A stretch of 64,000 bases of DNA from Cephalotus follicularis. Its lineage: Eukaryota > Streptophyta > Magnoliopsida > Oxalidales > Cephalotaceae. The position numbers were made by a program, and so were the translations under genes. Shown in pieces: positions 1 to 64,000 of this stretch (within the stretch, counting starts at the first letter, position 1; each line of letters starts with the position of its first letter). The stretch is taken from contig BDDD01002308.1 of the NCBI GenBank assembly GCA_001972305.1, forward strand, positions 1-64,000. Direction: 5' to 3'. A model generated the notes under the pieces. It saw only the letters and a program-made list of their open reading frames with translations. It was not told the origin of the DNA and searched no databases.

Positions 1-370
1 GCCAAGTGAGGACAACGGCTAACCCCTACCATTACAGATTGAGCGAGGACGTTTGGAGTCTTGCTGCCGAAGCTTCTGAAAGCTTCTGTTATCGTTTTAA
101 GGTTGTTATTTTACTGTTGTTATGTACTGTATTGAACGAACGAATCACACCTTGTTACTGTTGTATTCCTTATGATAAGGATATTGTTGAACTGAAATGT
201 AACCGCACGTAGTATGGGATGAGTGCGAAGGCTTGTACTTTATACATTCTGGCTTATCGACTATTTCCGCATACTGTTTTATACTGTTGAATGAAATGCT
301 GGAATGTATGTTAATACCGATATCACCATATATGCTGGTCATTGACGGATTGAATTAACGGGGTGTGACA
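1..370 (+). repeat. 3' part of an F-type Tekay-like LTR
   Basis: The sequence starts inside the conserved LTR block (GTGAGGACAACGGCTAACCC form, 1-41), runs through a stretch similar to 18741-19097 of solo LTR F, and ends with GGGGTGTGACA at 370, the usual CA end of these LTRs. Its 5' part lies outside the window, so I cannot say whether it is a solo LTR or belongs to a full element, and I see no clear target duplication. The short open frames in it are chance. Confidence 0.75.
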
Positions 371-538
371 TAAAATAATTTGCGTAATTAAGGAAATGAA
401 AAACTCTTTTTCAGCCTTAAAAATGTTAAAAAGTATTTATAAAACGTGTAGGCACAGATCAGAACGCGTAAACGCATTCTGCCGTTGTAACTGGTGACGC
501 TTTATGATAAGCGACATCGGTTAGTGTCAACGCTTCCA
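371..538. other. Unassigned AT-rich spacer
   Basis: Non-coding sequence between the LTR end at 370 and the phased array that follows. No gene, terminal repeat or RNA is recognisable. Degenerate motifs of the array type begin near 490-527, so it may be part of the same unidentified LTR. Confidence 0.4.
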
Positions 539-826
539 TCGACGCTTTGTTCAAGCATCCGCGCTTTAGAGTTAAGCATCATCACTTAATGATTTAGGCG
601 TTGATGGTTGTCTCAAACCGTCAGCGCTTAGCGATTAGTCATAGATGGTTGTCTCAAACCATCAGCGCTTAGTGCCAAAGCATCGAGGTATAATCTGAAG
701 CGTCGATTGTTTTCTCAAAACATCATCGCATAAGGCTTAAGTGTCGACTGTTAGTGCAAACCGTCTGAGCTTAACGCTAAACCGTTGACAGTTTACTCTA
801 AACTGTCAACGCTTTACTCGAACAGT
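539..826. repeat. Phased array of about 21-bp units with degenerate TCGA core
   Basis: Fourteen consecutive core motifs (TCGA or a one- or two-base variant such as TCAG, TTGA, TCAT) start at 539, 558, 579, 601, 621, 639, 662, 683, 703, 723, 744, 764, 785 and 806. Steps are 18-23 bp, mean about 20.5. Many units read like CGTCGACGCTTAG or CCGTTGATGGTTGTCTC. This is the longest unbroken run in the window. It has no coding potential and probably belongs to the LTR of an unidentified element. Confidence 0.7.
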
Positions 827-838
827 ACGTTTCATCAC

Positions 839-2709
839 ATGTTATTGTCTCACAATTCAACCCAAAAATACAAGCATATCACGAACAACATCATTCTAAC
901 AGTATATATGCATCAAATCCTCACTGATACCATTTTACTGGAACCATATGGTGATCAAACAAATAATCTAGATACTTGCAACCTAAAAGTATAGTGTTAT
1001 CATCTCATGATAATCAAACCATAAAGTTCATTCCCAGGATCATTTGAGCATATATACACAGTTAAAATACAGAGATAAACAATAGAAAGAACAGGCGGAA
1101 AATACTCACAAAAAGGAGCAGCTCCTTCTTTGTTGATTGGTGGTTCTATCCTCCAAGTACAGCAGGCCTCCAAGGTATCAACACCAAGCCTTTCTCACCA
1201 ACACCAATGCTTCTCAAGCTCCGCAACTCTTGCCTTTTGGGTTATTGTGTTTTTCTTGTTCTTGACAGAACCAGAGAAAAAACACTGAGAGATAGGAAAT
1301 GAAAATGTCTGACTTCCCTAAGAAAAATGAGTTGAACTGTTTTTATGCTAGTAAAAAGGTGTTCAATATAAATTTTCAACTTTCTATTTGATGCAAAAAT
1401 CCCATTTAGCATAACTAGTATTCCTTTCCTTTTTAGATTTCTTTCTTTCCTTAAAAAATACATTTTTCCTTAATCATATTACGGATATTTAATCTCATTA
1501 AATATAATTAGAAAATAATATTCCAATTATTTTTCTCTCATGCGGTGTCGAAAATATCAGCCTGTATTGTGTGCGACCCAATGGGTTCACTATTACACTG
1601 CCCGTAGGATTAAATTGTGACACTCACAATTATCCGATTAAATATTTATTATCACATAAAAAATAATCATCTCGGACATTTTGAATTAAAACTCTTTTAA
1701 TTCTTTTCTTTGAAGATTAATTATCAATTTAATCTTAGGCATCCTACAGATCGACATCGACATCTAGCAATGCATAATGACCCCCAAGTAATATCAATTA
1801 TCTGTGAACCACTATTTACAGGTACATGCACGTGTAGTCCTTCCATTGACAATGCTCTGATTAAATCTAGGGTATGGATTATGTCAGACCCCAATAATTT
1901 AATCTTTAACCTCGTGACTATCTTTCGTCAGCGTAAATAATATTAGAGGTGCCCCCTCAAATATTCAACCTATGATATCACACTCTTGATATCTTAGCTA
2001 GCTTGGCCAGACGCTTAGTTGCTAACAAAAATCATCCTAAGCATAATCTTCTTTTACTAGAAGCAATGGATTCATTATTGCGCGCTCACATGCCTCCATA
2101 CATAAGCGTACTGTGTCCAACTAATACCTATATACACTTCATTGAATATGTATTTAAGCACCATCAAAACACAACACCCCATGCACAAGACATCCAGTGA
2201 CGGCTCATGTCCTGGGACCACATGCATTGCTGTAAAACTAGAATTCTATCTGACATGTAAGTAAAACTCCATACAAAAATTTTATCAATAGTCACCTTCA
2301 GTGAACTCATTAATGAGCACCCACGTAGTTGTCATAGCATCAACCATGCGAGTGGTGTGAGATCAGTCACCCTCTACTTACTGATCTGACAGTACGTGCT
2401 GGTCTATCCGGATTGATCATGCCCTAAGTGTCAATCCTATGACCGGGAATATTCGAAACAACGTATACCGAGATTCCAATTCTCACATCATGATCTCATC
2501 ATGAACTTGGTTCTCTAAGTTTATTCCAGGACATTCATTTATCATTTAATCATGCATTAAAGAAATGAACTCACAACCAATGATAAAATATAAATATCTT
2601 TATTGAATTTATATACAAGATAGAGTAAATACAAGCTCAGCACTGGCTTGTAGGACTTTATCTCTAATAATTCCTACTGTCAAAATTAAAATGAACTTTG
2701 GTACTAACA
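839..2709. repeat. Unassigned non-coding repeat DNA, possibly minus-strand LTR-like
   Basis: About 1.9 kb without a credible gene. Read on the minus strand from 2709 it starts TGTTAGTACC directly after a G-rich tract, which resembles an LTR start. The style (AT-rich with a CAATAAAG-like stretch near 2610) would also fit a copia-type LTR. I found no second copy, no target duplication and no clear other end. It may equally be the long 3' non-coding region that Athila elements carry after pol. Confidence 0.35.
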
Positions 2710-2710
2710 A

Positions 2711-2723
2711 CCCACCCCCCTCC
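2711..2723 (-). other. Internal G-rich polypurine tract of Athila I
   Basis: On the minus strand this reads GGAGGGGGGTGGG, about 125 bases after the end of the pol remnant. Athila-group elements commonly have a G-rich tract after pol, preceded by a conserved GGACAATG-like stretch, which is also present here (minus strand, near 2735-2745). I read it as that internal tract rather than as the true 3' LTR primer site. Confidence 0.5.
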
Positions 2724-2847
2724 AATACTTAAAGTTTCCATTGTCCTTAATGCAATGGAAATTAACTATAAAAAATAAAAAAGAATGATAAAAAGTAAAC
2801 AATGCAGTAAAATAAAGAACAAAAGGGGTAAGGGTTACTGGATATGA

Positions 2848-5622
2848 TCACGGAGGCTTGAAATACAGAGGCTCATGAAGGTCCATGGCCTTTTCCACCG
2901 ATGCGGCCCTATACTTGAGAAGTCTTCGCATTCGCTGCCCATTCACTCTAAACGCTTCTCCAATACCTGTCTAGAAAAACTTAAACATACCATGTGAAAG
3001 CACATATTTAACAATATAAGCTTCGCCCCAACGAGATTTCCATCAGTAAAAACCATCAAAATTGAATCCCCAGTCATAAGGTGAGAAAACAATTTTTACA
3101 ATATAAGAATTATCCCACTGTGATCTCCACCAGTAAAAACCATCAAGAGAACCAAAATTATTGTGGCCAACCAACCAATCAAACATTTGAGCATTGATAA
3201 TGCACACCCTCCATCCTATTCTATCTTTAGTAAAGAAAAAGTTATTTTAGAGGGTAGTGTGAGGGTGAGACGGCATGCTAAGCTTGTGGGTGAAATGGGA
3301 CAGATCATCCCATTGACTATCAGAAGTGGAATCAATGATCCCATCATCCAACCAACTCAGAATGTCCTTTTGCGTGACCTCAAATTCCTTGAATTCCCTT
3401 GCACATTCCATGAAGTCTCGTTCAAAGTCTACGTCAAAGTACGTCTAGTTAGGCGTGGTAAGTTTGTGAGTGAAATGGGATAGATGATCCCATTCACTAT
3501 CCAAAGTTGGCTCAATGATCTCATTTTCCACCCACGTTAACATTTCCTTTTGGGTAGCTTCCGTTTCCTCGAATTCTCGCATACACTCAATGAAGTCTCT
3601 ATCAAAATCAATGTCAACATATGTGTCAATCCTATCAGGCATCAAGTGTATCACATAGACTTCATCAAAGTCAGCTTGATGCTTTCCCAAATGGAAAATG
3701 TTAGAGTCCATTGACGATTTTCCAACGCTCAACTTCATCAGACCATTTCGGCAATTTATCAAAGCACTACTCGTGGCCAAGAGTGGTCTACCAAGGACAA
3801 CTGGGATTTGATCTTTTATATTGGCAATAGACTGGATATCTAATACGACAAAGTCGATGGAAAAAGAAAAACTCACCAACCTTGTTTAACACGACCTCAA
3901 TTTTCTCTCTCGGTACTTTCACCGACCTATTAGCTAATTGCAAAGTCATTGTGGCTAGGCGCAACTCTCCTAAACCAAGTTGCTCAAAAAAATAAGAAGC
4001 CAACAAATTCACACTTGCTCCTAAATCGAGCAAAGCATGTTCAATTTTGGCATTGCCTATTACACAAGAGATTGTCGAGTAGCCAGGATCATTATACTTT
4101 GGAATCTTCAGTTGTGAGAAAATAGCAGTGATATTGGCTGCCAAGAAAGCTTTTCTTGGAGTTTGAAGGATCCTCTTTTTCGTGCATAAGTATTTTAGGA
4201 CTTTTGCGTAAGAGGTCACCTGAGCAATTGCTTCCAGCAATGGAAGGTTGATTTGGACTTGTTTAAACGTTTCTACTATCTTTTCCATTGCTGGGGCTTT
4301 CTTATTTTTCTCTAATCTCTATGGAAAAGGAACGGGGGGATCATATCAACACTTAGGAGTTTTCACTAGTTGTTCCTTGTTATTTTCCTTTTCTTCGTCC
4401 ATCTTTTCGTATTCTTGGTCTTTTCTAGATTCTTCTTGTGCGCTCAATTTAGTTGGTTGTACAGAGGAATCGTCCAATTGCTCGCTCAACTTTTGCATTT
4501 GATCCGCGGAGGAAGAGGATACTTTCGGATTCGATATCGGTTGGGTGTGACCGGAATGATTCACGGTATTCCTCGGATTCGGGTCTGTCTGAAAAGGCAT
4601 CTTGCCTTTCTCTCTTTCGTGTAGAGCAGATGCAAGCTGTGAAATTTACTTCTCCATGTTATGCTGACTAGTCATTACAGTGCTCATGAGAATCTCTATG
4701 CTCTTTTCTAATGAGGAGTTCCTAGTCGTGTCTTCCCTTTGGTTCAACAATCTAGGTGATTATTGATTTTGAAATTGATTTTGTGGGAAGGATGGTTGGA
4801 CATTATTTGAATTCATAGGAAACCTTTGATAAGTCTGTTGTGGTGCAGACTGGCCAGAGAAGCTCAAAGGTTACCCCAAAAAGTGTGAAGGTTGACCAAA
4901 AAAATTCATTGTTTGACCAGAAAAATTTGATGGTCCTCTTTGGTTATGCCCTTGGCTCTATGAGAATTTTGGATGATTTCGTCAACCCGGATTGTATGTG
5001 TTACTATATGGGTTGTATTGATTCATTGCAAAAACGTTCTCTGCAGGATATTGATTTTCAGTGTAACTTTGGCATTCTTCGATGACATGATTAGGGGACT
5101 GACACCAAGAGCACATAGGGATGTGTTGATTTACTTGATTTTCGTGCTCGGGTTCCCTAATTATTGACTCTAGTACCTTGAGGTGGCTCTCTAACTGTGC
5201 CTCCCTAGCTACTGCTCCTTCTATGATGTATCCCTTACTCGGTAATGCTCTCTCCGAAACTTGAGTGGACTCCCACTCCCTAGTTCGCTCACCCAAATCT
5301 AAAAGGAAACTCCAAGCCTCATTTTCATCGGTGTACGAGGTGAACCCATCCAGACACATGGACTCAACCAATTGTTTGGTCTAGTAGTCGATGCCTTCTT
5401 AGATGATTTGGCATAAATGCCAAGTGTTTAGACCATGATGAGGACACTCTAAGAGAAGGTCTTTGAAATGTTCCATACATTGAGAGAATGATTCATTGGG
5501 TCACTGGCGAAACTGGACAATGTCGTTCCTTAGCATATTGGTTTTATGAAGAGGAAAGAATTTCTTTAGGAACGAGACTATGAACTGATCCCATGTAGAG
5601 ATGGAATTAGCGGGGAGACTAT
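2848..5622 (-). pseudogene. Athila I gag C-terminal part, protease and integrase end (fossil)
   Basis: Minus strand. The order is gag with a CSWCQSPNHVIEEC zinc knuckle (near 5100), a proline/serine-rich linker (4350-4800), a protease with LLDLGASVNLL (near 4010-4045) and the VVLGRPLLATSSALINC block (3750-3810), and at the far end the integrase tail with FRVNGQRMRR and MDLHEPLYFKPP, ending at 2848. These stretches match Athila elements and align with Athila II at 57472-59790. The fossil is degraded, with more than five interruptions, and is not a functional gene. Confidence 0.85.
3272..3631. repeat. Diverged 180-bp tandem duplication inside Athila I
   Basis: Two direct copies, 3272-3451 and 3452-3631. 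For example TGAAATGGGA occurs at 3291 and again at 3471, exactly 180 bases apart, and most of the intervening sequence aligns with scattered mismatches. It lies in the linker between protease and RT on the minus strand. The divergence indicates an old duplication. Confidence 0.8.
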
Positions 5623-6726
5623 TGTAACGCCCGAGATTTTCATGTATTATAATTTCACAATGTTTTTGTACTTTTGAATTGTGGAATTAATAAATAATGG
5701 ATTTTTCGAATTTGGTGATGTTTTCCCATCTCTATAATGTTGAATTGTTGTGTTAAATGCTAAAAGAATGCTAAAAGGCTAAAACGACGCTGTTCTGGGG
5801 GGGAAACACGTTGACGCCTTTAGAATCACGTCAACGCCTTTGTGGCAAAAAGGGTACACGTAGCTGCATGCACATGCAAATCGATCCGGAGGAGGACATC
5901 GACGTCCTCGTGTAAACTGATGAATGACATCAACGTCTTTGGAAAGACGTAGACGCTTTAACTTCGAATGCCATGCATGTTACTCTTCTGACAAATAACG
6001 TGCAAGGGAATCTGGTTTAGAGCCTTTTGCAGGCGCCTTGGGCAATGATGAATACGTGTTGTGCATGCTAGATGATACAAGTCATGTAAGTACCAGAGTT
6101 GAAGGAAGGGCATGACACTTGGGTGTGCATGCAGGCCATGGTGCCACCTTCAACGCCTGCTCCTGCAAAACAAACGGGAGAGAACTGGGAAAGAGAGAAA
6201 ATGGGAAAATGGGACTAGGAAGTGCATGCAATGGGATAGAGAAGGAAGAGAGAGGCCCTACCTGCATAAATCGCCTCCTCTCTTCATCCCTGGTTCGGCT
6301 GAGACACCTGTGTAAGAAAACAGAGAGTTAAAGAGAGAAAACACTTCCACCATTGTTGAGCTTGGAGCTTGGAGCTTGGAGCTACTAGTTCAGCTATGGG
6401 ACGGACCTAGAGGGGCTGCTGTGACCAGTTTGGAAACGAAAAGAGGTTGACTTTCCAGTTCCTAACTTGGGACAAAAGGTAGGGGAAAGCCATAACTGTA
6501 ATCTTGAGGTTGATGTTCATGCATAGTCTATGATTTTGGGTGTATGAAATGCATGATTCTTGAACTGATTTTGTTACTGGATGGATGCCATGATATGCTA
6601 GATAAGTTTTAAGTATCTGCATGTTGGTTTCTTGCCTTGATTACCCGTTATTATGCATGATTATGGGTTGTAATGGCTACTGTTTGTTAAGTCGTGAGGA
6701 AGAAGATGACTGCTGCTAGATAGACA

Positions 6727-7045
6727 TCGATGCCTTTTAATAAACATCGATGTCTTTTTGGTTTTGCCTTGTTACTGATTGAAAGGGATCGATGCCTATC
6801 TAAAGACATCGACGCCTTAGGCTACCTGCCTGGATTTTGACGTGTTACACGTCGACGCCTAAGGTTCCTACCTTAACGCGCCGACGCCGTCAACAATACG
6901 CTATTGTTTTAAGGTTCCAGACCTTGAGCGCCGACGCGTATGAAATGGACATCGACGCCTTCTACTAAAGAACGCGCTGACACTAAGACTTGGACATCGG
7001 CGCCTGTTGGAAAAGACATCGACGCCTTTGGATAGACATCGACGT
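6727..7045 (+). repeat. Phased ATCGACGC motif array in element A LTR
   Basis: TCGA-core starts at 6727, 6747, 6789, 6809, 6852, 6881, 6931, 6952, 6977, 6997, 7019 and 7039. Most adjacent steps are 20-22 bp or about twice that; 29, 50 and 25 also occur. Typical units read GACATCGACGCCTTT. A smaller group at 5811, 5831, 5899, 5930, 5950 has steps of 20, 68, 31 and 20. The 3' LTR carries the equivalent array near 14190-14515. Confidence 0.8.
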
Positions 7046-7660
7046 CTTTGGTACTGTTTGGGGTTTTCTTCATCTAACGATACGAAATGACCCCGATTCC
7101 TGTTAGAGTGCATTTGAGCATTTGTATGCATTGCATATGCACTGGTTACTGCCTGATTGTGTACTGTTTGTGAATTGTTTATGATTTCTAAAGTATTGAT
7201 ATTTAGAAATGCATATATGAACTCGAAATATGATATTTTGAGTATGAAAATATGTATTGGTTAAATAACGTATTTTCGACCGAACTGATAAACAATTTAC
7301 ACTACTGAAACTGTTTCTTGATATTTTCTACTGAAAATGTCTATTTTCAAATATTGTCACTTTTGAAAACATTTTGGAAAACAACTGCCTGTTGTCGATC
7401 TAAACGATCATTACTGTTTACTGTACTATTACTGTTTGAATTCACTGTTTGCTCTGTGAATTGCTATGTGTTTGTGTTTTAGCTACTAGTTGCATGGCGG
7501 AGGCTGCCAGTGATGACTACTAGTAGGGTTGTACCTAGGGGCCAGGAGCATGGCTAGGTGACTCACTGTACTGTTGCCTCGCTCGGTTGCCCGGAGTGGG
7601 GACCGGAGTGGGAGTGTAGCATGGGGCCAGGAGTTGGCGGTGCTATACATACTGTTGTTG

Positions 7661-7753
7661 TGGTCCTATATGGACATACTGACTGTTGTTGTGGTCCTAT
7701 GTGGACATACTGTACTGCCTGTTGGTCCTTCACGGACATTACTGTGTTTGTTG
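7661..7753 (+). repeat. 31-bp minisatellite in element A LTR, three units
   Basis: TGGTCCTATGTGGACATACT-like units start at 7661, 7692 and 7723; the third is diverged. The 3' LTR has the same structure around 15128-15220. It is a local tandem duplication that predates this insertion. Confidence 0.75.
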
Positions 7754-8377
7754 ATGTAGCCCTGGCCGGGTTACTACTGTACTGTTACTGCATATGTATA
7801 TTTCTGATATATGTAACACTGGTATTTTACTGTGCTGTTATACGTATATATATGTTCATATATGTATAAACTGGGTCTCCACTGCACTGCATCATTTATG
7901 CATTCATATCATGACATGCATTAAGTTGATCCCGAGTTACTTTTATGAGTTAGCCGAGTGAGGACAAAGGCTAACCCCCTACTTTACAGATTGATGCAGT
8001 GGACCTGTTGGACAGACATGGAGGAAGATCAAGTTGTTATATCCTTGATTTTGCTTATTCTCCTGCTTTGTATTAAACCTATGTTGGTTATGGTTTTCAG
8101 ATGTACCATTGTTATGGTATTGTTACTGATGGAGTTTAATCTTGTATAGTATTTCATGCTCCGTTTTTTGGGCGATTAACTATGATGACTTGTATTTGGG
8201 TAGCGTGCGGTATGGGACGCACGTTATGAGCTTACAACTTATGTTCGTTATGCTTCCGCAATTGTTGTACCTTGGAAAAGTTTTAAATTTTATGGTTTTT
8301 GCATGAGCTGTATTTTATATGTTAATTGCCTTTACCGCTTTAATGTTGCATTTCTCTTAAACGGGGTGTGACAACAG

Positions 8378-8390
8378 TGGTATCAGAGCA
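8378..8390 (+). other. Primer binding site, element A
   Basis: TGGTATCAGAGCA lies five bases after the LTR end. It is the common plant retrotransposon primer site complementary to the 3' end of initiator methionine tRNA. Confidence 0.9.
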
Positions 8391-8483
8391 TATTCCATAT
8401 ATGCTTAGCTAGGATACTTTCCTTGGCAATTAATGAATTGTTTTCCTAAAGTCGCGACTGACCGTCAATCTTCTTATATGAAA

Positions 8484-11400
8484 ATGGACCGAAGGAGAAC
8501 TTGTGCTAGGGCTAGAGCCGTTGGAGCTAATGCCACGGAAGAAGCTAATGTTCCACAAGGGATGGATATTCCCCAAGATGATAGCGATCCGATGGCTCGG
8601 ATTACAGACTATTTTCAGCAACAGATGGCCTTTAAGAGGGCTAGTGTAGAGGAGATGCGCCAGTACTACGCGCAAGCCCGACCGCAGCATAGGGCTCTCG
8701 ACCACTGCCCGGGAGAGGACGGTTTTGGGAGAGATATTGAGAAGTTCATGAGGCTGAATCCACCCAGCTTCATGGGGGAACTTGATGCTACGATTGCTGA
8801 GAGATGGCTGCAAGATCTAGAGAAGATCTTTCAGGTGATGGACTGTATTGATGCTCAGAAGTTAAGGTTTGCTGTGTACCGCCTATGGGGTGAGGCCACT
8901 CATTGGTGGGAGATGGTTAGGGCAAATGGGAGACACAGGGACTGGACAATACTTGGGACAGATTCCAGACAGAGTTCCTAGAGACTTATGTTCCATATAT
9001 TGAGCAAGAGCAACGAGAGACTGAACTCTTGGAGTTACGATAGGGAGAGATGACTGTTGCTGAATATCAAGCAAGATTCATGGAGTTAGCCAGACATTCA
9101 CCTTACCTGGTAGCTGACGAAGTGAAAAAGATACGGAGGTTCTTGAGAGGGTTGCGACCGGATCTTCGGTCAAAGATTAGAGCCATGGAGCTGGGGACTT
9201 ATGTGGAGGTTGCTCAAAAAGCTAGACTGTTGGAGACGATATCCAGTGAGGACCGGGCTGAGAGAGCTCACGCGAAGGAGAGTAAACAGAGTCCTACACA
9301 ATCTCGACCGGCATCGTCAAAGTGGCAAGATGGTGGTTCTCCAACGAAGTCGTCGAAGAACAAGTCTCAGCAGACAGCTTCACAGGGTACTCCAAGCCAG
9401 GGGAGTAATGCTAGATCTGGAGGATGCTTTTACTGTGGTCGTACCGGCCACCAACAGAAGGATTGCTGGAAGTTCAATGGCTGGTGTTTGAGGAGCGGGA
9501 CACCGGGTCATTCGGTGAAGGACTGCCCGAAGAGTTCTGCTACAGTACCTACTGGGCCGGGGAGCAGTAGTGGTGCGGCTGCAGGACCATCACAGAGGAG
9601 GGATACCGGCAAGGGCATCGCAAAAGGTAGAATTTTTGTACTTGCTCAGACTGAGGTTCCAGAGTCGACTTCTATTGTTGGAGGTACTCTGTATATATAT
9701 GGTTATTCTGCGAGAGTACTGATGGATTCTGGTGCATCACATTCATTTATATCTGCACGTTTTGCATCTTGCTTAGATGTTACCCCTGACTGCATGTCAT
9801 ACATACTTGATGTGAGCACACCGACTGGACTTCTATGTATACTGACTCGGTATATAGGAGTTGTGAGATGTCTATCGCAGGCATTCCCCTATATGCAGAT
9901 TTGATTGTACTGCCTATCCGTGACTTCGATGTGATATTGGGGATGGATTGGCTATCGGCACATCGTGCTCGTATGGATTGTTACCATAAGACTGTGGATT
10001 TTTGTCTGCCCGACGGAACGACTTTTCAGTTCAAGGGAGACAAGGGATTCTCAACACCGATCATATCTTTTATCCGAGCATCGAGATACCTGGAGAAGGG
10101 ATGCGAGGGATATTTGGCCTATGTTATTGATCGAAGGAAGGAGAAAGGCTTGAGCTTGGAGGAAATTCCAATTGTGTGCGAATTTCTGGATGTGTTCCCT
10201 GATGACTTGGGATCCTTACCGCCCAAGAGGAGCATGGAGTTCGTTATTGATCTTGTTCCTGGAACGGCTCCTATCTCTAAATCACCCTATCGGATGGATC
10301 CGGCTGAGTTGCGAGAGCTGAAGCTACAGTTACAGGACCTGATTGATAAAGATTTTGTAAGACCCAGTGTTTCTCCATGGGGTGCACCGGTACTGTTTGT
10401 CAATAAGAAGGATGGGTCGATGAGGCTCTGTATCGATTACCAAATGTTGAACAAAGCAACTATCAAGAATAAATATCCTTTACCCCACATTGAGGATTTG
10501 TTTGATCAGTTGCAAGGATCAAGGGTGTTTTCTAAGCTCGATTTGAGATCAGGTTACCACCAGTTGAGAGTAAGGGAAGGTGACATTGAGAAGACTGCCT
10601 TCCGAACACGGTATGGTCATTACGAGTTCTTGGTGATGCCGTTTGGTGTTACTAATGCACCGGCAGCTTTTATGTCATTGATGAATGACGTATTCCGACC
10701 ATACCTGGACCAGTTTGTTATGGAATTTATTGATGATATACTTGTATACTCGAGGAGTAAGGAGGAGCACACTCGGCACCTGAGGATGGTATTGCAGGTT
10801 CTTAGAGAACATCGATTGTACGCCAAGTTCAGAAAGTGCGAGTTCTGGCTTGACCATGTGATCTTTCTCGGTCACATAGTATCTGGAGAAGGCTTGACGG
10901 TGGATCCGTCAAAGACTGAAGTGGTAAGAGACTGGCCGCAACCGAAGAATATGACGGAGGTGTGCAGTTTCCTTGGTTTGGCGGGATATTACCGGATGTT
11001 CATCCAGAACTTTTCACGGATAGCTGAACCCTTGACCAGACTGACCCAGAAGAAGACTCTTTTTGTCTGGGACAAAGACTGTGAGGCTAGTTTTTGTGAG
11101 CTGAAGGACCGGTTAGTTTCCACTCTTGTCTTGGTATTACCTGATGGTAATGAAGGCTTTGCAGTGTATAGTGATGCATTGGGGAAGGGTTTGGGCTGTG
11201 TATTGATGCAGCGAGGCAAAGTGATTGCATATGCCTTGAGGAAGCTTAAGCCGTATGAAGAAAATTACCTAACACATGACCTTGAGCTTGCAGCTATTAT
11301 CTTTGCCCTTCAGAAGTGGAGGCACTACCTTTATGGGGCGCAGTTTGAGATCTTTACCGATCATAAAAGCTTGAGGTATCTGTTTTGTCAAGATACACTG

Positions 11401-13044
11401 AACATGAGACAGCGCAGGTGGGTAGAATTCTTCAATGAATATGATTGCAGTGTCCAGTATGACCCGGGGAAGGTGAATGTGGTCGCTGATGCCTTGAACC
11501 GCAAGGATACGCTTGCTAGTGCGATGGTGTCGCAATGGAAGATGTTGGAAGACTTCCAAGAGTGGTCTCCATTCAATCAGTCACCGGGGATTTCTGTGGC
11601 TGACATGAGGGTACAACCAGTGTTACTGCATCACATCAAAGATGCACAACCACATGATCCTGAATTGCAGTGGATTCGAGAGAATCTGGATTCGGAGTCT
11701 GATTTTAGAGTACATGATGATGGTATTATGAGATATCGGGGCCGTGTATGTCTTCCGAATGAGCCTAGAGTGAAGGATGAGCTACTCTGCGGAGCTCATA
11801 AATCTCTGTACAGTATTCATCCTGGTAGCACGAATATGTATCAAGACATGAAGAAGTGTTACTGGTGGCCTGGCATGAAGCGGGAGATCGCTGAGTATGT
11901 GGCGAGGTGTTTGACTTGCTAGATAGGTAAGGCCGAGCACTAGAGACCGACAGGTTTGCTGCAACCTTTTCCAATTCCAGAGTGGAAGTGGGAACATGTT
12001 ACGATGGATTTCGTTTTGGGTTTTCCTCTGACTCAGAACCGTCATAATGCCGTGTGGGTCATCATGGATAGACTCACCAAATCAGCACACTTTCAGCCAA
12101 CACATGTTACCGATCCTGTGAGCAAGCTAGCTCGTTTATATGTGAAGGAGATAGTGAGATTACACGGTGTTCCAGTTAGTATTGGATGCGACAGAGATTC
12201 CATCTTCACTTCTAACTTCTAGAAGAGATTTCAAACAGCTTTCGGGACGAAGCTGAACCTGAGCACTGCCTTCCACCCTCAAACCGATGGGCAGTCTGAG
12301 CGTACCATCCAGACCTTGGAGGACATGTTACGGGCTTGCGTTATTGATTTTGCTGGTACCTGGGAGGATCACATTCCTCTGATAGAGTTCTCTTACAATA
12401 ACAACTATCACTCTAGTATCGGCATGGCACCATTTGAGACACTGTATGGGAGGAAGTGCAAATCTCCTGTGTGTTGGGATGAGGTCGGGGAGCGACCTTT
12501 ACTCGGGACTGAGTTGGTGGAGGAAACTTCAGAAAAGATCAGGAAGATCAAGAAGAAGCTGCATGCTGCTCAGAGTCGGCAGAAGAGCTATACGGACAGT
12601 GTCAAGAGAAGGCCTTTAACCTTCAGTGTGGGCGATCATGTGTTCTTGAAGGTTTCGCCGTGGAAGGGTGTGCAAAGGTTCGGAAAGAAGGGCAAATTAG
12701 CCCCGCGTTACATTGGTCCTTTTGAGATTTTTGAGAGAGTCGAGGAGATAGCTTATCAGCTTGCCTTACCTCCTGCACTGTCAAACGTGCACGGCGTCTT
12801 CCACATATCTATGCTGAGGAGATATATCTTGGACCCGTCACATGTCCTGGACTATGATACTGTTCCGGCACAGGATGATCTATCTTGTGAGGAGTTGCCT
12901 GTGCGGATTCTCGATCGGAAGACGCAGACTTTGAGGAACCAAACCATCTCCATGGTCAAGGTTCAATGGCAGTTTCACAAACCTGATGAAGCAACCTGGG
13001 AGCGTGAGGAGGACATCCGAGAATGCTACCCGCACTTGTTCTAG
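8484..13044 (+). pseudogene. Element A gag-pol polyprotein region (fossil, Tekay chromovirus)
   Basis: The order is an Arg-rich gag start (MDRRRTCARARAVGAN, 8484), the gag core, two zinc knuckles (CFYCGRTGHQQKDC and CLRSGTPGHSVKDC, about 9425-9530), protease with LMDSGASHSF (about 9718), RT with [12 protein letters not shown] and FIDDILVYS (near 10725), RNase H with [11 protein letters not shown] (about 11167), integrase zinc domain (about 11815-11920) and catalytic core (about 11990-12330), an integrase C-terminal part with [14 protein letters not shown], and a chromodomain ending [15 protein letters not shown]. The chromodomain is the mark of chromoviruses. Long stretches remain open, including most of RT and RNase H, but about four or five interruptions make it inactive. 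Confidence 0.92.
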
Positions 13045-13075
13045 ATTGATTTTTATTTCGATGACGAAATTCCTT

Positions 13076-13089
13076 GAAGGAGGGGTGGA
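13076..13089 (+). other. Polypurine tract, element A
   Basis: GAAGGAGGGGTGGA directly precedes the 3' LTR start TGTAACGCC at 13090, where plus-strand priming would start in this family. Confidence 0.85.
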
Positions 13090-15838
13090 TGTAACGCCTG
13101 AGATTTTCAAGTATTATAATTTCAAAATGTTTTTGTACTTTTGAATTGTGGAATTAATAAAGAATGGATTTTCTGAATTTGGTGATGTTTTCCCATCTCT
13201 ATAATGTTGAATTGTTGTGTTAAATGCTAAAAGAATTCTAAAAGCCTAAAACGACGCTGTACTGGGGGAAACACGTTGACGCCTTTAGAATCACGTTGAC
13301 GCCTTTGTGGCAAAAAAGGGGCACGTAGCTGTATGCACATGCGCATCGATCCGGAGGAGGACATAGACGTCCTCGTGTAAACTGATGAATGACATTGACG
13401 TCTTTGGAAAGACGTCGACGCTTTAACTTCGAATGCCATGCATGTTACTCTTCTGACAAATAACGTGCAAGGGAATCTGGTTTAGAGCCTTTTGCAGGCG
13501 CCTTGGGGAATGATGGATATGCGTTGTGCATGCTAGATGATACCAGTCATGCAAGTACCAGAGTTGAAGGAAGGGCATGACACTTGGGTGTGCATGCAGG
13601 CCATGTTGCCACCTTCAACGCCTGCTCCTGCAAAACAAACGGGACATAACTGGGAAAGAGAGAAAATGGGAAAATGGGACTGGGAAGTGCATGCAATGGG
13701 CTAGAGAAGGAAGAGAGAGGTCCTACCTGCATAAAACGCCTCCTCTCTTCATCCCTGGTTTGGCTGAGACGCCTGTGTAAGAAAACAGAGAGTTAAAGAG
13801 AGAAAACACTTCCACCATTGTTGAGTTTGGAGTTTGGAGCTTGGAGCTACTAGTGCAGCTACGGGACGGACCTAGAGGGGCTGCTGTGACCAGTATGGAA
13901 ACGAAAAGAGGTGGACTTTCCAGTTCCTAACTTGGGATAAAAGGTAGGGGAAAGCCATAACTGTAATCTTGAGGTTGATGTTCATGCATAGTCTATGATT
14001 TTGGGTGTATGAAATGCATGATTCTTGAACTGATTTTGTTAATGGATGGATGCAATGATATGCTACATAAGTTTTGAGTATCTGCATGTTGGCTTCTTTC
14101 CTTGATTACCCGTTATTATGCATGATTATGGGTTGTAATGTCTACTGTTTGTTAAGTCGTGAGGAAGAAGACGACTGCTGCTAGATAGACATCGATGCCT
14201 TTTAATAAACATCGACGTCTTTTTAGTTTTGCCTTGTTACTGATTGAAAGGGATCGACGCCTATGGAAAGACATCAACGCCTTAGGCTACCTGCCTGGAT
14301 TTTGACGTGTTACACGTCGACGCCTAAGGTTCCTACCTTAACGTGTCGACGCTGTCCACAATACGCTGTCGTTTTAAGGTTCCAGACCTTGAGCGTCGAC
14401 GCATATGAAATGGACATCGACGCCTTCTGCTGAAGAACGCGCTGACACTGAGACTTGGACATCGGCGCCTGTTGGAAAAGACATCGACGCCTTTGGATAG
14501 ACATTGACGTCTTTGGTACTGTTTGGGGTTTTCTTCATCTAACGATACGAAACGATCCCGATTCCTGTTAGAGTGCATTTGAGAATTTGTATGCATTGCA
14601 TATGCACTAGTTACTGCCTGATTCTATACTGTTTGTGAATTGTTTATGATTTCTAAAGTATTGATATTTAGAAATGCATATATGAACTCGGAATATGATA
14701 TTTTGAGTATGAAAATATGTATTGGTTAAATAACGTATTTTCGACCGAACTGATAAACAATTTACACTACTGAAACTATTTATTGATATTTTCTACTAAA
14801 AATGTCTATTTTCAAATGTTGTCACTTTTGGAAACATTTTGGAAAACAATTTCCTGTTTTCGATCTAAACGATCATTACTGTTTACTGTACTGTTACTGT
14901 TTGAATTTACTGTTTGCTTTGTGAATTACTATGTGTTTGTGTTTGAGCTACTAGTTGCATGGCGGAGGCTAGCCGTGACGACTAGTGGTAGGGTTGTACC
15001 TAGGGGCCAGGAGCATGGCTAGGTGACTCACTGTACTGTTGCCTCGCTCGGTTGCCCGAAGTGGGGACCGGAGTGGGAGTGTAGCGTGGGGCCAGGAGTT
15101 GGCGGCGCTATACATACTGTTGTTGTGGTCCTATGTGGACATACTGACTGTTGTTATGGTCCTATGTGGACATACTGTACTGCTTGTTGGTCCTTCACGG
15201 ACATTACTGTGTTTGTTGATGTAGCCCTGGCCGGGTTACTACTGTGCTGTTATTGCATACGTATATTTCTCATATATGTAACACTGGTATTTTACTGTAC
15301 TGTTATACGTATATATATTTTCATATATGTATAAACTGGGTCTCCACTGCACTGCATCATTTATGCATTCATATCATGACATGCATTATGTTGATCCCTA
15401 GTTACTTTTATGACTTAGCCGAATGAGGACAAAGGCTAACCCCCTACTTTACAGATTGATGCAGTGGACCCGTTGGACTGACATGGAGGAAGATCAAGTT
15501 GTTATGTCCTTGATGTTGCTTATTCTCCGGCTTTGTATTAAACCTATGTTGGTTATGGTTTTCGGATGTACCGTTGTTATGGTATTGTTACTGATGGAGT
15601 TTAATCTTGTACTGTATTTCACGCTCCGTTTTATGGGCGATTAACTATGATGACTTGTATTTGGGTAGCGTGCGGTATGGGACGCACGTTACGAGTTTAC
15701 AGCTTATGTTCCTTATGCTACCGCAACTGTTGTACCTTGGAAACGTTTTAAATTTTATGGTTTTTGCAAGAGCTGTATTTTATATGTTAATTGCCTTTAC
15801 CGCTTTAATGTTGCGTTTCTCTTAAACGGGGTGTGACA
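13090..15838 (+). repeat. Element A 3' LTR
   Basis: 2749 bp, TGTAACGCC to GTGTGACA, colinear with the 5' LTR including the motif arrays, the minisatellite and the shared 42-bp block (15418-15459). In the first 190 bases I count about nine substitutions against the 5' copy; other stretches look more alike. Confidence 0.93.
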
Positions 15839-16198
15839 ACTGTAGAGCCACTTCTTAGCTCCATATTTAAGAGCAAAGTTAATAAATAGCAACTTGACAT
15901 CATCATCAGATAGTTGTTGGAGTTTCATAAGGGCACACACCTCCTCAAACTCGAGAAGGAAGAGGTATGCATCCTCATTGGGTAATCCGTTTAAGTACGG
16001 GAATAGGCTAATGAACTGGGATTTCAACTCAAAATTGTTCCCTTGAGGTGCAGGCAACATGATACTGGATGGTTGCACTATCCTTGCAGGATAGAATCTA
16101 TCGCGAAGAGTATGAATTGGGCACGCGTCAACCATGGTTGCGTTTGGTGGGTTAATTCGCTCTAAACGATTATTTGGGCCACGCACCCCATCAGTCAT
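15839..16198 (-). pseudogene. Athila I gag N-terminal part (fossil)
   Basis: Minus strand from 16198. It contains ILLPAPQGN-like and LPNEDAYLFLLEFEEVC stretches typical of Athila gag, closely matching Athila II from 57125. Element A inserted where the KKWLYS stretch continues, so the rest of gag resumes at 5622. A non-coding leader fills 16199-16519 between the start and the primer site. Confidence 0.85.
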
Positions 16199-16519
16199 AA
16201 ACTAAGAAAACCTACTAACTAATGCAATCCTAAACTAAAGCAGAAAACACAAGGTTAAAGCAGATTTTTTTTTGAATTAAAGTTTATGCAGGTCCTAAAT
16301 TAAACTAAGATTATTAAAACTTATGCAAAAATCAAAATTAGCAAAATTAAGGTTTGTTAAAGCTTATACGAGATATGAAAGTTTGTTTTACAGCTTATGA
16401 ATGAACCTTAATTAAACTAGGCTAGATAATTGTTATACCAATACAAAAACATGAATATAAAAACACAAATAAATACTATGAAATAGTTGAACAAATTAAA
16501 ACTAATTTAAAACTTCTTT

Positions 16520-16541
16520 CCCTGGCAACGGTGCCAAAAAC
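16520..16541 (-). other. Athila-type primer binding site, Athila I
   Basis: On the minus strand it reads TTTGGCACCGTTGCCAGGG, close to the Athila primer site TTGGCGCCGTTGCCGGGG seen intact in Athila II (56803-56820). It lies just inside the LTR boundary at 16543. This site is usually assigned to tRNA-Asp; that assignment is from knowledge of the family, not from this sequence. Confidence 0.8.
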
Positions 16542-17662
16542 CTGTTCACGTGTTTTGAATGTTTTAAAATTTATACTGTGAGGGCACGGTTGTGCAGTAA
16601 TGGGTCGAACACTAGGAAATCAAGTTAAATTTGTAATAATCACAATTTTCAATTAATGTATATTGTACAATTATGAATGAATTATACATTATATTGAGGT
16701 TTTAGGACCAATTGTCATGTGAAAGGTTATTATTAAATTGTTGAAGGTTGAGTTGAATGTATAAGTTGAGGGCTAAATCAAAATAAGTTGAAAGTTAGGG
16801 GAATAGATAGTAAAGGATCAGAATTGGGCGTTATAGTCGACTGTCAAAGGGTAACAGTCGACTGGTCTGCCATAAAATGGACAGTCAACTGCCGGATAAA
16901 AACATCGACTGGTCTAGCTCAGACAGGTGTCTATGCATGGCATGTGAAACAGAGCAATGGCGCGTCTTCATCTTGGACAGGTGTTGGTTGGCGAGAATTA
17001 CAAAGAGAGGTGGCACAAAATGTGTCACCAACTGCCTACCCTGATGGGCTGGTGTCCTAAGTCATTACACCTGCAAAACAGAAAAAGAGTGAAGAAGATG
17101 TGCGGGTAAGAGAGATAAGAGGAAAAGTTAAAATCTTGAGTTAATGACTAAAAACGGATTATTAGGATACGATTTCCATTATATCAGAGGTTGAAGGAGT
17201 GATTTTGAATGTTAGAATCGTTGAAAGAAAGGGAACCGTTTGGGGGAAATTGTTGAAGCTTTGCATGTTGATGCTAGAGAGTTCAAGGTGTGATTGAAGC
17301 TTTGATTCTTCCTGGTAAGCCACTAATCCGAACTCACTTGTTGTTGTCATGGTTAGATAGCTATGTAAACATACTGATTTTGGTGTAATACCTACTGTCA
17401 AACATGCAATATGGAATTATAGTCTGGATTGTGGGAGATTGTTGAACTTGGAAGTGTTGGAACTCAAAGAGAAGAATCAATTCGAATTGATTCTGGGAGG
17501 GCGATTGAGGTAGGGGTTCTGACATGTTTTTGAAGATATAGTATATATATCATGTCTGGATAGTTGCTATATGATTGCATGTTGTAGATTGGGTTGAATT
17601 AAATTATGAGCATGCATACTCTGTTTCGGTTTGTTACTGCCTGTTGATTTTTTGGGCACAAT

Positions 17663-17754
17663 AGTCGACTGTTAAGGATAAAAAGTTGACTACTCAATGT
17701 AACTAGTTGGCCATTCTTATGTAACAGTCGGCTAGTGACGAAAACAGTCGACTG
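17663..17754 (+). repeat. Phased AGTCGACTG array in solo LTR F
   Basis: Motif starts at 17663, 17684, 17705, 17726 and 17746 (steps 21, 21, 21, 20), with variants AGTTGAC and AGTTGGCC. A second group at 16835, 16856, 16883 and 16904 has steps 21, 27, 21. Spacers between motifs do not resemble each other. Confidence 0.8.
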
Positions 17755-18628
17755 TTAGAGGATATTTTGCTACTGATAGGTACTGTTTAGGCTTAAATTG
17801 TAGGTAATTACATTGGCCTCCATATGGGATGATTATAACACTCAATCCTGGCCGTATGTAGTTACATTTGTGGAGTTAAATGACTTATGCATTCCTTGTG
17901 AGAATTGTGTATAAGTGACTATGGTTGTGCTATTGATCCCTTCTTTGAATCCTTGAATTACTAATGTTCATACTTTCACACTACTATATAATGCAACTGT
18001 TATAGATATTGCATATCTATCAAGTGTTCATAAATACTATTGTTTCACTTAATTTCAAGGATTTTAACCGACTAAGTGTTATATGCACAAATAAGGATTT
18101 CGGTTAGGGTTTTCAAAATGGAAACTTACTGTAAATGATTTGTTGTTTCCTCCCATGAGAGGTACCACTACTATTTTGTTCTCCAAAAGAGAACCACTAT
18201 TGTATTGATACTGTTTCCTCCCAAAAGAGGTACTGTTAATGAATTGTTTAAATGTTTTCTAAAAGAAAACTACTGCTATATTACATACATATTATGTAAT
18301 ATTGTTATTTGGATTTATTGTCTACGCTAATTGCCGGTAGTCGAGTGTATGAGACATCACTGGCTACGGGGGTGGTCCTACCTGCCAGGAGTTGGCTAGA
18401 GCTTCCACCAAACTTATCTACAATGCAGATCTTGATTGGTACCTGCCCGCTAAATGCCAGCAGAATTTTTACCTGGTCTATCATCTTCGAAGTGTAGGGT
18501 GATAGATAGGTGGTGCGCAGTTGGTGCTAGGAGTTAGCGATATGTGACACCCAACCATTGTACTGATTGATTGTACACTTGTGCGGTATTCTTGGTAATT
18601 GAACTGATTGTAGCCACTTGGCATGCTT

Positions 18629-18675
18629 GATATATATATATTGGCATACACATATGTATATATATATATATATTG
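18629..18675. repeat. TA-rich microsatellite
   Basis: Two runs of alternating TA separated by a short GGCATACACATATG stretch, inside solo LTR F. Confidence 0.9.
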
Positions 18676-19212
18676 TTTCAAAATAAACTGTCGTGCATGT
18701 TTGCATTTATATATTCTTTCTCATGCATTATTCCTACTTAGCTGAGTGAGGACAAAGGCTAACCCCATACAATTTTAGATTGACGAAGATGTTTGGGCAA
18801 GTACTGCTGAATCATATCCGAGAGAGCTTCTGTTTTAAATGAAGGTTGTTACTTAAGATGTCAAGTTGTATTGTAATAAATCATACTCCGTTCGTTATTT
18901 TTACATTTCAGATATGTAATTTTAACCTTGTGTTGTACTTAAGAGCACGTAGTATGGGCTGCATGCGGATAATCTTAATTATCCGGTTATGGAATGTTTC
19001 TGAATTTGATTAATGGATCTTGATTAATTGTTGAATGCTGGATTATTATGACTGATATCTATATATATGTTGTTAAAAAGAAAAACAGGGTGTGACAAAA
19101 TTAAATTCAATCTCTTTAACCTAGGCATAGTATGCAAAATAGAGGGATGTTATAAAAAACTACTAATAAAAACGAAAAACAAAGTAAACAAATGAAACAA
19201 GGCACTAAATCG

Positions 19213-19290
19213 TCGACGCTTGTCACATGGCATCGACGGTAACTAAACAAACAGGAAATCGTCGACGCTATCAAGAAAAGCGTCGACGGT
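19213..19290 (-). repeat. Phased GTCGACGC array in Athila I LTR
   Basis: TCGA starts at 19213, 19233, 19262 and 19283 (steps 20, 29, 21). A looser group follows at 19993-20135, with neighbouring steps of 21 and 30 near its end. It is the same spacing rule as in the Tekay-like LTRs, although Athila is a separate lineage. Confidence 0.75.
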
Positions 19291-20439
19291 TAAGCCACTG
19301 GACTGAGAACTAACAAATTTTTAACACATGCAACTATGACTTATCAAAGCAATAAACTAAAGGGAATAAAACATGCAAATTAAAGTCGGTTTAGGGGTAT
19401 AGAAACTTACCATATATTATATTGAACAACTCACTTACTTAATTGCTCAAACCTTGATAACCAACAGCAGCTAGGTCGATACGGAGTGCGGCTTGATGAC
19501 AAATCGTATAAGTAGTCATGCTAGGTCTTTACGGAGTGTGGCAGCGGTGACAAAATGTATGAGTACACTCCATTGATTGCATTAAAAACCATCCATTCAT
19601 CAATTCTTATTCACTGACAAGATGTTTGTGGATTATAATCAGACAGACAAAGTCTGTGTGAAGGTAGAAAATTGAAGAACAAATCAGAACTTCAAGGATT
19701 TTTATTTATGGAGTTGAATAAATACAATCTATGTTTTGTTCTAACCCCAAAGCATTAAGAGTTTAGCTATTAACCATTGTAAAAATCTAAAGAAAAAGGC
19801 GGCTAAATCTGGCAAAGCTTGTCACTAGCTTGTACCTTTGTATTTGTGACCCAACTCTTCTATTTATACTTACAATCACATGTAAAAACAAAAGGAAATA
19901 AAGTTTTAACCTAATTAATCTAGAAACGAGAATATTAAAATCTGCTAAAACTCTAAAAATTGCTGTTGTTGTCGCCTGATAAGTCGTAAGCGTCGACGCT
20001 TATGACTTTTGTGTTGAGATGCAGTTCACATTGATGTTTAGCATCGACTTGTATATTTCAACTGCAGTGTTAAGCGTCAACGCTATTGAGCAAGGCGTCG
20101 ACACTTTAAATGTGAAGGCAGAAGGTGTTGACGCTTTTCTTGTTGCACGTTAACATTTAAGCTACTGTCTGATTTGTGCAATTTTGGCGTGGAAGACTTG
20201 ATCATTGCGTAGACACCTAAACATTAAATTTCCAACATGTTGATGCCAAATGGATTGGTGTAATACCCTGTTTGTTCGTAAATGTGCTTTACGGACTTTT
20301 ATGTGTGTTTTCGAGCTTTTTAATTTGGTTAATTTTAAAATTCCGGTTGCCCTGTGCTTTGGGCTTATGTGATTTGGGCTGACTGATACCAGTCCAATTT
20401 TGGATATGTAATGATATGTTGGGTTTGGGTCTATTTTAT

Positions 20440-20712
20440 CAAAATTTTATTTCATTAAAACAATTCATTTTTTTATTTTATTTTATACCTTTTATTTTAT
20501 TTATTGTAATTATTTCTTTTTTTCCTTTTATATTTTCTTTTCCTTTTTCTTTTCTTTCTTTTTCTTCTTTCTTTCCTATTCCTTCTTCCTCCTCTCACCC
20601 GAATTTTCCCTCCTCTCATTACTATCACACGTATTCAATCTTCCCATTCCTTATTCTGCCGATTCTGGCCCCCCCTTCTTCCATATGTGGGCAGATTGTG
20701 TCCCCCTTTTTC
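20440..20712. repeat. Pyrimidine-rich low-complexity tract in LTR J
   Basis: About 270 bases made largely of T and C. It opens a long plus-strand frame of Phe, Ser and Pro that I regard as a composition artefact. Confidence 0.8.
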
Positions 20713-21409
20713 CTTTTGTGAGTGTCCTTGCTATTTCTTATATGTGTGTCTCTCCTCTTTGTGAAGCCACTGTCGAATCCTGCCAGTGAGTCTGTGTAAT
20801 CTGCGGTGCAACTGTTTCCTTAAGTCTGAAGAGGTAATCTCGATCCTTTAGTTGTTCTTTGAGTTGAATTCAATTGGTTTTCTAAGTATGTCTTTGTATT
20901 GGTTTTTCTTTTGCCATGTTTTGTTCACAGCCGATTGTGATTGTGTGCTAGTGTTCCTTCTGCTTTTTTCTGTGTCCTTTATACCATTACAGGTCAGTTA
21001 ATTCGTTCCTTTATGTAATGGTTTTGCTGCAATGTGATAATTTGAGTTTTATGCTCTTATTGTCCTTTGGTTTCAATTCCTATATTAATATGTTCTACCA
21101 TTGTGTTGTTAGGACTGTCAACACGTTTTATACACATAGATATGTCATAAACTGGATTTAAGTATCTGTTAAGTGATAATGGATGAAAATTAGACCTGAA
21201 CATATGCATATGCTTAGAAAGTTATATTCTTTCTTCCAAAGCTAAGCCACTGTCCAATTGTTTCTATGTCGATTATGTGTTTCTATGTCACATAAATGCC
21301 ACATATGGTCTTATGTTTGTGTCCATGTGTCTCTGGTTTACTGTTATACTCATTTGAACTCGTTTCTGTATTGAATTGTCGAGTTTGCTGCTGTTCTGTC
21401 GTCCAGAAC

Positions 21410-21614
21410 AGTTGGCTGTTCCCGTGGACAGTCGGCTGGATTGGATGAACAGTCGACTGCCATATGAACACAGTCGACTGTCTTAGGTTGAGTAGTCGAC
21501 TGGACCTATGAACCAGTCGACTGTCTGCGTTCTGGTTTGAGTAGTCCACTGGCCCTTGTGATTAGTCGACTGCCAAGCTTCCCCAGTCGGCTGGTGCTCT
21601 GTAATAGTCGACTG
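21410..21614 (+). repeat. Phased AGTCGACTG array in LTR J, ten units
   Basis: Motif starts at 21410, 21430, 21451, 21472, 21494, 21515, 21543, 21564, 21585 and 21606; steps 20, 21, 21, 22, 21, 28, 21, 21, 21. Most units are AGTCGACTG, some AGTCGGCTG, AGTTGGCTG or AGTCCACTG. The 11-12-bp spacers are all different from each other, so this is not a simple tandem repeat. Confidence 0.9.
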
Positions 21615-22005
21615 TTTTGACCAGAAATGTACTGTTTTCAACTGTTTTGATTCGTTTGTTCCTCGAATCGATCCGAGTCTTTTCCAAACGCTGTTAAGAG
21701 TTTGTTTAATGCTTCTGATGTGTGCTAGACTCTTATACGTATGATTTTGGATTTCTTTTAGATTTTGTGCTTCAAAAGGGAGTTTGTTGTAAGTCACCTA
21801 TTCGTAAGTGCTTTGTGAACGCATAAGGTACGGATTTTCTGTTCCTTGGCTATCTGATGTTTCGAACAGAAAACAGTTTTGCTATGCTTCTTCGTTTATA
21901 AAATTGATAATGTTTTACGGTTTTGACATTAAAGTTGGTTTGACATTTTAAATGATTCAGACTTTATACATATGATATGAAATGTATGATACCGTTGTGA
22001 GCGGT

Positions 22006-24525
22006 TGTCACGCCCCCGTTTTCACTACAAGACAACATATAAAGTGGTAAGGCAATCAACAATGTAATCCAGCTCATTCAAATTTACCAATAAATAAAAA
22101 CCTTTTGAAAGCGGAAGCAATAACATAAATGAGCCAAATTTAAATACGCATCACGCATCCCATACTACGTGATGCCCCAACGAGTTATAACAATTCCCAA
22201 CATTAAAGTCGAACGCCCAAAACGGAGCGTGAAATAACGATACAGTACGAGATAACAATAATAATCCCAAGTTACAATATCCAAATTACATAACCATTGT
22301 TCCTTAATTCGATACATAAAATAAGAGATACTACAAAGTCTTCTCTTTAAGTCTCCAAGCATGCTCCATCTCACAAACCACTCCATCAATCTGTTACAGT
22401 AGGGGTTAGCCTTTGTCCTCACTCGGCTAAGTAGAAAAGATTATGAATTACAGTTTAAGGTCAAGGAAATGCATATCATGAATGAAAGCATAGTGATGCA
22501 GGATGACATGTAATTTTCACAATAAATATATCTCCGTATATACATATATAAAAATATATGCATGTTCACCGTACAAGAATAACACTTTAAGTTGTATCAA
22601 CACAAGCAATAAGTATGTTCCAAAAGGAACCAGACAAACAAGTCGTCCTGACCGTCACCACCTCCTGGCCCCAACGTCAAGTACTCTTACCCCATCCCAT
22701 TTGCGAACGGTTATGAGCAAGTCCTCCGTATGCTGTTTAGCACGATGGCTAACCCAACAGTCTCCGTACTGCACAGCACAATTCAAGCAATAAAGTATAA
22801 TTACTTGATCCAATATATTTTTTAAAAATATATTACTCCGTTCACAAGTTGAAATAAGTTATAAAACTTAAAACAATACATTTGGATTGCGTAGTCAATC
22901 CTTTAAAACAGTTCTCTGTATTTGGGGATACTTCCCCAGCCATTTCGAAAATATATAAAATCATATATTTGACAAATATATATTTTCGTACAATAATGAT
23001 TAAAATAATCATGCAAGCTTTTCAAAATGGTTAACACATTTAGAAATCAACCATAATGCAATTCACAGTAATAATGCAAACATATGCTCAGAATGCACCT
23101 AGGGTTGTTGGTAATTAACCTAGGCTTGTCTCCTTCTCTAAAAATCCCATTTCTGCTGTAATAGTCGGCTGTTTTTCCATAACAGTCGGCTGGACCTTGA
23201 GTCAGTCGACTACTCTTCCCAGGCAGTCGACTTGTTCATCACGAGTACCAGGAAGTCGACTGCCTTCCTTCGACAGTCGACTGTTCTGGGTAATATTGCA
23301 TGCGTAGTCGACTGGTATTACATGCCAGTCGACTGAAAGTTTGAGTAGTCGACTGCTTAAATTGAGCAGTCGGCTGTTCTGGGTTGGACAGTGGCAATAA
23401 CCCACTGTTTATTCACCCAATCAAGCAATTGGAACCTATTCACACGTATTCAAACCTCATAATAACATCAATACTCATACATTGGCCTAGAACACAATTC
23501 AATTCATGCATTATTCTCCGTTTTCATCATAATTCAAATGACAACCAAACATGGCATTGCATGAAAGCCATTCCAATTCTCCATTCAAAATCAGTAAGCA
23601 TGCCAGATTATCTATCAACAATAACCATAACATCAACAATACTGTAATCCACAGTCAAAACAACCGTACCATTCATTTATAACCTCATTTCACTTAAACT
23701 CAAAATGCATGCATAACATTCTCTACACTACCCCTACCTTTGATTTCAAGTTAGAAATCGAAAGTCCACCTCTTTGTGTCTCCTTTCCAGAATCCTTGAG
23801 CTTCCCAGTAGCTCCAAGAACCATCCTGTAGCTTCAATCCAAGCTCCAAGCTTTAACAATGGAGGACCTCTCACTTCCTCGCTATTTCTCTTTTAATTTC
23901 TCACTGTTTTCACTCTCAAACTCTCTGGTACTTTCTTAACAGATTGTAGAGTGAGAGAGACGAAGGGCAGGAAGCATATATGCAGTCCCTTCTCCTTCCA
24001 CCCCTTGCATGGCATAAAAGCCCCTTTCTCTCACAATCACATGCACACACACACACACTTCTCATTTTTTATCTTTTTCTCTGTTCTTGCAGGTCCTGCG
24101 CGTGGTGGTGCATGATCAACACGTCCCATTTATGACCAGATGGCGCCTGCAAGTTGTCTTATCAATGGCTGCATGTGATCTCGTCACATGTAGATAAAAC
24201 AGGGCGCGATCCAGTCGGCTGCCCTTCCTTGGCAGTCGACTGCCTCGCCTGGCAGTCTATTGCCAAGTGTCATGATAGTTGGCCAGTCGACTGGTTTCTC
24301 ACGCCAGTCGACTACCTCCCCCTTAAGTCCAATAGTCTGCTGGAATATTGCACCAGTCGGCTGTCCAGGCCAAAAATCTCCACAATTACACTTAGAATCA
24401 CACTTCCAAATGCTCTAAGTTTAACTTAAACTCAAGATATTAACCAGGAAATTTTCCTTTTATTAATTCAAGGTAAATATTACATCGAGGATTACAATAA
24501 TACATGAAATTGAAATTCCAGGCCC
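22006..24525 (-). repeat. Element B 3' LTR
   Basis: On the minus strand it ends GGGGGCGTGACA at 22006. It holds the shared 42-bp block (22386-22427) and two phased AGTCGACTG arrays (23163-23376 and 24213-24363). The boundary toward pol is placed near 24525 by alignment with the other copy and is approximate. Confidence 0.88.
23163..23376 (-). repeat. Phased AGTCGACTG array, element B 3' LTR, ten units
   Basis: Starts at 23163, 23184, 23204, 23225, 23254, 23275, 23306, 23327, 23347 and 23368; steps 21, 20, 21, 29, 21, 31, 21, 20, 21. The second array in this LTR starts at 24213, 24234, 24254, 24285, 24306, 24334 and 24355; steps 21, 20, 31, 21, 28, 21. Confidence 0.9.
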
Positions 24526-24559
24526 CCTTCAAAGAAATTCGTCCTTGAATTTACATATA

Positions 24560-27500
24560 CTAAAACAAATGCGGGTAACGCTCTCGGATATCATCCTCAC
24601 GTTCCCAAGTTACTTCATCCGGCCGATGAAACTGCCACTTAACCTTTACCATTGGAATGGTTCGGTTCCTCAAAACTTGTGTGTTCCAATCCAAAATCCT
24701 CACGGGCGACTCCTCGCAGGAAAGATTATCCCTCACCGTAACCGAGTCATAATCCAAGACATGTGATGGATCTCGGATATACCCTCGTAGCATCGATATA
24801 TGGAAGACATCATGTACGCTCGACAATGTAGGAGGCAAGGCTAGCTGATAAGCTACCTCCCCAACCCTCTCCAGAATCTCAAAAGGACCAATGTAGCGCG
24901 GCGCTAGCTTGCCCTTTTCCCCAAATCTTTGCACTCCTTTCCACGAAGACACCTTCAAGAACACGTGATCTCCGACATTGAAAGTTAAAGGCCTTCTCTT
25001 CACACTGTCGACATAGCTCTTCTGCCGACTCTGCGCTGGTAGCAACTTCTCTTTGATGAACTTGACTTTCTCCGAAGTCTCCTCCACCAAATCCGAATCA
25101 AGCAATGGTCGTTTCCCAACCTCGTCCCAACAGACAGGTGGCCTACATTTTCTCCTATACAGTGCCTCATATGGAGCCATACCAATACTCGAGTGATAGC
25201 TGTTATTGTATGAAAACTCTATCATAGGGATATGGTCGTCCCAAGTTCCGCCAAAATCGATCACACAAGCCCGAAGCATGTCCTCCAAGGTTTGGATGGT
25301 ACGCTCTGACTATCCGTCTGTCTGAGGGTGGAAAGCAGTACTAAGATTCAATATCGTTCTGAAGGCTGTCTGGAATCTCTTCCAGAAGTTGGAAGAGAAG
25401 ATCGAATCCCTATCGCAAACAATGCTCACCGGAACACCATGCAGCCTTACAATCTCCTTCACATACAATCGAGCCAACTTGCTCGCAGAATCAGTGACAT
25501 GTGTGGGCAAGAAGTGTGCTGATTTGGTGAGTCTATCAACAATAACCCACACGGAATTGTGACGATGCCTAGTCAGTGGAAATCCAGAAACAAAGTCCAT
25601 CGTGATGTGTTCCCATTTCCACTCTGCCACTGGTAATGACTGTAACAGTCCCGCAGGTATTTGGTGCTCGGCCTTGACCCTCTGGCAAGTCAAACACTTC
25701 GCGACATATTTAGCAATCTCGTGCTTCATACCGGGCCACCAATAAGTTTTCTTCATGTCTTGGTACATCTTGGTGCTACCAGGATGGATACTGTATAGAG
25801 ATTTATGAGCTCCGAGGAGTAACTCATCCTTCAGTCTCGGTTCATTTGGAAGACATACACGTCCCCGATATCTCATAATACCATCATCATGTACTCTAAA
25901 ATCAGACTCCGAATCCACTGCAATTCAGGATCATGTGGTTTTGCATCTTTGATGTGATGCAGTAACACTGGCTGTACCCGCATGTCAGCTACAAAAATCC
26001 CCGGTGACTGATTGAATGGAGACCACTCTTGGAAGTCTTCCAACATCTTCCATTGCGACACCATTGTACTAGCAACCATAGCCTTGCGACTCAAGGCATC
26101 AGCGACTACATTCGCTTTCCCCGGGTGGTAATGGATACTGCAGTCATAATCATTAAAGAATTCTACCCACCTGCGTTGTCTCATGTTCAGTGTATCCTGA
26201 CAGAACAGGTATCTTAAACTTTTATGATCGGTGAAGATCTCAAACTGCGCCCCATAAAGATAGTGTCTCCACTTCTGAAGGGCGAAGATAATAGCTGCAA
26301 GTTCAAGGTCATGAGTCGGGTAGTTTCCTTCATACAGCTTCAGCTTCCTAGAAGCATAAGCAATCACCTTTCCTCGCTGCATTAGCACGCAGCCCAAGCC
26401 CTTACCCGATGCATCGCTATAAACTGCAAAGTCTTCATTACCCTCAGGTAATGCCAAGATAGGAGCGGAAACCAACCGATGCTTGAGCTCAACGAAACTA
26501 GCTTCGCAATCATCATCCCAGACAAACATGGTCTTCTTCTGTGTCAATCTAGTCAAGGGCTCACCTACCCTTGAAAAGTTCTGTATGAACCTCCGGTAAT
26601 ACCCCACCAAGCCAAGAAAACTGCGTCCCTCCGTTACATTCCTCGGCTGTGGCCAATCTCGTACTACCTCTGTCTTTGACGGTTCCACCGCCAATCCTTC
26701 TCCAGATACAATGTGACCAAGAAAGATCACAAGGTCAAGCCAAAATTCACATTTACTGAATTTGGCATACAGCTGGTGCTCTCGGAGTATCTGCAAAGCC
26801 AACCTCAGATGGCAAACATGCTCTTCCTTGCTCCTCGAGTACACAAGCATGTCGTCAATAAATACAACGACAAACTGGTCCAAGTACGGTCGAAACACGT
26901 CGTTCATCAATGACATGAACGAAGCCGGTACATTAGTAACACCAAAAGGCATCACAAGGAACTCACAGTGACCGTATCTTGTTCGAAAAGCGGTCTTCTC
27001 TATATCTGCCTCCCTCACCCTCAACTGGTGATAACCTGACCTCAAATCAAGCTTCGAGAACACTCTCGCTCCTTGCAGCTGGTCGAACGAATCCTCGATG
27101 TGAGGTAAAGGATACTTGTTCTTAATCGTTGACTTGTTCAACATTCTATAGTCGATGCAGAGCCTCATCGACCCATCCTTCTTCTTGACAAACAGTACAG
27201 GTGCACCCCACGGTGAAACACTGGGTCGAATGAAACCCTTATCGATCAGGTCCTGTAACTGTAATTTCAGCTCTCTCAATTCTGCAGGAGCCATTCTATA
27301 TGGTGCTTTAGAAATAGGAGCTGTACCTGGTGCAAGATCGATGACAAACTCCATATTCCTTCTCGGTGGAAAAGATCCCAAGTCATCCGGAAATACATCT
27401 GGAAAGTCACATACCACTGGGATGTCCTCCAAGCTCACGCCCTTCTCCTTCCTCCGGTCAATCACATAAGCAAGATACCCTTCACATCCTTTCTCGAGAT

Positions 27501-29105
27501 ACTTTGATGCATGGATGAACGATACAATCGGTGTAGAAAACCCCTTGTCTCCCTTAAACTAGAAAGTAGTACCATCGGGTAGACGAAAATCAACCGTCTT
27601 GCTGTAGCAGTCCATGTAAGCATGATGTGCTGACAGCCAATCCATTCCCAAAATAATATCAAAGTCGCGGATAGGCAATACTATCAAATCCGCATACAAG
27701 GAAATGCCTGCGAAAGACATCTCACAACCCCTATATACAGTACCCGTATACATGGAAACTCCGGCAGGTGTGCTTACATCCAAGGTATATGGCATGCTGT
27801 CTGGTGTTGAATCTAAACATGATGCAAAATATGATGATATGAAAGAGTGTGATGCTCCAGGGTCCATCAATACTCTAGCAGCATAACCATAAATATACAG
27901 TGTACCTCCAACAATCGAGGTAGACTCCGGAACCTCTGTCTGTAAAAGGGTAAAAACTCTACCTTTCGCAATGCCCTTGCTGGTGTCCCTTCGCTGTGAA
28001 GGCCCCGCTGCGGCACCACTGCTGCTAGCTGGTCCTGTAGGGGCTGTAGCCTGACTCTTCGGGCAATCTCTCAGGAAATGGCCAGCTTCCCCGCACCTCA
28101 AGCACAGTCCATTCATCCTCCAACAATCCTTCTGTAAGTGGCCCTTCCGACCGCAGTGATAGCAAGCTCCAGTTCCTGCATTACTCCCCTGACTAGGAGT
28201 ACCCTGTGTGCAGTCTGTCCGGATTTGTTCTTCGATGATTTAGTCCGAGAACCACTGCCTTGCCATTTCGAAGATGCTGGTCTCACCGGGCTCTGCTTAT
28301 TCTGTTGTGCCCAGGCCCTCTCTGCTCGGTCCTCACTGGATATGCTCTCCAGCAGCCTCGCCTTTTGAGCGACCTCCGAAAAAGTACCCAGCTCCATAGC
28401 CCTAATCCTCGACCGAAGATCCGGTCACAAACCCTTCAGAAATCTCCGTATCTTTTTTGCGTCATCAGCTACCAGATAGGGTGAATGTCTTGCTAGCTCC
28501 ATAAATCTGGCCTGGTATTCGGCCACTGTCATCTCCCCTTGCCGCAACTCAAGAAGCTCTATCTGCCTCCGCTCTTGCTCAATCCGGGGTACATAGGAAT
28601 TGAGGAACTATGTTTGGAATCTCTCCCATGTAGCATCGAGTCCAACTGACTCCCACTTCGCTTTGACCATCTCCCACTAGTGAGTGGCCTCTCCCCATAG
28701 ACGGTACACGGCAAATTTCAGCTTCTGAGTATCGGTATAGTCCATCACATCAAAAATCTTCTCTAAGTCTTGAAGCCATCTTTCAGCAATCGTAGCATCA
28801 AGCTCTCCCCGGAAGCTAGGTGGATTCTGTCTCATAAACCTCTCGATGTCCCTTCCAAACTGGCTACCATCCTCTCCCGGGCAGCGATCGGGAGCTCTAT
28901 GTTTCGATCGAGCTTGTGCGTAGTACTGGCGCATCTCCTCCGCATTGGCCATATTAAAGGCCATCTGTTGCTGGAAGTAGTCCGCAATCCGGGCCATCAG
29001 GTCCCTATCATCTTGGGGAACATTTACTCCTTGCGGCATATGCATGCCCTCAGGGGCGTTGGCTCCAACAGCCCTAGCCCTACCACGTGTTCTCCTTCGG
29101 TCCAT
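24560..29105 (-). pseudogene. Element B gag-pol polyprotein region (fossil, Tekay chromovirus)
   Basis: Minus strand from 29105. The order is an Arg-rich gag start (MDRRRTRGRARAVGAN), gag core, zinc knuckle CLRCGEAGHFLRDC (near 28100), protease with the GASHSFIS motif (near 27865), RT with [12 protein letters not shown] and FIDDMLVYS (near 26850), RNase H with [11 protein letters not shown] (near 26420), integrase zinc domain (about 25810-25690), catalytic core (about 25630-25320), [14 protein letters not shown] (near 24975), and a chromodomain ending WEREDDIRERYPHLF at 24560. Protein sequence is close to element A. About six interruptions make it inactive. Confidence 0.92.
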
Positions 29106-29207
29106 TTGTTTCTATATGGAAAAGATGTCATTAGTAGTCATCTCAAGGAAGCAATTCGTTAATTGCCAAGGATAGTATCCCAGCGATAGCTTATAAAAGG
29201 AATATAA

Positions 29208-29219
29208 GCTCTGATACCA
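29208..29219 (-). other. Primer binding site, element B
   Basis: On the minus strand it reads TGGTATCAGAGC, three bases inside the 5' LTR boundary at 29223. It is the initiator methionine tRNA type, as in element A. Confidence 0.9.
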
Positions 29220-30379
29220 CGTTGCCACGCCCCTGTTTTCACAACAAGACAACATATAAAGTGGTAAGGCAATCAACAATATAATCCAGCTCATGCAAAT
29301 TTACTAATAAATAAAAACCTTTTGATAGCAGAAGCAATAACATAATTGAGCCGAATTTTAATATGCATCACGCATCCCATACTACGTGATGCCCCAACGA
29401 GTTATAACAATTCCCAACATTAAAGTCGATCGCCCAAAACGAAGCGTGAAATAACGATACAGTACGAGATAACAATAATAATCCCAAGTTACAATATCCA
29501 AATTACATAACCATTGTTCCTTAATTCAGTACATAAAATAAGAGATACTACAAAGTCTTCTCTTTAAGTCTCCAAGCATGCTCCATCTCACAAACCACTC
29601 CATCAATCTGTTATAGTAGGGGTTAGCCTTTGTCCTCACTCGGCTAAGTAGAAAAGTTTATGAATTACAGTTTAAGGTCAAAGAAATGCGTATCATGAAT
29701 GAATGCATAGTGATGCAGCATGACATGTAATTTTCACAATAAATATATCTCCGTATATACATATATAAAAATATATGCATGTTCACCATACAAGAATAAC
29801 TCCGTAAGTTGTATCAACACAAGCAATAAGTATGTTCCAAAAGGAACCAGACAAACAAGTCGTCCTGACCGTCGCCACCTCCTGGCCGCAACGTCAAGCA
29901 CTCTTACCCCATCCCGTTTGGGAACGGTTAAGAGCAAGTCCTCCGTATGTTGTTTAGCACGATGGCTAACCCAACAGTCTCCGTATTGCACAGCACAATT
30001 CAAGAAATAAAGTATAATTACTTGATCCAATATATTTTTTTAAAATATATTACTCCATTCACAAGTTGAAATAAGTTATAAAACTTAAAACAATACTTTT
30101 GGATTGCGTAGTCAATCCTTTAAAACAGTTCTCCCTATTTGGGGATACTTCCCTAGCCATTTCAAAAATATATAAAATCATATATTTGACAAATATATAT
30201 TTTCGTACAATAATGATTAAAATAATCATGCAAGCTTTTCAAAATGGTTAACACATTTAGAAATCAACCATAATGCAATTCACAGTAATAATGCAAACAT
30301 ATGCTCAGAATGCACCTAGGGTTGTTTGTAATTAACCTAGGCTTGTCTCCTTCTCTAAAAGTCCCATTTCTGATGTAAC

Positions 30380-30614
30380 AGTCGGCTGTTTTTCCATAAC
30401 AGTCGGCTGGACCTTGAGTCAGTCGACTGCTCTTCCCAGGCAGTCGACTGCTCTTCCCAGGTAGTCGACTTGTTCATTACGAGTACCAGGCAGTCGACTG
30501 CCTTCCTTCGACAGTCGACTTTTCTGGGTAATATTGCATGCGTAGTCGACTGGTATTACATGCCAGTCGACTGAATGTTTGAGTAGTCGACTGCTTAAAT
30601 TGAGCAGTCGGCTG
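30380..30614 (-). repeat. Phased AGTCGACTG array, element B 5' LTR, eleven units
   Basis: Starts at 30380, 30401, 30421, 30442, 30463, 30492, 30513, 30544, 30565, 30585 and 30606; steps 21, 20, 21, 21, 29, 21, 31, 21, 20, 21. Compared with the 3' LTR there is one additional 21-bp step near 30442-30463, where a CTCTTCCCAGG spacer is duplicated. Confidence 0.9.
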
Positions 30615-31451
30615 TTCTGGGTTGGACAGTGGCAATAACCCACTATTAATTCACCCAATCAAGCAATTGGAACCTATTCACACGTATTCAAACCTCAGAA
30701 TAACATCAATACTCATACATTGGTCTAAAACACAATTCAATTCATGCATTATTCTCCATTTTCATCATAATTCAAATGACAACCAAACATGGCATTGCAT
30801 GAAAGCCATTCCAATTCTCCATTCAAAATCAGTAAGCATGCCAGATTATCTATCAACAATAACCATAACATAAACAATACTGTAATCCACAGTCAAAACA
30901 ACCGTACAATTCATTTATAACCTCATTTCACTTAAACTCAAAATGCATGCATAACATTTTCTACACTACCCCTACCTTTGATTTCAAGTTAGAAATCGAA
31001 ACTCCACCTCTTTGTGTCTCTTTTCCAGAATCCTTGAGCTTCCCAGTAGCTCCAAGAACCGTCCAGTGGCTTCAATCCAAGCTCCAAGCTTTAACAATGG
31101 AGGACCTCTCACTTCCTCACTATTTCTCTTTTAATTCCTCACTTTTTTCACTCTCAAACTCTCTGGTACTTTCTTAACAGATTGTAGAGTGAGAGAGACG
31201 AAGGGCAGGAAGCATATATGCAGTCCCTTCTCCTTCCACCCCTTGCGTTGCATAAAAGCCCCTTTCTCTCACAATCACATGCACACACACACACACACTT
31301 GTCATTTTTTATCTTTTTCTCTGTTCTTGCAGGTCCTGGCGTGGTGGTGCATGATCAACACGTCCCATGTATGATCAGATGGCGCCTGCAAGTTTTCTTA
31401 TCAATGGCTGCATGTGATCTCGTCACATGCAGATAAAATAGGGCATGATCC

Positions 31452-31602
31452 AGTCGGCTGCCCTTCCCTGGCAGTCGGCTGCCTCGCCTGGCAGTCAGTT
31501 GCCAAGTGTCACGACAGTTGGCCAGTAGACTGGTTCCTCACGCCAGTCGACTGCCTCTCCCTGAAGTCCAACAGTCGGCTAGTATATTGCACCAGTCGGC
31601 TG
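31452..31602 (-). repeat. Second phased array, element B 5' LTR
   Basis: Starts at 31452, 31473, 31493, 31524, 31545, 31573 and 31594; steps 21, 20, 31, 21, 28, 21, identical to the 3' LTR copy at 24213-24363. Confidence 0.85.
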
Positions 31603-33038
31603 TCCAGGCCAAAAATCTCCACAATTACACTTAGAATCACACTTCCAAATGCTCTAAGTTTAACTTAAACTCAAGATATCAACCAGTAAATTTGCCTTTT
31701 ATTAATTCAAGGTAAATATTACATCAAGGATTACAATAATACATGAAATTGAAATTCCGGGCGTTACAGCGGTTTTCCGATATGTTTTGTGAAAGCATAT
31801 ATTATGTGATTTCAAATTGATTTTGATAAATCAATGTTTTCTAAATGATTAAGTACTGAGTATTGTACCCACCTATGGGGCGTACCATAGCCACGTCGTG
31901 GGCCTGGCACGGGGATGTGACACTTTCGTAGCGGTGTGATTAGTTTACGGCGTCTCTGAGTGTGATAGAGGCGTATGAATTGATTCTAGTTTATGTGATC
32001 TGAGGTGTGATCAGATATGTGATCCGAGGTATGATCGGATATGTGTTATGTGAGAATTGACTTGTGTAGTGCCGTACAGTTCAATTCTAGTGGGCATGTG
32101 GAATTAGCGCCTCCGTTGCCAAATTTATGTTATGTGATATGTATGTGGCTCAGTATAACCTATGATCCGTAGATTATTTTATGAAATGATTCGTAAATAT
32201 TTCGAAAGTTATATGGACTTTATGAAAGTACAAATGTGATTTTACGATTATCTAATTGTTTTAATTACTTAAGATTTCTGTTACGTTATTATTGAAATCT
32301 TACTGCTTTTAAAGTTATCGTTTACTGTTTTATTTCCCTTATCCGTACTGAGGTTTGCTCAGCCGCGTTTTTGTTTCCATGCGGCAGGTTATTGAGAGCA
32401 GCGGGGAAATGTGTGACGAGTGATGGACACCCTATGTTTTTGGATCCCTAGGAGTGTGATCCCTATGTTATGTCTAATGTTCATAAACACTGATAATTAT
32501 GTTATTATGTTTTAAATTGGAACTGATATATGTTTTGAGCCTTCCGCAAATGTTTAAAATGATTAACTGTTAAGTTTTAATGTTTTGATTATGATAAGAC
32601 CGCCACGTTTTTGGCTAATAAAGTAATGATTTGATTAGATATGTTATGTATATGATCAGATAAGTTATGATAGGTTATGTATGATATGTCCTGTGACGAC
32701 TCCCGCCGTCCGGGGGTGTTATAATTCGTGTTGACAAAAATCATGAGACTACAAACTTGTTCCACGCTGAAGTGTAAAGCGTCGACAATTTCTTTGAAAT
32801 CGCCAGCGCTTTGAGTCTAGGTGTCAATGCTTAAAGTCTAGGCGTCACTGCTTTCAGTGCAGATTCTACAGATTCAAACTTTTGTCTTCAATTTTCACCA
32901 ATTTAAACCATTCTTCATGCACTTTGGTCTTTTGACTATTGTTCCTGAAAATCAATCAAACACAATAGCGGTAGTCTATTCCAAGCATAAATATATCACA
33001 AATAGATCATTAAAAACAACACATTTTTATCCTAAACA

Positions 33039-33077
33039 TGAACCTCAAAGACTTTCTGTGTTATGTTGCCAGGCACT
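33039..33077 (+). other. Short copia-like tail before copia C
   Basis: The 39 bases between the Athila I LTR end and the copia C LTR, together with the next dozen bases, contain GTGGGAGAG, which resembles the purine-rich stretch that precedes a copia 3' LTR. It may be the end of another copia internal region. The evidence is weak because it is so short. Confidence 0.35.
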
Positions 33078-34882
33078 TGTGGGAGAGTAATATGGGATCG
33101 TCACACCCTTGTTGAGGGTGACAGGCTCTATAACATCTATGACCGTTGTAGACTTAAATTCCTAGCCAGGCACTTGGGAGATTTGAAACAAGCAGTTTCC
33201 TGGGATGTCTCCTAACAGTCTCAGTGCGTTCATAGAATTATAGTTATCGAGGTATTAACTGGGGTAGACATTAATCCAAACCCTAGGCTGTTGTTAGAAC
33301 CAAGTATAATGAGGGATACATGACCCATAAACCGATGACAAGTATAAAGCACTGGTTAACCGGCTAACGAATGATAAACATGGAACTTTAGTCCACGGAT
33401 CCGCGTGATGCTTGGATATCATACTGGGGCTATTTTGATAGTCGAGGACTATTAAGATGGTCGTACCATGACTCTGGGATGTTCTTGAAAATTTATCATT
33501 GTATCGAAATCCAACCGGGCTTTCGGGTCCCACCTGATTTTGGAACAGGTTGACGTGTGAGGGACACATGTCATTTAGTGAGAGGTTAGCATCTAAGAGA
33601 GATGTTACTTTGTTAGTGTACATTTTATTTATTGAACATATATCATTTCTTTATAAGTGAGTTCAAACATCACCATAATATAATGTTCCGTGCAAATGGT
33701 TGTTTGTTTAAACTTGTAAATGCATTAGGAATTTACATGTAGAGAGAGGAAATGAGATTTGTAGAATTTGGCTTGGGATTTACTTCCTCAAGTGGGACAA
33801 AAATTGGGCTTTGTTTTGCCTTCAATTGGGCCTTTGAATTTGCAAGAGAATGCTTAGCGCAAAGTTTTTTACTTAGCCTATAATTGTTGACTATTCAACT
33901 ATGCTATTCATCACTTGCATTTGGGATTTTTTGTGCTTCACCCGATGCCTTATTCCTTGAGTGTGGCCGGCCAAATGTGATGTAAACAAAGAGAAATTGA
34001 GAATGGAATGGTGAGTCATCTTGGCTTATGTGAGAAGCTTAAATTGGCGAGTCATTAGTGAATATATTTTTGAGTCTTAACTTTCATAACACACTTCACA
34101 CTATTCTCTAATATCTTGTACCCGTGCGCTCTCTCTTCTCCTTCTCTCTTCACACGCCGTGAGCTTTCTTGCTCCATGGAAGAACTTTGAGTGTGGTTCA
34201 TGCTCTTTGAGAGAAAATAAACAAACAATTATCCTCTTACCCTCCAAACTTCATAATAGGTGGAGATGGTTTCCTTATTGGATCTCATCTTTACTATTTC
34301 TTGGAGATTAGTTTAGGATAAACACATCAAGCCTTCATGCCTTCATAGAAGCTCCTGGATGTGCGTTATTGAAGCCCTTTTGTGAAGAGAAAAGATTTGA
34401 TTCCAAGTTTGAAGGAACACCAAAGTGGAGGAGGGCAAAGAATTCGGCAATGGTTCCAATTCCCCTGTTTGATCTATGTTGTGTTAATTTTTTTAGTGTG
34501 ATGTTTATGTTAGGTTTGAGGGTTGGGATGCCCATTTCTTATAGGTTTTGTGCCCTAGAAAACCCTAAGGGTATTCTAGGGTTTGAGTTTGGGTTTGGTA
34601 TATGGGTGCTAGGGTTTTTTGGTGTGTTACCCTCACACAATTTTTGGAGAGACCATTGCTAGGGTTTGTGTAACCCTAGCTCCAACCCCACCCCTCTTCA
34701 ATGTTTGGAATGTTTCCTTGGTTGAATTGATGCCCTAATCAGAGATCCTGGGGCGTTTTGGAACATTGGTGGACTTAGCATTTAGGGGTATCCCGCTAGT
34801 TGGGAATTAAAAAGTTTTTTAAATGTCCCCCGTGAACCCTAATTCGCTAAGTGTTCCAGCCCTTTTTAGAGCCAATTCAACA
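33078..34882 (+). repeat. Copia C 5' LTR
   Basis: About 1.8 kb, ending CCAATTCAACA at 34882; the start is placed at 33078 by alignment with the 3' copy and could be about ten bases later. It contains several CTAGGGTTTG stretches. Alignment with 40685-42428 and 52009-52058 is clear throughout, with numerous mismatches and small gaps. Confidence 0.8.
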
Positions 34883-34884
34883 AG

Positions 34885-34897
34885 TGGTATCAAAGCC
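34885..34897 (+). other. Primer binding site, copia C
   Basis: TGGTATCAAAGCC, one difference from the standard initiator methionine tRNA site, two bases after the LTR end. Confidence 0.8.
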
Positions 34898-37051
34898 CTC
34901 TATTAGGCTCAATTGGACCTCATTTTTGTGTTTAGTGGCTTGCGATAAAGTCTCTTGTTGTTGGCTTGAAAATTGGCACTCCAACCCCAAGGGAGAAATT
35001 GGAAAGATTAGGTCATTTGGAATCTTCAATTCCAAGTCATTTTTCCAATTGTTAGAACTACTGTAAATGACTAATTAAATGGATAGTTTGGCAATCCAAA
35101 GATTAATACATTGGAGGTTGACTGTGCAATGGCCAGTCTAACATCCTTATGTATGATTTAGGATTTTAAACGGACCTTAAAGGGGTCATTCAACGGGCAT
35201 TTAAAAGTGTCGAGAATTTTAGTTCGAAAGTTAGTTACGTGCGAGAATTTCTGCATAGATTTTTTGCACTAGTGAGTGCAAATTATCTGGCAGTTGCCTA
35301 AAGAAGAAAATTGGCCTGGTTAGTGATAGTCTTAGTGCAAGATTATTCTAGACAGTTTCTGGCAGTCCTTGCTAAGATTCTTGTAGTTTTCTGCACTCTT
35401 ACCGACATTTTCCAGCACGATTACTCTTGGTTGCCTGAAGCCTGAAAGTTTCCAACAAGCTTTTGTTTGCAATCTGTGCATTCTTTGCACAATTACTGAT
35501 AGGAATACTTTCTGGTCTGGATATGTACGTACCAAAGTGTTCGGACAAAGATTCAATTCACTTATGCCCATAATTCTTTCATTAATCCAATTTATTCAAG
35601 AGGAATATTACTATTAGTTTTTACTAATATTTTTATTGCATTATTTTTCTCTCTAATAATTCCAATGGTGGAACCATAAAATTAAATATAGTGAGAGACT
35701 ATATTAAGGGACACTAGATTTAATTTTATCTAGTGGGAGTAGCATTTTATTTAGCCTAATAGATTAATGGTAATTCATTAAATATTAAAATTGTCATGTG
35801 TTTATTCATTAAATATATACTGATTATATTTTTTGAATTTCTTGTGCATGCTGGTAGACTTAGGACTAAACCTTGTTTTTTTTTATTTCTTTCGTGGATG
35901 TTATTTAAATTCTTTATTATTGTGGAATTCATCTGGTCTGCATTAAAACTGCCTGCGTGCACCAATAAGTTTTCTTGTTCATTATTTCTTAAGAGTAGAA
36001 TTTCTCCTCCCTCAAATTGTATTCTTATTCTTTTGTTATACAAATGTAATATTTATAAGAAGAGATGCAATCAATCTTGAAAAGAGGATCAAGAAGAATA
36101 CAATACCAAGTGAAGACCACGTATGCATGATAGTATGTTGTAATAAAGTAGTTATTAAATAATGTACACCTAGGAGACCGAGTGGTCACGTTTGGCTCAC
36201 GTGATCACTATAATAGTTAAAGTCCCAAGTCAGGTCATTTTTTTAGCATGCATAAGATGGATGTTTTTCTTTTTCCAAATAATCCAAACACGTCCAAGCA
36301 TGTTAAGCCGTCCAAATGAATTGGAAGATAAAAATTATCTTTAAAACGACTTTGCGAATATTTAAAAATTGATGAGACCTAAATTCCCCCAAATGTGAAA
36401 TAATAAGTCCATAAGTGGTGGGGCACAACGGTCTCCTCTCATTCGCCTTCCACGACCTTCGTTGAATTGTGTTGACATATTGGGGATGGCACTGTGATAG
36501 CAGAGGTCCCCCGTATGACATTTACTATTCAATTTCAGTGTGAGGTGCACTAGAAGGAAATGGCATTGTTCTGGCATCTGGACATGGACACGTGTGGGTG
36601 TTGAAACATGTCAATTTCTTTGAGGATTGTTGGTTCGGACTTATACCAGGACCATATTATTGGCATGGCAACAGCTGTGGATTCTATGGGCCGGTAGGCC
36701 GAAATTGTATCAGATCTTGCATTTCAAGGACGAGGCCTTAATGCAAATTGACGTTTACGTCTACCTATCTAGCTATTATGGCTTGTACGCCGACATGTGA
36801 GGCTATAGTATGCTGGATAGATTCCGATCCCCACTAGGAAGCGGGGCTTCCTGAATTCCCCACAGGGGTGTGGGATATGATTAGAATAGTGGGAGGAGCC
36901 ATAATTACAAAAGAACCAGAATTATGGTAATAACATTATTGAAATGATTTGCTAAAATTCTCTCTCTCTTTCCTCATATATGTTACTAGTTTTTCACATA
37001 CTCTACAAATATACTCAAATGCTAGACAGCATAAATAAATAAAACACATCT
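34898..37051 (+). other. Copia C non-coding leader
   Basis: About 2.1 kb between the primer site and the gag remnant. I see no protein similarity, no terminal repeats and no RNA gene. It is long for a leader, so it may hold an unrecognised old insertion. Confidence 0.45.
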
Positions 37052-37666
37052 GTGACTCCTAAGCTTGAACATTCTATTTTCACTGAATGGAAACACATTT
37101 TGCTTATTATTCTCACGAGCTTGAATCTAATTCATGTTATGACTGAGATACCCCCCGAGCAAGGGAATGATGTATTCGACCATCACAAGGCATATGTGGC
37201 TAAGTGGTGGGATGACGATTATCAAGCTCGTAGCCTAGTAGCTTTTGGCATGCCACCACAATTGCACATGTGGGTTATGTACTCACAGACCTTGTGTGCC
37301 ATGCTTGAACAACTTGAGGAGTTGTATGGCACCCAATCGGGGACTATAAAGGTAGATTTTGACCAGGCTAGGTCAAGATCAACTGTGATGCCTCTACTTC
37401 CTGCTGGAACAACCTCTGAGGGAGGTAGATTAGATGGATCTAGTTCCAAGGGTGAAAACCCAAGGAAGAGGCAGTTAGTGATATGGGATCCCATTATAGA
37501 AAGGTTCAAAAAGCTTAAAAAGGAGACAACATGCTTCTATTGTGGGAAGCAAAGGCACTGGAAGAAAAATTGCGGTGTATTCCTAAAGTCCAAAGCTGGA
37601 GGTGCCTCAGGGTCAGGTACTTCTATGTTTTACCTAGCTTATAATGTAAGTTCAACTTGGGTATAG
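37052..37666 (+). pseudogene. Copia C gag (fossil)
   Basis: Copia-type gag. An N-terminal part beginning near LEHSIFTEWKHILL resembles the usual FTGTNFQDWKRNLL region, a middle part has LCAMLEQLEELYGTQ, and a zinc knuckle CFYCGKQRHWKKNC lies near residue 164. The knuckle has the copia form CX2CX4HX4C. The frame is open here but matches only part of a normal gag, and the element as a whole is inactive. Confidence 0.75.
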
Positions 37667-38109
37667 GACTTAGGTTGTGAGACTAACATTTGTAATTCTT
37701 TGCAGGAGCTGAGAGACGCTAGACAGCTGAGAGCTGATAAAGCTAAGGACAGGTGCCATGGTGATGCATCGAGGATTCACACCAGTGTTATTGGTGTTTA
37801 TAAATTTTAAATTTTTTAAATGGATACATATTAATGACATGATATGAGAGCCCTGTTTATATAAAGAACATTGTAAGAAACTAATTTTTTTGTTTCAAAA
37901 GCGTATAAGATGAGTTGAGAACTCGAATTTTTGTATGAATTCTGTTTAATCTTATACATCTCTATGTTGTAGTTAGTGCAAGAGGCACATGGACAAAAGG
38001 GATCAATGTCTTATACAATTACCATAACATTATATTAACAATTTAAGGAACTATTAATAAAAGACTGTGAGCGACAAAAGATATAAATCCTTCATACATT
38101 TTGCATTGT

Positions 38110-39610
38110 TGATTAGGTCATCATAGCAAGACTAAATGAACACAATGGTTAAGGATGGACTATTGGACATCCAGGACGTAAAGTCCTCTCCAACATGTGC
38201 ACCATGTGTGATGACCAAATCTCCCTTATCCGAGTTTGGAGAATGGGCATTGGACATATTAGGTTAAGTCCACACCGACGGTAGTGAACAGATGTCTATC
38301 AATGCAAATGGAGGTTTTCACTACTTCATTACCTTCACCAATGTTATATCATGGTTTGGGTACGTGTTTTAGGCAAAACAAAAGTCTGAATCCTATGAAA
38401 GAGTCAAGGATTTTTTACAGGAAGTAGATAAGTAAATGGGTAAGCCCATTAAACCACTTTGGTGGGACTGAAGGGGCAAATACCTTTCTACTGAATTCCA
38501 ACATTATTTGAGAGATAATGTAATTCTCTCACAATGGACACCTACCAAAACCCTATAGTTTGGTGGATATCCATATGGAGTAAATGGACATTGGTGATAT
38601 AGTCCAGTCCATAATGTCTTTTTATATATCCTCCTATCTTATTTTTGGGTTATGCACTGCAGTCGGCAATGCACATCCTAAACTGGATTCCTTTGAAATC
38701 CTTCTCATCCATATATTATCAGATATTTATATGGAGGAAACCCAGCCTAAACCACTTGAGGGTTAAGGGGTGTCCAGCTTATGTAAGAAGGCGCGAATCT
38801 TCAACGCTGAAGGCACGATCGAGATGTTGACAGTTTGTGGAATATCCTAAGGAGAATTAAGGATATTATTTCCACCATCCCATTGAACAAAAGTCTTTTG
38901 TTTCGCACACTACAAAATTCCTGGAGAGGGAATACCTGCTTGCAGCTAGCAGTGGGATTAAGGTGAAACTAAGAGAGTTTCTACCAGATGGAAACCCAAA
39001 GGAGGATAAGGAATTAGACGTTGAAACATCTAGAGGCACTATTGGGAAAGGATCCCAACCTGAGATTGAATGTCAGTAATGCACTCCTCAAATAGAGGAG
39101 ATCAGACAAGGTTTTTGACAGCGCCTGAGAAATAAGGTTTTCTCATGAAAGGCACTGACGAACCTATCGTCAGTGATGACGACGAGCACGTCAGCTACAA
39201 GGAAGCAATGAATAGCACCGATTCCAGGACATGGCTAGAAGCCATGAAATCTGTAATGGACTCCATATATGCCAACTAAGTGAGAACTTGGTATATGCAC
39301 CTGAAGGCATAAAATCCTATCGGATGTAAGTAGATCTTCAGGAAGAAGATTGGCGTTAATGGATAAGGTTAAAACCTATAAAGTGTAATTGATCGTGAAA
39401 AGGTATAGACTAAGACAAGTGGTCGACTATACCAAAACTTTCTCTACTGTTGCAATGCGTAAGTCCATTCGGATACTGATTGCTATTTCCACTCATTGTA
39501 ATAATGAGCTATGGAAAATGGATGTCAAGATGGCCTTCATGAAGGCCTATCTTGAACATAACATCGATATGTCCCACTTGGCCCTCATGCCTCAAATACC
39601 TTCAGCCTAA
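38110..39610 (+). pseudogene. Copia C pol: pre-integrase, integrase and RT remnants (fossil)
   Basis: The pieces in order are a gag-pre-integrase stretch with KDGLLDIQDVKSSPTC (near 38150-38200), an integrase core stretch with GGFHYFITFT (near 38310), the integrase C-terminal GYALQ and KPSLNHLRV (38650-38760), and RT with KSIRILIAISTHCNNELW and MDVKMAFMKAYLE (39450-39560). The order integrase then RT defines copia. It is too decayed for any single long frame, with many breaks. Confidence 0.75.
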
Positions 39611-40015
39611 GTCCATTGCATTCTCTAGCATAGGTCATGGATTTGGTCAGTGGGTCTACTAAGTTTTCTTCCACTGCGGCTCTCTCTATGGTGACATCTA
39701 CTCTTGTGATGTCTCCTATATTTCCTCCAAAAAATCTCTTTCGAGACGTTTCCACTGATTATGATCTCCATAATCAAATGATATTGTTACTGTATATGTT
39801 TGGTGCAGTAATGACACCTAGGGTCCGTGGTTTGTTGAAAAGCCCCCATAAAAGTCACAGTCACCACAACTGGACAAATGACAGATGGAACCACTATAAA
39901 GTTCAAGGATTAACTTTCGCAACCAAACCAGCTACCAGTATCGGTATCACATGTTGCAACATACTCTTATTCCATGGTGGAGTATACAGTCATCGACTGC
40001 CACAACTCCTCTAAC
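39570..40015 (-). pseudogene. RNase H-like end of a copia pol, opposite orientation (fossil)
   Basis: Read on the minus strand, this stretch carries copia RNase H-end features: a weak STMEAEYVA-like stretch near 39960-39990, then ENLVDPLTKSM (near 39650-39680), a typical copia pol terminus, and a GGGCCAAGTGGGACA purine-rich stretch (39570-39585). It abuts plus-strand RT of copia C, so either part of C is inverted or a second copia lies in the other direction. Confidence 0.65.
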
Positions 40016-40684
40016 TCACACAGCACTTCCGTTCAGGAGCAACACAAAATTCTGTAACGGATTTGTGATCATCTAGATAACAATAGAAATTAGAGCTGTT
40101 ATAACTCATAAATTTCAACTCACTATCATCTCCAGATGTCAAGAAGGTATCCTGAGCAGTCTCTAGGGATCAGTTAATCACCATGCTAACTGAAGACACA
40201 TATAACGCTCTATCTTTTGAGGGGTTGGATCACGTGCCTGAGAGGTTATGAGAATGCAATCCTTACTCCCTTATGAAAGAATGTTCCAAGTCATAAGTTC
40301 ACTTTCTTAGAGCAATTGATGAACTACAAAGAATTTTCGTGCTATGCTTGCTCCCGGGTTATGTGGAGGATGGATTATCTCATTACCATTTGGGTTTATC
40401 CTAAAGCTAATGCGGGGTGCGTGCTTGAAGTATGACACTGAACTGACCCACCATAGGAAGCCTATTTAGAGAGTCAACACCTTTTTCAATAGGATTCCTA
40501 TTGTCTCGGTAGTGTATAGGCAAAGGTGGCAAGTAAGCCATATGTGACCTGCTTCGTGTCCTTAGACCTGAGCGGCTGTCTTGGATTGTGTAGAAACCGA
40601 TTGACTTTGATTTCCGCCTTCCCCAGTACTAGCCACGTGCTAGCAACAAGGTTGTATTTGGGCCTTGTGTGAGCTACATTGAGA
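40016..40684. other. Unassigned copia C interior
   Basis: About 670 bases with no recognisable protein similarity, repeats or RNA gene. It ends in GGGCGAGTGAGA next to the 3' LTR start, which may be the polypurine tract. Confidence 0.4.
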
Positions 40685-43600
40685 TGTATGGGCGAGTGAG
40701 AAATATGGAATCATCACACCCATGTTGAGGATGACTGGCTCTATAACATCTATGACCGTTGTAGAATTAAATTCCTGGCCAGGCACTTGGAAGATTGGAA
40801 GCAAGTGTTTTTTTGGGATGTATCCTGATAGTCTCAATGTGTTCATAGAATTATAGTTATCGAGGTATTACCTAGGGTAGTCATTAATCCAAACCCTAGG
40901 CCGCAGTCGAAGCCATTATGATAAGGGATACATGACACATAAACCGATGACACTGATAAAGCACTAGTTAACCGGCTAACGAATGATAGACGTGGAACTT
41001 TGGTCCACAGATTTGAGGGATGATTGGAAATCATACATTGGCTATTTTGATAGTCGAGGACTATTAAGATGGTCGTACCGGGACTCTGGGATGTTGTAGG
41101 AAATTTATCACTGTACCGGAATCAACCCGGGCTTTCGCGTCCCACCTTATTTTGGAACAGGTTAACGTGTGAGGGACACATGTCATTTAGTGAGAGGTCA
41201 GCATCTAAGACAGATGTCACTTTGCTAGTGTACATTTTATTTGTTGAACATAAATCATTTCTTTAGAAGTGAGTTCAAGCATCGCCATAATAGAATGTTT
41301 CGTGCAAAGGGTTGTTTGTTTAAACTTTTAAATGCATTGGGCATTTACTTGTAGAGAGCGAAAGTGTGCTTTGTAGCATTTTGGGCTTGGGATTTACTTC
41401 CTCAAGTGGTCCAATAATTGGGCTTTGTTTTGCCTTTGATTAGGCCTTTGCATTTGCAAGAGAATGCTTAGCCCAAATTTTATTACTTAGCCTACAATTG
41501 TTGACTATTCAACTATGGTATTCATCACTTGCATTTGGGCTTTTGTGTGCTTCACCCGGTGCCTTATTCCTTGAGTGTGGCCGGCCAAATGTGATGTAAA
41601 AGAAAAGAAATTGAGAATGGAATAATGAGTCATCTTAGCTTATGTTAGAAGCTTAAAGTGGTGAGTCATTAGTTAAGATATTTTTTTAGTCTTAACTTTC
41701 ATAACACACTTCACACTATTCTCTAATATTTTGTACCCGTGCGCTCTCTCCTCTCCTTATCTCTTCACATGCCTTGAGCTTTCTTCCTCCATGGAAGAAC
41801 TTTGAGTGTGCTTCATACTCCTTGAGAGAAAATAAACAAACCATTATCCTCTCACCCTCCAAACTTCATAATAGGTGGAGATGATTTCCTTATTGGATCC
41901 CATCATTACCTTTTCCCGGAGATTAGTTTAAGATAAACACATCAAGCCTTCATGCCTTCATAGAAGCTGCTGGTCGTGCGTTCTTAAAGCCCTTTCATGA
42001 AGACAAAAGGTTTGGTTTCAAGTTTGAAGGAACACTAAAGTGGAGTAGAGAAAAGAATTAGGTAATGGTTCCAATTCTCCTCTTTGATCTTTGTTCTGTT
42101 GATTTTTTTAGTGTGATGTCCGTGCCCATTTCTTGTAGGTTTTGGGCCCTAGAAAACCTTAAGGGTTTTCTAGGGTTAGGGTTCGGGTTTTGTATATGGT
42201 GCTAGGGTTTTTTGGCATGTTACCCTAACACCATTTTGGGAGAGACCATTGCTAGGGTTTGTGTAACCCTAGCTCCAACCCACCCCTCTTCAATGCTTGG
42301 AATGTTTCCTTGGTTCGATTGATGCCCTAATTAAATATCCTAGGGCCTATTGGAACATTTTTGGACATAGCATTTAGGGTTATTCCACTGCTTGGGGATT
42401 AAAAAGTTTTTAAATGTTCCCCCTGAACTGTCACGCCCCCGTTTTCGAGAAGACAACATTAAAGCGGTAAAGGCAATTAACATATAAATACAGCTTATGC
42501 AATACCATAAAATTTAAATTTTTCCAAGGAACATCAGTTGCGGAAGCATAAGAATTCATAAGCTGTAAATATGTAACGTACATCCCATACTGCACGCTAC
42601 CCAATACAAGTCCGTCATTGTTAATCGCCCACAAACGGAGCGTGATCACTGTACAATATTAAGTCCCATTGTTAAACAAACCATAGTACAGTACCTTAGT
42701 CCTTAAATAAAACCCGGTTTATTACAAACATGAGAACAAGTAAAACCAAGAACAAAACAACATAACAACTTGTTCTTCGTCCATGCCAGTTCAACCGGTC
42801 CACTGCATCAATCTGTAAAGTAGGGGGTTAGCCTCTGTCCTCACTCGGCTAAGTCATAAAAGTAGCTCGGGATCAACATTAGATGCATTTCATGTAATGT
42901 ATGCATAAATGATGCAGTGCAGAGAATACCAGTTTATATATATATGAGAAATATATATATACTTTAGCAGTACAGTAAAATAACAGTGGGTACATATATA
43001 AGAAGATATATGTATACAAGAACAGTACAGTTGTAACCCAGCCAGGGTTACATCAACAGGCACAGTAATGTCCGAAAAGGACCAACAGGCAGTACAGTAC
43101 ATCCATAAGAGGACCACAACAGGTAGGCAATATGTGTAACGCTGCCAACTGCTGGCTCCACGCTACACTCCGACTCCGGTCCCTACTCCAGGCAACCAAG
43201 CGAGGCAACAGTACAGTACAGTGAGTCACCCAGCCAACTCCTGGCCCCTAGGTCAACCCTACCACTAGCCGGCGCTGGCAGCCTCTGCCATGCAACCAAT
43301 GGCTCAAGCACAACCATATAGAAATTCACAGAGCAACCAGTGAATCAAACAGTAAATAGTGCGGTAAACAGTACAGTGGTGATCGTTTAGATCGACAACA
43401 GGCAGTTCATTTTCAAATATTTCTGAAGGTAATAAATATTTGAAATCTATAATTTTAGTAGTAGAAATACCTTTGAACAAATCAGTTGTGTAAATCGTTT
43501 TCCAGTTCATTTGAAAATACGTTATTAACCAATACATATTTTCATACTCAAAATAGCACATTCCGAGTTCACATATGCATTTCTAAACATCACAACTTTA

Positions 43601-43746
43601 GAAATCATAAACAATTTACAAACAGTAACCAAACAGGCAGTAAACAGTGTATATGCAATGCATACAAATGCTCTAATTCATCCTAAGTGAAATCGGGATC
43701 GTCGGGTATCAAAACCGTAAAATTGTCCAAATAGGACTCTAAAGCG

Positions 43747-43938
43747 TCCGCATTTATTCCTTAGGCGTCGACGCTTATGTCCCTTAAATGTCGACGTTCA
43801 GTTTCATTGCGTTAGCACTTTCAGTGCCTGGGCGTCGATATCTCGTCCCTTACACATCGACGTTTTATCTCATTTCAACATATAAAACGCAGTTCAAAGA
43901 ACGAAGCGTCGACGCTTACCCAAGGCGTCAGTGGTTTC
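43747..43938 (-). repeat. Phased GTCGACGC array in solo LTR D1
   Basis: Core starts (TCGA or close variant) at 43747, 43768, 43791, 43812, 43835, 43857, 43909 and 43929; steps 21, 23, 21, 23, 22, 52, 20. Some units have decayed, for example GTTAGCAC at 43811. Confidence 0.7.
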
Positions 43939-45301
43939 GTGTAGGGGTCGTCTTCTACCTCACGACATGAGCGAACGGTGACATTCCCATAACAGTAACA
44001 TGCAATCCAACATGTATAAAGCCCAGAAAATGGCCATGCAATATCATATGACGTATCCAGTACAAGGTAGCATCATTTCAGTGACTAAAAACGGATCATC
44101 ACACTATGAAATTCATGCATAAACATCACTGAACAAACACCAAGTATTGAACACAAAATACAATTATGGCTTCCCCTACCTCTGGCCTCAAGTTAGAAGC
44201 TGAAAGTCCACCTCTTTTAGTATCCAATCAGTCACTTGAGTCCCCAGGTACGGCTTGAAAGCTCCGTAGTTCATCTCAGCAATTGGTGTGCAAGCTTCCA
44301 GCTCCCTTTGCTCAACAATGGTGGTTGAGCTTCCTCTCTCAAGTTCTCCTGCTCTCTTTTGTCACTCACAGTGTCACTGACCCTCTAGCTTTCCGTATCA
44401 GATGAGAGAGGTGAGATGAGTAGACTTTTTATGCAGATTTCATATGTTTTCTCTGCATGTTCTCCTAACTTCTCCTCCTCTCTCAATTTGGTAACATGGT
44501 GCAACAGGTGTCGCTTTCTTCCCTTTCACAGGCCATGCACTCAGGGACTCTCCCTTTGTCCCATACCCTTTTGTTGTAGGTAATTCTAGCATTAAGGGCA
44601 TGCATGCCACGTTCTTAAAGTGCCTGCTACGATGCTTGAAAAGTGTCATGAAATCACCTTCCTGCGACACGTCCATCTGCTGTTATGTGTATGCATAACA
44701 CGTCGCAAAGCATCGATGTTTACATACAGGCGTCAGCGCTTATGTGTTTAAAATTAAGCGCGCGTTTCAACGGCTTAAGTGTCGATGCTCTAAATCCAGG
44801 CGTCAGCGTTTTAACCTAAAAACTGTGCCATTTTCGATTTAATCTTACTCTCTTAACATTTCTCTAGCATTCTTTCTCCAAATCGACATTACAAGGGTTT
44901 GGAAAACACCATCAAAGTCAGAAATCCATCTTTTTATTAATTCCACAATAAAGTACATTTACATTGTGAAATTACAACACATGAAACCTGTAACGCCCCG
45001 AATTTCATAAATAATTATTATGAAATTGGTGCGTGTACAGTCGTGATAAAATCGATAGAGCCCGGAGTAATAAAAAGGCATTACGCATTTAAGTTGTAAT
45101 CGTGTTAGTTAAGACGGCTAATAAAACCTATTTTTAATACGCGACAATAAAGCCCGAATGCTCGCAATATTATTGTGATTATTTTGGTGGTCGTGTGGAT
45201 AAATTATGTTGGGTTTCGCAGAAAAATCGTGACCCATACCTTAGTGTTTTACCAGAAAATACTAAGGAGGAAGCAAAGAATAAAGGAAGGGAGAGACCAC
45301 A

Positions 45302-45357
45302 CACGGGCGCATCACGCGCCCGTGCAAGAAAAGAACTACAGGCGCACAAAGCGCCTG
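45302..45357 (+). other. Two adjacent GC-rich inverted repeats in the E LTR
   Basis: First stem CACGGGCGC/GCGCCCGTG (45302-45310 with 45316-45324), loop ATCAC. Second stem CAGGCGC/GCGCCTG (45339-45345 with 45351-45357), loop ACAAA. Both stems are perfect. LTR G keeps both positions with altered bases (52638-52694); the second E copy keeps only the first (48933-48955, one end mismatch). Confidence 0.75.
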
Positions 45358-46309
45358 CACCTGGGAGTGATAGCGAGAGAGAGTGGGAGAGAGACTGGAG
45401 CAGAGGGAGAGAGGCGACGCCGGAGCCAGCCACCGGACCAGGAGAGCGCGGTGGTCAACCCAGGCACGCCACCAACCGCTAAGCTCTTCCCCCTTCTTGT
45501 TTCTCTTCTCTTTTTCTTCTCCTCGGACATCACTGTGCGCGCCTCTTCCCGGCGTTTCCCAACGCCGTTAGCGTCACGGGTGGCCTGGGTTTTGGTGTAG
45601 ATGGCTAGCTCTTGCCATTTTGATCACTGGTGAGGTGTGATTTAGCCAGAAACGGCCGGAATCAGTTGAATGAGTCGACTCACTGACGCCTTAGACCGCG
45701 CGTTTAGCGCTGAGTCTTGGCGAGTCACGGGCATGGGTGTGTATAACTGGTGGGTGTGTGGCATTTTTGGGTGGTGATCAGACCTGTGGAGGTCCAGCGA
45801 GTTGACTCAGTGAGTCACAACTCACTGCCGGCCGTGGCGTGGTGTTCGGCGCCGATTCACGGTGAGTCTTTACCGGTTTTGAGTAGACCGTTCAATGTGG
45901 AACCCGTTGATGGGTGTTTCATCGCCTGGTTGTGTCGGTCGGAATCCGGCTGGGATTTCGGCGACGGAAATATTTTGTTTGTCGAACATAACGGAAATGT
46001 GTTGTATGTGCAGTGTGTAAGCGGCGATTGGATTTGGCAGTGAAGAAATGATCAATTGGCGAGAACAGGGTTCGGTTCAACGATTTCTGGGAGAGGTTCG
46101 GCAATTGAACCTGCGGCTCGACTGTGCTGGTGTTACTGCGATTCCTAACTTGGAATCAAAGGTAGGGGAAAGTGATGAATTTATACATGCTACGGAGTTA
46201 ACTTGCATGTGTAAATTACATGAATATTGAACTGGGTTGTGTATGGATGATTTTGATCATGGCTTGCTATGTTAAAGCTGTGGAGAAAACGTTCTGGGTT
46301 GGATAGACA

Positions 46310-46790
46310 TCGAAGTCTACATGAAGACGTCGATGCCTTCGTGTGAAAACGTGAAAGACGTCGATGCTTGAGTAAAGACATCGATACCTTTTCTGGGCTT
46401 TATATAATAGTAGTGTTATGCCTTCGTGTGTGAATGCGAAAGACATCGATGTCTTTTGAGAGACATCGACGCCTTTTCTGGGTATTGCAGAACAGTAGTG
46501 TCCACTGTTGTCGGTTAATTGCCCTTGGAATTACATGTTTATGCATGAAATGATGTTCTGGTTATGTTCCTATTAACCAGTAGCATGCCTTAGACGTTGA
46601 GAGAGTGAGATTAGTTACATGAAGGATTAAAAGGCCGGATTCTACCCTCCAGAATCAAGACTCGTGAACTGATACTCTCTGGTATCATAAAGACATCGAC
46701 GTCTTTGGTCCAAGAACGCCTGGGAATATTTGTACATGGGATCGACGCCTCAGTGTGAAGACGTCGACACCTTAGGGATAGACATCGACG
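46310..46790 (+). repeat. Phased ATCGACGC array in the E LTR
   Basis: TCGA starts at 46310, 46330, 46361, 46381, 46446 and 46466 (steps 20, 31, 20, 65, 20), then 46696, 46742, 46764 and 46785 (46, 22, 21). Units read GACATCGACGCCTTT or GACGTCGATGC. The second LTR copy has the equivalent array near 50020-50525. Confidence 0.75.
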
Positions 46791-47466
46791 CCTTTCCCCC
46801 AATCAGTAGAATTTCACTCGAATGGGACTCGCTAGACCCAAAACGACTCTAGGAACGATTCTAGACGCATTGTGAGCATATGTTGCATTTTTACTATAAT
46901 TTGCATTATGGTCGCTTTCTAAAAGTGTTAACCAGTTTGAAAAGCCTGTATGATTATAATAATCATTTTGTACAAAAATGTATATTTGTTAACATATGAA
47001 TTTATATATTTTCGAAATGATTGGGGAAGTATTTCCAATGACGGAGAAATGTTTTAAAGGGTTGATTTTGAAACCAAATGTATTGTGTAAAAATGTATAT
47101 TTGTCAACATATGAATGTATATATTTTTGCAATGATTGGGGAAGTAATTCCAAAGATAGAAATGTATTGTTTTAAGTTTTATAACTTATCACAACTTGTG
47201 AATGAAATTAATATATTTTAAACAAATATATTTGATCAAGTAATTATATATTATTGCTTGACTTGTACTGTGCAATGCTTGTTCCTGTTGATTATTAGCC
47301 GTCGTGCTAATAACTTGTTGATTACTTAGCCACTGTGCTAGTAACTTGCTGTTGGTTTAGCCGCCGTGCTAAACAACTTACGGAGGACTTGCTCCAAAAC
47401 CGTTTGCAAATGGGGATGGAGTAAGAGTGCATGGCATTGGGGCCAGGAGGTGGCGATGGTCATGAT

Positions 47467-47637
47467 GATTGGTTTGTCTGGTACCTTTTCGGACATATTT
47501 ACTGCTTGTGTTGATATAACTTATGAGTTATACTTGTACTGTGAACATGACGATTGGTTTGTCTGGTTCCTTTTGGGACATATTTACTGCTTGTGCTGAT
47601 ATAACTTATGAGTTATACTTGTACTGTGAACATGACG
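47467..47637 (+). repeat. 85-bp tandem repeat, two units, E first copy
   Basis: Units start at 47467 and 47552 with GATTGGTTTGTCTGG. The sequence changes to the reversed F-type piece at the point where a third unit would begin. Confidence 0.85.
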
Positions 47638-48715
47638 AGAATGATAGAAAAGGTAACAATTACTACCGGCGTTGGCGGGTAGTTTAACAGTGATTTCTGC
47701 AATTGCAGACAGTAGGTGATACTCTGGCCAACTCCTGGCCCCCAGAATCACATCCATAGTCAGTGATAACCTCCATCACCGAACTACGGCAGTAAGCATA
47801 GACAATCAATTCAATCAGTACAATCAGTAATAATATTACATATATAATTTATATGCAATATCGAATGTTTTCTTTGGAAACATGTATCAGTTCAGTAATC
47901 GTGCATCTCATGTGAGGAAACGATATCAGTACAGTAGTGGTTTCCAATTCGGAAACAAAATAGTAGTTACCTCTCATGTGGAGGAAAAATCAGTAGTTAT
48001 TTGACATTAAGCATTCTTTTGAAAATGATAGTAAATATCGTAATTTTTGGTACAAAGACCATAGATGGTTTCAATCTTTGAATTTATCAGTAGTAGTGGT
48101 GTTAATAGCACCAAACAGTAGGTATATACTAACATAAGTATCATATATAGTAACATTAATCAAAACAGTAGTTCTTGTAAACAATAACTTTCACTTGAAA
48201 TGGTGTTTAAGCTATAATTTGTGCATATAGCACATAATTCGTTCGATCAGTGAAATATCAGTAATAATGATGTTAATTAACATCAAACATTGGATACTAT
48301 ATGATGGTATCATATACAAATCAATAGCAATGCAAAATAGTAGCAATTCAATGAATTATTATGCAGTTGCAGCCTAGAACAGTCGGCTGCCCTCAAGAAC
48401 CAGCCGGCTGTTGAGTTGAGTAGTCGACTGCTTTCAATGGCAGTCGACTGTTTTTGCCCAGAAATGCAGGCAGAACAGTTTATGTATAGTGCAATTCAAT
48501 GCCAATTCAGTTCAATGCAAGTAGAAAGTAACATACACGAAATGCATGATCATATCTTCCAAAACATAACACTACCCCTACCTCAATTTGCTATCCCAAG
48601 ATCAATTGTGTGATCTTTCTCTTTAAATCTTCCAAGGTCTTTTCCAAGCTTTCTCCAATCAATTCTTTAATCTTAGCAGGTTCAATCTATACATGCATGT
48701 TTATGGATACATGCA
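47638..48715 (-). repeat. F-type LTR fragment in reverse between the E copies
   Basis: On the minus strand this aligns with parts of solo LTR F (about 17600-18540): the alternating GAGGAAAC-type blocks, the CCAACTCCTGGCC block near 47730 and the AGTCGACTG motifs at 48381, 48402, 48422 and 48442 (steps 21, 20, 20). It lacks both F termini. Confidence 0.75.
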
Positions 48716-51700
48716 GCATTTAAGTCGTAATTGCGTTAGCTAAGACGGCTAATAAAACCTATTTTTAATGCGCGACAGTAAAGCCCGAATGCTCGCAATA
48801 TTATTGCGATTATTTTGGGGGTCGTTTGGATATATTATGTTGCATTTCGCGAAAAAATCGGGACCCGTACCTTAGTATTTTACCAGAAAATACTAAGGAG
48901 GAAGCAAAGAATAAAGAGAGGGAGAGACCACACACGGGCGCATCACGCGCCCGAGCAAGAACACCTGCACCTGGGAGAGATAGCGAGAGAGAGTGGGAGA
49001 GAGATCGGAGCAAAGGGATAAAGGCGACGCCGGAGCCAGCCACCGGACCGGGAGAGCGCGGTGGTCAACCCAGGCACGCCGCAGACCGGGAAGCTCTTCC
49101 CCCTTCTTCTTTCTTTTCTCTTTTTCTTCTCCTCGGATGTCACTGTGTGCGCCTCTTCCCGGCATTTCCCAGCGCCGTTAGCATCGCGGGTGGCCTGGGT
49201 TTCGGTGTAGATGGCTAGCTCTTGCCATTTTGACCACTGGTGAGGTGTGATTCGGCCGAAAACGGCCGGAATCAGTTGAATGAGTCGACTCAGCGAGTCG
49301 ACTCACAGCCGCCTTGGACTGCGCATTTAGCGCCGAGTCTTGGTGAGTCACGGGCATGGGTGTGTATAACTGGTGGGTGTGTGGCATTTTTGGGTGGTGA
49401 TTGGACCTGTGGAGGTCCGACGAGTTGACTCAGTGAGTCACAACTCGCTGTCGGCCGTGGCGCGGTGTTCGGCATCGATTCCCGGCGATTCTTGACCGGT
49501 TTTGAGTACACCGTTCAATGTGGAACCCGATGATGGGTGTTTCATCGCCTGGTTGTGTCGGTCAGAATCTGGCCGGCGTTTCGACGACGGAAATAATTTG
49601 TGTGTCGAACATAACGGAAATGTGTTGTATGTGCAGTGTGTAAGCGGCGATTGGATTTGGCAGTGAAGAACTGATCAATTGGCGAGAACCGGGTTTGGTT
49701 CAACGGTTTCTGGGAGAGGTTCGGCAATTGAACTTGCGGCTCGACTGTGCTGTTGTTACTGTGATTCCTAACTTGGAATCAAAGGTAGAGGAAAGTGATG
49801 AATTTATACATGCATTTTTGGTTTTAAGTTTATGAATACCATTGATGATTGCATGTTAATGGGTGAATTGTGATTCTGGACATGTTGTGGTGATTTCAGT
49901 GATATACGGAGTTAACTTGCATGTGTAAATTACATGAATATTGAACTGGGTTGTGTATGGATGATTTTGATCAAGGCTTGCTATGTTAAAGCTGTGGAGA
50001 AAACGTTCTGGGTTGGATAGACATCGACGTCTACATGAAGACGTCGATGCCTTCCTGTGAAAACGTGAAAGACGTCGATGCTTGAGTAAAGACATCGATG
50101 CCTTTTCTGGGCTTAATATAACAGTAGTGTTATGCCTTCGTGTGTGAATGCGAAAGACATCAATGTCTTTTGAGAGACATCGATACCTTTTCTGGGTATT
50201 GCAGAACAGTAGTGTCTACTGTTGTAAGTTAATTGCCCTTGGAATTACATGTTTATGCATGAAATGATGTTCTGGTTATGTTCCTGTTAACCAGTAGCAT
50301 GCCTTACATGTTGAGAGAGTGAGATTCGTTACATGAAGGATTAAAAGGCCGGATTCTACCCTCCAGAATCAAGACTCGCGAACTGATACTCTCTGGTAAA
50401 GACATCGACGTCTTTGTAAAGACATCGACGTCTTTGGTCCAAGAACGCCTGGGAATATTTGTACATGGGATCAATGCCTTAGTGTGAAGACGTCGACGCC
50501 TTAGGGATAGACATCGACGCCTTTTCCCCTGATCAGTAGAATTTCACTCGAATGGGACCCGCTAGACCCGAAACGACTCTAGGAACGAATCTAGTCGCAT
50601 TCTGAGCATATGTTGCATTTTTAATGTGATTTGCATTATGGTCGCTTTATAAAAGTGTTAACCATTTTGAAAAGCCGGTATGATTATAATAATCATTTTG
50701 TACAAAAATGTATATTTGTTAACATATGAATTTATATATTGTCGAAATGATTGGGGAAGTATTTCCAATAACGGAGAAATGTTTTAAAGGGTTGATTTTG
50801 AAACCAAATGTATTGTGCAAAAATGTATATTTGTCAACATATGAATGTATATATTTTCGGAATGATTGGGGAAGTATTTCCAAAGACAGAAATGCATTGT
50901 TTTAAGTTTTATAACTTATCACAACTTGTGAACGGAATAATATATTTTAAACAAATATATTTGATCAAGTAATTATATGTTATTGCTTGACTTGTACTGT
51001 GCAATGCGTGTGCCTGTTGATTATTAGCCGCCGTGCTAATAACTTGTTGATTACTTAGCCACTGTGCTAGTAACTTGGTGTTGGTTTAGCCGCCGTGCTA
51101 AACAACTTACGGAGGACTTGCTCCAAAACCGTTCGCAAACGGGGATGGAGTAAGAGTGCATGACGTTGGGGCCAGGAGGTGGCAACGGTCATGACGATTG
51201 GTTTGTCTGGTTCCTTTTGGGACATATCTACTGCTTGTGTTGATATAACTTATGAGTTACACTTGTACTGTGAACATGATGATTGGTTTGTCTGGTTCCT
51301 TTTGGGACATATTTACTGCTTGTGCTGATATAACTTATGAGTTATACTTGTACTGTGAACATGACGATTGGTTTGTCTGGTTCCTTTTGGGACATATTTA
51401 CTGCTTGTGTTGATATAACTTATGAGTTATACTTGTACTGTGAACATGCATATATTTTTATATGTACATGCGGAGATAAAATTACTGTGAAAATTACATG
51501 TCGTATTGCATCATAATGCATTCATTCATGATACTCATTATCATATGACTCGAACTGTATTTATGGGTTTATTCACTTAGCCGAGTGAGGACAAAGGCTA
51601 ACCCCTACTGTAACAGATTGACGAAATGGATATGAGATGGAGCATGCATGGAGACTTAAAGAGAAGACTGTGTAGTTTCTCTTATTTCTTGTACTGGGTT

Positions 51701-51991
51701 AATGAACAATGATTATGTAATCGGATTTTGTAACATGGGTTATTTTATTATCTCGTACTGTATTATCACGCTCCGTTTGGGCGATCGACAATTATGCAGG
51801 GTTTTGTATAAACTTGTTGGGCATCACGTAGTATGGGATGCGTAATGCGTGTTTAAATACAACTTGTTTAAGTTATTGCTTCCGCTACTGAAGGTTTTTA
51901 TTTATTCGTTTTATCGCATGAGCTGAATTATCTTGTGTTGATTGCCTTACCACTTTATATGTTGTCTTGTCGTGAAAACGGGGGCGTGACA
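48716..51991 (+). repeat. E-type LTR, second copy
   Basis: It begins in GCATTTAAGTCGTAATTGCG, about 95 bases into the LTR compared with the first copy, and runs to the true end GGGGGCGTGACA. It contains three 85-bp units, the shared 42-bp block (51580-51621), and an end segment closely related to the element B LTR. Confidence 0.88.
51196..51450 (+). repeat. 85-bp tandem repeat, three units, E second copy
   Basis: Units start at 51196, 51281 and 51366 and are nearly identical, indicating recent expansion or homogenisation. Confidence 0.88.
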
Positions 51992-52058
51992 AAACCCTGG
52001 GCATTACATGAACCCTAATTCCCTAAGTGTTCTAGCCCTTTTTAAAACCAATTCAACA

Positions 52059-52330
52059 CCTGCTTCATCTCCATGAGCTACACAGGAAAAACTGCATGAA
52101 CGCTCATTTTTAGCTTACCTCCTAACTGTTTGGCACTAAGATGGCAGAGGGGACATATGTTAATGATCATGTGATGAAGATGATTAATGTTATTGAGCGT
52201 CTTGCAGCTCTCGACATCATCCAGGATGCAGCGTTAAGCACAGATCTGATTTTGCATTCACTGCCACCTTCTTTTTCTGCATTTATTACAAATTTCGACA
52301 TGAACAGGATTCAGGACACTTCGACTGTAA
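52059..52330 (+). pseudogene. Loose copia gag fragment (fossil)
   Basis: The open stretch from 52141 reads MAEGTYVNDHVMKMINVIERL and then DLILHSLPPSFSAFITNF, which is the middle of a Ty1/copia gag. It lies directly outside the copia C 3' LTR end and directly before LTR G. It may belong to a second, partly lost copia in tandem with C, or to the sequence C inserted into. A fragment only. Confidence 0.8.
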
Positions 52331-52637
52331 CGCCAAGAATTTCATGAATAATAATTATAATATCGGTATAGTGTATGGCTTTAATGAGCCGATGGAGCTT
52401 GAATCAATAAAAGGCATCGCGTATTAGAGCCTGCAATCATAAGGCCCAAAATGACCAATAAAGCCTATTTTTAATGCGCGACAATAAGCCCTATGTTCGC
52501 ATTATTATTGCGATTATTTTGGTGGCTGTTCGGATAATTAATAACGCCATTTGCAGATTAAACGGGACCCAAACCTTCAGATTTTTCTGGTGAATACCAA
52601 GAAGGGAAGCAAATTTATAAAGGAGAAAGGGAGAGAA

Positions 52638-52694
52638 CACGGGTGCGTAACACGCCCGTGTGAAGAAAGAAGGCAGCGGGCGCACAAGGCGCCC
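52638..52694 (+). other. Paired GC-rich inverted repeats in LTR G
   Basis: First stem CACGGG/CCCGTG (52638-52643 with 52655-52660). Second stem GGGCGC/GCGCCC (52678-52683 with 52689-52694), loop ACAAG. The second stem differs from that of E at a paired position on both sides (A-T there, G-C here), so pairing is kept. Confidence 0.7.
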
Positions 52695-53909
52695 ACACCC
52701 AAGAGAAAGCGAGAGAGCGGGAGAGAGAGAGAGAGAGGAGTTGGGCGCGTCGGCGACGACGACAGCACCAGACAAAGAGCTCTCCGGTCAAAGCCTCCAT
52801 CATCGACGGTATGCCTCCTTTCCTCTTCTATTATCTTTTCTTCTCTTTTTTCTTTCCCTTCTCCATGACGCCTTGCATCACTGTCGCAGTTGTCGTGCAT
52901 TCCACCGCTGGTAATTGTCGCGGGTCGTGATGGTCTTCACCTAGAAGGTCGGCTACACCTATTTCAGTGACCGATTAGGCGCCATTCAGTCAGAATCGAC
53001 CGGATTCCTGTTGCCGAGTTGACTCAGAGAGTCCAACTCGCTGCCGCCTATGACCGCGTGATTAGCGCCAAGTCTCGACGATTCTCGAGCAGTGGTGTGC
53101 TGAACTGATGGTTGCGTGGCGTTTTTGGGTGGTGAACTGAGATGTTGGAGTCCAGCGAGTCGACTCAGTGAATCGAACTCACTGCCGGCTCTGAATGTGT
53201 GATTCACGGTGAGTTACGGCGATCCCCCGGCAGCATTGTATAGATCACCCAATTTGGAGACTGATTATGGCGTGGCCGGATCCCCAATGGGTTGGCCGGA
53301 ATCTTGTCAGAACTCCGGTGATGACAATGTGTAATTGCTACCTGTGTGTAGATCGTAACGGAATGTGTTAGTTATCGCAATGATGTTAAAAGAGAAAGAG
53401 AGCTATGTTTACACAAGATGGAGATGTGCTCGTGACAACGAGTGAAGCTTAGAGGAGGTGGCTGTTCCTGGATTCCACTGCAAATCCTCCCAAGTCGTAG
53501 CTCCATTGGTAACAGGTAGTGTACACATTGCTTCGATGGTACATCCTCAGATGACTATTGCTTGATCCCTTTCATATATACCAGTATGGGACGGTAGTAT
53601 ACGAATGGTAGATCACTACAGTAGGTTATACTACTTGCATTGCATTCATGCATTCTAAATGGTTATATGGATTGATATGTGTACAAATTGTAAATGTATG
53701 GATGCATGATTGTATATATATACATACGAATATACGGATGGATGTGCATATTACATAAGGGTTAGATATTGAATTGAGAGGAGATGAGTTCTTGCCTTCT
53801 CTCAATTTACTGGCTATGGGATGAATCTTAGAAGGGCTTTGAACTGTTTTGGATATGGTTTTCATTGAATTGTGAACTGTTTTGCAAAACGATATTTCTA
53901 CCAAAACCA

Positions 53910-54045
53910 TCAACGCTTTCTTCTTAACTGTCGATGCTTTTATGTCTTAAGCCAAACAGTCGATGCCTTTTGCTTTCAAACAAACCGTTGATGCTTTATA
54001 CTTATGCTTTTTAATACTGTCGACACCCCGGGCTAAGCATCGACG
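53910..54045 (+). repeat. Phased GTCGATGC array in LTR G
   Basis: Core starts at 53910, 53931, 53960, 53988, 54020 and 54040; steps 21, 29, 28, 32, 20. The units are TCAA, TCGA or TTGA with a following GCTTT. Confidence 0.7.
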
Positions 54046-54259
54046 CTTAGTGCCCTGTTTTAGTTAAACTCAACTGTTTTATATGGTGTTGATCCGAAAT
54101 GGGTCCCTATACAAATGGATTTCATAGGAAGCCTCCCTAAGGCCTTATAGCATATGAAAATCCTCTTGAGACATTTTTAAACTACGGATCAATCTCCAAA
54201 ATGAATCTTTAAAGAAAGTTCCATAAAAAAAAGGGGATTTTATACAAATGGTTTTAAAA

Positions 54260-54410
54260 AATGGTTAGGATAGTTCCATTGGGATATCTGGACGCGGATA
54301 TCTTTTTTGGACTTCCTCTCCATTGTTTTATGCATTTCAAATGGTTATGATAGTTCCATTGGGACATTCAGACGCGAATACTCCCATTTGGACTTCCTTT
54401 CCATTCATTA
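54260..54410 (+). repeat. 80-bp tandem duplication in LTR G
   Basis: Two units start with AATGGTTAGGATAGTTCC-like sequence at 54260 and 54340. They differ at several sites. Confidence 0.75.
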
Positions 54411-54706
54411 TAACTTCGATAGGAACCAACCAAATGATATATGAAAATTGATTACAAAATGGAATATGGAAACGAAAATGGCCATTGAATATGAAAAATG
54501 ATTTATGACTACGAAATTGATTTTACATTATTTGACGGATGTGGATCCATGAGATCCTTTACAAATGGTTCCTATCATTTAAAAGCATACATGATTTTGG
54601 GTCACAACTACGGGATGGATTATTGATTGTATTGTATGAGACCATCGAGGTAACCCATTTCTGACTTTCATCTCCGTCGTGAACGTCATGAATGTTAGAC
54701 CACAGT

Positions 54707-54915
54707 TTACCCCATATTGTGATGCGAACCATACAAAAGTGCTTACCTCACATTGTGGTTGACCGTTCTGTATTGTCCTTACCTCACATTGGGATACGGA
54801 CCATACAAAAGAGCTTACCTACATTGTGATGCAGACCATTATGTACAGAACTTATCTCACATCGTGGTACGGACCATACAAAAGATCTTACCCCACGTTG
54901 TGAGAGAACCGACAT
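54707..54915 (+). repeat. 36-bp minisatellite in LTR G, six units
   Basis: TTACCTCACATTGTG-like starts at 54707, 54743, 54779, 54815, 54852 and 54888 (steps 36, 36, 36, 37, 36), mostly followed by GGACCATACAAAAG or a decayed form of it. Adjacent units differ in the middle. Confidence 0.85.
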
Positions 54916-55171
54916 GAATTATGATACAACCCTGTGGTCAGTGTTATCTCATTCCTCACACCTCCATGGAACCAAAAGTGCATCGAGGGTGGGATGGACC
55001 CTATGCACTCATTGTCCCTATGATTGATATGGATTGTTATATGGATTGTCTGTAGGCCTATGGCCTTTAATATGACATTAGGACTAGCTGAGTATACCAC
55101 TGCTTAGGGATAGTTGGTATACAGAAGCTCTCCGCACTTAACATTTATGCACATAGCATGCCATACACACA

Positions 55172-55310
55172 CATACTGTGATACGGTTATATTACATGAC
55201 ATACTATGATGCAGCTACATTACGTGCCATACTATGATACGGTTGCATTACATGGCATACCGCTATACCGGTTACATTACATGATATGTTGTTATACTGT
55301 TGCATTGCAT
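55172..55310 (+). repeat. 28-bp minisatellite in LTR G, about five units
   Basis: CATACTATGATACGGTTGCA-like units start at 55172, 55200, 55228 and 55256, with a decayed unit following. Spacing is 28 bp. Confidence 0.8.
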
Positions 55311-55399
55311 GGAATTTAATATAGCTTTCCGCCATACGGATTGTACGGTTGCGATTATAGATCGAATGGTTACGAATCATACGGTTATGGAACGGTGAT

Positions 55400-56797
55400 T
55401 GTTTAGCATAAAAATGTGTTGTTTTTAATGATTTAGTTGTGATATTTTTATGCTTGGAATAGACTACTTTGGTTGTGTTATATTGATTTTTAGGTATAAG
55501 AGCAAAAGGGAAAAAGTGCATGAATACTACCCAAAGTTGTGCAAATTGTAGCTTGAAAGATTAAAGATTGAAGAATTGACAAATTCTGCAGAAACAGAGT
55601 TAAACGCATCGATGTATTTCATGAGGATTGATGTCTTTTTTGGGTTTGTGAGAAACGCGTCGATGTCTTTTGTTGCGGATCGATATCCTTTCTGGGATTG
55701 CAAGCCTACCTTCAAATGCTATGAGAAAGACATCGATGTCTTTCACTAAACGCATCGATGTCTTTATGAAATTTCAACCTGTAGATTTTGGACCAAAACG
55801 CATCGACGTCTTCTCAATAACATTGATGTCTTTCATCTCAGCAAAACACGACTCTTTGCAAACGCGTCGACGTCTTCTTCTGCAGCAGAAATAGAAAGTT
55901 GGATTTTTTTTCCAGATTTTCTAACTAGGATTGATTTATTTCCATTTTTGATCAGTTTTGTAGTATAAAAACAATGCAAGGCCGGTAAAATTCAGAGAGA
56001 GGCTGGTAGAAACCCTATTTTCTTCTTTATAAATTTTATTTTACAATGTTTAGTAGCTAAACTCTTTAAGATTTTTGCGTTAGAACAAAGCCTAGATTGT
56101 TATTGTTTCAATTCCATCAATAAAAATCCTTGAAAATTTGATTTGTCGTTCAATTTTTTTGCCTTCACACACACTTTGTCTGTCTGATTAAAATCCACAA
56201 ACATCTTGTCGATGAATATGAAAGTTGGTGAATAAATGGTGCTTAGTTCAATCAATGGAGTCTACTCATACAGTTTGTCACAACGAACACACTTCGTATA
56301 GACCTAGCATGTCTACTCATACGTCTTGCCGCCATTGCCGTACTTCGTATCGACCTAGCATGACTACTCATACGTCTTGTCATCACCATTGCACTCCGTA
56401 TAGACCTAGCTACCGCTGGTTATCAAGGTATCATCATTCAATTAAATGGAATTATTCAATACAATCTATGGTGAGTTTCTATACTCTAAAACCGCTTTTT
56501 AATTATAGATTTTCTTCACTTTTCTTCATTGTTTTGATTAGTTTTAAAATTGCATGCTTTATTTCTTGGTGTTTTAAATTCAGTGTCTTTGATCATCGAC
56601 GCCTTCCTTTCCTGTTTTGATTATTTAAATTATTTTGCATAATTAATAGAAGTTTTCATAATTAAACCTTGAATTTGCATACTTCGCCTAGGTTGGATAA
56701 ATTACAACCAGTTTAACGTTTCCCTATGTTCGACTCGTTACTACATGATCTGTGCACTTGCGGCTATAAATTTTAAAACATTCTTTTTACGTGAACA
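55400..56797 (+). repeat. Athila II 5' LTR
   Basis: About 1.4 kb, TGTTTAGCAT to CGTGAACA. Both ends align with the Athila I LTR ends at 33038 and 16543. It has a phased motif array at 55609-55875 and three short CATACGTCTTG/CGTATCGACC-like units near 56280-56400. Confidence 0.88.
55609..55875 (+). repeat. TCGA motif array in Athila II LTR
   Basis: Core starts at 55609, 55628, 55660, 55680, 55733, 55755, 55803, 55823 and 55867; steps 19, 32, 20, 53, 22, 48, 20, 44. Pairs about 20 bp apart are clear; the distances between pairs are looser. Units read CGCATCGATGTCTTT. Confidence 0.7.
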
Positions 56798-56802
56798 AGA
56801 TT

Positions 56803-56820
56803 TTGGCGCCGTTGCCGGGG
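56803..56820 (+). other. Athila primer binding site, Athila II
   Basis: TTGGCGCCGTTGCCGGGG, the canonical Athila-group site, five bases after the LTR end at 56797. A non-coding leader (56821-57124) follows. Confidence 0.9.
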
Positions 56821-57124
56821 AAACGTTTTAAATTAGTTTAAATTTATTTGACTGATTCGTAGTATTTATTTTCCTTTTATTTTTCTGTTTTTGTGTTTCC
56901 TTTTATTTGGTTATCTTATTTTAATTAGGAAGTTGCATAAGCTTTAAAAACAAATTCTTATAATCTTAGAATAAGCTTTAACAAACCCTGATTTTTGCTA
57001 AGCTAATTCTCTGCATAAGCTTTAATAATTTAGTTTAATTTAAATCCTTGAATAAAAAATAAAAAATAAAAAAACATGCGTTTTATGCTGCAGTTTAGGT
57101 TTACGTTAAGATAGTTTTGAGTGT

Positions 57125-60100
57125 ATGCCTGAGTGGGTGCGTGGTCACAATAATCGTTTAGAAAGAATTAACTCACCAATCACCACCATGGCTGACGAGC
57201 AACCAATTCAAACTCTTCAGGATAGATTCTATCCTGCAAGGACAGCACAACCATCCTACATCCTATTGCCTGCTCCTCAAGGGAACAATTTTGAGTTGAA
57301 ATCTCAGTTCATTAGCATGCTTCCACACTTTCATGGTTTACCTAATGAGGATGCATATCTCTTTCTTCATGAGTTTGAGGAGGTATGGGCCCTCATGAAA
57401 CTTCAACATCTCTTGGATGACGTAATCAAATTGCGTTTCATAAAATTTTTTCTGAAATATGGAGCTAAAAAGTGGCTCTACAGTCTCCCAATGGTTCTAT
57501 TTCTACCTGGGACCATTTCACTGTCTCGTTCCTAAAGAAATTCTTTCCACTTCATAAAACCAATGAACTTAGGAACGACATTCTCCAGATTCGTCAAAAA
57601 CTCAATGAATCATTCTCTAGATGTATGGAACGTTTCAAAGGCCTCCTCTTAGAGCGTCCTCATCTTGGTTTAAACACGTGGCATTTATACCAAATCATCT
57701 ATGAAGGGATCGACTACCAGACCAAGAAATTGGTTGAATCAATGTGTCCCGGTTGGTTCACCTCGTACATGGATGAAAACGAGGCTCGAAATTTCTTTTT
57801 AGATTTGGGTGAGCGAACTAGGGAGTGGGAGTCCACTCAAGTTTTTGAAAGAGCATTGCCAAATAAAGGATACGTTATAGAAGGAGCAGTTGCTAAAGAG
57901 GCACAGCTAGAAAGTTGCCTCACTAGACTAGAGTCGCTACATAGGGGATCCACGCGAGTAAATGAAATCGATCAAAGCACCCCTATGTGTTCTTGGTGCC
58001 AGTCACCACATCATTTTTTCGAAGAATGCCAAATTTATATGGACCATCAATATTCTCCTCAGCATGTGTCTGCAATGAATCAATACAACCCATATAGTAA
58101 CACTTACAATCAGGGTTGGCGAAATCATTCAAACTTCTCATGGAGTCAAGGGCAAAATACGAGAGGACCATCAAACTTTTCAGGTCCACATTCCAATTTT
58201 TCTAGGCAGCCTTCTAGCGTTGGTGCCCCACCTTTAAATTTTTTGGGATAACCTTTGAGCTTCCCTAGCCAGTCAACACCACAACAGACCTTTCCAAGGT
58301 TTTCCCCAAATTCAAATAATATTTGACCATCCTTCCCACCAAAAAATCAATTATCAAATAAACAAACATCAGGTTTATCGAATCAAAGGGATGATACATC
58401 GAGGATCTCATCACTAGAAAAGAGCATGGAACTTCTCATGAGCACTATGATGACTAGTCAGCATAACATGGAAAAACAAATTTCACAACTAGCATCCACT
58501 CTCCATGAAAGAGAAAAAGGAAAAATGCCTTCGCAACCTGACCCGAACCCTAGGACTACCTTCAACCATTCCGCTCAAACTCAACAACCATTAAATCCGC
58601 AAAATTCAGCTTCCTCCTCAGGTCCATCAAAACAACTTTTTTCCCTAAGGAGTGGAAATGAATACCATCCAGCGGATCAAACGGAAAATGTGAGCGAGCA
58701 AATGGAAGAATCCTTGGCGCAAGAAAATTTACAAGAACCATTGGTTGACCCATCTGAGCAACCAATGCAATTTAATGCACAAGATGAATCGAGGAAGGAG
58801 AAAGAGGACGATAAAAAGAAATAGCCTGTGGAAGCGCCCAAGCGTTCATTTAACCCACCAGCTCTCTTTCCAAAAAGATTGCAAAATGAGAAAGCCCCCG
58901 CGATGGAAAAGATTATCGAAACATTTAAGCAAGTCCAAATTAATATTCCATTGCTTGAAGCCATTGAACAGGTGCCCTCTTACGCAAAAGTCCTAAAAGA
59001 CTTATGCACTAAAAAGAGACTCCTTCAAACTCCCAAAAAGGCTTTCTTGGCAGCCAACATTAGTGCAATATGTTCGCAACCCATGATGCGAAAGTATAAA
59101 GACCCTGGCTGCTCGACAATCTCTTGTCTTATTAGCAACACAAAAACTGAGCATGCCTTGCTCGATTTAGGAGCAAGTGTGAATTTGTTGCCATCATCGG
59201 TTTATGAGAAGCTTGGACTAGGAGAGTTAAGATTGACCACGATGACATTGCAATTAGCGAATAGGTCTGTGAAGGTGCCGAGAGGAAAAATCGAGGATGT
59301 GTTGATAAAGGTTGGCGAGTTTTTCTTTCCCGTCGACTTCATTGTTTTGGACACCCAGCCCGTTGCAAATCTAAACGATCAAATTCCAGTTATCCGTGGT
59401 AGACCTTTCCTAGCCACTAGTAATGCGTTAATCAATTGTTGAAATGGTCTGATGAAATTAAGCTTCGGAAATACTTCCGTAGATTTTAATGTTTTTCGTT
59501 CGCGTAAGCATTCTTCCGATTTTGATGAATTGAACGCAATCCATGCATTTCCCGATTACAGTGATACACACTTTGACATTGATTTTGATGAAAATTTTAA
59601 TGACCGTATGCGGGATTTAGAGGATATCGATGGAGGCAATTTCGTTGATGTGTTTAGTATGCAGCCATTACAGCCAGTCAGCCCCCTGTCCACATCGTTA
59701 CCTAAACCATCAATCCAAGAGCCTCTGAAACTTGAACCCAAAGAATTGCCCTCTATGTTGAAATACTCGTTCTTAGGTGAAAACTAAACTCTTCCTGTTA
59801 TCATTTCATCCAATCTTACTCCTAGTCAGGAAGAGGAGGTTATTCACCTACTCAAAGAAAATAAAGAGGCAACCGGTTGGACGATGGCTAACATCAAGGG
59901 AATTAGCCCTTCCATTTGCGAGCATCGCATAAATCTCATTGAAGGATCCAAACCTTCTAGAGAACCTCAGCAAATAGCAAATCCCTTGATGAAAGAAGCC
60001 ATTAAAAAGAAATCTTGAAGTGGCTGGACAATGGGATAATTTATCCCATTTCGGATAGGTAATGGGTGAGTCCAGTCCACGTGGCCCTAGAGAAATCCAG

Positions 60101-61924
60101 AGTGACGGTAGTGCAATCCTCCACTGATGACTTACTCCCTACTAAAATCCAAACTGGATGGAGGGTGTTCATTGACTACCGCAAGTTAAATACAGCCACC
60201 TAGAACGATCACTTTTCCCTCCCATTTATCGATCAAATGCTAGATAGGCTGGCTGGTCATGAGTATTACTCCTTTCTCGATTGGTACTCCGGATACAATT
60301 AAATTCCCATCGCTCCCGAAGATCAAGAGAAAACAACCTTCACATGCCCCTTTGGTACATTTGCATACCGACGCATGCCATTTGGCCTCTACAATGCCCC
60401 CGCTACCTTCCAAAGGTGCATGATGAGTATTTTCTCTGACATGGTGGAAGACTTTCTTGAGGTTTTTATGGATGACTTCTCTGTACATGGTTCCTCATTT
60501 TCTGAATGCCTTCATCACTTAAAATTAGTACTTGAAAGAAGTTGAGAGAAGAATTTAGTGCTTAATTGGGAAAAATGCAATTTCATGGTGAAGAAGGGAA
60601 TCGTTCTTGGGCATATTGTGTCAAAAGAAGGAAAAGAAGTAAATAAAGCAAAAATAGAAGTCACTACACATTTGCCTCCACCTCGCAATGTGAAAGATAT
60701 CTGAGCATTCCTCGGACATGTTAGTTTTTATCAAAGGTTCATCAAGGATTTTAGCAAGGTAGCACATCCCTTGTCTTCACTCCTAGCGAAAGATCAAGAT
60801 TTCATTTTCTCTTACGAGTGCCTTGTAGCATTTACCCGCTTAAAGTAGGAGCTCACCTCCGCTCCTATTATTCAAGCACCGATTTGGATTGAGCCTTTCG
60901 AGATTATGTTTGATGCTTCCGATAGTGCCATTGGAGTTGTTCTCGGACAAAGAATGAATAAATTGCCTCACATCATTTATTATGCAAGTAGGACCCTTTC
61001 AGACGCACAACTGATTAAACGACCACTGAGAAGGAGTTCTTAGCTGTGGTCTTTGCCCTCGAAAAAATCCGGTCGTATCTTTTAGGATCACATGTCATTG
61101 TGTATACTGATCATGCTACGATTCTGTACTTAATGAGTAAGGAAGATGCTAAAGCACGTCATATCTGATGGGTTCTGCTCCTTCAAGAATTTGACATTTA
61201 AATTTGAGACAAGAAAGGAACTGAGAATTTGGTGGCTGACCATTTATCTTGACTCTCCAATGTACCCAAGGTCCATGGTCTGATTAATGAAAGTTTTCTC
61301 GATGAGAAACTTATGCACGTTGATAGGGAACCATGGTATGCGGATATAGTGAATTATCTTGTTATGGGAAATATACCATCTGAGTGGTCTGCTCAAGATA
61401 AGCATCGGTTTCTTTCGCAAGCAAAACATTTTTTTTGGGATGATCCTTATCTCTTCAAAACATATCCTGATTTAATTTTGCGATGATGTGTTCCTAATCA
61501 TGAGTATCACTCAATTCTATCTTTTTGTCATGATCAGGCGTGTGGTGGCCACTTTGGCCCATCCAAGAAGGCGGCCAAGGTTTTACAATGTGGTGTTTAT
61601 TGGCCGACCATTTTTCAAGATGCTTTTCAGTACTGTAGGGCTTGTGCTTTTTGTCAATCTTTAGGCCAAGTGACAAAACGTAATATGATGACTTTGACAA
61701 CGATTTTGACGGTTGAACTTTTTTATGTTTGAGGTATTGATTTTATGGGTTCCTTTCCCAATTCGTTTGGGAATCTCTACATCCTTCTAGCACTTGATTA
61801 TGTTTCAGAGTGGATAGAGGCGATTCCTTGTCGAACCAACGATAACTCCGTCGTTGTAAAATTTCTCAAGGAACATATCTTTTCTCATTTTGGCACCCCA
61901 CGTGCCATTGTTAGTGACAGGGGT
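57125..61924 (+). pseudogene. Athila II gag-pol polyprotein region (fossil)
   Basis: The order is gag with LLPAPQGNNFELKSQF (near 57265), FLKKFFPLHKTNELRND, the zinc knuckle CSWCQSPHHFFEEC (near 57985), a Pro/Ser/Gln-rich linker, protease with LLDLGASVNLLPSSVY (near 59157), RT with FMDDFSV (near 60467), RNase H (about 60900-61250), integrase zinc domain (about 61500-61670) and catalytic core ending at FGTPRAIVSDRG (61890-61924). The KNIC-like spacing and these blocks are typical of Athila. Many interruptions; not functional. Confidence 0.9.
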
Positions 61925-62930
61925 TGTAATACCCCATAACTGTTTTTAGAGGATTATAAATTAAGGCCTTGTTTGGCACATGGAAATGACTTATATGGGA
62001 ATTGTGGTAAGTTATTTAAACACGTGGACATGATTAGTTTGGATTATTATATGATATATGGATTAGCTTCTTGGAGAAGCTTTGTGTTTTTCCCAAGGTA
62101 ATGAGGATAAGATGGGAGTTGGTAAGTGGGCTGGCAGTGCCTTCTTGGTTAGTGGAGTTCGACTTTGAGAGAGAGAAATAGGAGAGAGCTGGTTTCTTCT
62201 TCTTCTTTCCCCTTTTTCTATGAGTGATTTGGTTGCCCTCTTTTGCTTTTGAGTTGGGAAGGTGAGCTCTCCTCTTCCCTGGTTTGTGTTGTGTGGTGGC
62301 ACGTTGCGCTGGGGCCGAGGAGGAGGATGATAGCCTGGTTTGGCTGGTTGTGTTTTCTATTCATGCATGTGTTATGTCTTGTTCTCAATTTGATATGTGT
62401 TAGCTTGCAGACGAGGAACCTGTTGCTATGATGGAGCATCTTGGGGTTGGTCGACAGTAGCTTGAGGCGATTTGTGAGTGGGAGATTCTCCTCTTTCTTT
62501 TACTAGATGATTCGTGTGCCTGTTGTTATCCTCTGGTTGAACGTTTTCTGTGGGATTTGGATCCCTGTTACCCTTGTTTATGTTGTTATCTTGTTTTTGG
62601 CAGAGCTTGAGAGCTCGGATGGTTCTTGGGTTGAATGTATGTTGTTCCCCTGACAATTGTTGTTTGTGTCAGACGATCTCTCGTTTTGTTCTTGGTTCCT
62701 ATAATATGTGGGATGCAATGGGATGTGCAGACGGGATGCATGGGTTTGGTCGGTGGTAAAGGGTACGTCCGAGGATCAACTCTCCTTAGTATTCTCATTG
62801 TCTATGATGGGATGCTATGTGGGAACTGCCCCCGAGTTCCATACCTGGATCTGCGGTATACTATTGTCTACGATGGTATGCTGAGTCTGAGTGTAGGGGA
62901 GTCCTCTATTCCTTCCCATTTGGCCGGGGT

Positions 62931-63034
62931 TAGCGAGCTATGGCTCAGATAGATACTAGCGAGTTATGGCTCGGACAGATACTTGCGGACGAGGTTCGGA
63001 TAGATGTTAGCGGGCTGTGGCCTGGATAGATGTG
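62931..63034 (+). repeat. 26-bp minisatellite in LTR H, four units
   Basis: TAGCGAGCTATGGCTCAGAT-like units start at 62931, 62957, 62983 and 63008, each followed by AGAT. Confidence 0.8.
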
Positions 63035-63900
63035 TGTGTTTTGCCTGGTATGGCAACTGACCACGGGATATTGTGGTGTTGTCGCTCTTCTCTTGTTTAT
63101 CTTGGGCACAGTTGTTTTACTTGTGATGTTATCTTTTGTTGGAATCCTCTACTTATTGATGTTTGACTCTCTTTTCCTTTGGCTGACTCCGAGGAGTGGA
63201 GCCTTGTGATATTGCTAAGTTTGTGTTCCTTTTGTTTACCTCTGACTTGTTCTGTTTTGCCCAATGGGGCTTGATTATATTTTTTTTCCTTGTGCGTGCA
63301 GTGGTTGTGGATGCTCTGGAGAATGCTTGTTCTTGCTCACTAGTCATTTGGACTAATGTCCTCCCAGTTGTTTTGCAGAGGATGCTGTTGTGGCTGCCAA
63401 GGCAGTCTTTTGGGTTGATAAGGTAGTCTGCGGTGGATAAGCAGAGCTGCCGGCTTCACGGGCTCGTCCTTGCATGCATTCATGGGGGCATATGGGTTTT
63501 ATTCTTTTGTTCTATGGTCCTCGGCCTGAGGAGGATATGTTATTCTTTTGTATGGGTCCCTGGCTTTTGAACAGGGGACGATATTTTGAGAACAAGATAT
63601 ATATTATTTTTTAATGATGATATAATGCATTCTTGAGATGAATTATTGTGTTTAATGATGAAATTTCATGTTTTCACTTGAAACGTTATGTTACGATCTT
63701 CTGCTTGTTTACCGTGAAGGTTACTCGAGGTTGGGCAGGTTGGGGGATCTCCCTGGGGCATGGGTCAACCTGTGGGGCTCGTGTCCTGACCTTAAGGATG
63801 TTAAGGCTGGGTTGGTTTATGTTGTGTTCTTGCACTTGTAGTCGGGCTCTGTCCGAGGAGAACATGTTGACCGAGGAGACGTTCGAGGAGAACGTGTTGT

Positions 63901-64000
63901 CCGGGGAGGACATGCCCGAGGATGACATGCCAGGGGAGGTCATGCCCGGGGAGGACATGCCTGAGGTTAGTCATCCAATGAGGACATGCCCGAGGATGGC
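63901..64000 (+). repeat. 15-bp minisatellite at the window end
   Basis: CCGGGGAGGACATGC-like units start at 63901, 63916, 63931, 63946, 63961, about 63975 and 63990. Looser 18- and 12-bp relatives start at 63853. On the minus strand it opens a frame of repeated SPGM, which is an artefact of the repeat. Confidence 0.85.

Follow-up and report, generated by a model that had tools for sequence, protein, structure and literature searches.

Palindromic arrays in LTRs are known from Sireviruses (Ty1/copia), whose repeated motifs (RM) occur in at least 8 and up to 32 copies per element (Bousios et al. 2010, PMC2829016). According to that paper, most RM occupy the upper half of the LTR and precede a TATA box, and distant hosts have similar RM although their LTRs otherwise have little in common. 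A CGG-CCG signature is present in 12 of the 13 motifs listed in that paper, two of the 13 are TCGA-centred (Vitis CGGTCGACCG and Tnd-1 ACAATCGATTGT), and the motifs are presented as Sirevirus-specific, with none in classic copia elements.

Several other systems share part of this design. The 5' half of Del (Tekay) LTRs was described as a variable CpG-rich region and proposed to be a moving target of silencing (Cruz et al. 2014, PMC4029996); no CpG islands were found in the eudicot group of that paper, no word starting in palindrom or tandem appears in its main text, and the likeness to the arrays treated here is, by description, a variable region in the upstream LTR half. Heat-responsive elements were gained repeatedly by COPIA families (Pietzenuk et al. 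2016, PMC5059998), which would be the same process, repeated gain in LTRs of the sites of one host factor, but those sites are of the nGAAn heat-shock type and their heat response was measured, whereas the arrays here are known from sequence alone. The maize palindrome CACCGGACNNNGTCCGGTG, found in Copia and in Helitrons (PMC10760457), is likewise one palindrome across unrelated transposon superfamilies of a single host, although its sequence is different and it was studied there as RNA structure. Finally, the VANC proteins of VANDAL transposons target a short motif, YAGTATTAY, which is arrayed in non-coding DNA, has grown in tandem, differs between close relatives and is reported as rare in other transposons (Hosaka et al. 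2017, PMC5735166).

Here we analysed one window, a stretch of 64,000 nucleotides from Cephalotus follicularis, in which the original prediction had pointed to TCGA motifs phased at 20-22 bp in LTRs of unrelated lineages. TCGA proved to be only the core of the repeated unit, which is a palindrome of 10-18 bp with TCGA at its centre. The palindrome comes in two forms: class 1, AAAGACRTCGAYGYCTTT, in LTRs A, B, E and Athila, and class 2, CAGTCGACTG, in D, G, H and fragment I. The LTRs and arrays are as follows.

5623-8373, forward strand: LTR A5 of element A, with start TGTAACGCC, end TGTGACA and a tRNA-Met type PBS at 8378
5803-5965, forward strand: partly decayed array a (class 1) of LTR A5
6720-7050, forward strand: array b (class 1) of LTR A5, made up of AAAGACRTCGAYGYCTTT sites, among them several pairs at 20-22 bp
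13268-13430, forward strand: class 1 array a of LTR A3 (LTR 13090-15838)
14185-14516, forward strand: class 1 array b of LTR A3
16632-19097, forward strand: H, a solo Tekay-type LTR within Athila 1, TSD AAATT (by eye)
16837-16908, 17665 and 17748: sites of H, class 2 or related
19210-19290, reverse strand: Athila 1 LTR array near the 3' end, AACCGTCGACGCTTTT and AAGCGTCGACGATTT
19990-20135, reverse strand: second Athila 1 LTR array, AAGCGTCGACGCTT and variants
21430-21612, no strand given: class 2 array of LTR-like region G, which element D interrupts (far side from 31767)
22005-24527 (24527 approximate), reverse strand: LTR D3 of element D
24212-24360 and 23203-23375: class 2 arrays of LTR D3
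29222-31766, reverse strand: LTR D5 of element D, PBS at 29219, TSD GCGGT (by eye)
31451-31600 and 30380-30612: class 2 arrays of LTR D5
42429-44987, reverse strand: Tekay-type LTR B, whose 3' half matches LTR A at 79%
43768-43912 and 44713-44785: class 1 sites of LTR B
44988-51992, forward strand: LTR E, Tekay-type, a head-to-tail duplicate (45085-47638 / 48716-51367) around fragment I
46307-46795, forward strand: class 1 arrays of E copy 1
47639-48715, reverse strand: fragment I within E, part of which resembles LTR H, inverted; class 2 sites at 48383-48447
50020-50520, forward strand: class 1 arrays of E copy 2
53905-54045, forward strand: weak, mixed-form sites of region F (F begins at 52325, matching the first part of E at 66%)
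55400-56800 (approximate borders), forward strand: 5' LTR of Athila 2, PBS TGGCGCCG at 56804
55605-55875, forward strand: class 1 array of Athila 2, AAACGCRTCGAYGTCTTT

We take elements A and D to be probable members of the Tekay (Del) lineage; the traits present in both are a chromodomain at the integrase end, RT and a long LTR (2.5-2.75 kb). The interior of A encodes protease, RT, RNaseH and then integrase (RVT_1, RNaseH and integrase zinc domain at 9811-11919), followed by a chromodomain at 12223-13041 (SH3_Tf2-1 and Chromo), while the Chromo match of D is under the Pfam cutoff (22 vs 25.1 bits). In A and D, Pfam recognised no domains beyond gag-pol; two frames at the expected position of the gag start (8409-8978 and 28680-29111) have no Pfam match. 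The name Athila rests on gag and protease domains (in Athila 2, gag at 57469 and protease at 58825) and on the PBS TGGCGCCG, which we take to be typical of Tat/Athila. The RT stretch of Athila 2 is 37% identical to the RT of element A.

The whole window contains 269 TCGA against 170 expected (sd 12), a number reached in none of 100 shuffles. TCGA pairs at 19-23 bp were then scored in 23 regions, some overlapping, with 500 dinucleotide shuffles each, and the test was repeated on 7 regions with better borders, where the Athila 1 LTR and H were scored separately; all counts refer to one window of one host. Pairs were in excess (P<0.02) in A5, A3, B, D3, D5, E, both E copies, E-mid, the left part of G and both Athila LTRs, the Athila 1 LTR (19098-20400) having 9 TCGA vs 2.9 expected and 2 pairs. 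H is borderline in the same test (8 TCGA vs 3.7, one pair, P=0.03). Dinucleotide shuffles gave no pair excess in any of the five interiors (A, C, D, Athila 1 and Athila 2), in both copies of LTR C, in 31767-33084, the right part of G and the window start, nor in 53271-55400 (one pair, P=0.054); in the D interior the TCGA count is raised (27 vs 16.2, P=0.012) without pairs. LTR C is older and CpG-poor, and it is therefore possible that it has lost its arrays. The arrays originally listed are thus present in A, B, D, E, G and both Athila LTRs, with a weak signal in H as well (the earlier label J may correspond to H or I), but not in F, where neither the TCGA count over the whole region (15 vs 10.6, P=0.10) nor the single pair (P=0.15) is in significant excess. 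Most LTRs tested exceed the shuffled controls in TCGA pairs, H being borderline and F and LTR C showing no excess. The Athila 1 array that had been placed at 19213-19290 is present but incomplete as a description, since the second array at ~19990-20135 had been missed; its position corresponds roughly to that of the main array in Athila 2.

The proposed 20-22-bp phasing is a local property. In the full set of TCGA pairs, lags 20 and 21 stand out, with 17 and 16 pairs respectively, and in 17 hand-picked array stretches 37 of the 67 gaps between neighbours are 20-23 bp, but the other 30 span 13-82 bp and a 10.4-bp helical phase is not significant (P=0.11). When tetramers are ranked by enrichment at lags 19-23, TCGA is 12th, and some of those above it (GTCG, ATCG, CGAC, AGTC) overlap TCGA in the same sites.

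Weight matrices were scored at a cutoff that chunk-wise shuffled sequence (5 shuffles) exceeded about once per 64 kb, and the hit counts contain the training sites. The class 1 matrix built from 18 Tekay sites (A5, B, E2) has 65 matches in the window. Of these, A, B and E account for 49, a figure that includes training sites and sister copies, and the Athila LTRs for 12; F has 1, and 3 lie elsewhere (S2, the C interior and the Athila 2 interior). Conversely, 44 of the 66 matches of a matrix from 8 Athila sites are in A, B and E. All 42 matches of the class 2 matrix lie within D3, D5, G, H and I, where the Tekay-trained class 1 matrix has none and the Athila-trained one a single match, in H; the expectation that the form of the motif differs by family is borne out, the two classes hardly mixing. 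Matrix sites number 13 in A5, 10 in E2, 15 (class 2) in D5 and 8 in Athila 2, with lower numbers in B (5), Athila 1 (4 or 8, depending on the matrix), H and I (3 each) and F (1 or 3 matches). They are at ~190-330 and 1105-1417 of the 2751 bp LTR A5 and at ~170-310 and 1177-1385 of the 2545 bp LTR D5, all within the first 55% of the LTR.

The arrays therefore compare with the Sirevirus RM as follows. At least 8 palindromes are present in A5, E2, D5 and Athila 2. In position the picture is mixed, with the A5 and D5 sites in the first 55% of the LTR but one Athila 1 array near the 3' end of its LTR. In Athila 2, TATAAAAA at 55964 follows the end of the final array core by 94 bp, but the Tekay LTRs have no agreed TATA. 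The core is TCGA instead of CGG-CCG, there are two classes with many neighbours 20-22 bp apart, and the carriers are Ty3/gypsy elements of Tekay and Athila types instead of Ty1/copia. By analogy, the arrays may be the Ty3/gypsy counterpart of the Sirevirus motifs.

Outside the arrays, the two lineages have no detectable LTR sequence in common, as had been claimed. The unmasked similarity of Athila 2 to LTRs A and E is confined to the arrays, no Athila-Tekay LTR similarity is left at E 0.05 once exact-TCGA sites are masked, and the Athila 1 LTR matches no Tekay LTR even unmasked. Within Tekay, the site form is not simply set by kinship: D and E have long blocks 79-87% identical in the 3' part of the LTR, yet carry different classes at the same place. 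Taken at face value, a tree of the last 251-414 bp of the LTR with 8 rows calls for two changes of class, but one is enough in 16% of the 200 bootstrap trees; the branches of H and S are long, and the placement of E beside D is unsupported there.

We give about an even chance to the reading, drawn from these sequence patterns, that the arrays act as cis-regulatory modules, lying for the most part upstream within the LTR and bound by a dimeric DNA-binding protein of the host. One dimer would bind each TCGA-centred palindrome, and sites 20-22 bp apart, about two helical turns, would place two dimers on one face of the DNA, so that paired dimers could bind together and activate transcription. The protein would most likely be plant-encoded, because it would serve Tekay and Athila, which have no other detectable LTR sequence in common, and because Tekay A and D have no recognised domains besides gag-pol. 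Arrays would grow through duplication of single 20-21 bp units; such a unit is present in D5 and in E2 but not in their sister LTRs, E2 having a perfect 20-bp duplication at 50396-50436 that is absent from copy 1. Selection on the sites would keep the arrays while spacers drift, with decay after insertion. Two alternative specificities would be in use, and a Tekay LTR could change class. A fuller scenario is tentative and rather doubtful in its entirety: a host dimer, or a pair of paralogues with two specificities, would read sites arranged in two-turn pairs that unrelated Ty3/gypsy lineages acquired separately, and Tekay LTRs would switch the code as a unit.

Evidence on selection comes from class 2, since class 1 sites occupy almost the whole 20-bp step and leave hardly any spacer for this comparison. 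In 10 adjacent pairs chosen by TCGA only, the six flanking bases are 0.85 identical and the ten-base spacer 0.24 (shuffled 0.26); this version repeated a test with a wider pattern that itself fixes part of the site (17 pairs, site 0.89, spacer 0.25). Palindromes kept between spacers at chance identity are what maintenance of the sites by a trans-acting factor would be expected to produce. After insertion, cores appear to change faster than average: among 29 aligned array cores in sister LTRs of A, D and E, 19 are the same and 10 have a substitution, against ~16% expected (P=0.014). Only 4 of the 10 differences are CpG deaminations, with the direction of change not polarised. Lopsided class 1 sites, frequent with GACA at left and CGCC at right, count against the dimer model, as a strict dimer site might not show them; at positions -1/+4, 32 of 73 strand-wise readings, in which a site can count twice, are symmetric and 37 asymmetric.

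As to the identity of the factor, a DREB/CBF (CRT/DRE) reading was rejected because three Athila 2 sites (55609, 55733, 55755) have no YCGAC on either strand; TCGA is in most sites, whereas the CCGAC core is not in each and is found in 9 of 29 class 2 sites. A literature search found no plant factor with a GTCGAC palindrome, and for motif AGTCGACTG nothing related by title among the matches listed. When viral contigs were searched with an RT piece, there were 3 pattern matches, and tblastn found no relative. Array patterns occurred in 3 and 22 stretches of viral contigs and in 2 of genome contigs; these loci are taken as chance matches, since at E 1e-3 only two of the 27 show similarity to the window: L026 over 32-33 bp, which is the pattern itself, and L020 over 61 bp.

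Of the two routes originally suggested, spread between elements and repeated gain driven by a host factor, the second, to which the suggestion leaned, is favoured by the masking, the family-specific forms and the site/spacer contrast. These results do not decide, however, between repeated gain and a very old inheritance or exchange after which everything except the sites was lost. Exchange of LTR modules by template switching or gene conversion, with only the sites still recognisable, seems unlikely to us, even though the D/E pattern looks as if a module had been replaced, the central segment with the array (D3 ~833-1418 vs E 4838-5596) matching only in the arrays, and the E array is like that of A (91% over 45 bp, 68-69% over 115-121 bp). 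Masking leaves no spacer similarity between Athila and Tekay and none between the array regions of E and A, and the site forms of Athila and Tekay differ. Slippage of a 20-21 bp unit, with the common TCGA core a coincidence, would explain why sister LTRs of D and of E differ by one unit and why several neighbours make TRF arrays of period 20-21. Such neutral growth is very unlikely and already disfavoured: the flanks of class 2 cores are conserved next to chance-level spacers, the conserved part includes a CpG, in general the fastest-mutating step in methylated plant DNA, and the matrix of one lineage predicts sites in another.

It is also decidedly improbable that the palindromes serve as hairpins in LTR transcripts, as small-RNA sources or RdDM targets, a role reported for palindromes of maize Sirevirus LTRs. 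All five array RNAs fold better than the shuffle mean (z -4.9, -6.9, -2.7, -4.2, -5.0; for Athila 2, 1 of 100 shuffles was equally good), and palindrome-rich parts of maize Sirevirus LTRs are reported to match small RNAs (PMC5311732, PMC10760457), but any repeated palindrome gives such z-scores, hairpins have no need for 20-22 bp spacing, and there is no exact 21-nt phasing, lags 20 and 21 being about equally common. Half-site changes show no compensatory pattern and give the hairpin no support as the selected feature. An anti-silencing protein encoded by some element of this genome, binding the arrays and removing methylation as VANC does, with class change as co-evolution of protein and target, we regard as highly improbable. 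The arrays do resemble those of VANDAL (PMC5735166) in that a short motif is densely arrayed outside coding parts, grows in tandem and differs between close relatives, here class 2 in D and class 1 in E. VANDALs, however, are DNA transposons with their own VANC, described as element-specific, whereas the factor here would have to work across lineages, and A and D have gag-pol as their only recognised domains, though some frames are without a Pfam match.

If the fuller scenario is true, retrotransposons would carry a regulatory code imposed by the host and readable from the LTR sequence alone. Palindromic LTR arrays had previously been described as a Sirevirus trait (PMC2829016), and a like design with another core now appears in two unrelated Ty3/gypsy lineages of one genome, which suggests that the host reader of the sites is the common element. 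The short and concrete list of sites, together with the class difference between D and E, provides a handle for identifying this reader.

Self-comparison shows that the window is filled by nested plant LTR retrotransposons. The LTRs it delimits are given first below, followed by the two Athila-type elements (5 and 3 after a letter denote the two LTRs of one element).

5623-8373 and 13090-15838: LTR pair A, 95% identical
22005-24527 and 29222-31766, minus strand: LTR pair D
33085-34837 and 40698-42428: LTR pair C, about 88% (87.6%) identical
44988-51992: duplicated LTR E (copies E1 and E2)
B, F, G and H: single LTRs or fragments
One end of the window, minus direction: Athila-type element 1, interrupted by A and by solo LTR H
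Other end of the window: Athila-type element 2, with TGGCGCCG primer site, gag, protease and an RT stretch

A and D are of the chromovirus type, with RT, RNaseH, integrase parts, a chromodomain (in D scoring below the Pfam cutoff) and a tRNA-Met type primer site, and the RT stretch of Athila 2 is 37% identical to the RT of A. The elements' features are consistent with the names Tekay and Athila, which we take to be their lineages, and such element types point to a plant host. Element C (33085-42428) is CpG-poor, carries no TCGA arrays and has an interior of 5.9 kb; neither of its two tested frames (37043-37663, 39634-40011) gave a Pfam match. Some 350-415 bp upstream of their 3' ends, LTRs A, B, D, E and H carry a block, CTTAGCCGAGTGAGGACAAAGGCTAACCCC, which is kept in Tekay-type LTRs whose remaining sequence is difficult to align and which is present also at 1-47. 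Beside the polypurine tract, D3 (24508-24527) lacks the terminal TGTAACGCC of D5 and the other Tekay-type LTRs. Tandem repeats include an 85-bp one that LTR E has in its 3' part (47461-47638, 51190-51448), where one LTR copy contains the unit about twice and the other three times, and a 15-bp one, CCGAGGAGGACATGC, at the right window end (63850-63996), downstream of the Athila 2 integrase piece.

TCGA occurs 269 times in the whole window, against 170 expected. Pairs of TCGA were tested in 23 regions and then in 7 with better borders, which split H from the Athila 1 LTR; pairs at 19-23 bp are in excess (P<0.02) in A5, A3, B, D3, D5, E, both E copies, the region E-mid, both Athila LTRs and G on its left side. 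H is borderline (P=0.03), and LTR C, F, the right side of G and all five interiors show no such excess. The arrays that the original prediction placed in the Tekay-like LTRs A, B, D, E and F, in G and in both Athila LTRs are thus genuine and clearly exceed chance in most of them in this one window, but by the counts F drops out and G retains its array in the left part only; the prediction's label J could not be tied to a region. Phasing at 20-22 bp, claimed for the same arrays, holds between neighbours: lags 20 and 21 predominate among all TCGA pairs in the window, and under a tolerant site definition, in 17 hand-picked stretches that count a single LTR copy of each element, 37 of the 67 gaps between neighbours measure 20-23 bp. 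The remaining 30 gaps (13-82 bp) have no significant 10.4-bp phase (P=0.11), and therefore the sites are grouped in twos or short series at a step of two helical turns rather than on one rigid lattice.

The TCGA core is surrounded by conserved flanks, which take two main forms.

Class 1, in A, B and E: AAAGACRTCGAYGYCTTT
Athila 2 site: AAACGCRTCGAYGTCTTT
Athila 1 site: AAGCGTCGACGCTT and variants
Class 2, in D, G, H and fragment I (a piece inside E): CAGTCGACTG

Forms are mixed in F. A Tekay class 1 matrix was built from 18 sites (A5, B, E2), with a threshold that shuffled sequence reaches about once in 64 kb. Of its 65 matches, 49 lie in A, B and E, a figure that counts the training sites and their sister LTRs; the Athila LTRs hold 12, F holds 1, and 3 are elsewhere. 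Conversely, a matrix from 8 Athila sites has 66 matches: A, B and E account for 44, the two Athila LTRs for 16 with the training sites counted, F for 3, and an Athila 3 fragment, H and the Athila 2 interior for one each. A class 2 matrix, based on 12 sites from D5 and G, has 42 matches, every one of them in D, G, H or I. It follows that the classes hardly mix within a single LTR and that class 1 is common to the Tekay and Athila lineages; the distinct flanks and separate matrices agree with the prediction that the motif's form differs by family. To the right of an LTR 3' end at 1-250, in a region assigned to no element, divergent repeats at 500-830 with TCAGCGCTTA-like and TCGACGCTTT-like units are possibly a decayed class 1 array; TCGA is not significantly in excess in 251-3565.

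The sharing does not extend beyond the sites. Before masking, matches between the Athila 2 LTR and LTRs A and E are confined to the arrays, and the Athila 1 LTR matches no Tekay-type LTR; with 9 bases masked on each side of every exact TCGA, no Athila-Tekay LTR match is left at E 0.05, as expected from the earlier statement that the two share no other LTR sequence here. In 10 adjacent class 2 pairs picked by exact TCGA alone, identity is 85% over the six flanking bases and 24% over the ten-base spacer (shuffled spacers, 26%); a wider selection of 17 pairs gives 89% for the site, part of which the selection pattern fixes, and 25% for the spacer. This comparison concerns class 2, since the class 1 site occupies nearly the whole 20-bp step. 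One class 2 pair with an identical spacer is a 21-bp unit extra in D5 relative to D3, and E2 has one additional perfect 20-bp unit relative to E1. Array units thus originate by duplication, and spacers are lost sooner than sites.

When the sister LTRs of A, D and E are compared, 29 array cores can be aligned, of which 19 are the same and 10 are substituted, against about 16% expected to differ at 95-96% overall identity (P=0.014); four of the ten are CpG deaminations, the changes being unpolarised. The cores therefore have no special stability after insertion, which would make their persistence between families more telling. D and E share long blocks in the LTR 3' part (79-87% identical) and, upstream of the arrays, another short one, whereas the central segment gives no D-E match and has sites of class 2 in D but of class 1 in E. 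Either a module swap or turnover can account for this difference, and the short LTR tree does not fix the number of class changes.

The closest known system is the Sirevirus LTR repeated motif, described in PMC2829016 as palindromic, high-copy, upstream of TATA and Sirevirus-specific, with a CGG-CCG core in 12 of 13 motifs and a TCGA centre in 2 of 13. The present arrays differ in two defining features of that description, core and lineage, and so we do not class them as Sirevirus repeated motifs; the two probably work alike. Variable 5' CpG islands are known in Del/Tekay LTRs (PMC4029996), VANC target arrays resemble the present ones in tandem growth and divergence between relatives (PMC5735166), and heat-responsive elements document repeated gain of one factor's sites (PMC5059998). 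Titles and abstract openings among the matches listed (the best 20 of 142 and 12 of 98 in two lists, subscription papers mostly outside) contain no report of TCGA palindrome arrays common to Tekay and Athila.

The arrays could be read as RNA, with folding of their palindromes as the relevant feature: array RNAs fold better than shuffles in all five arrays tried. Such folding is, however, expected of any repeated palindrome, and the compensatory pattern is absent between the two half-sites, an absence that leaves a strictly symmetric protein site likewise unsupported. In the most economical account, the arrays would be upstream regulatory modules to which a dimeric protein of the host binds, and the two sites of a pair are predicted to sit on one face of the helix. 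The original prediction, which offered a host factor acting through the motif as one of two readings beside spread between elements, is supported in part, as the favoured account, in which the factor would be of host origin. To the observed sites, classes, pair spacing and class 2 site/spacer contrast this host-protein account would add a dimer, cooperation between sites, selection and activation.
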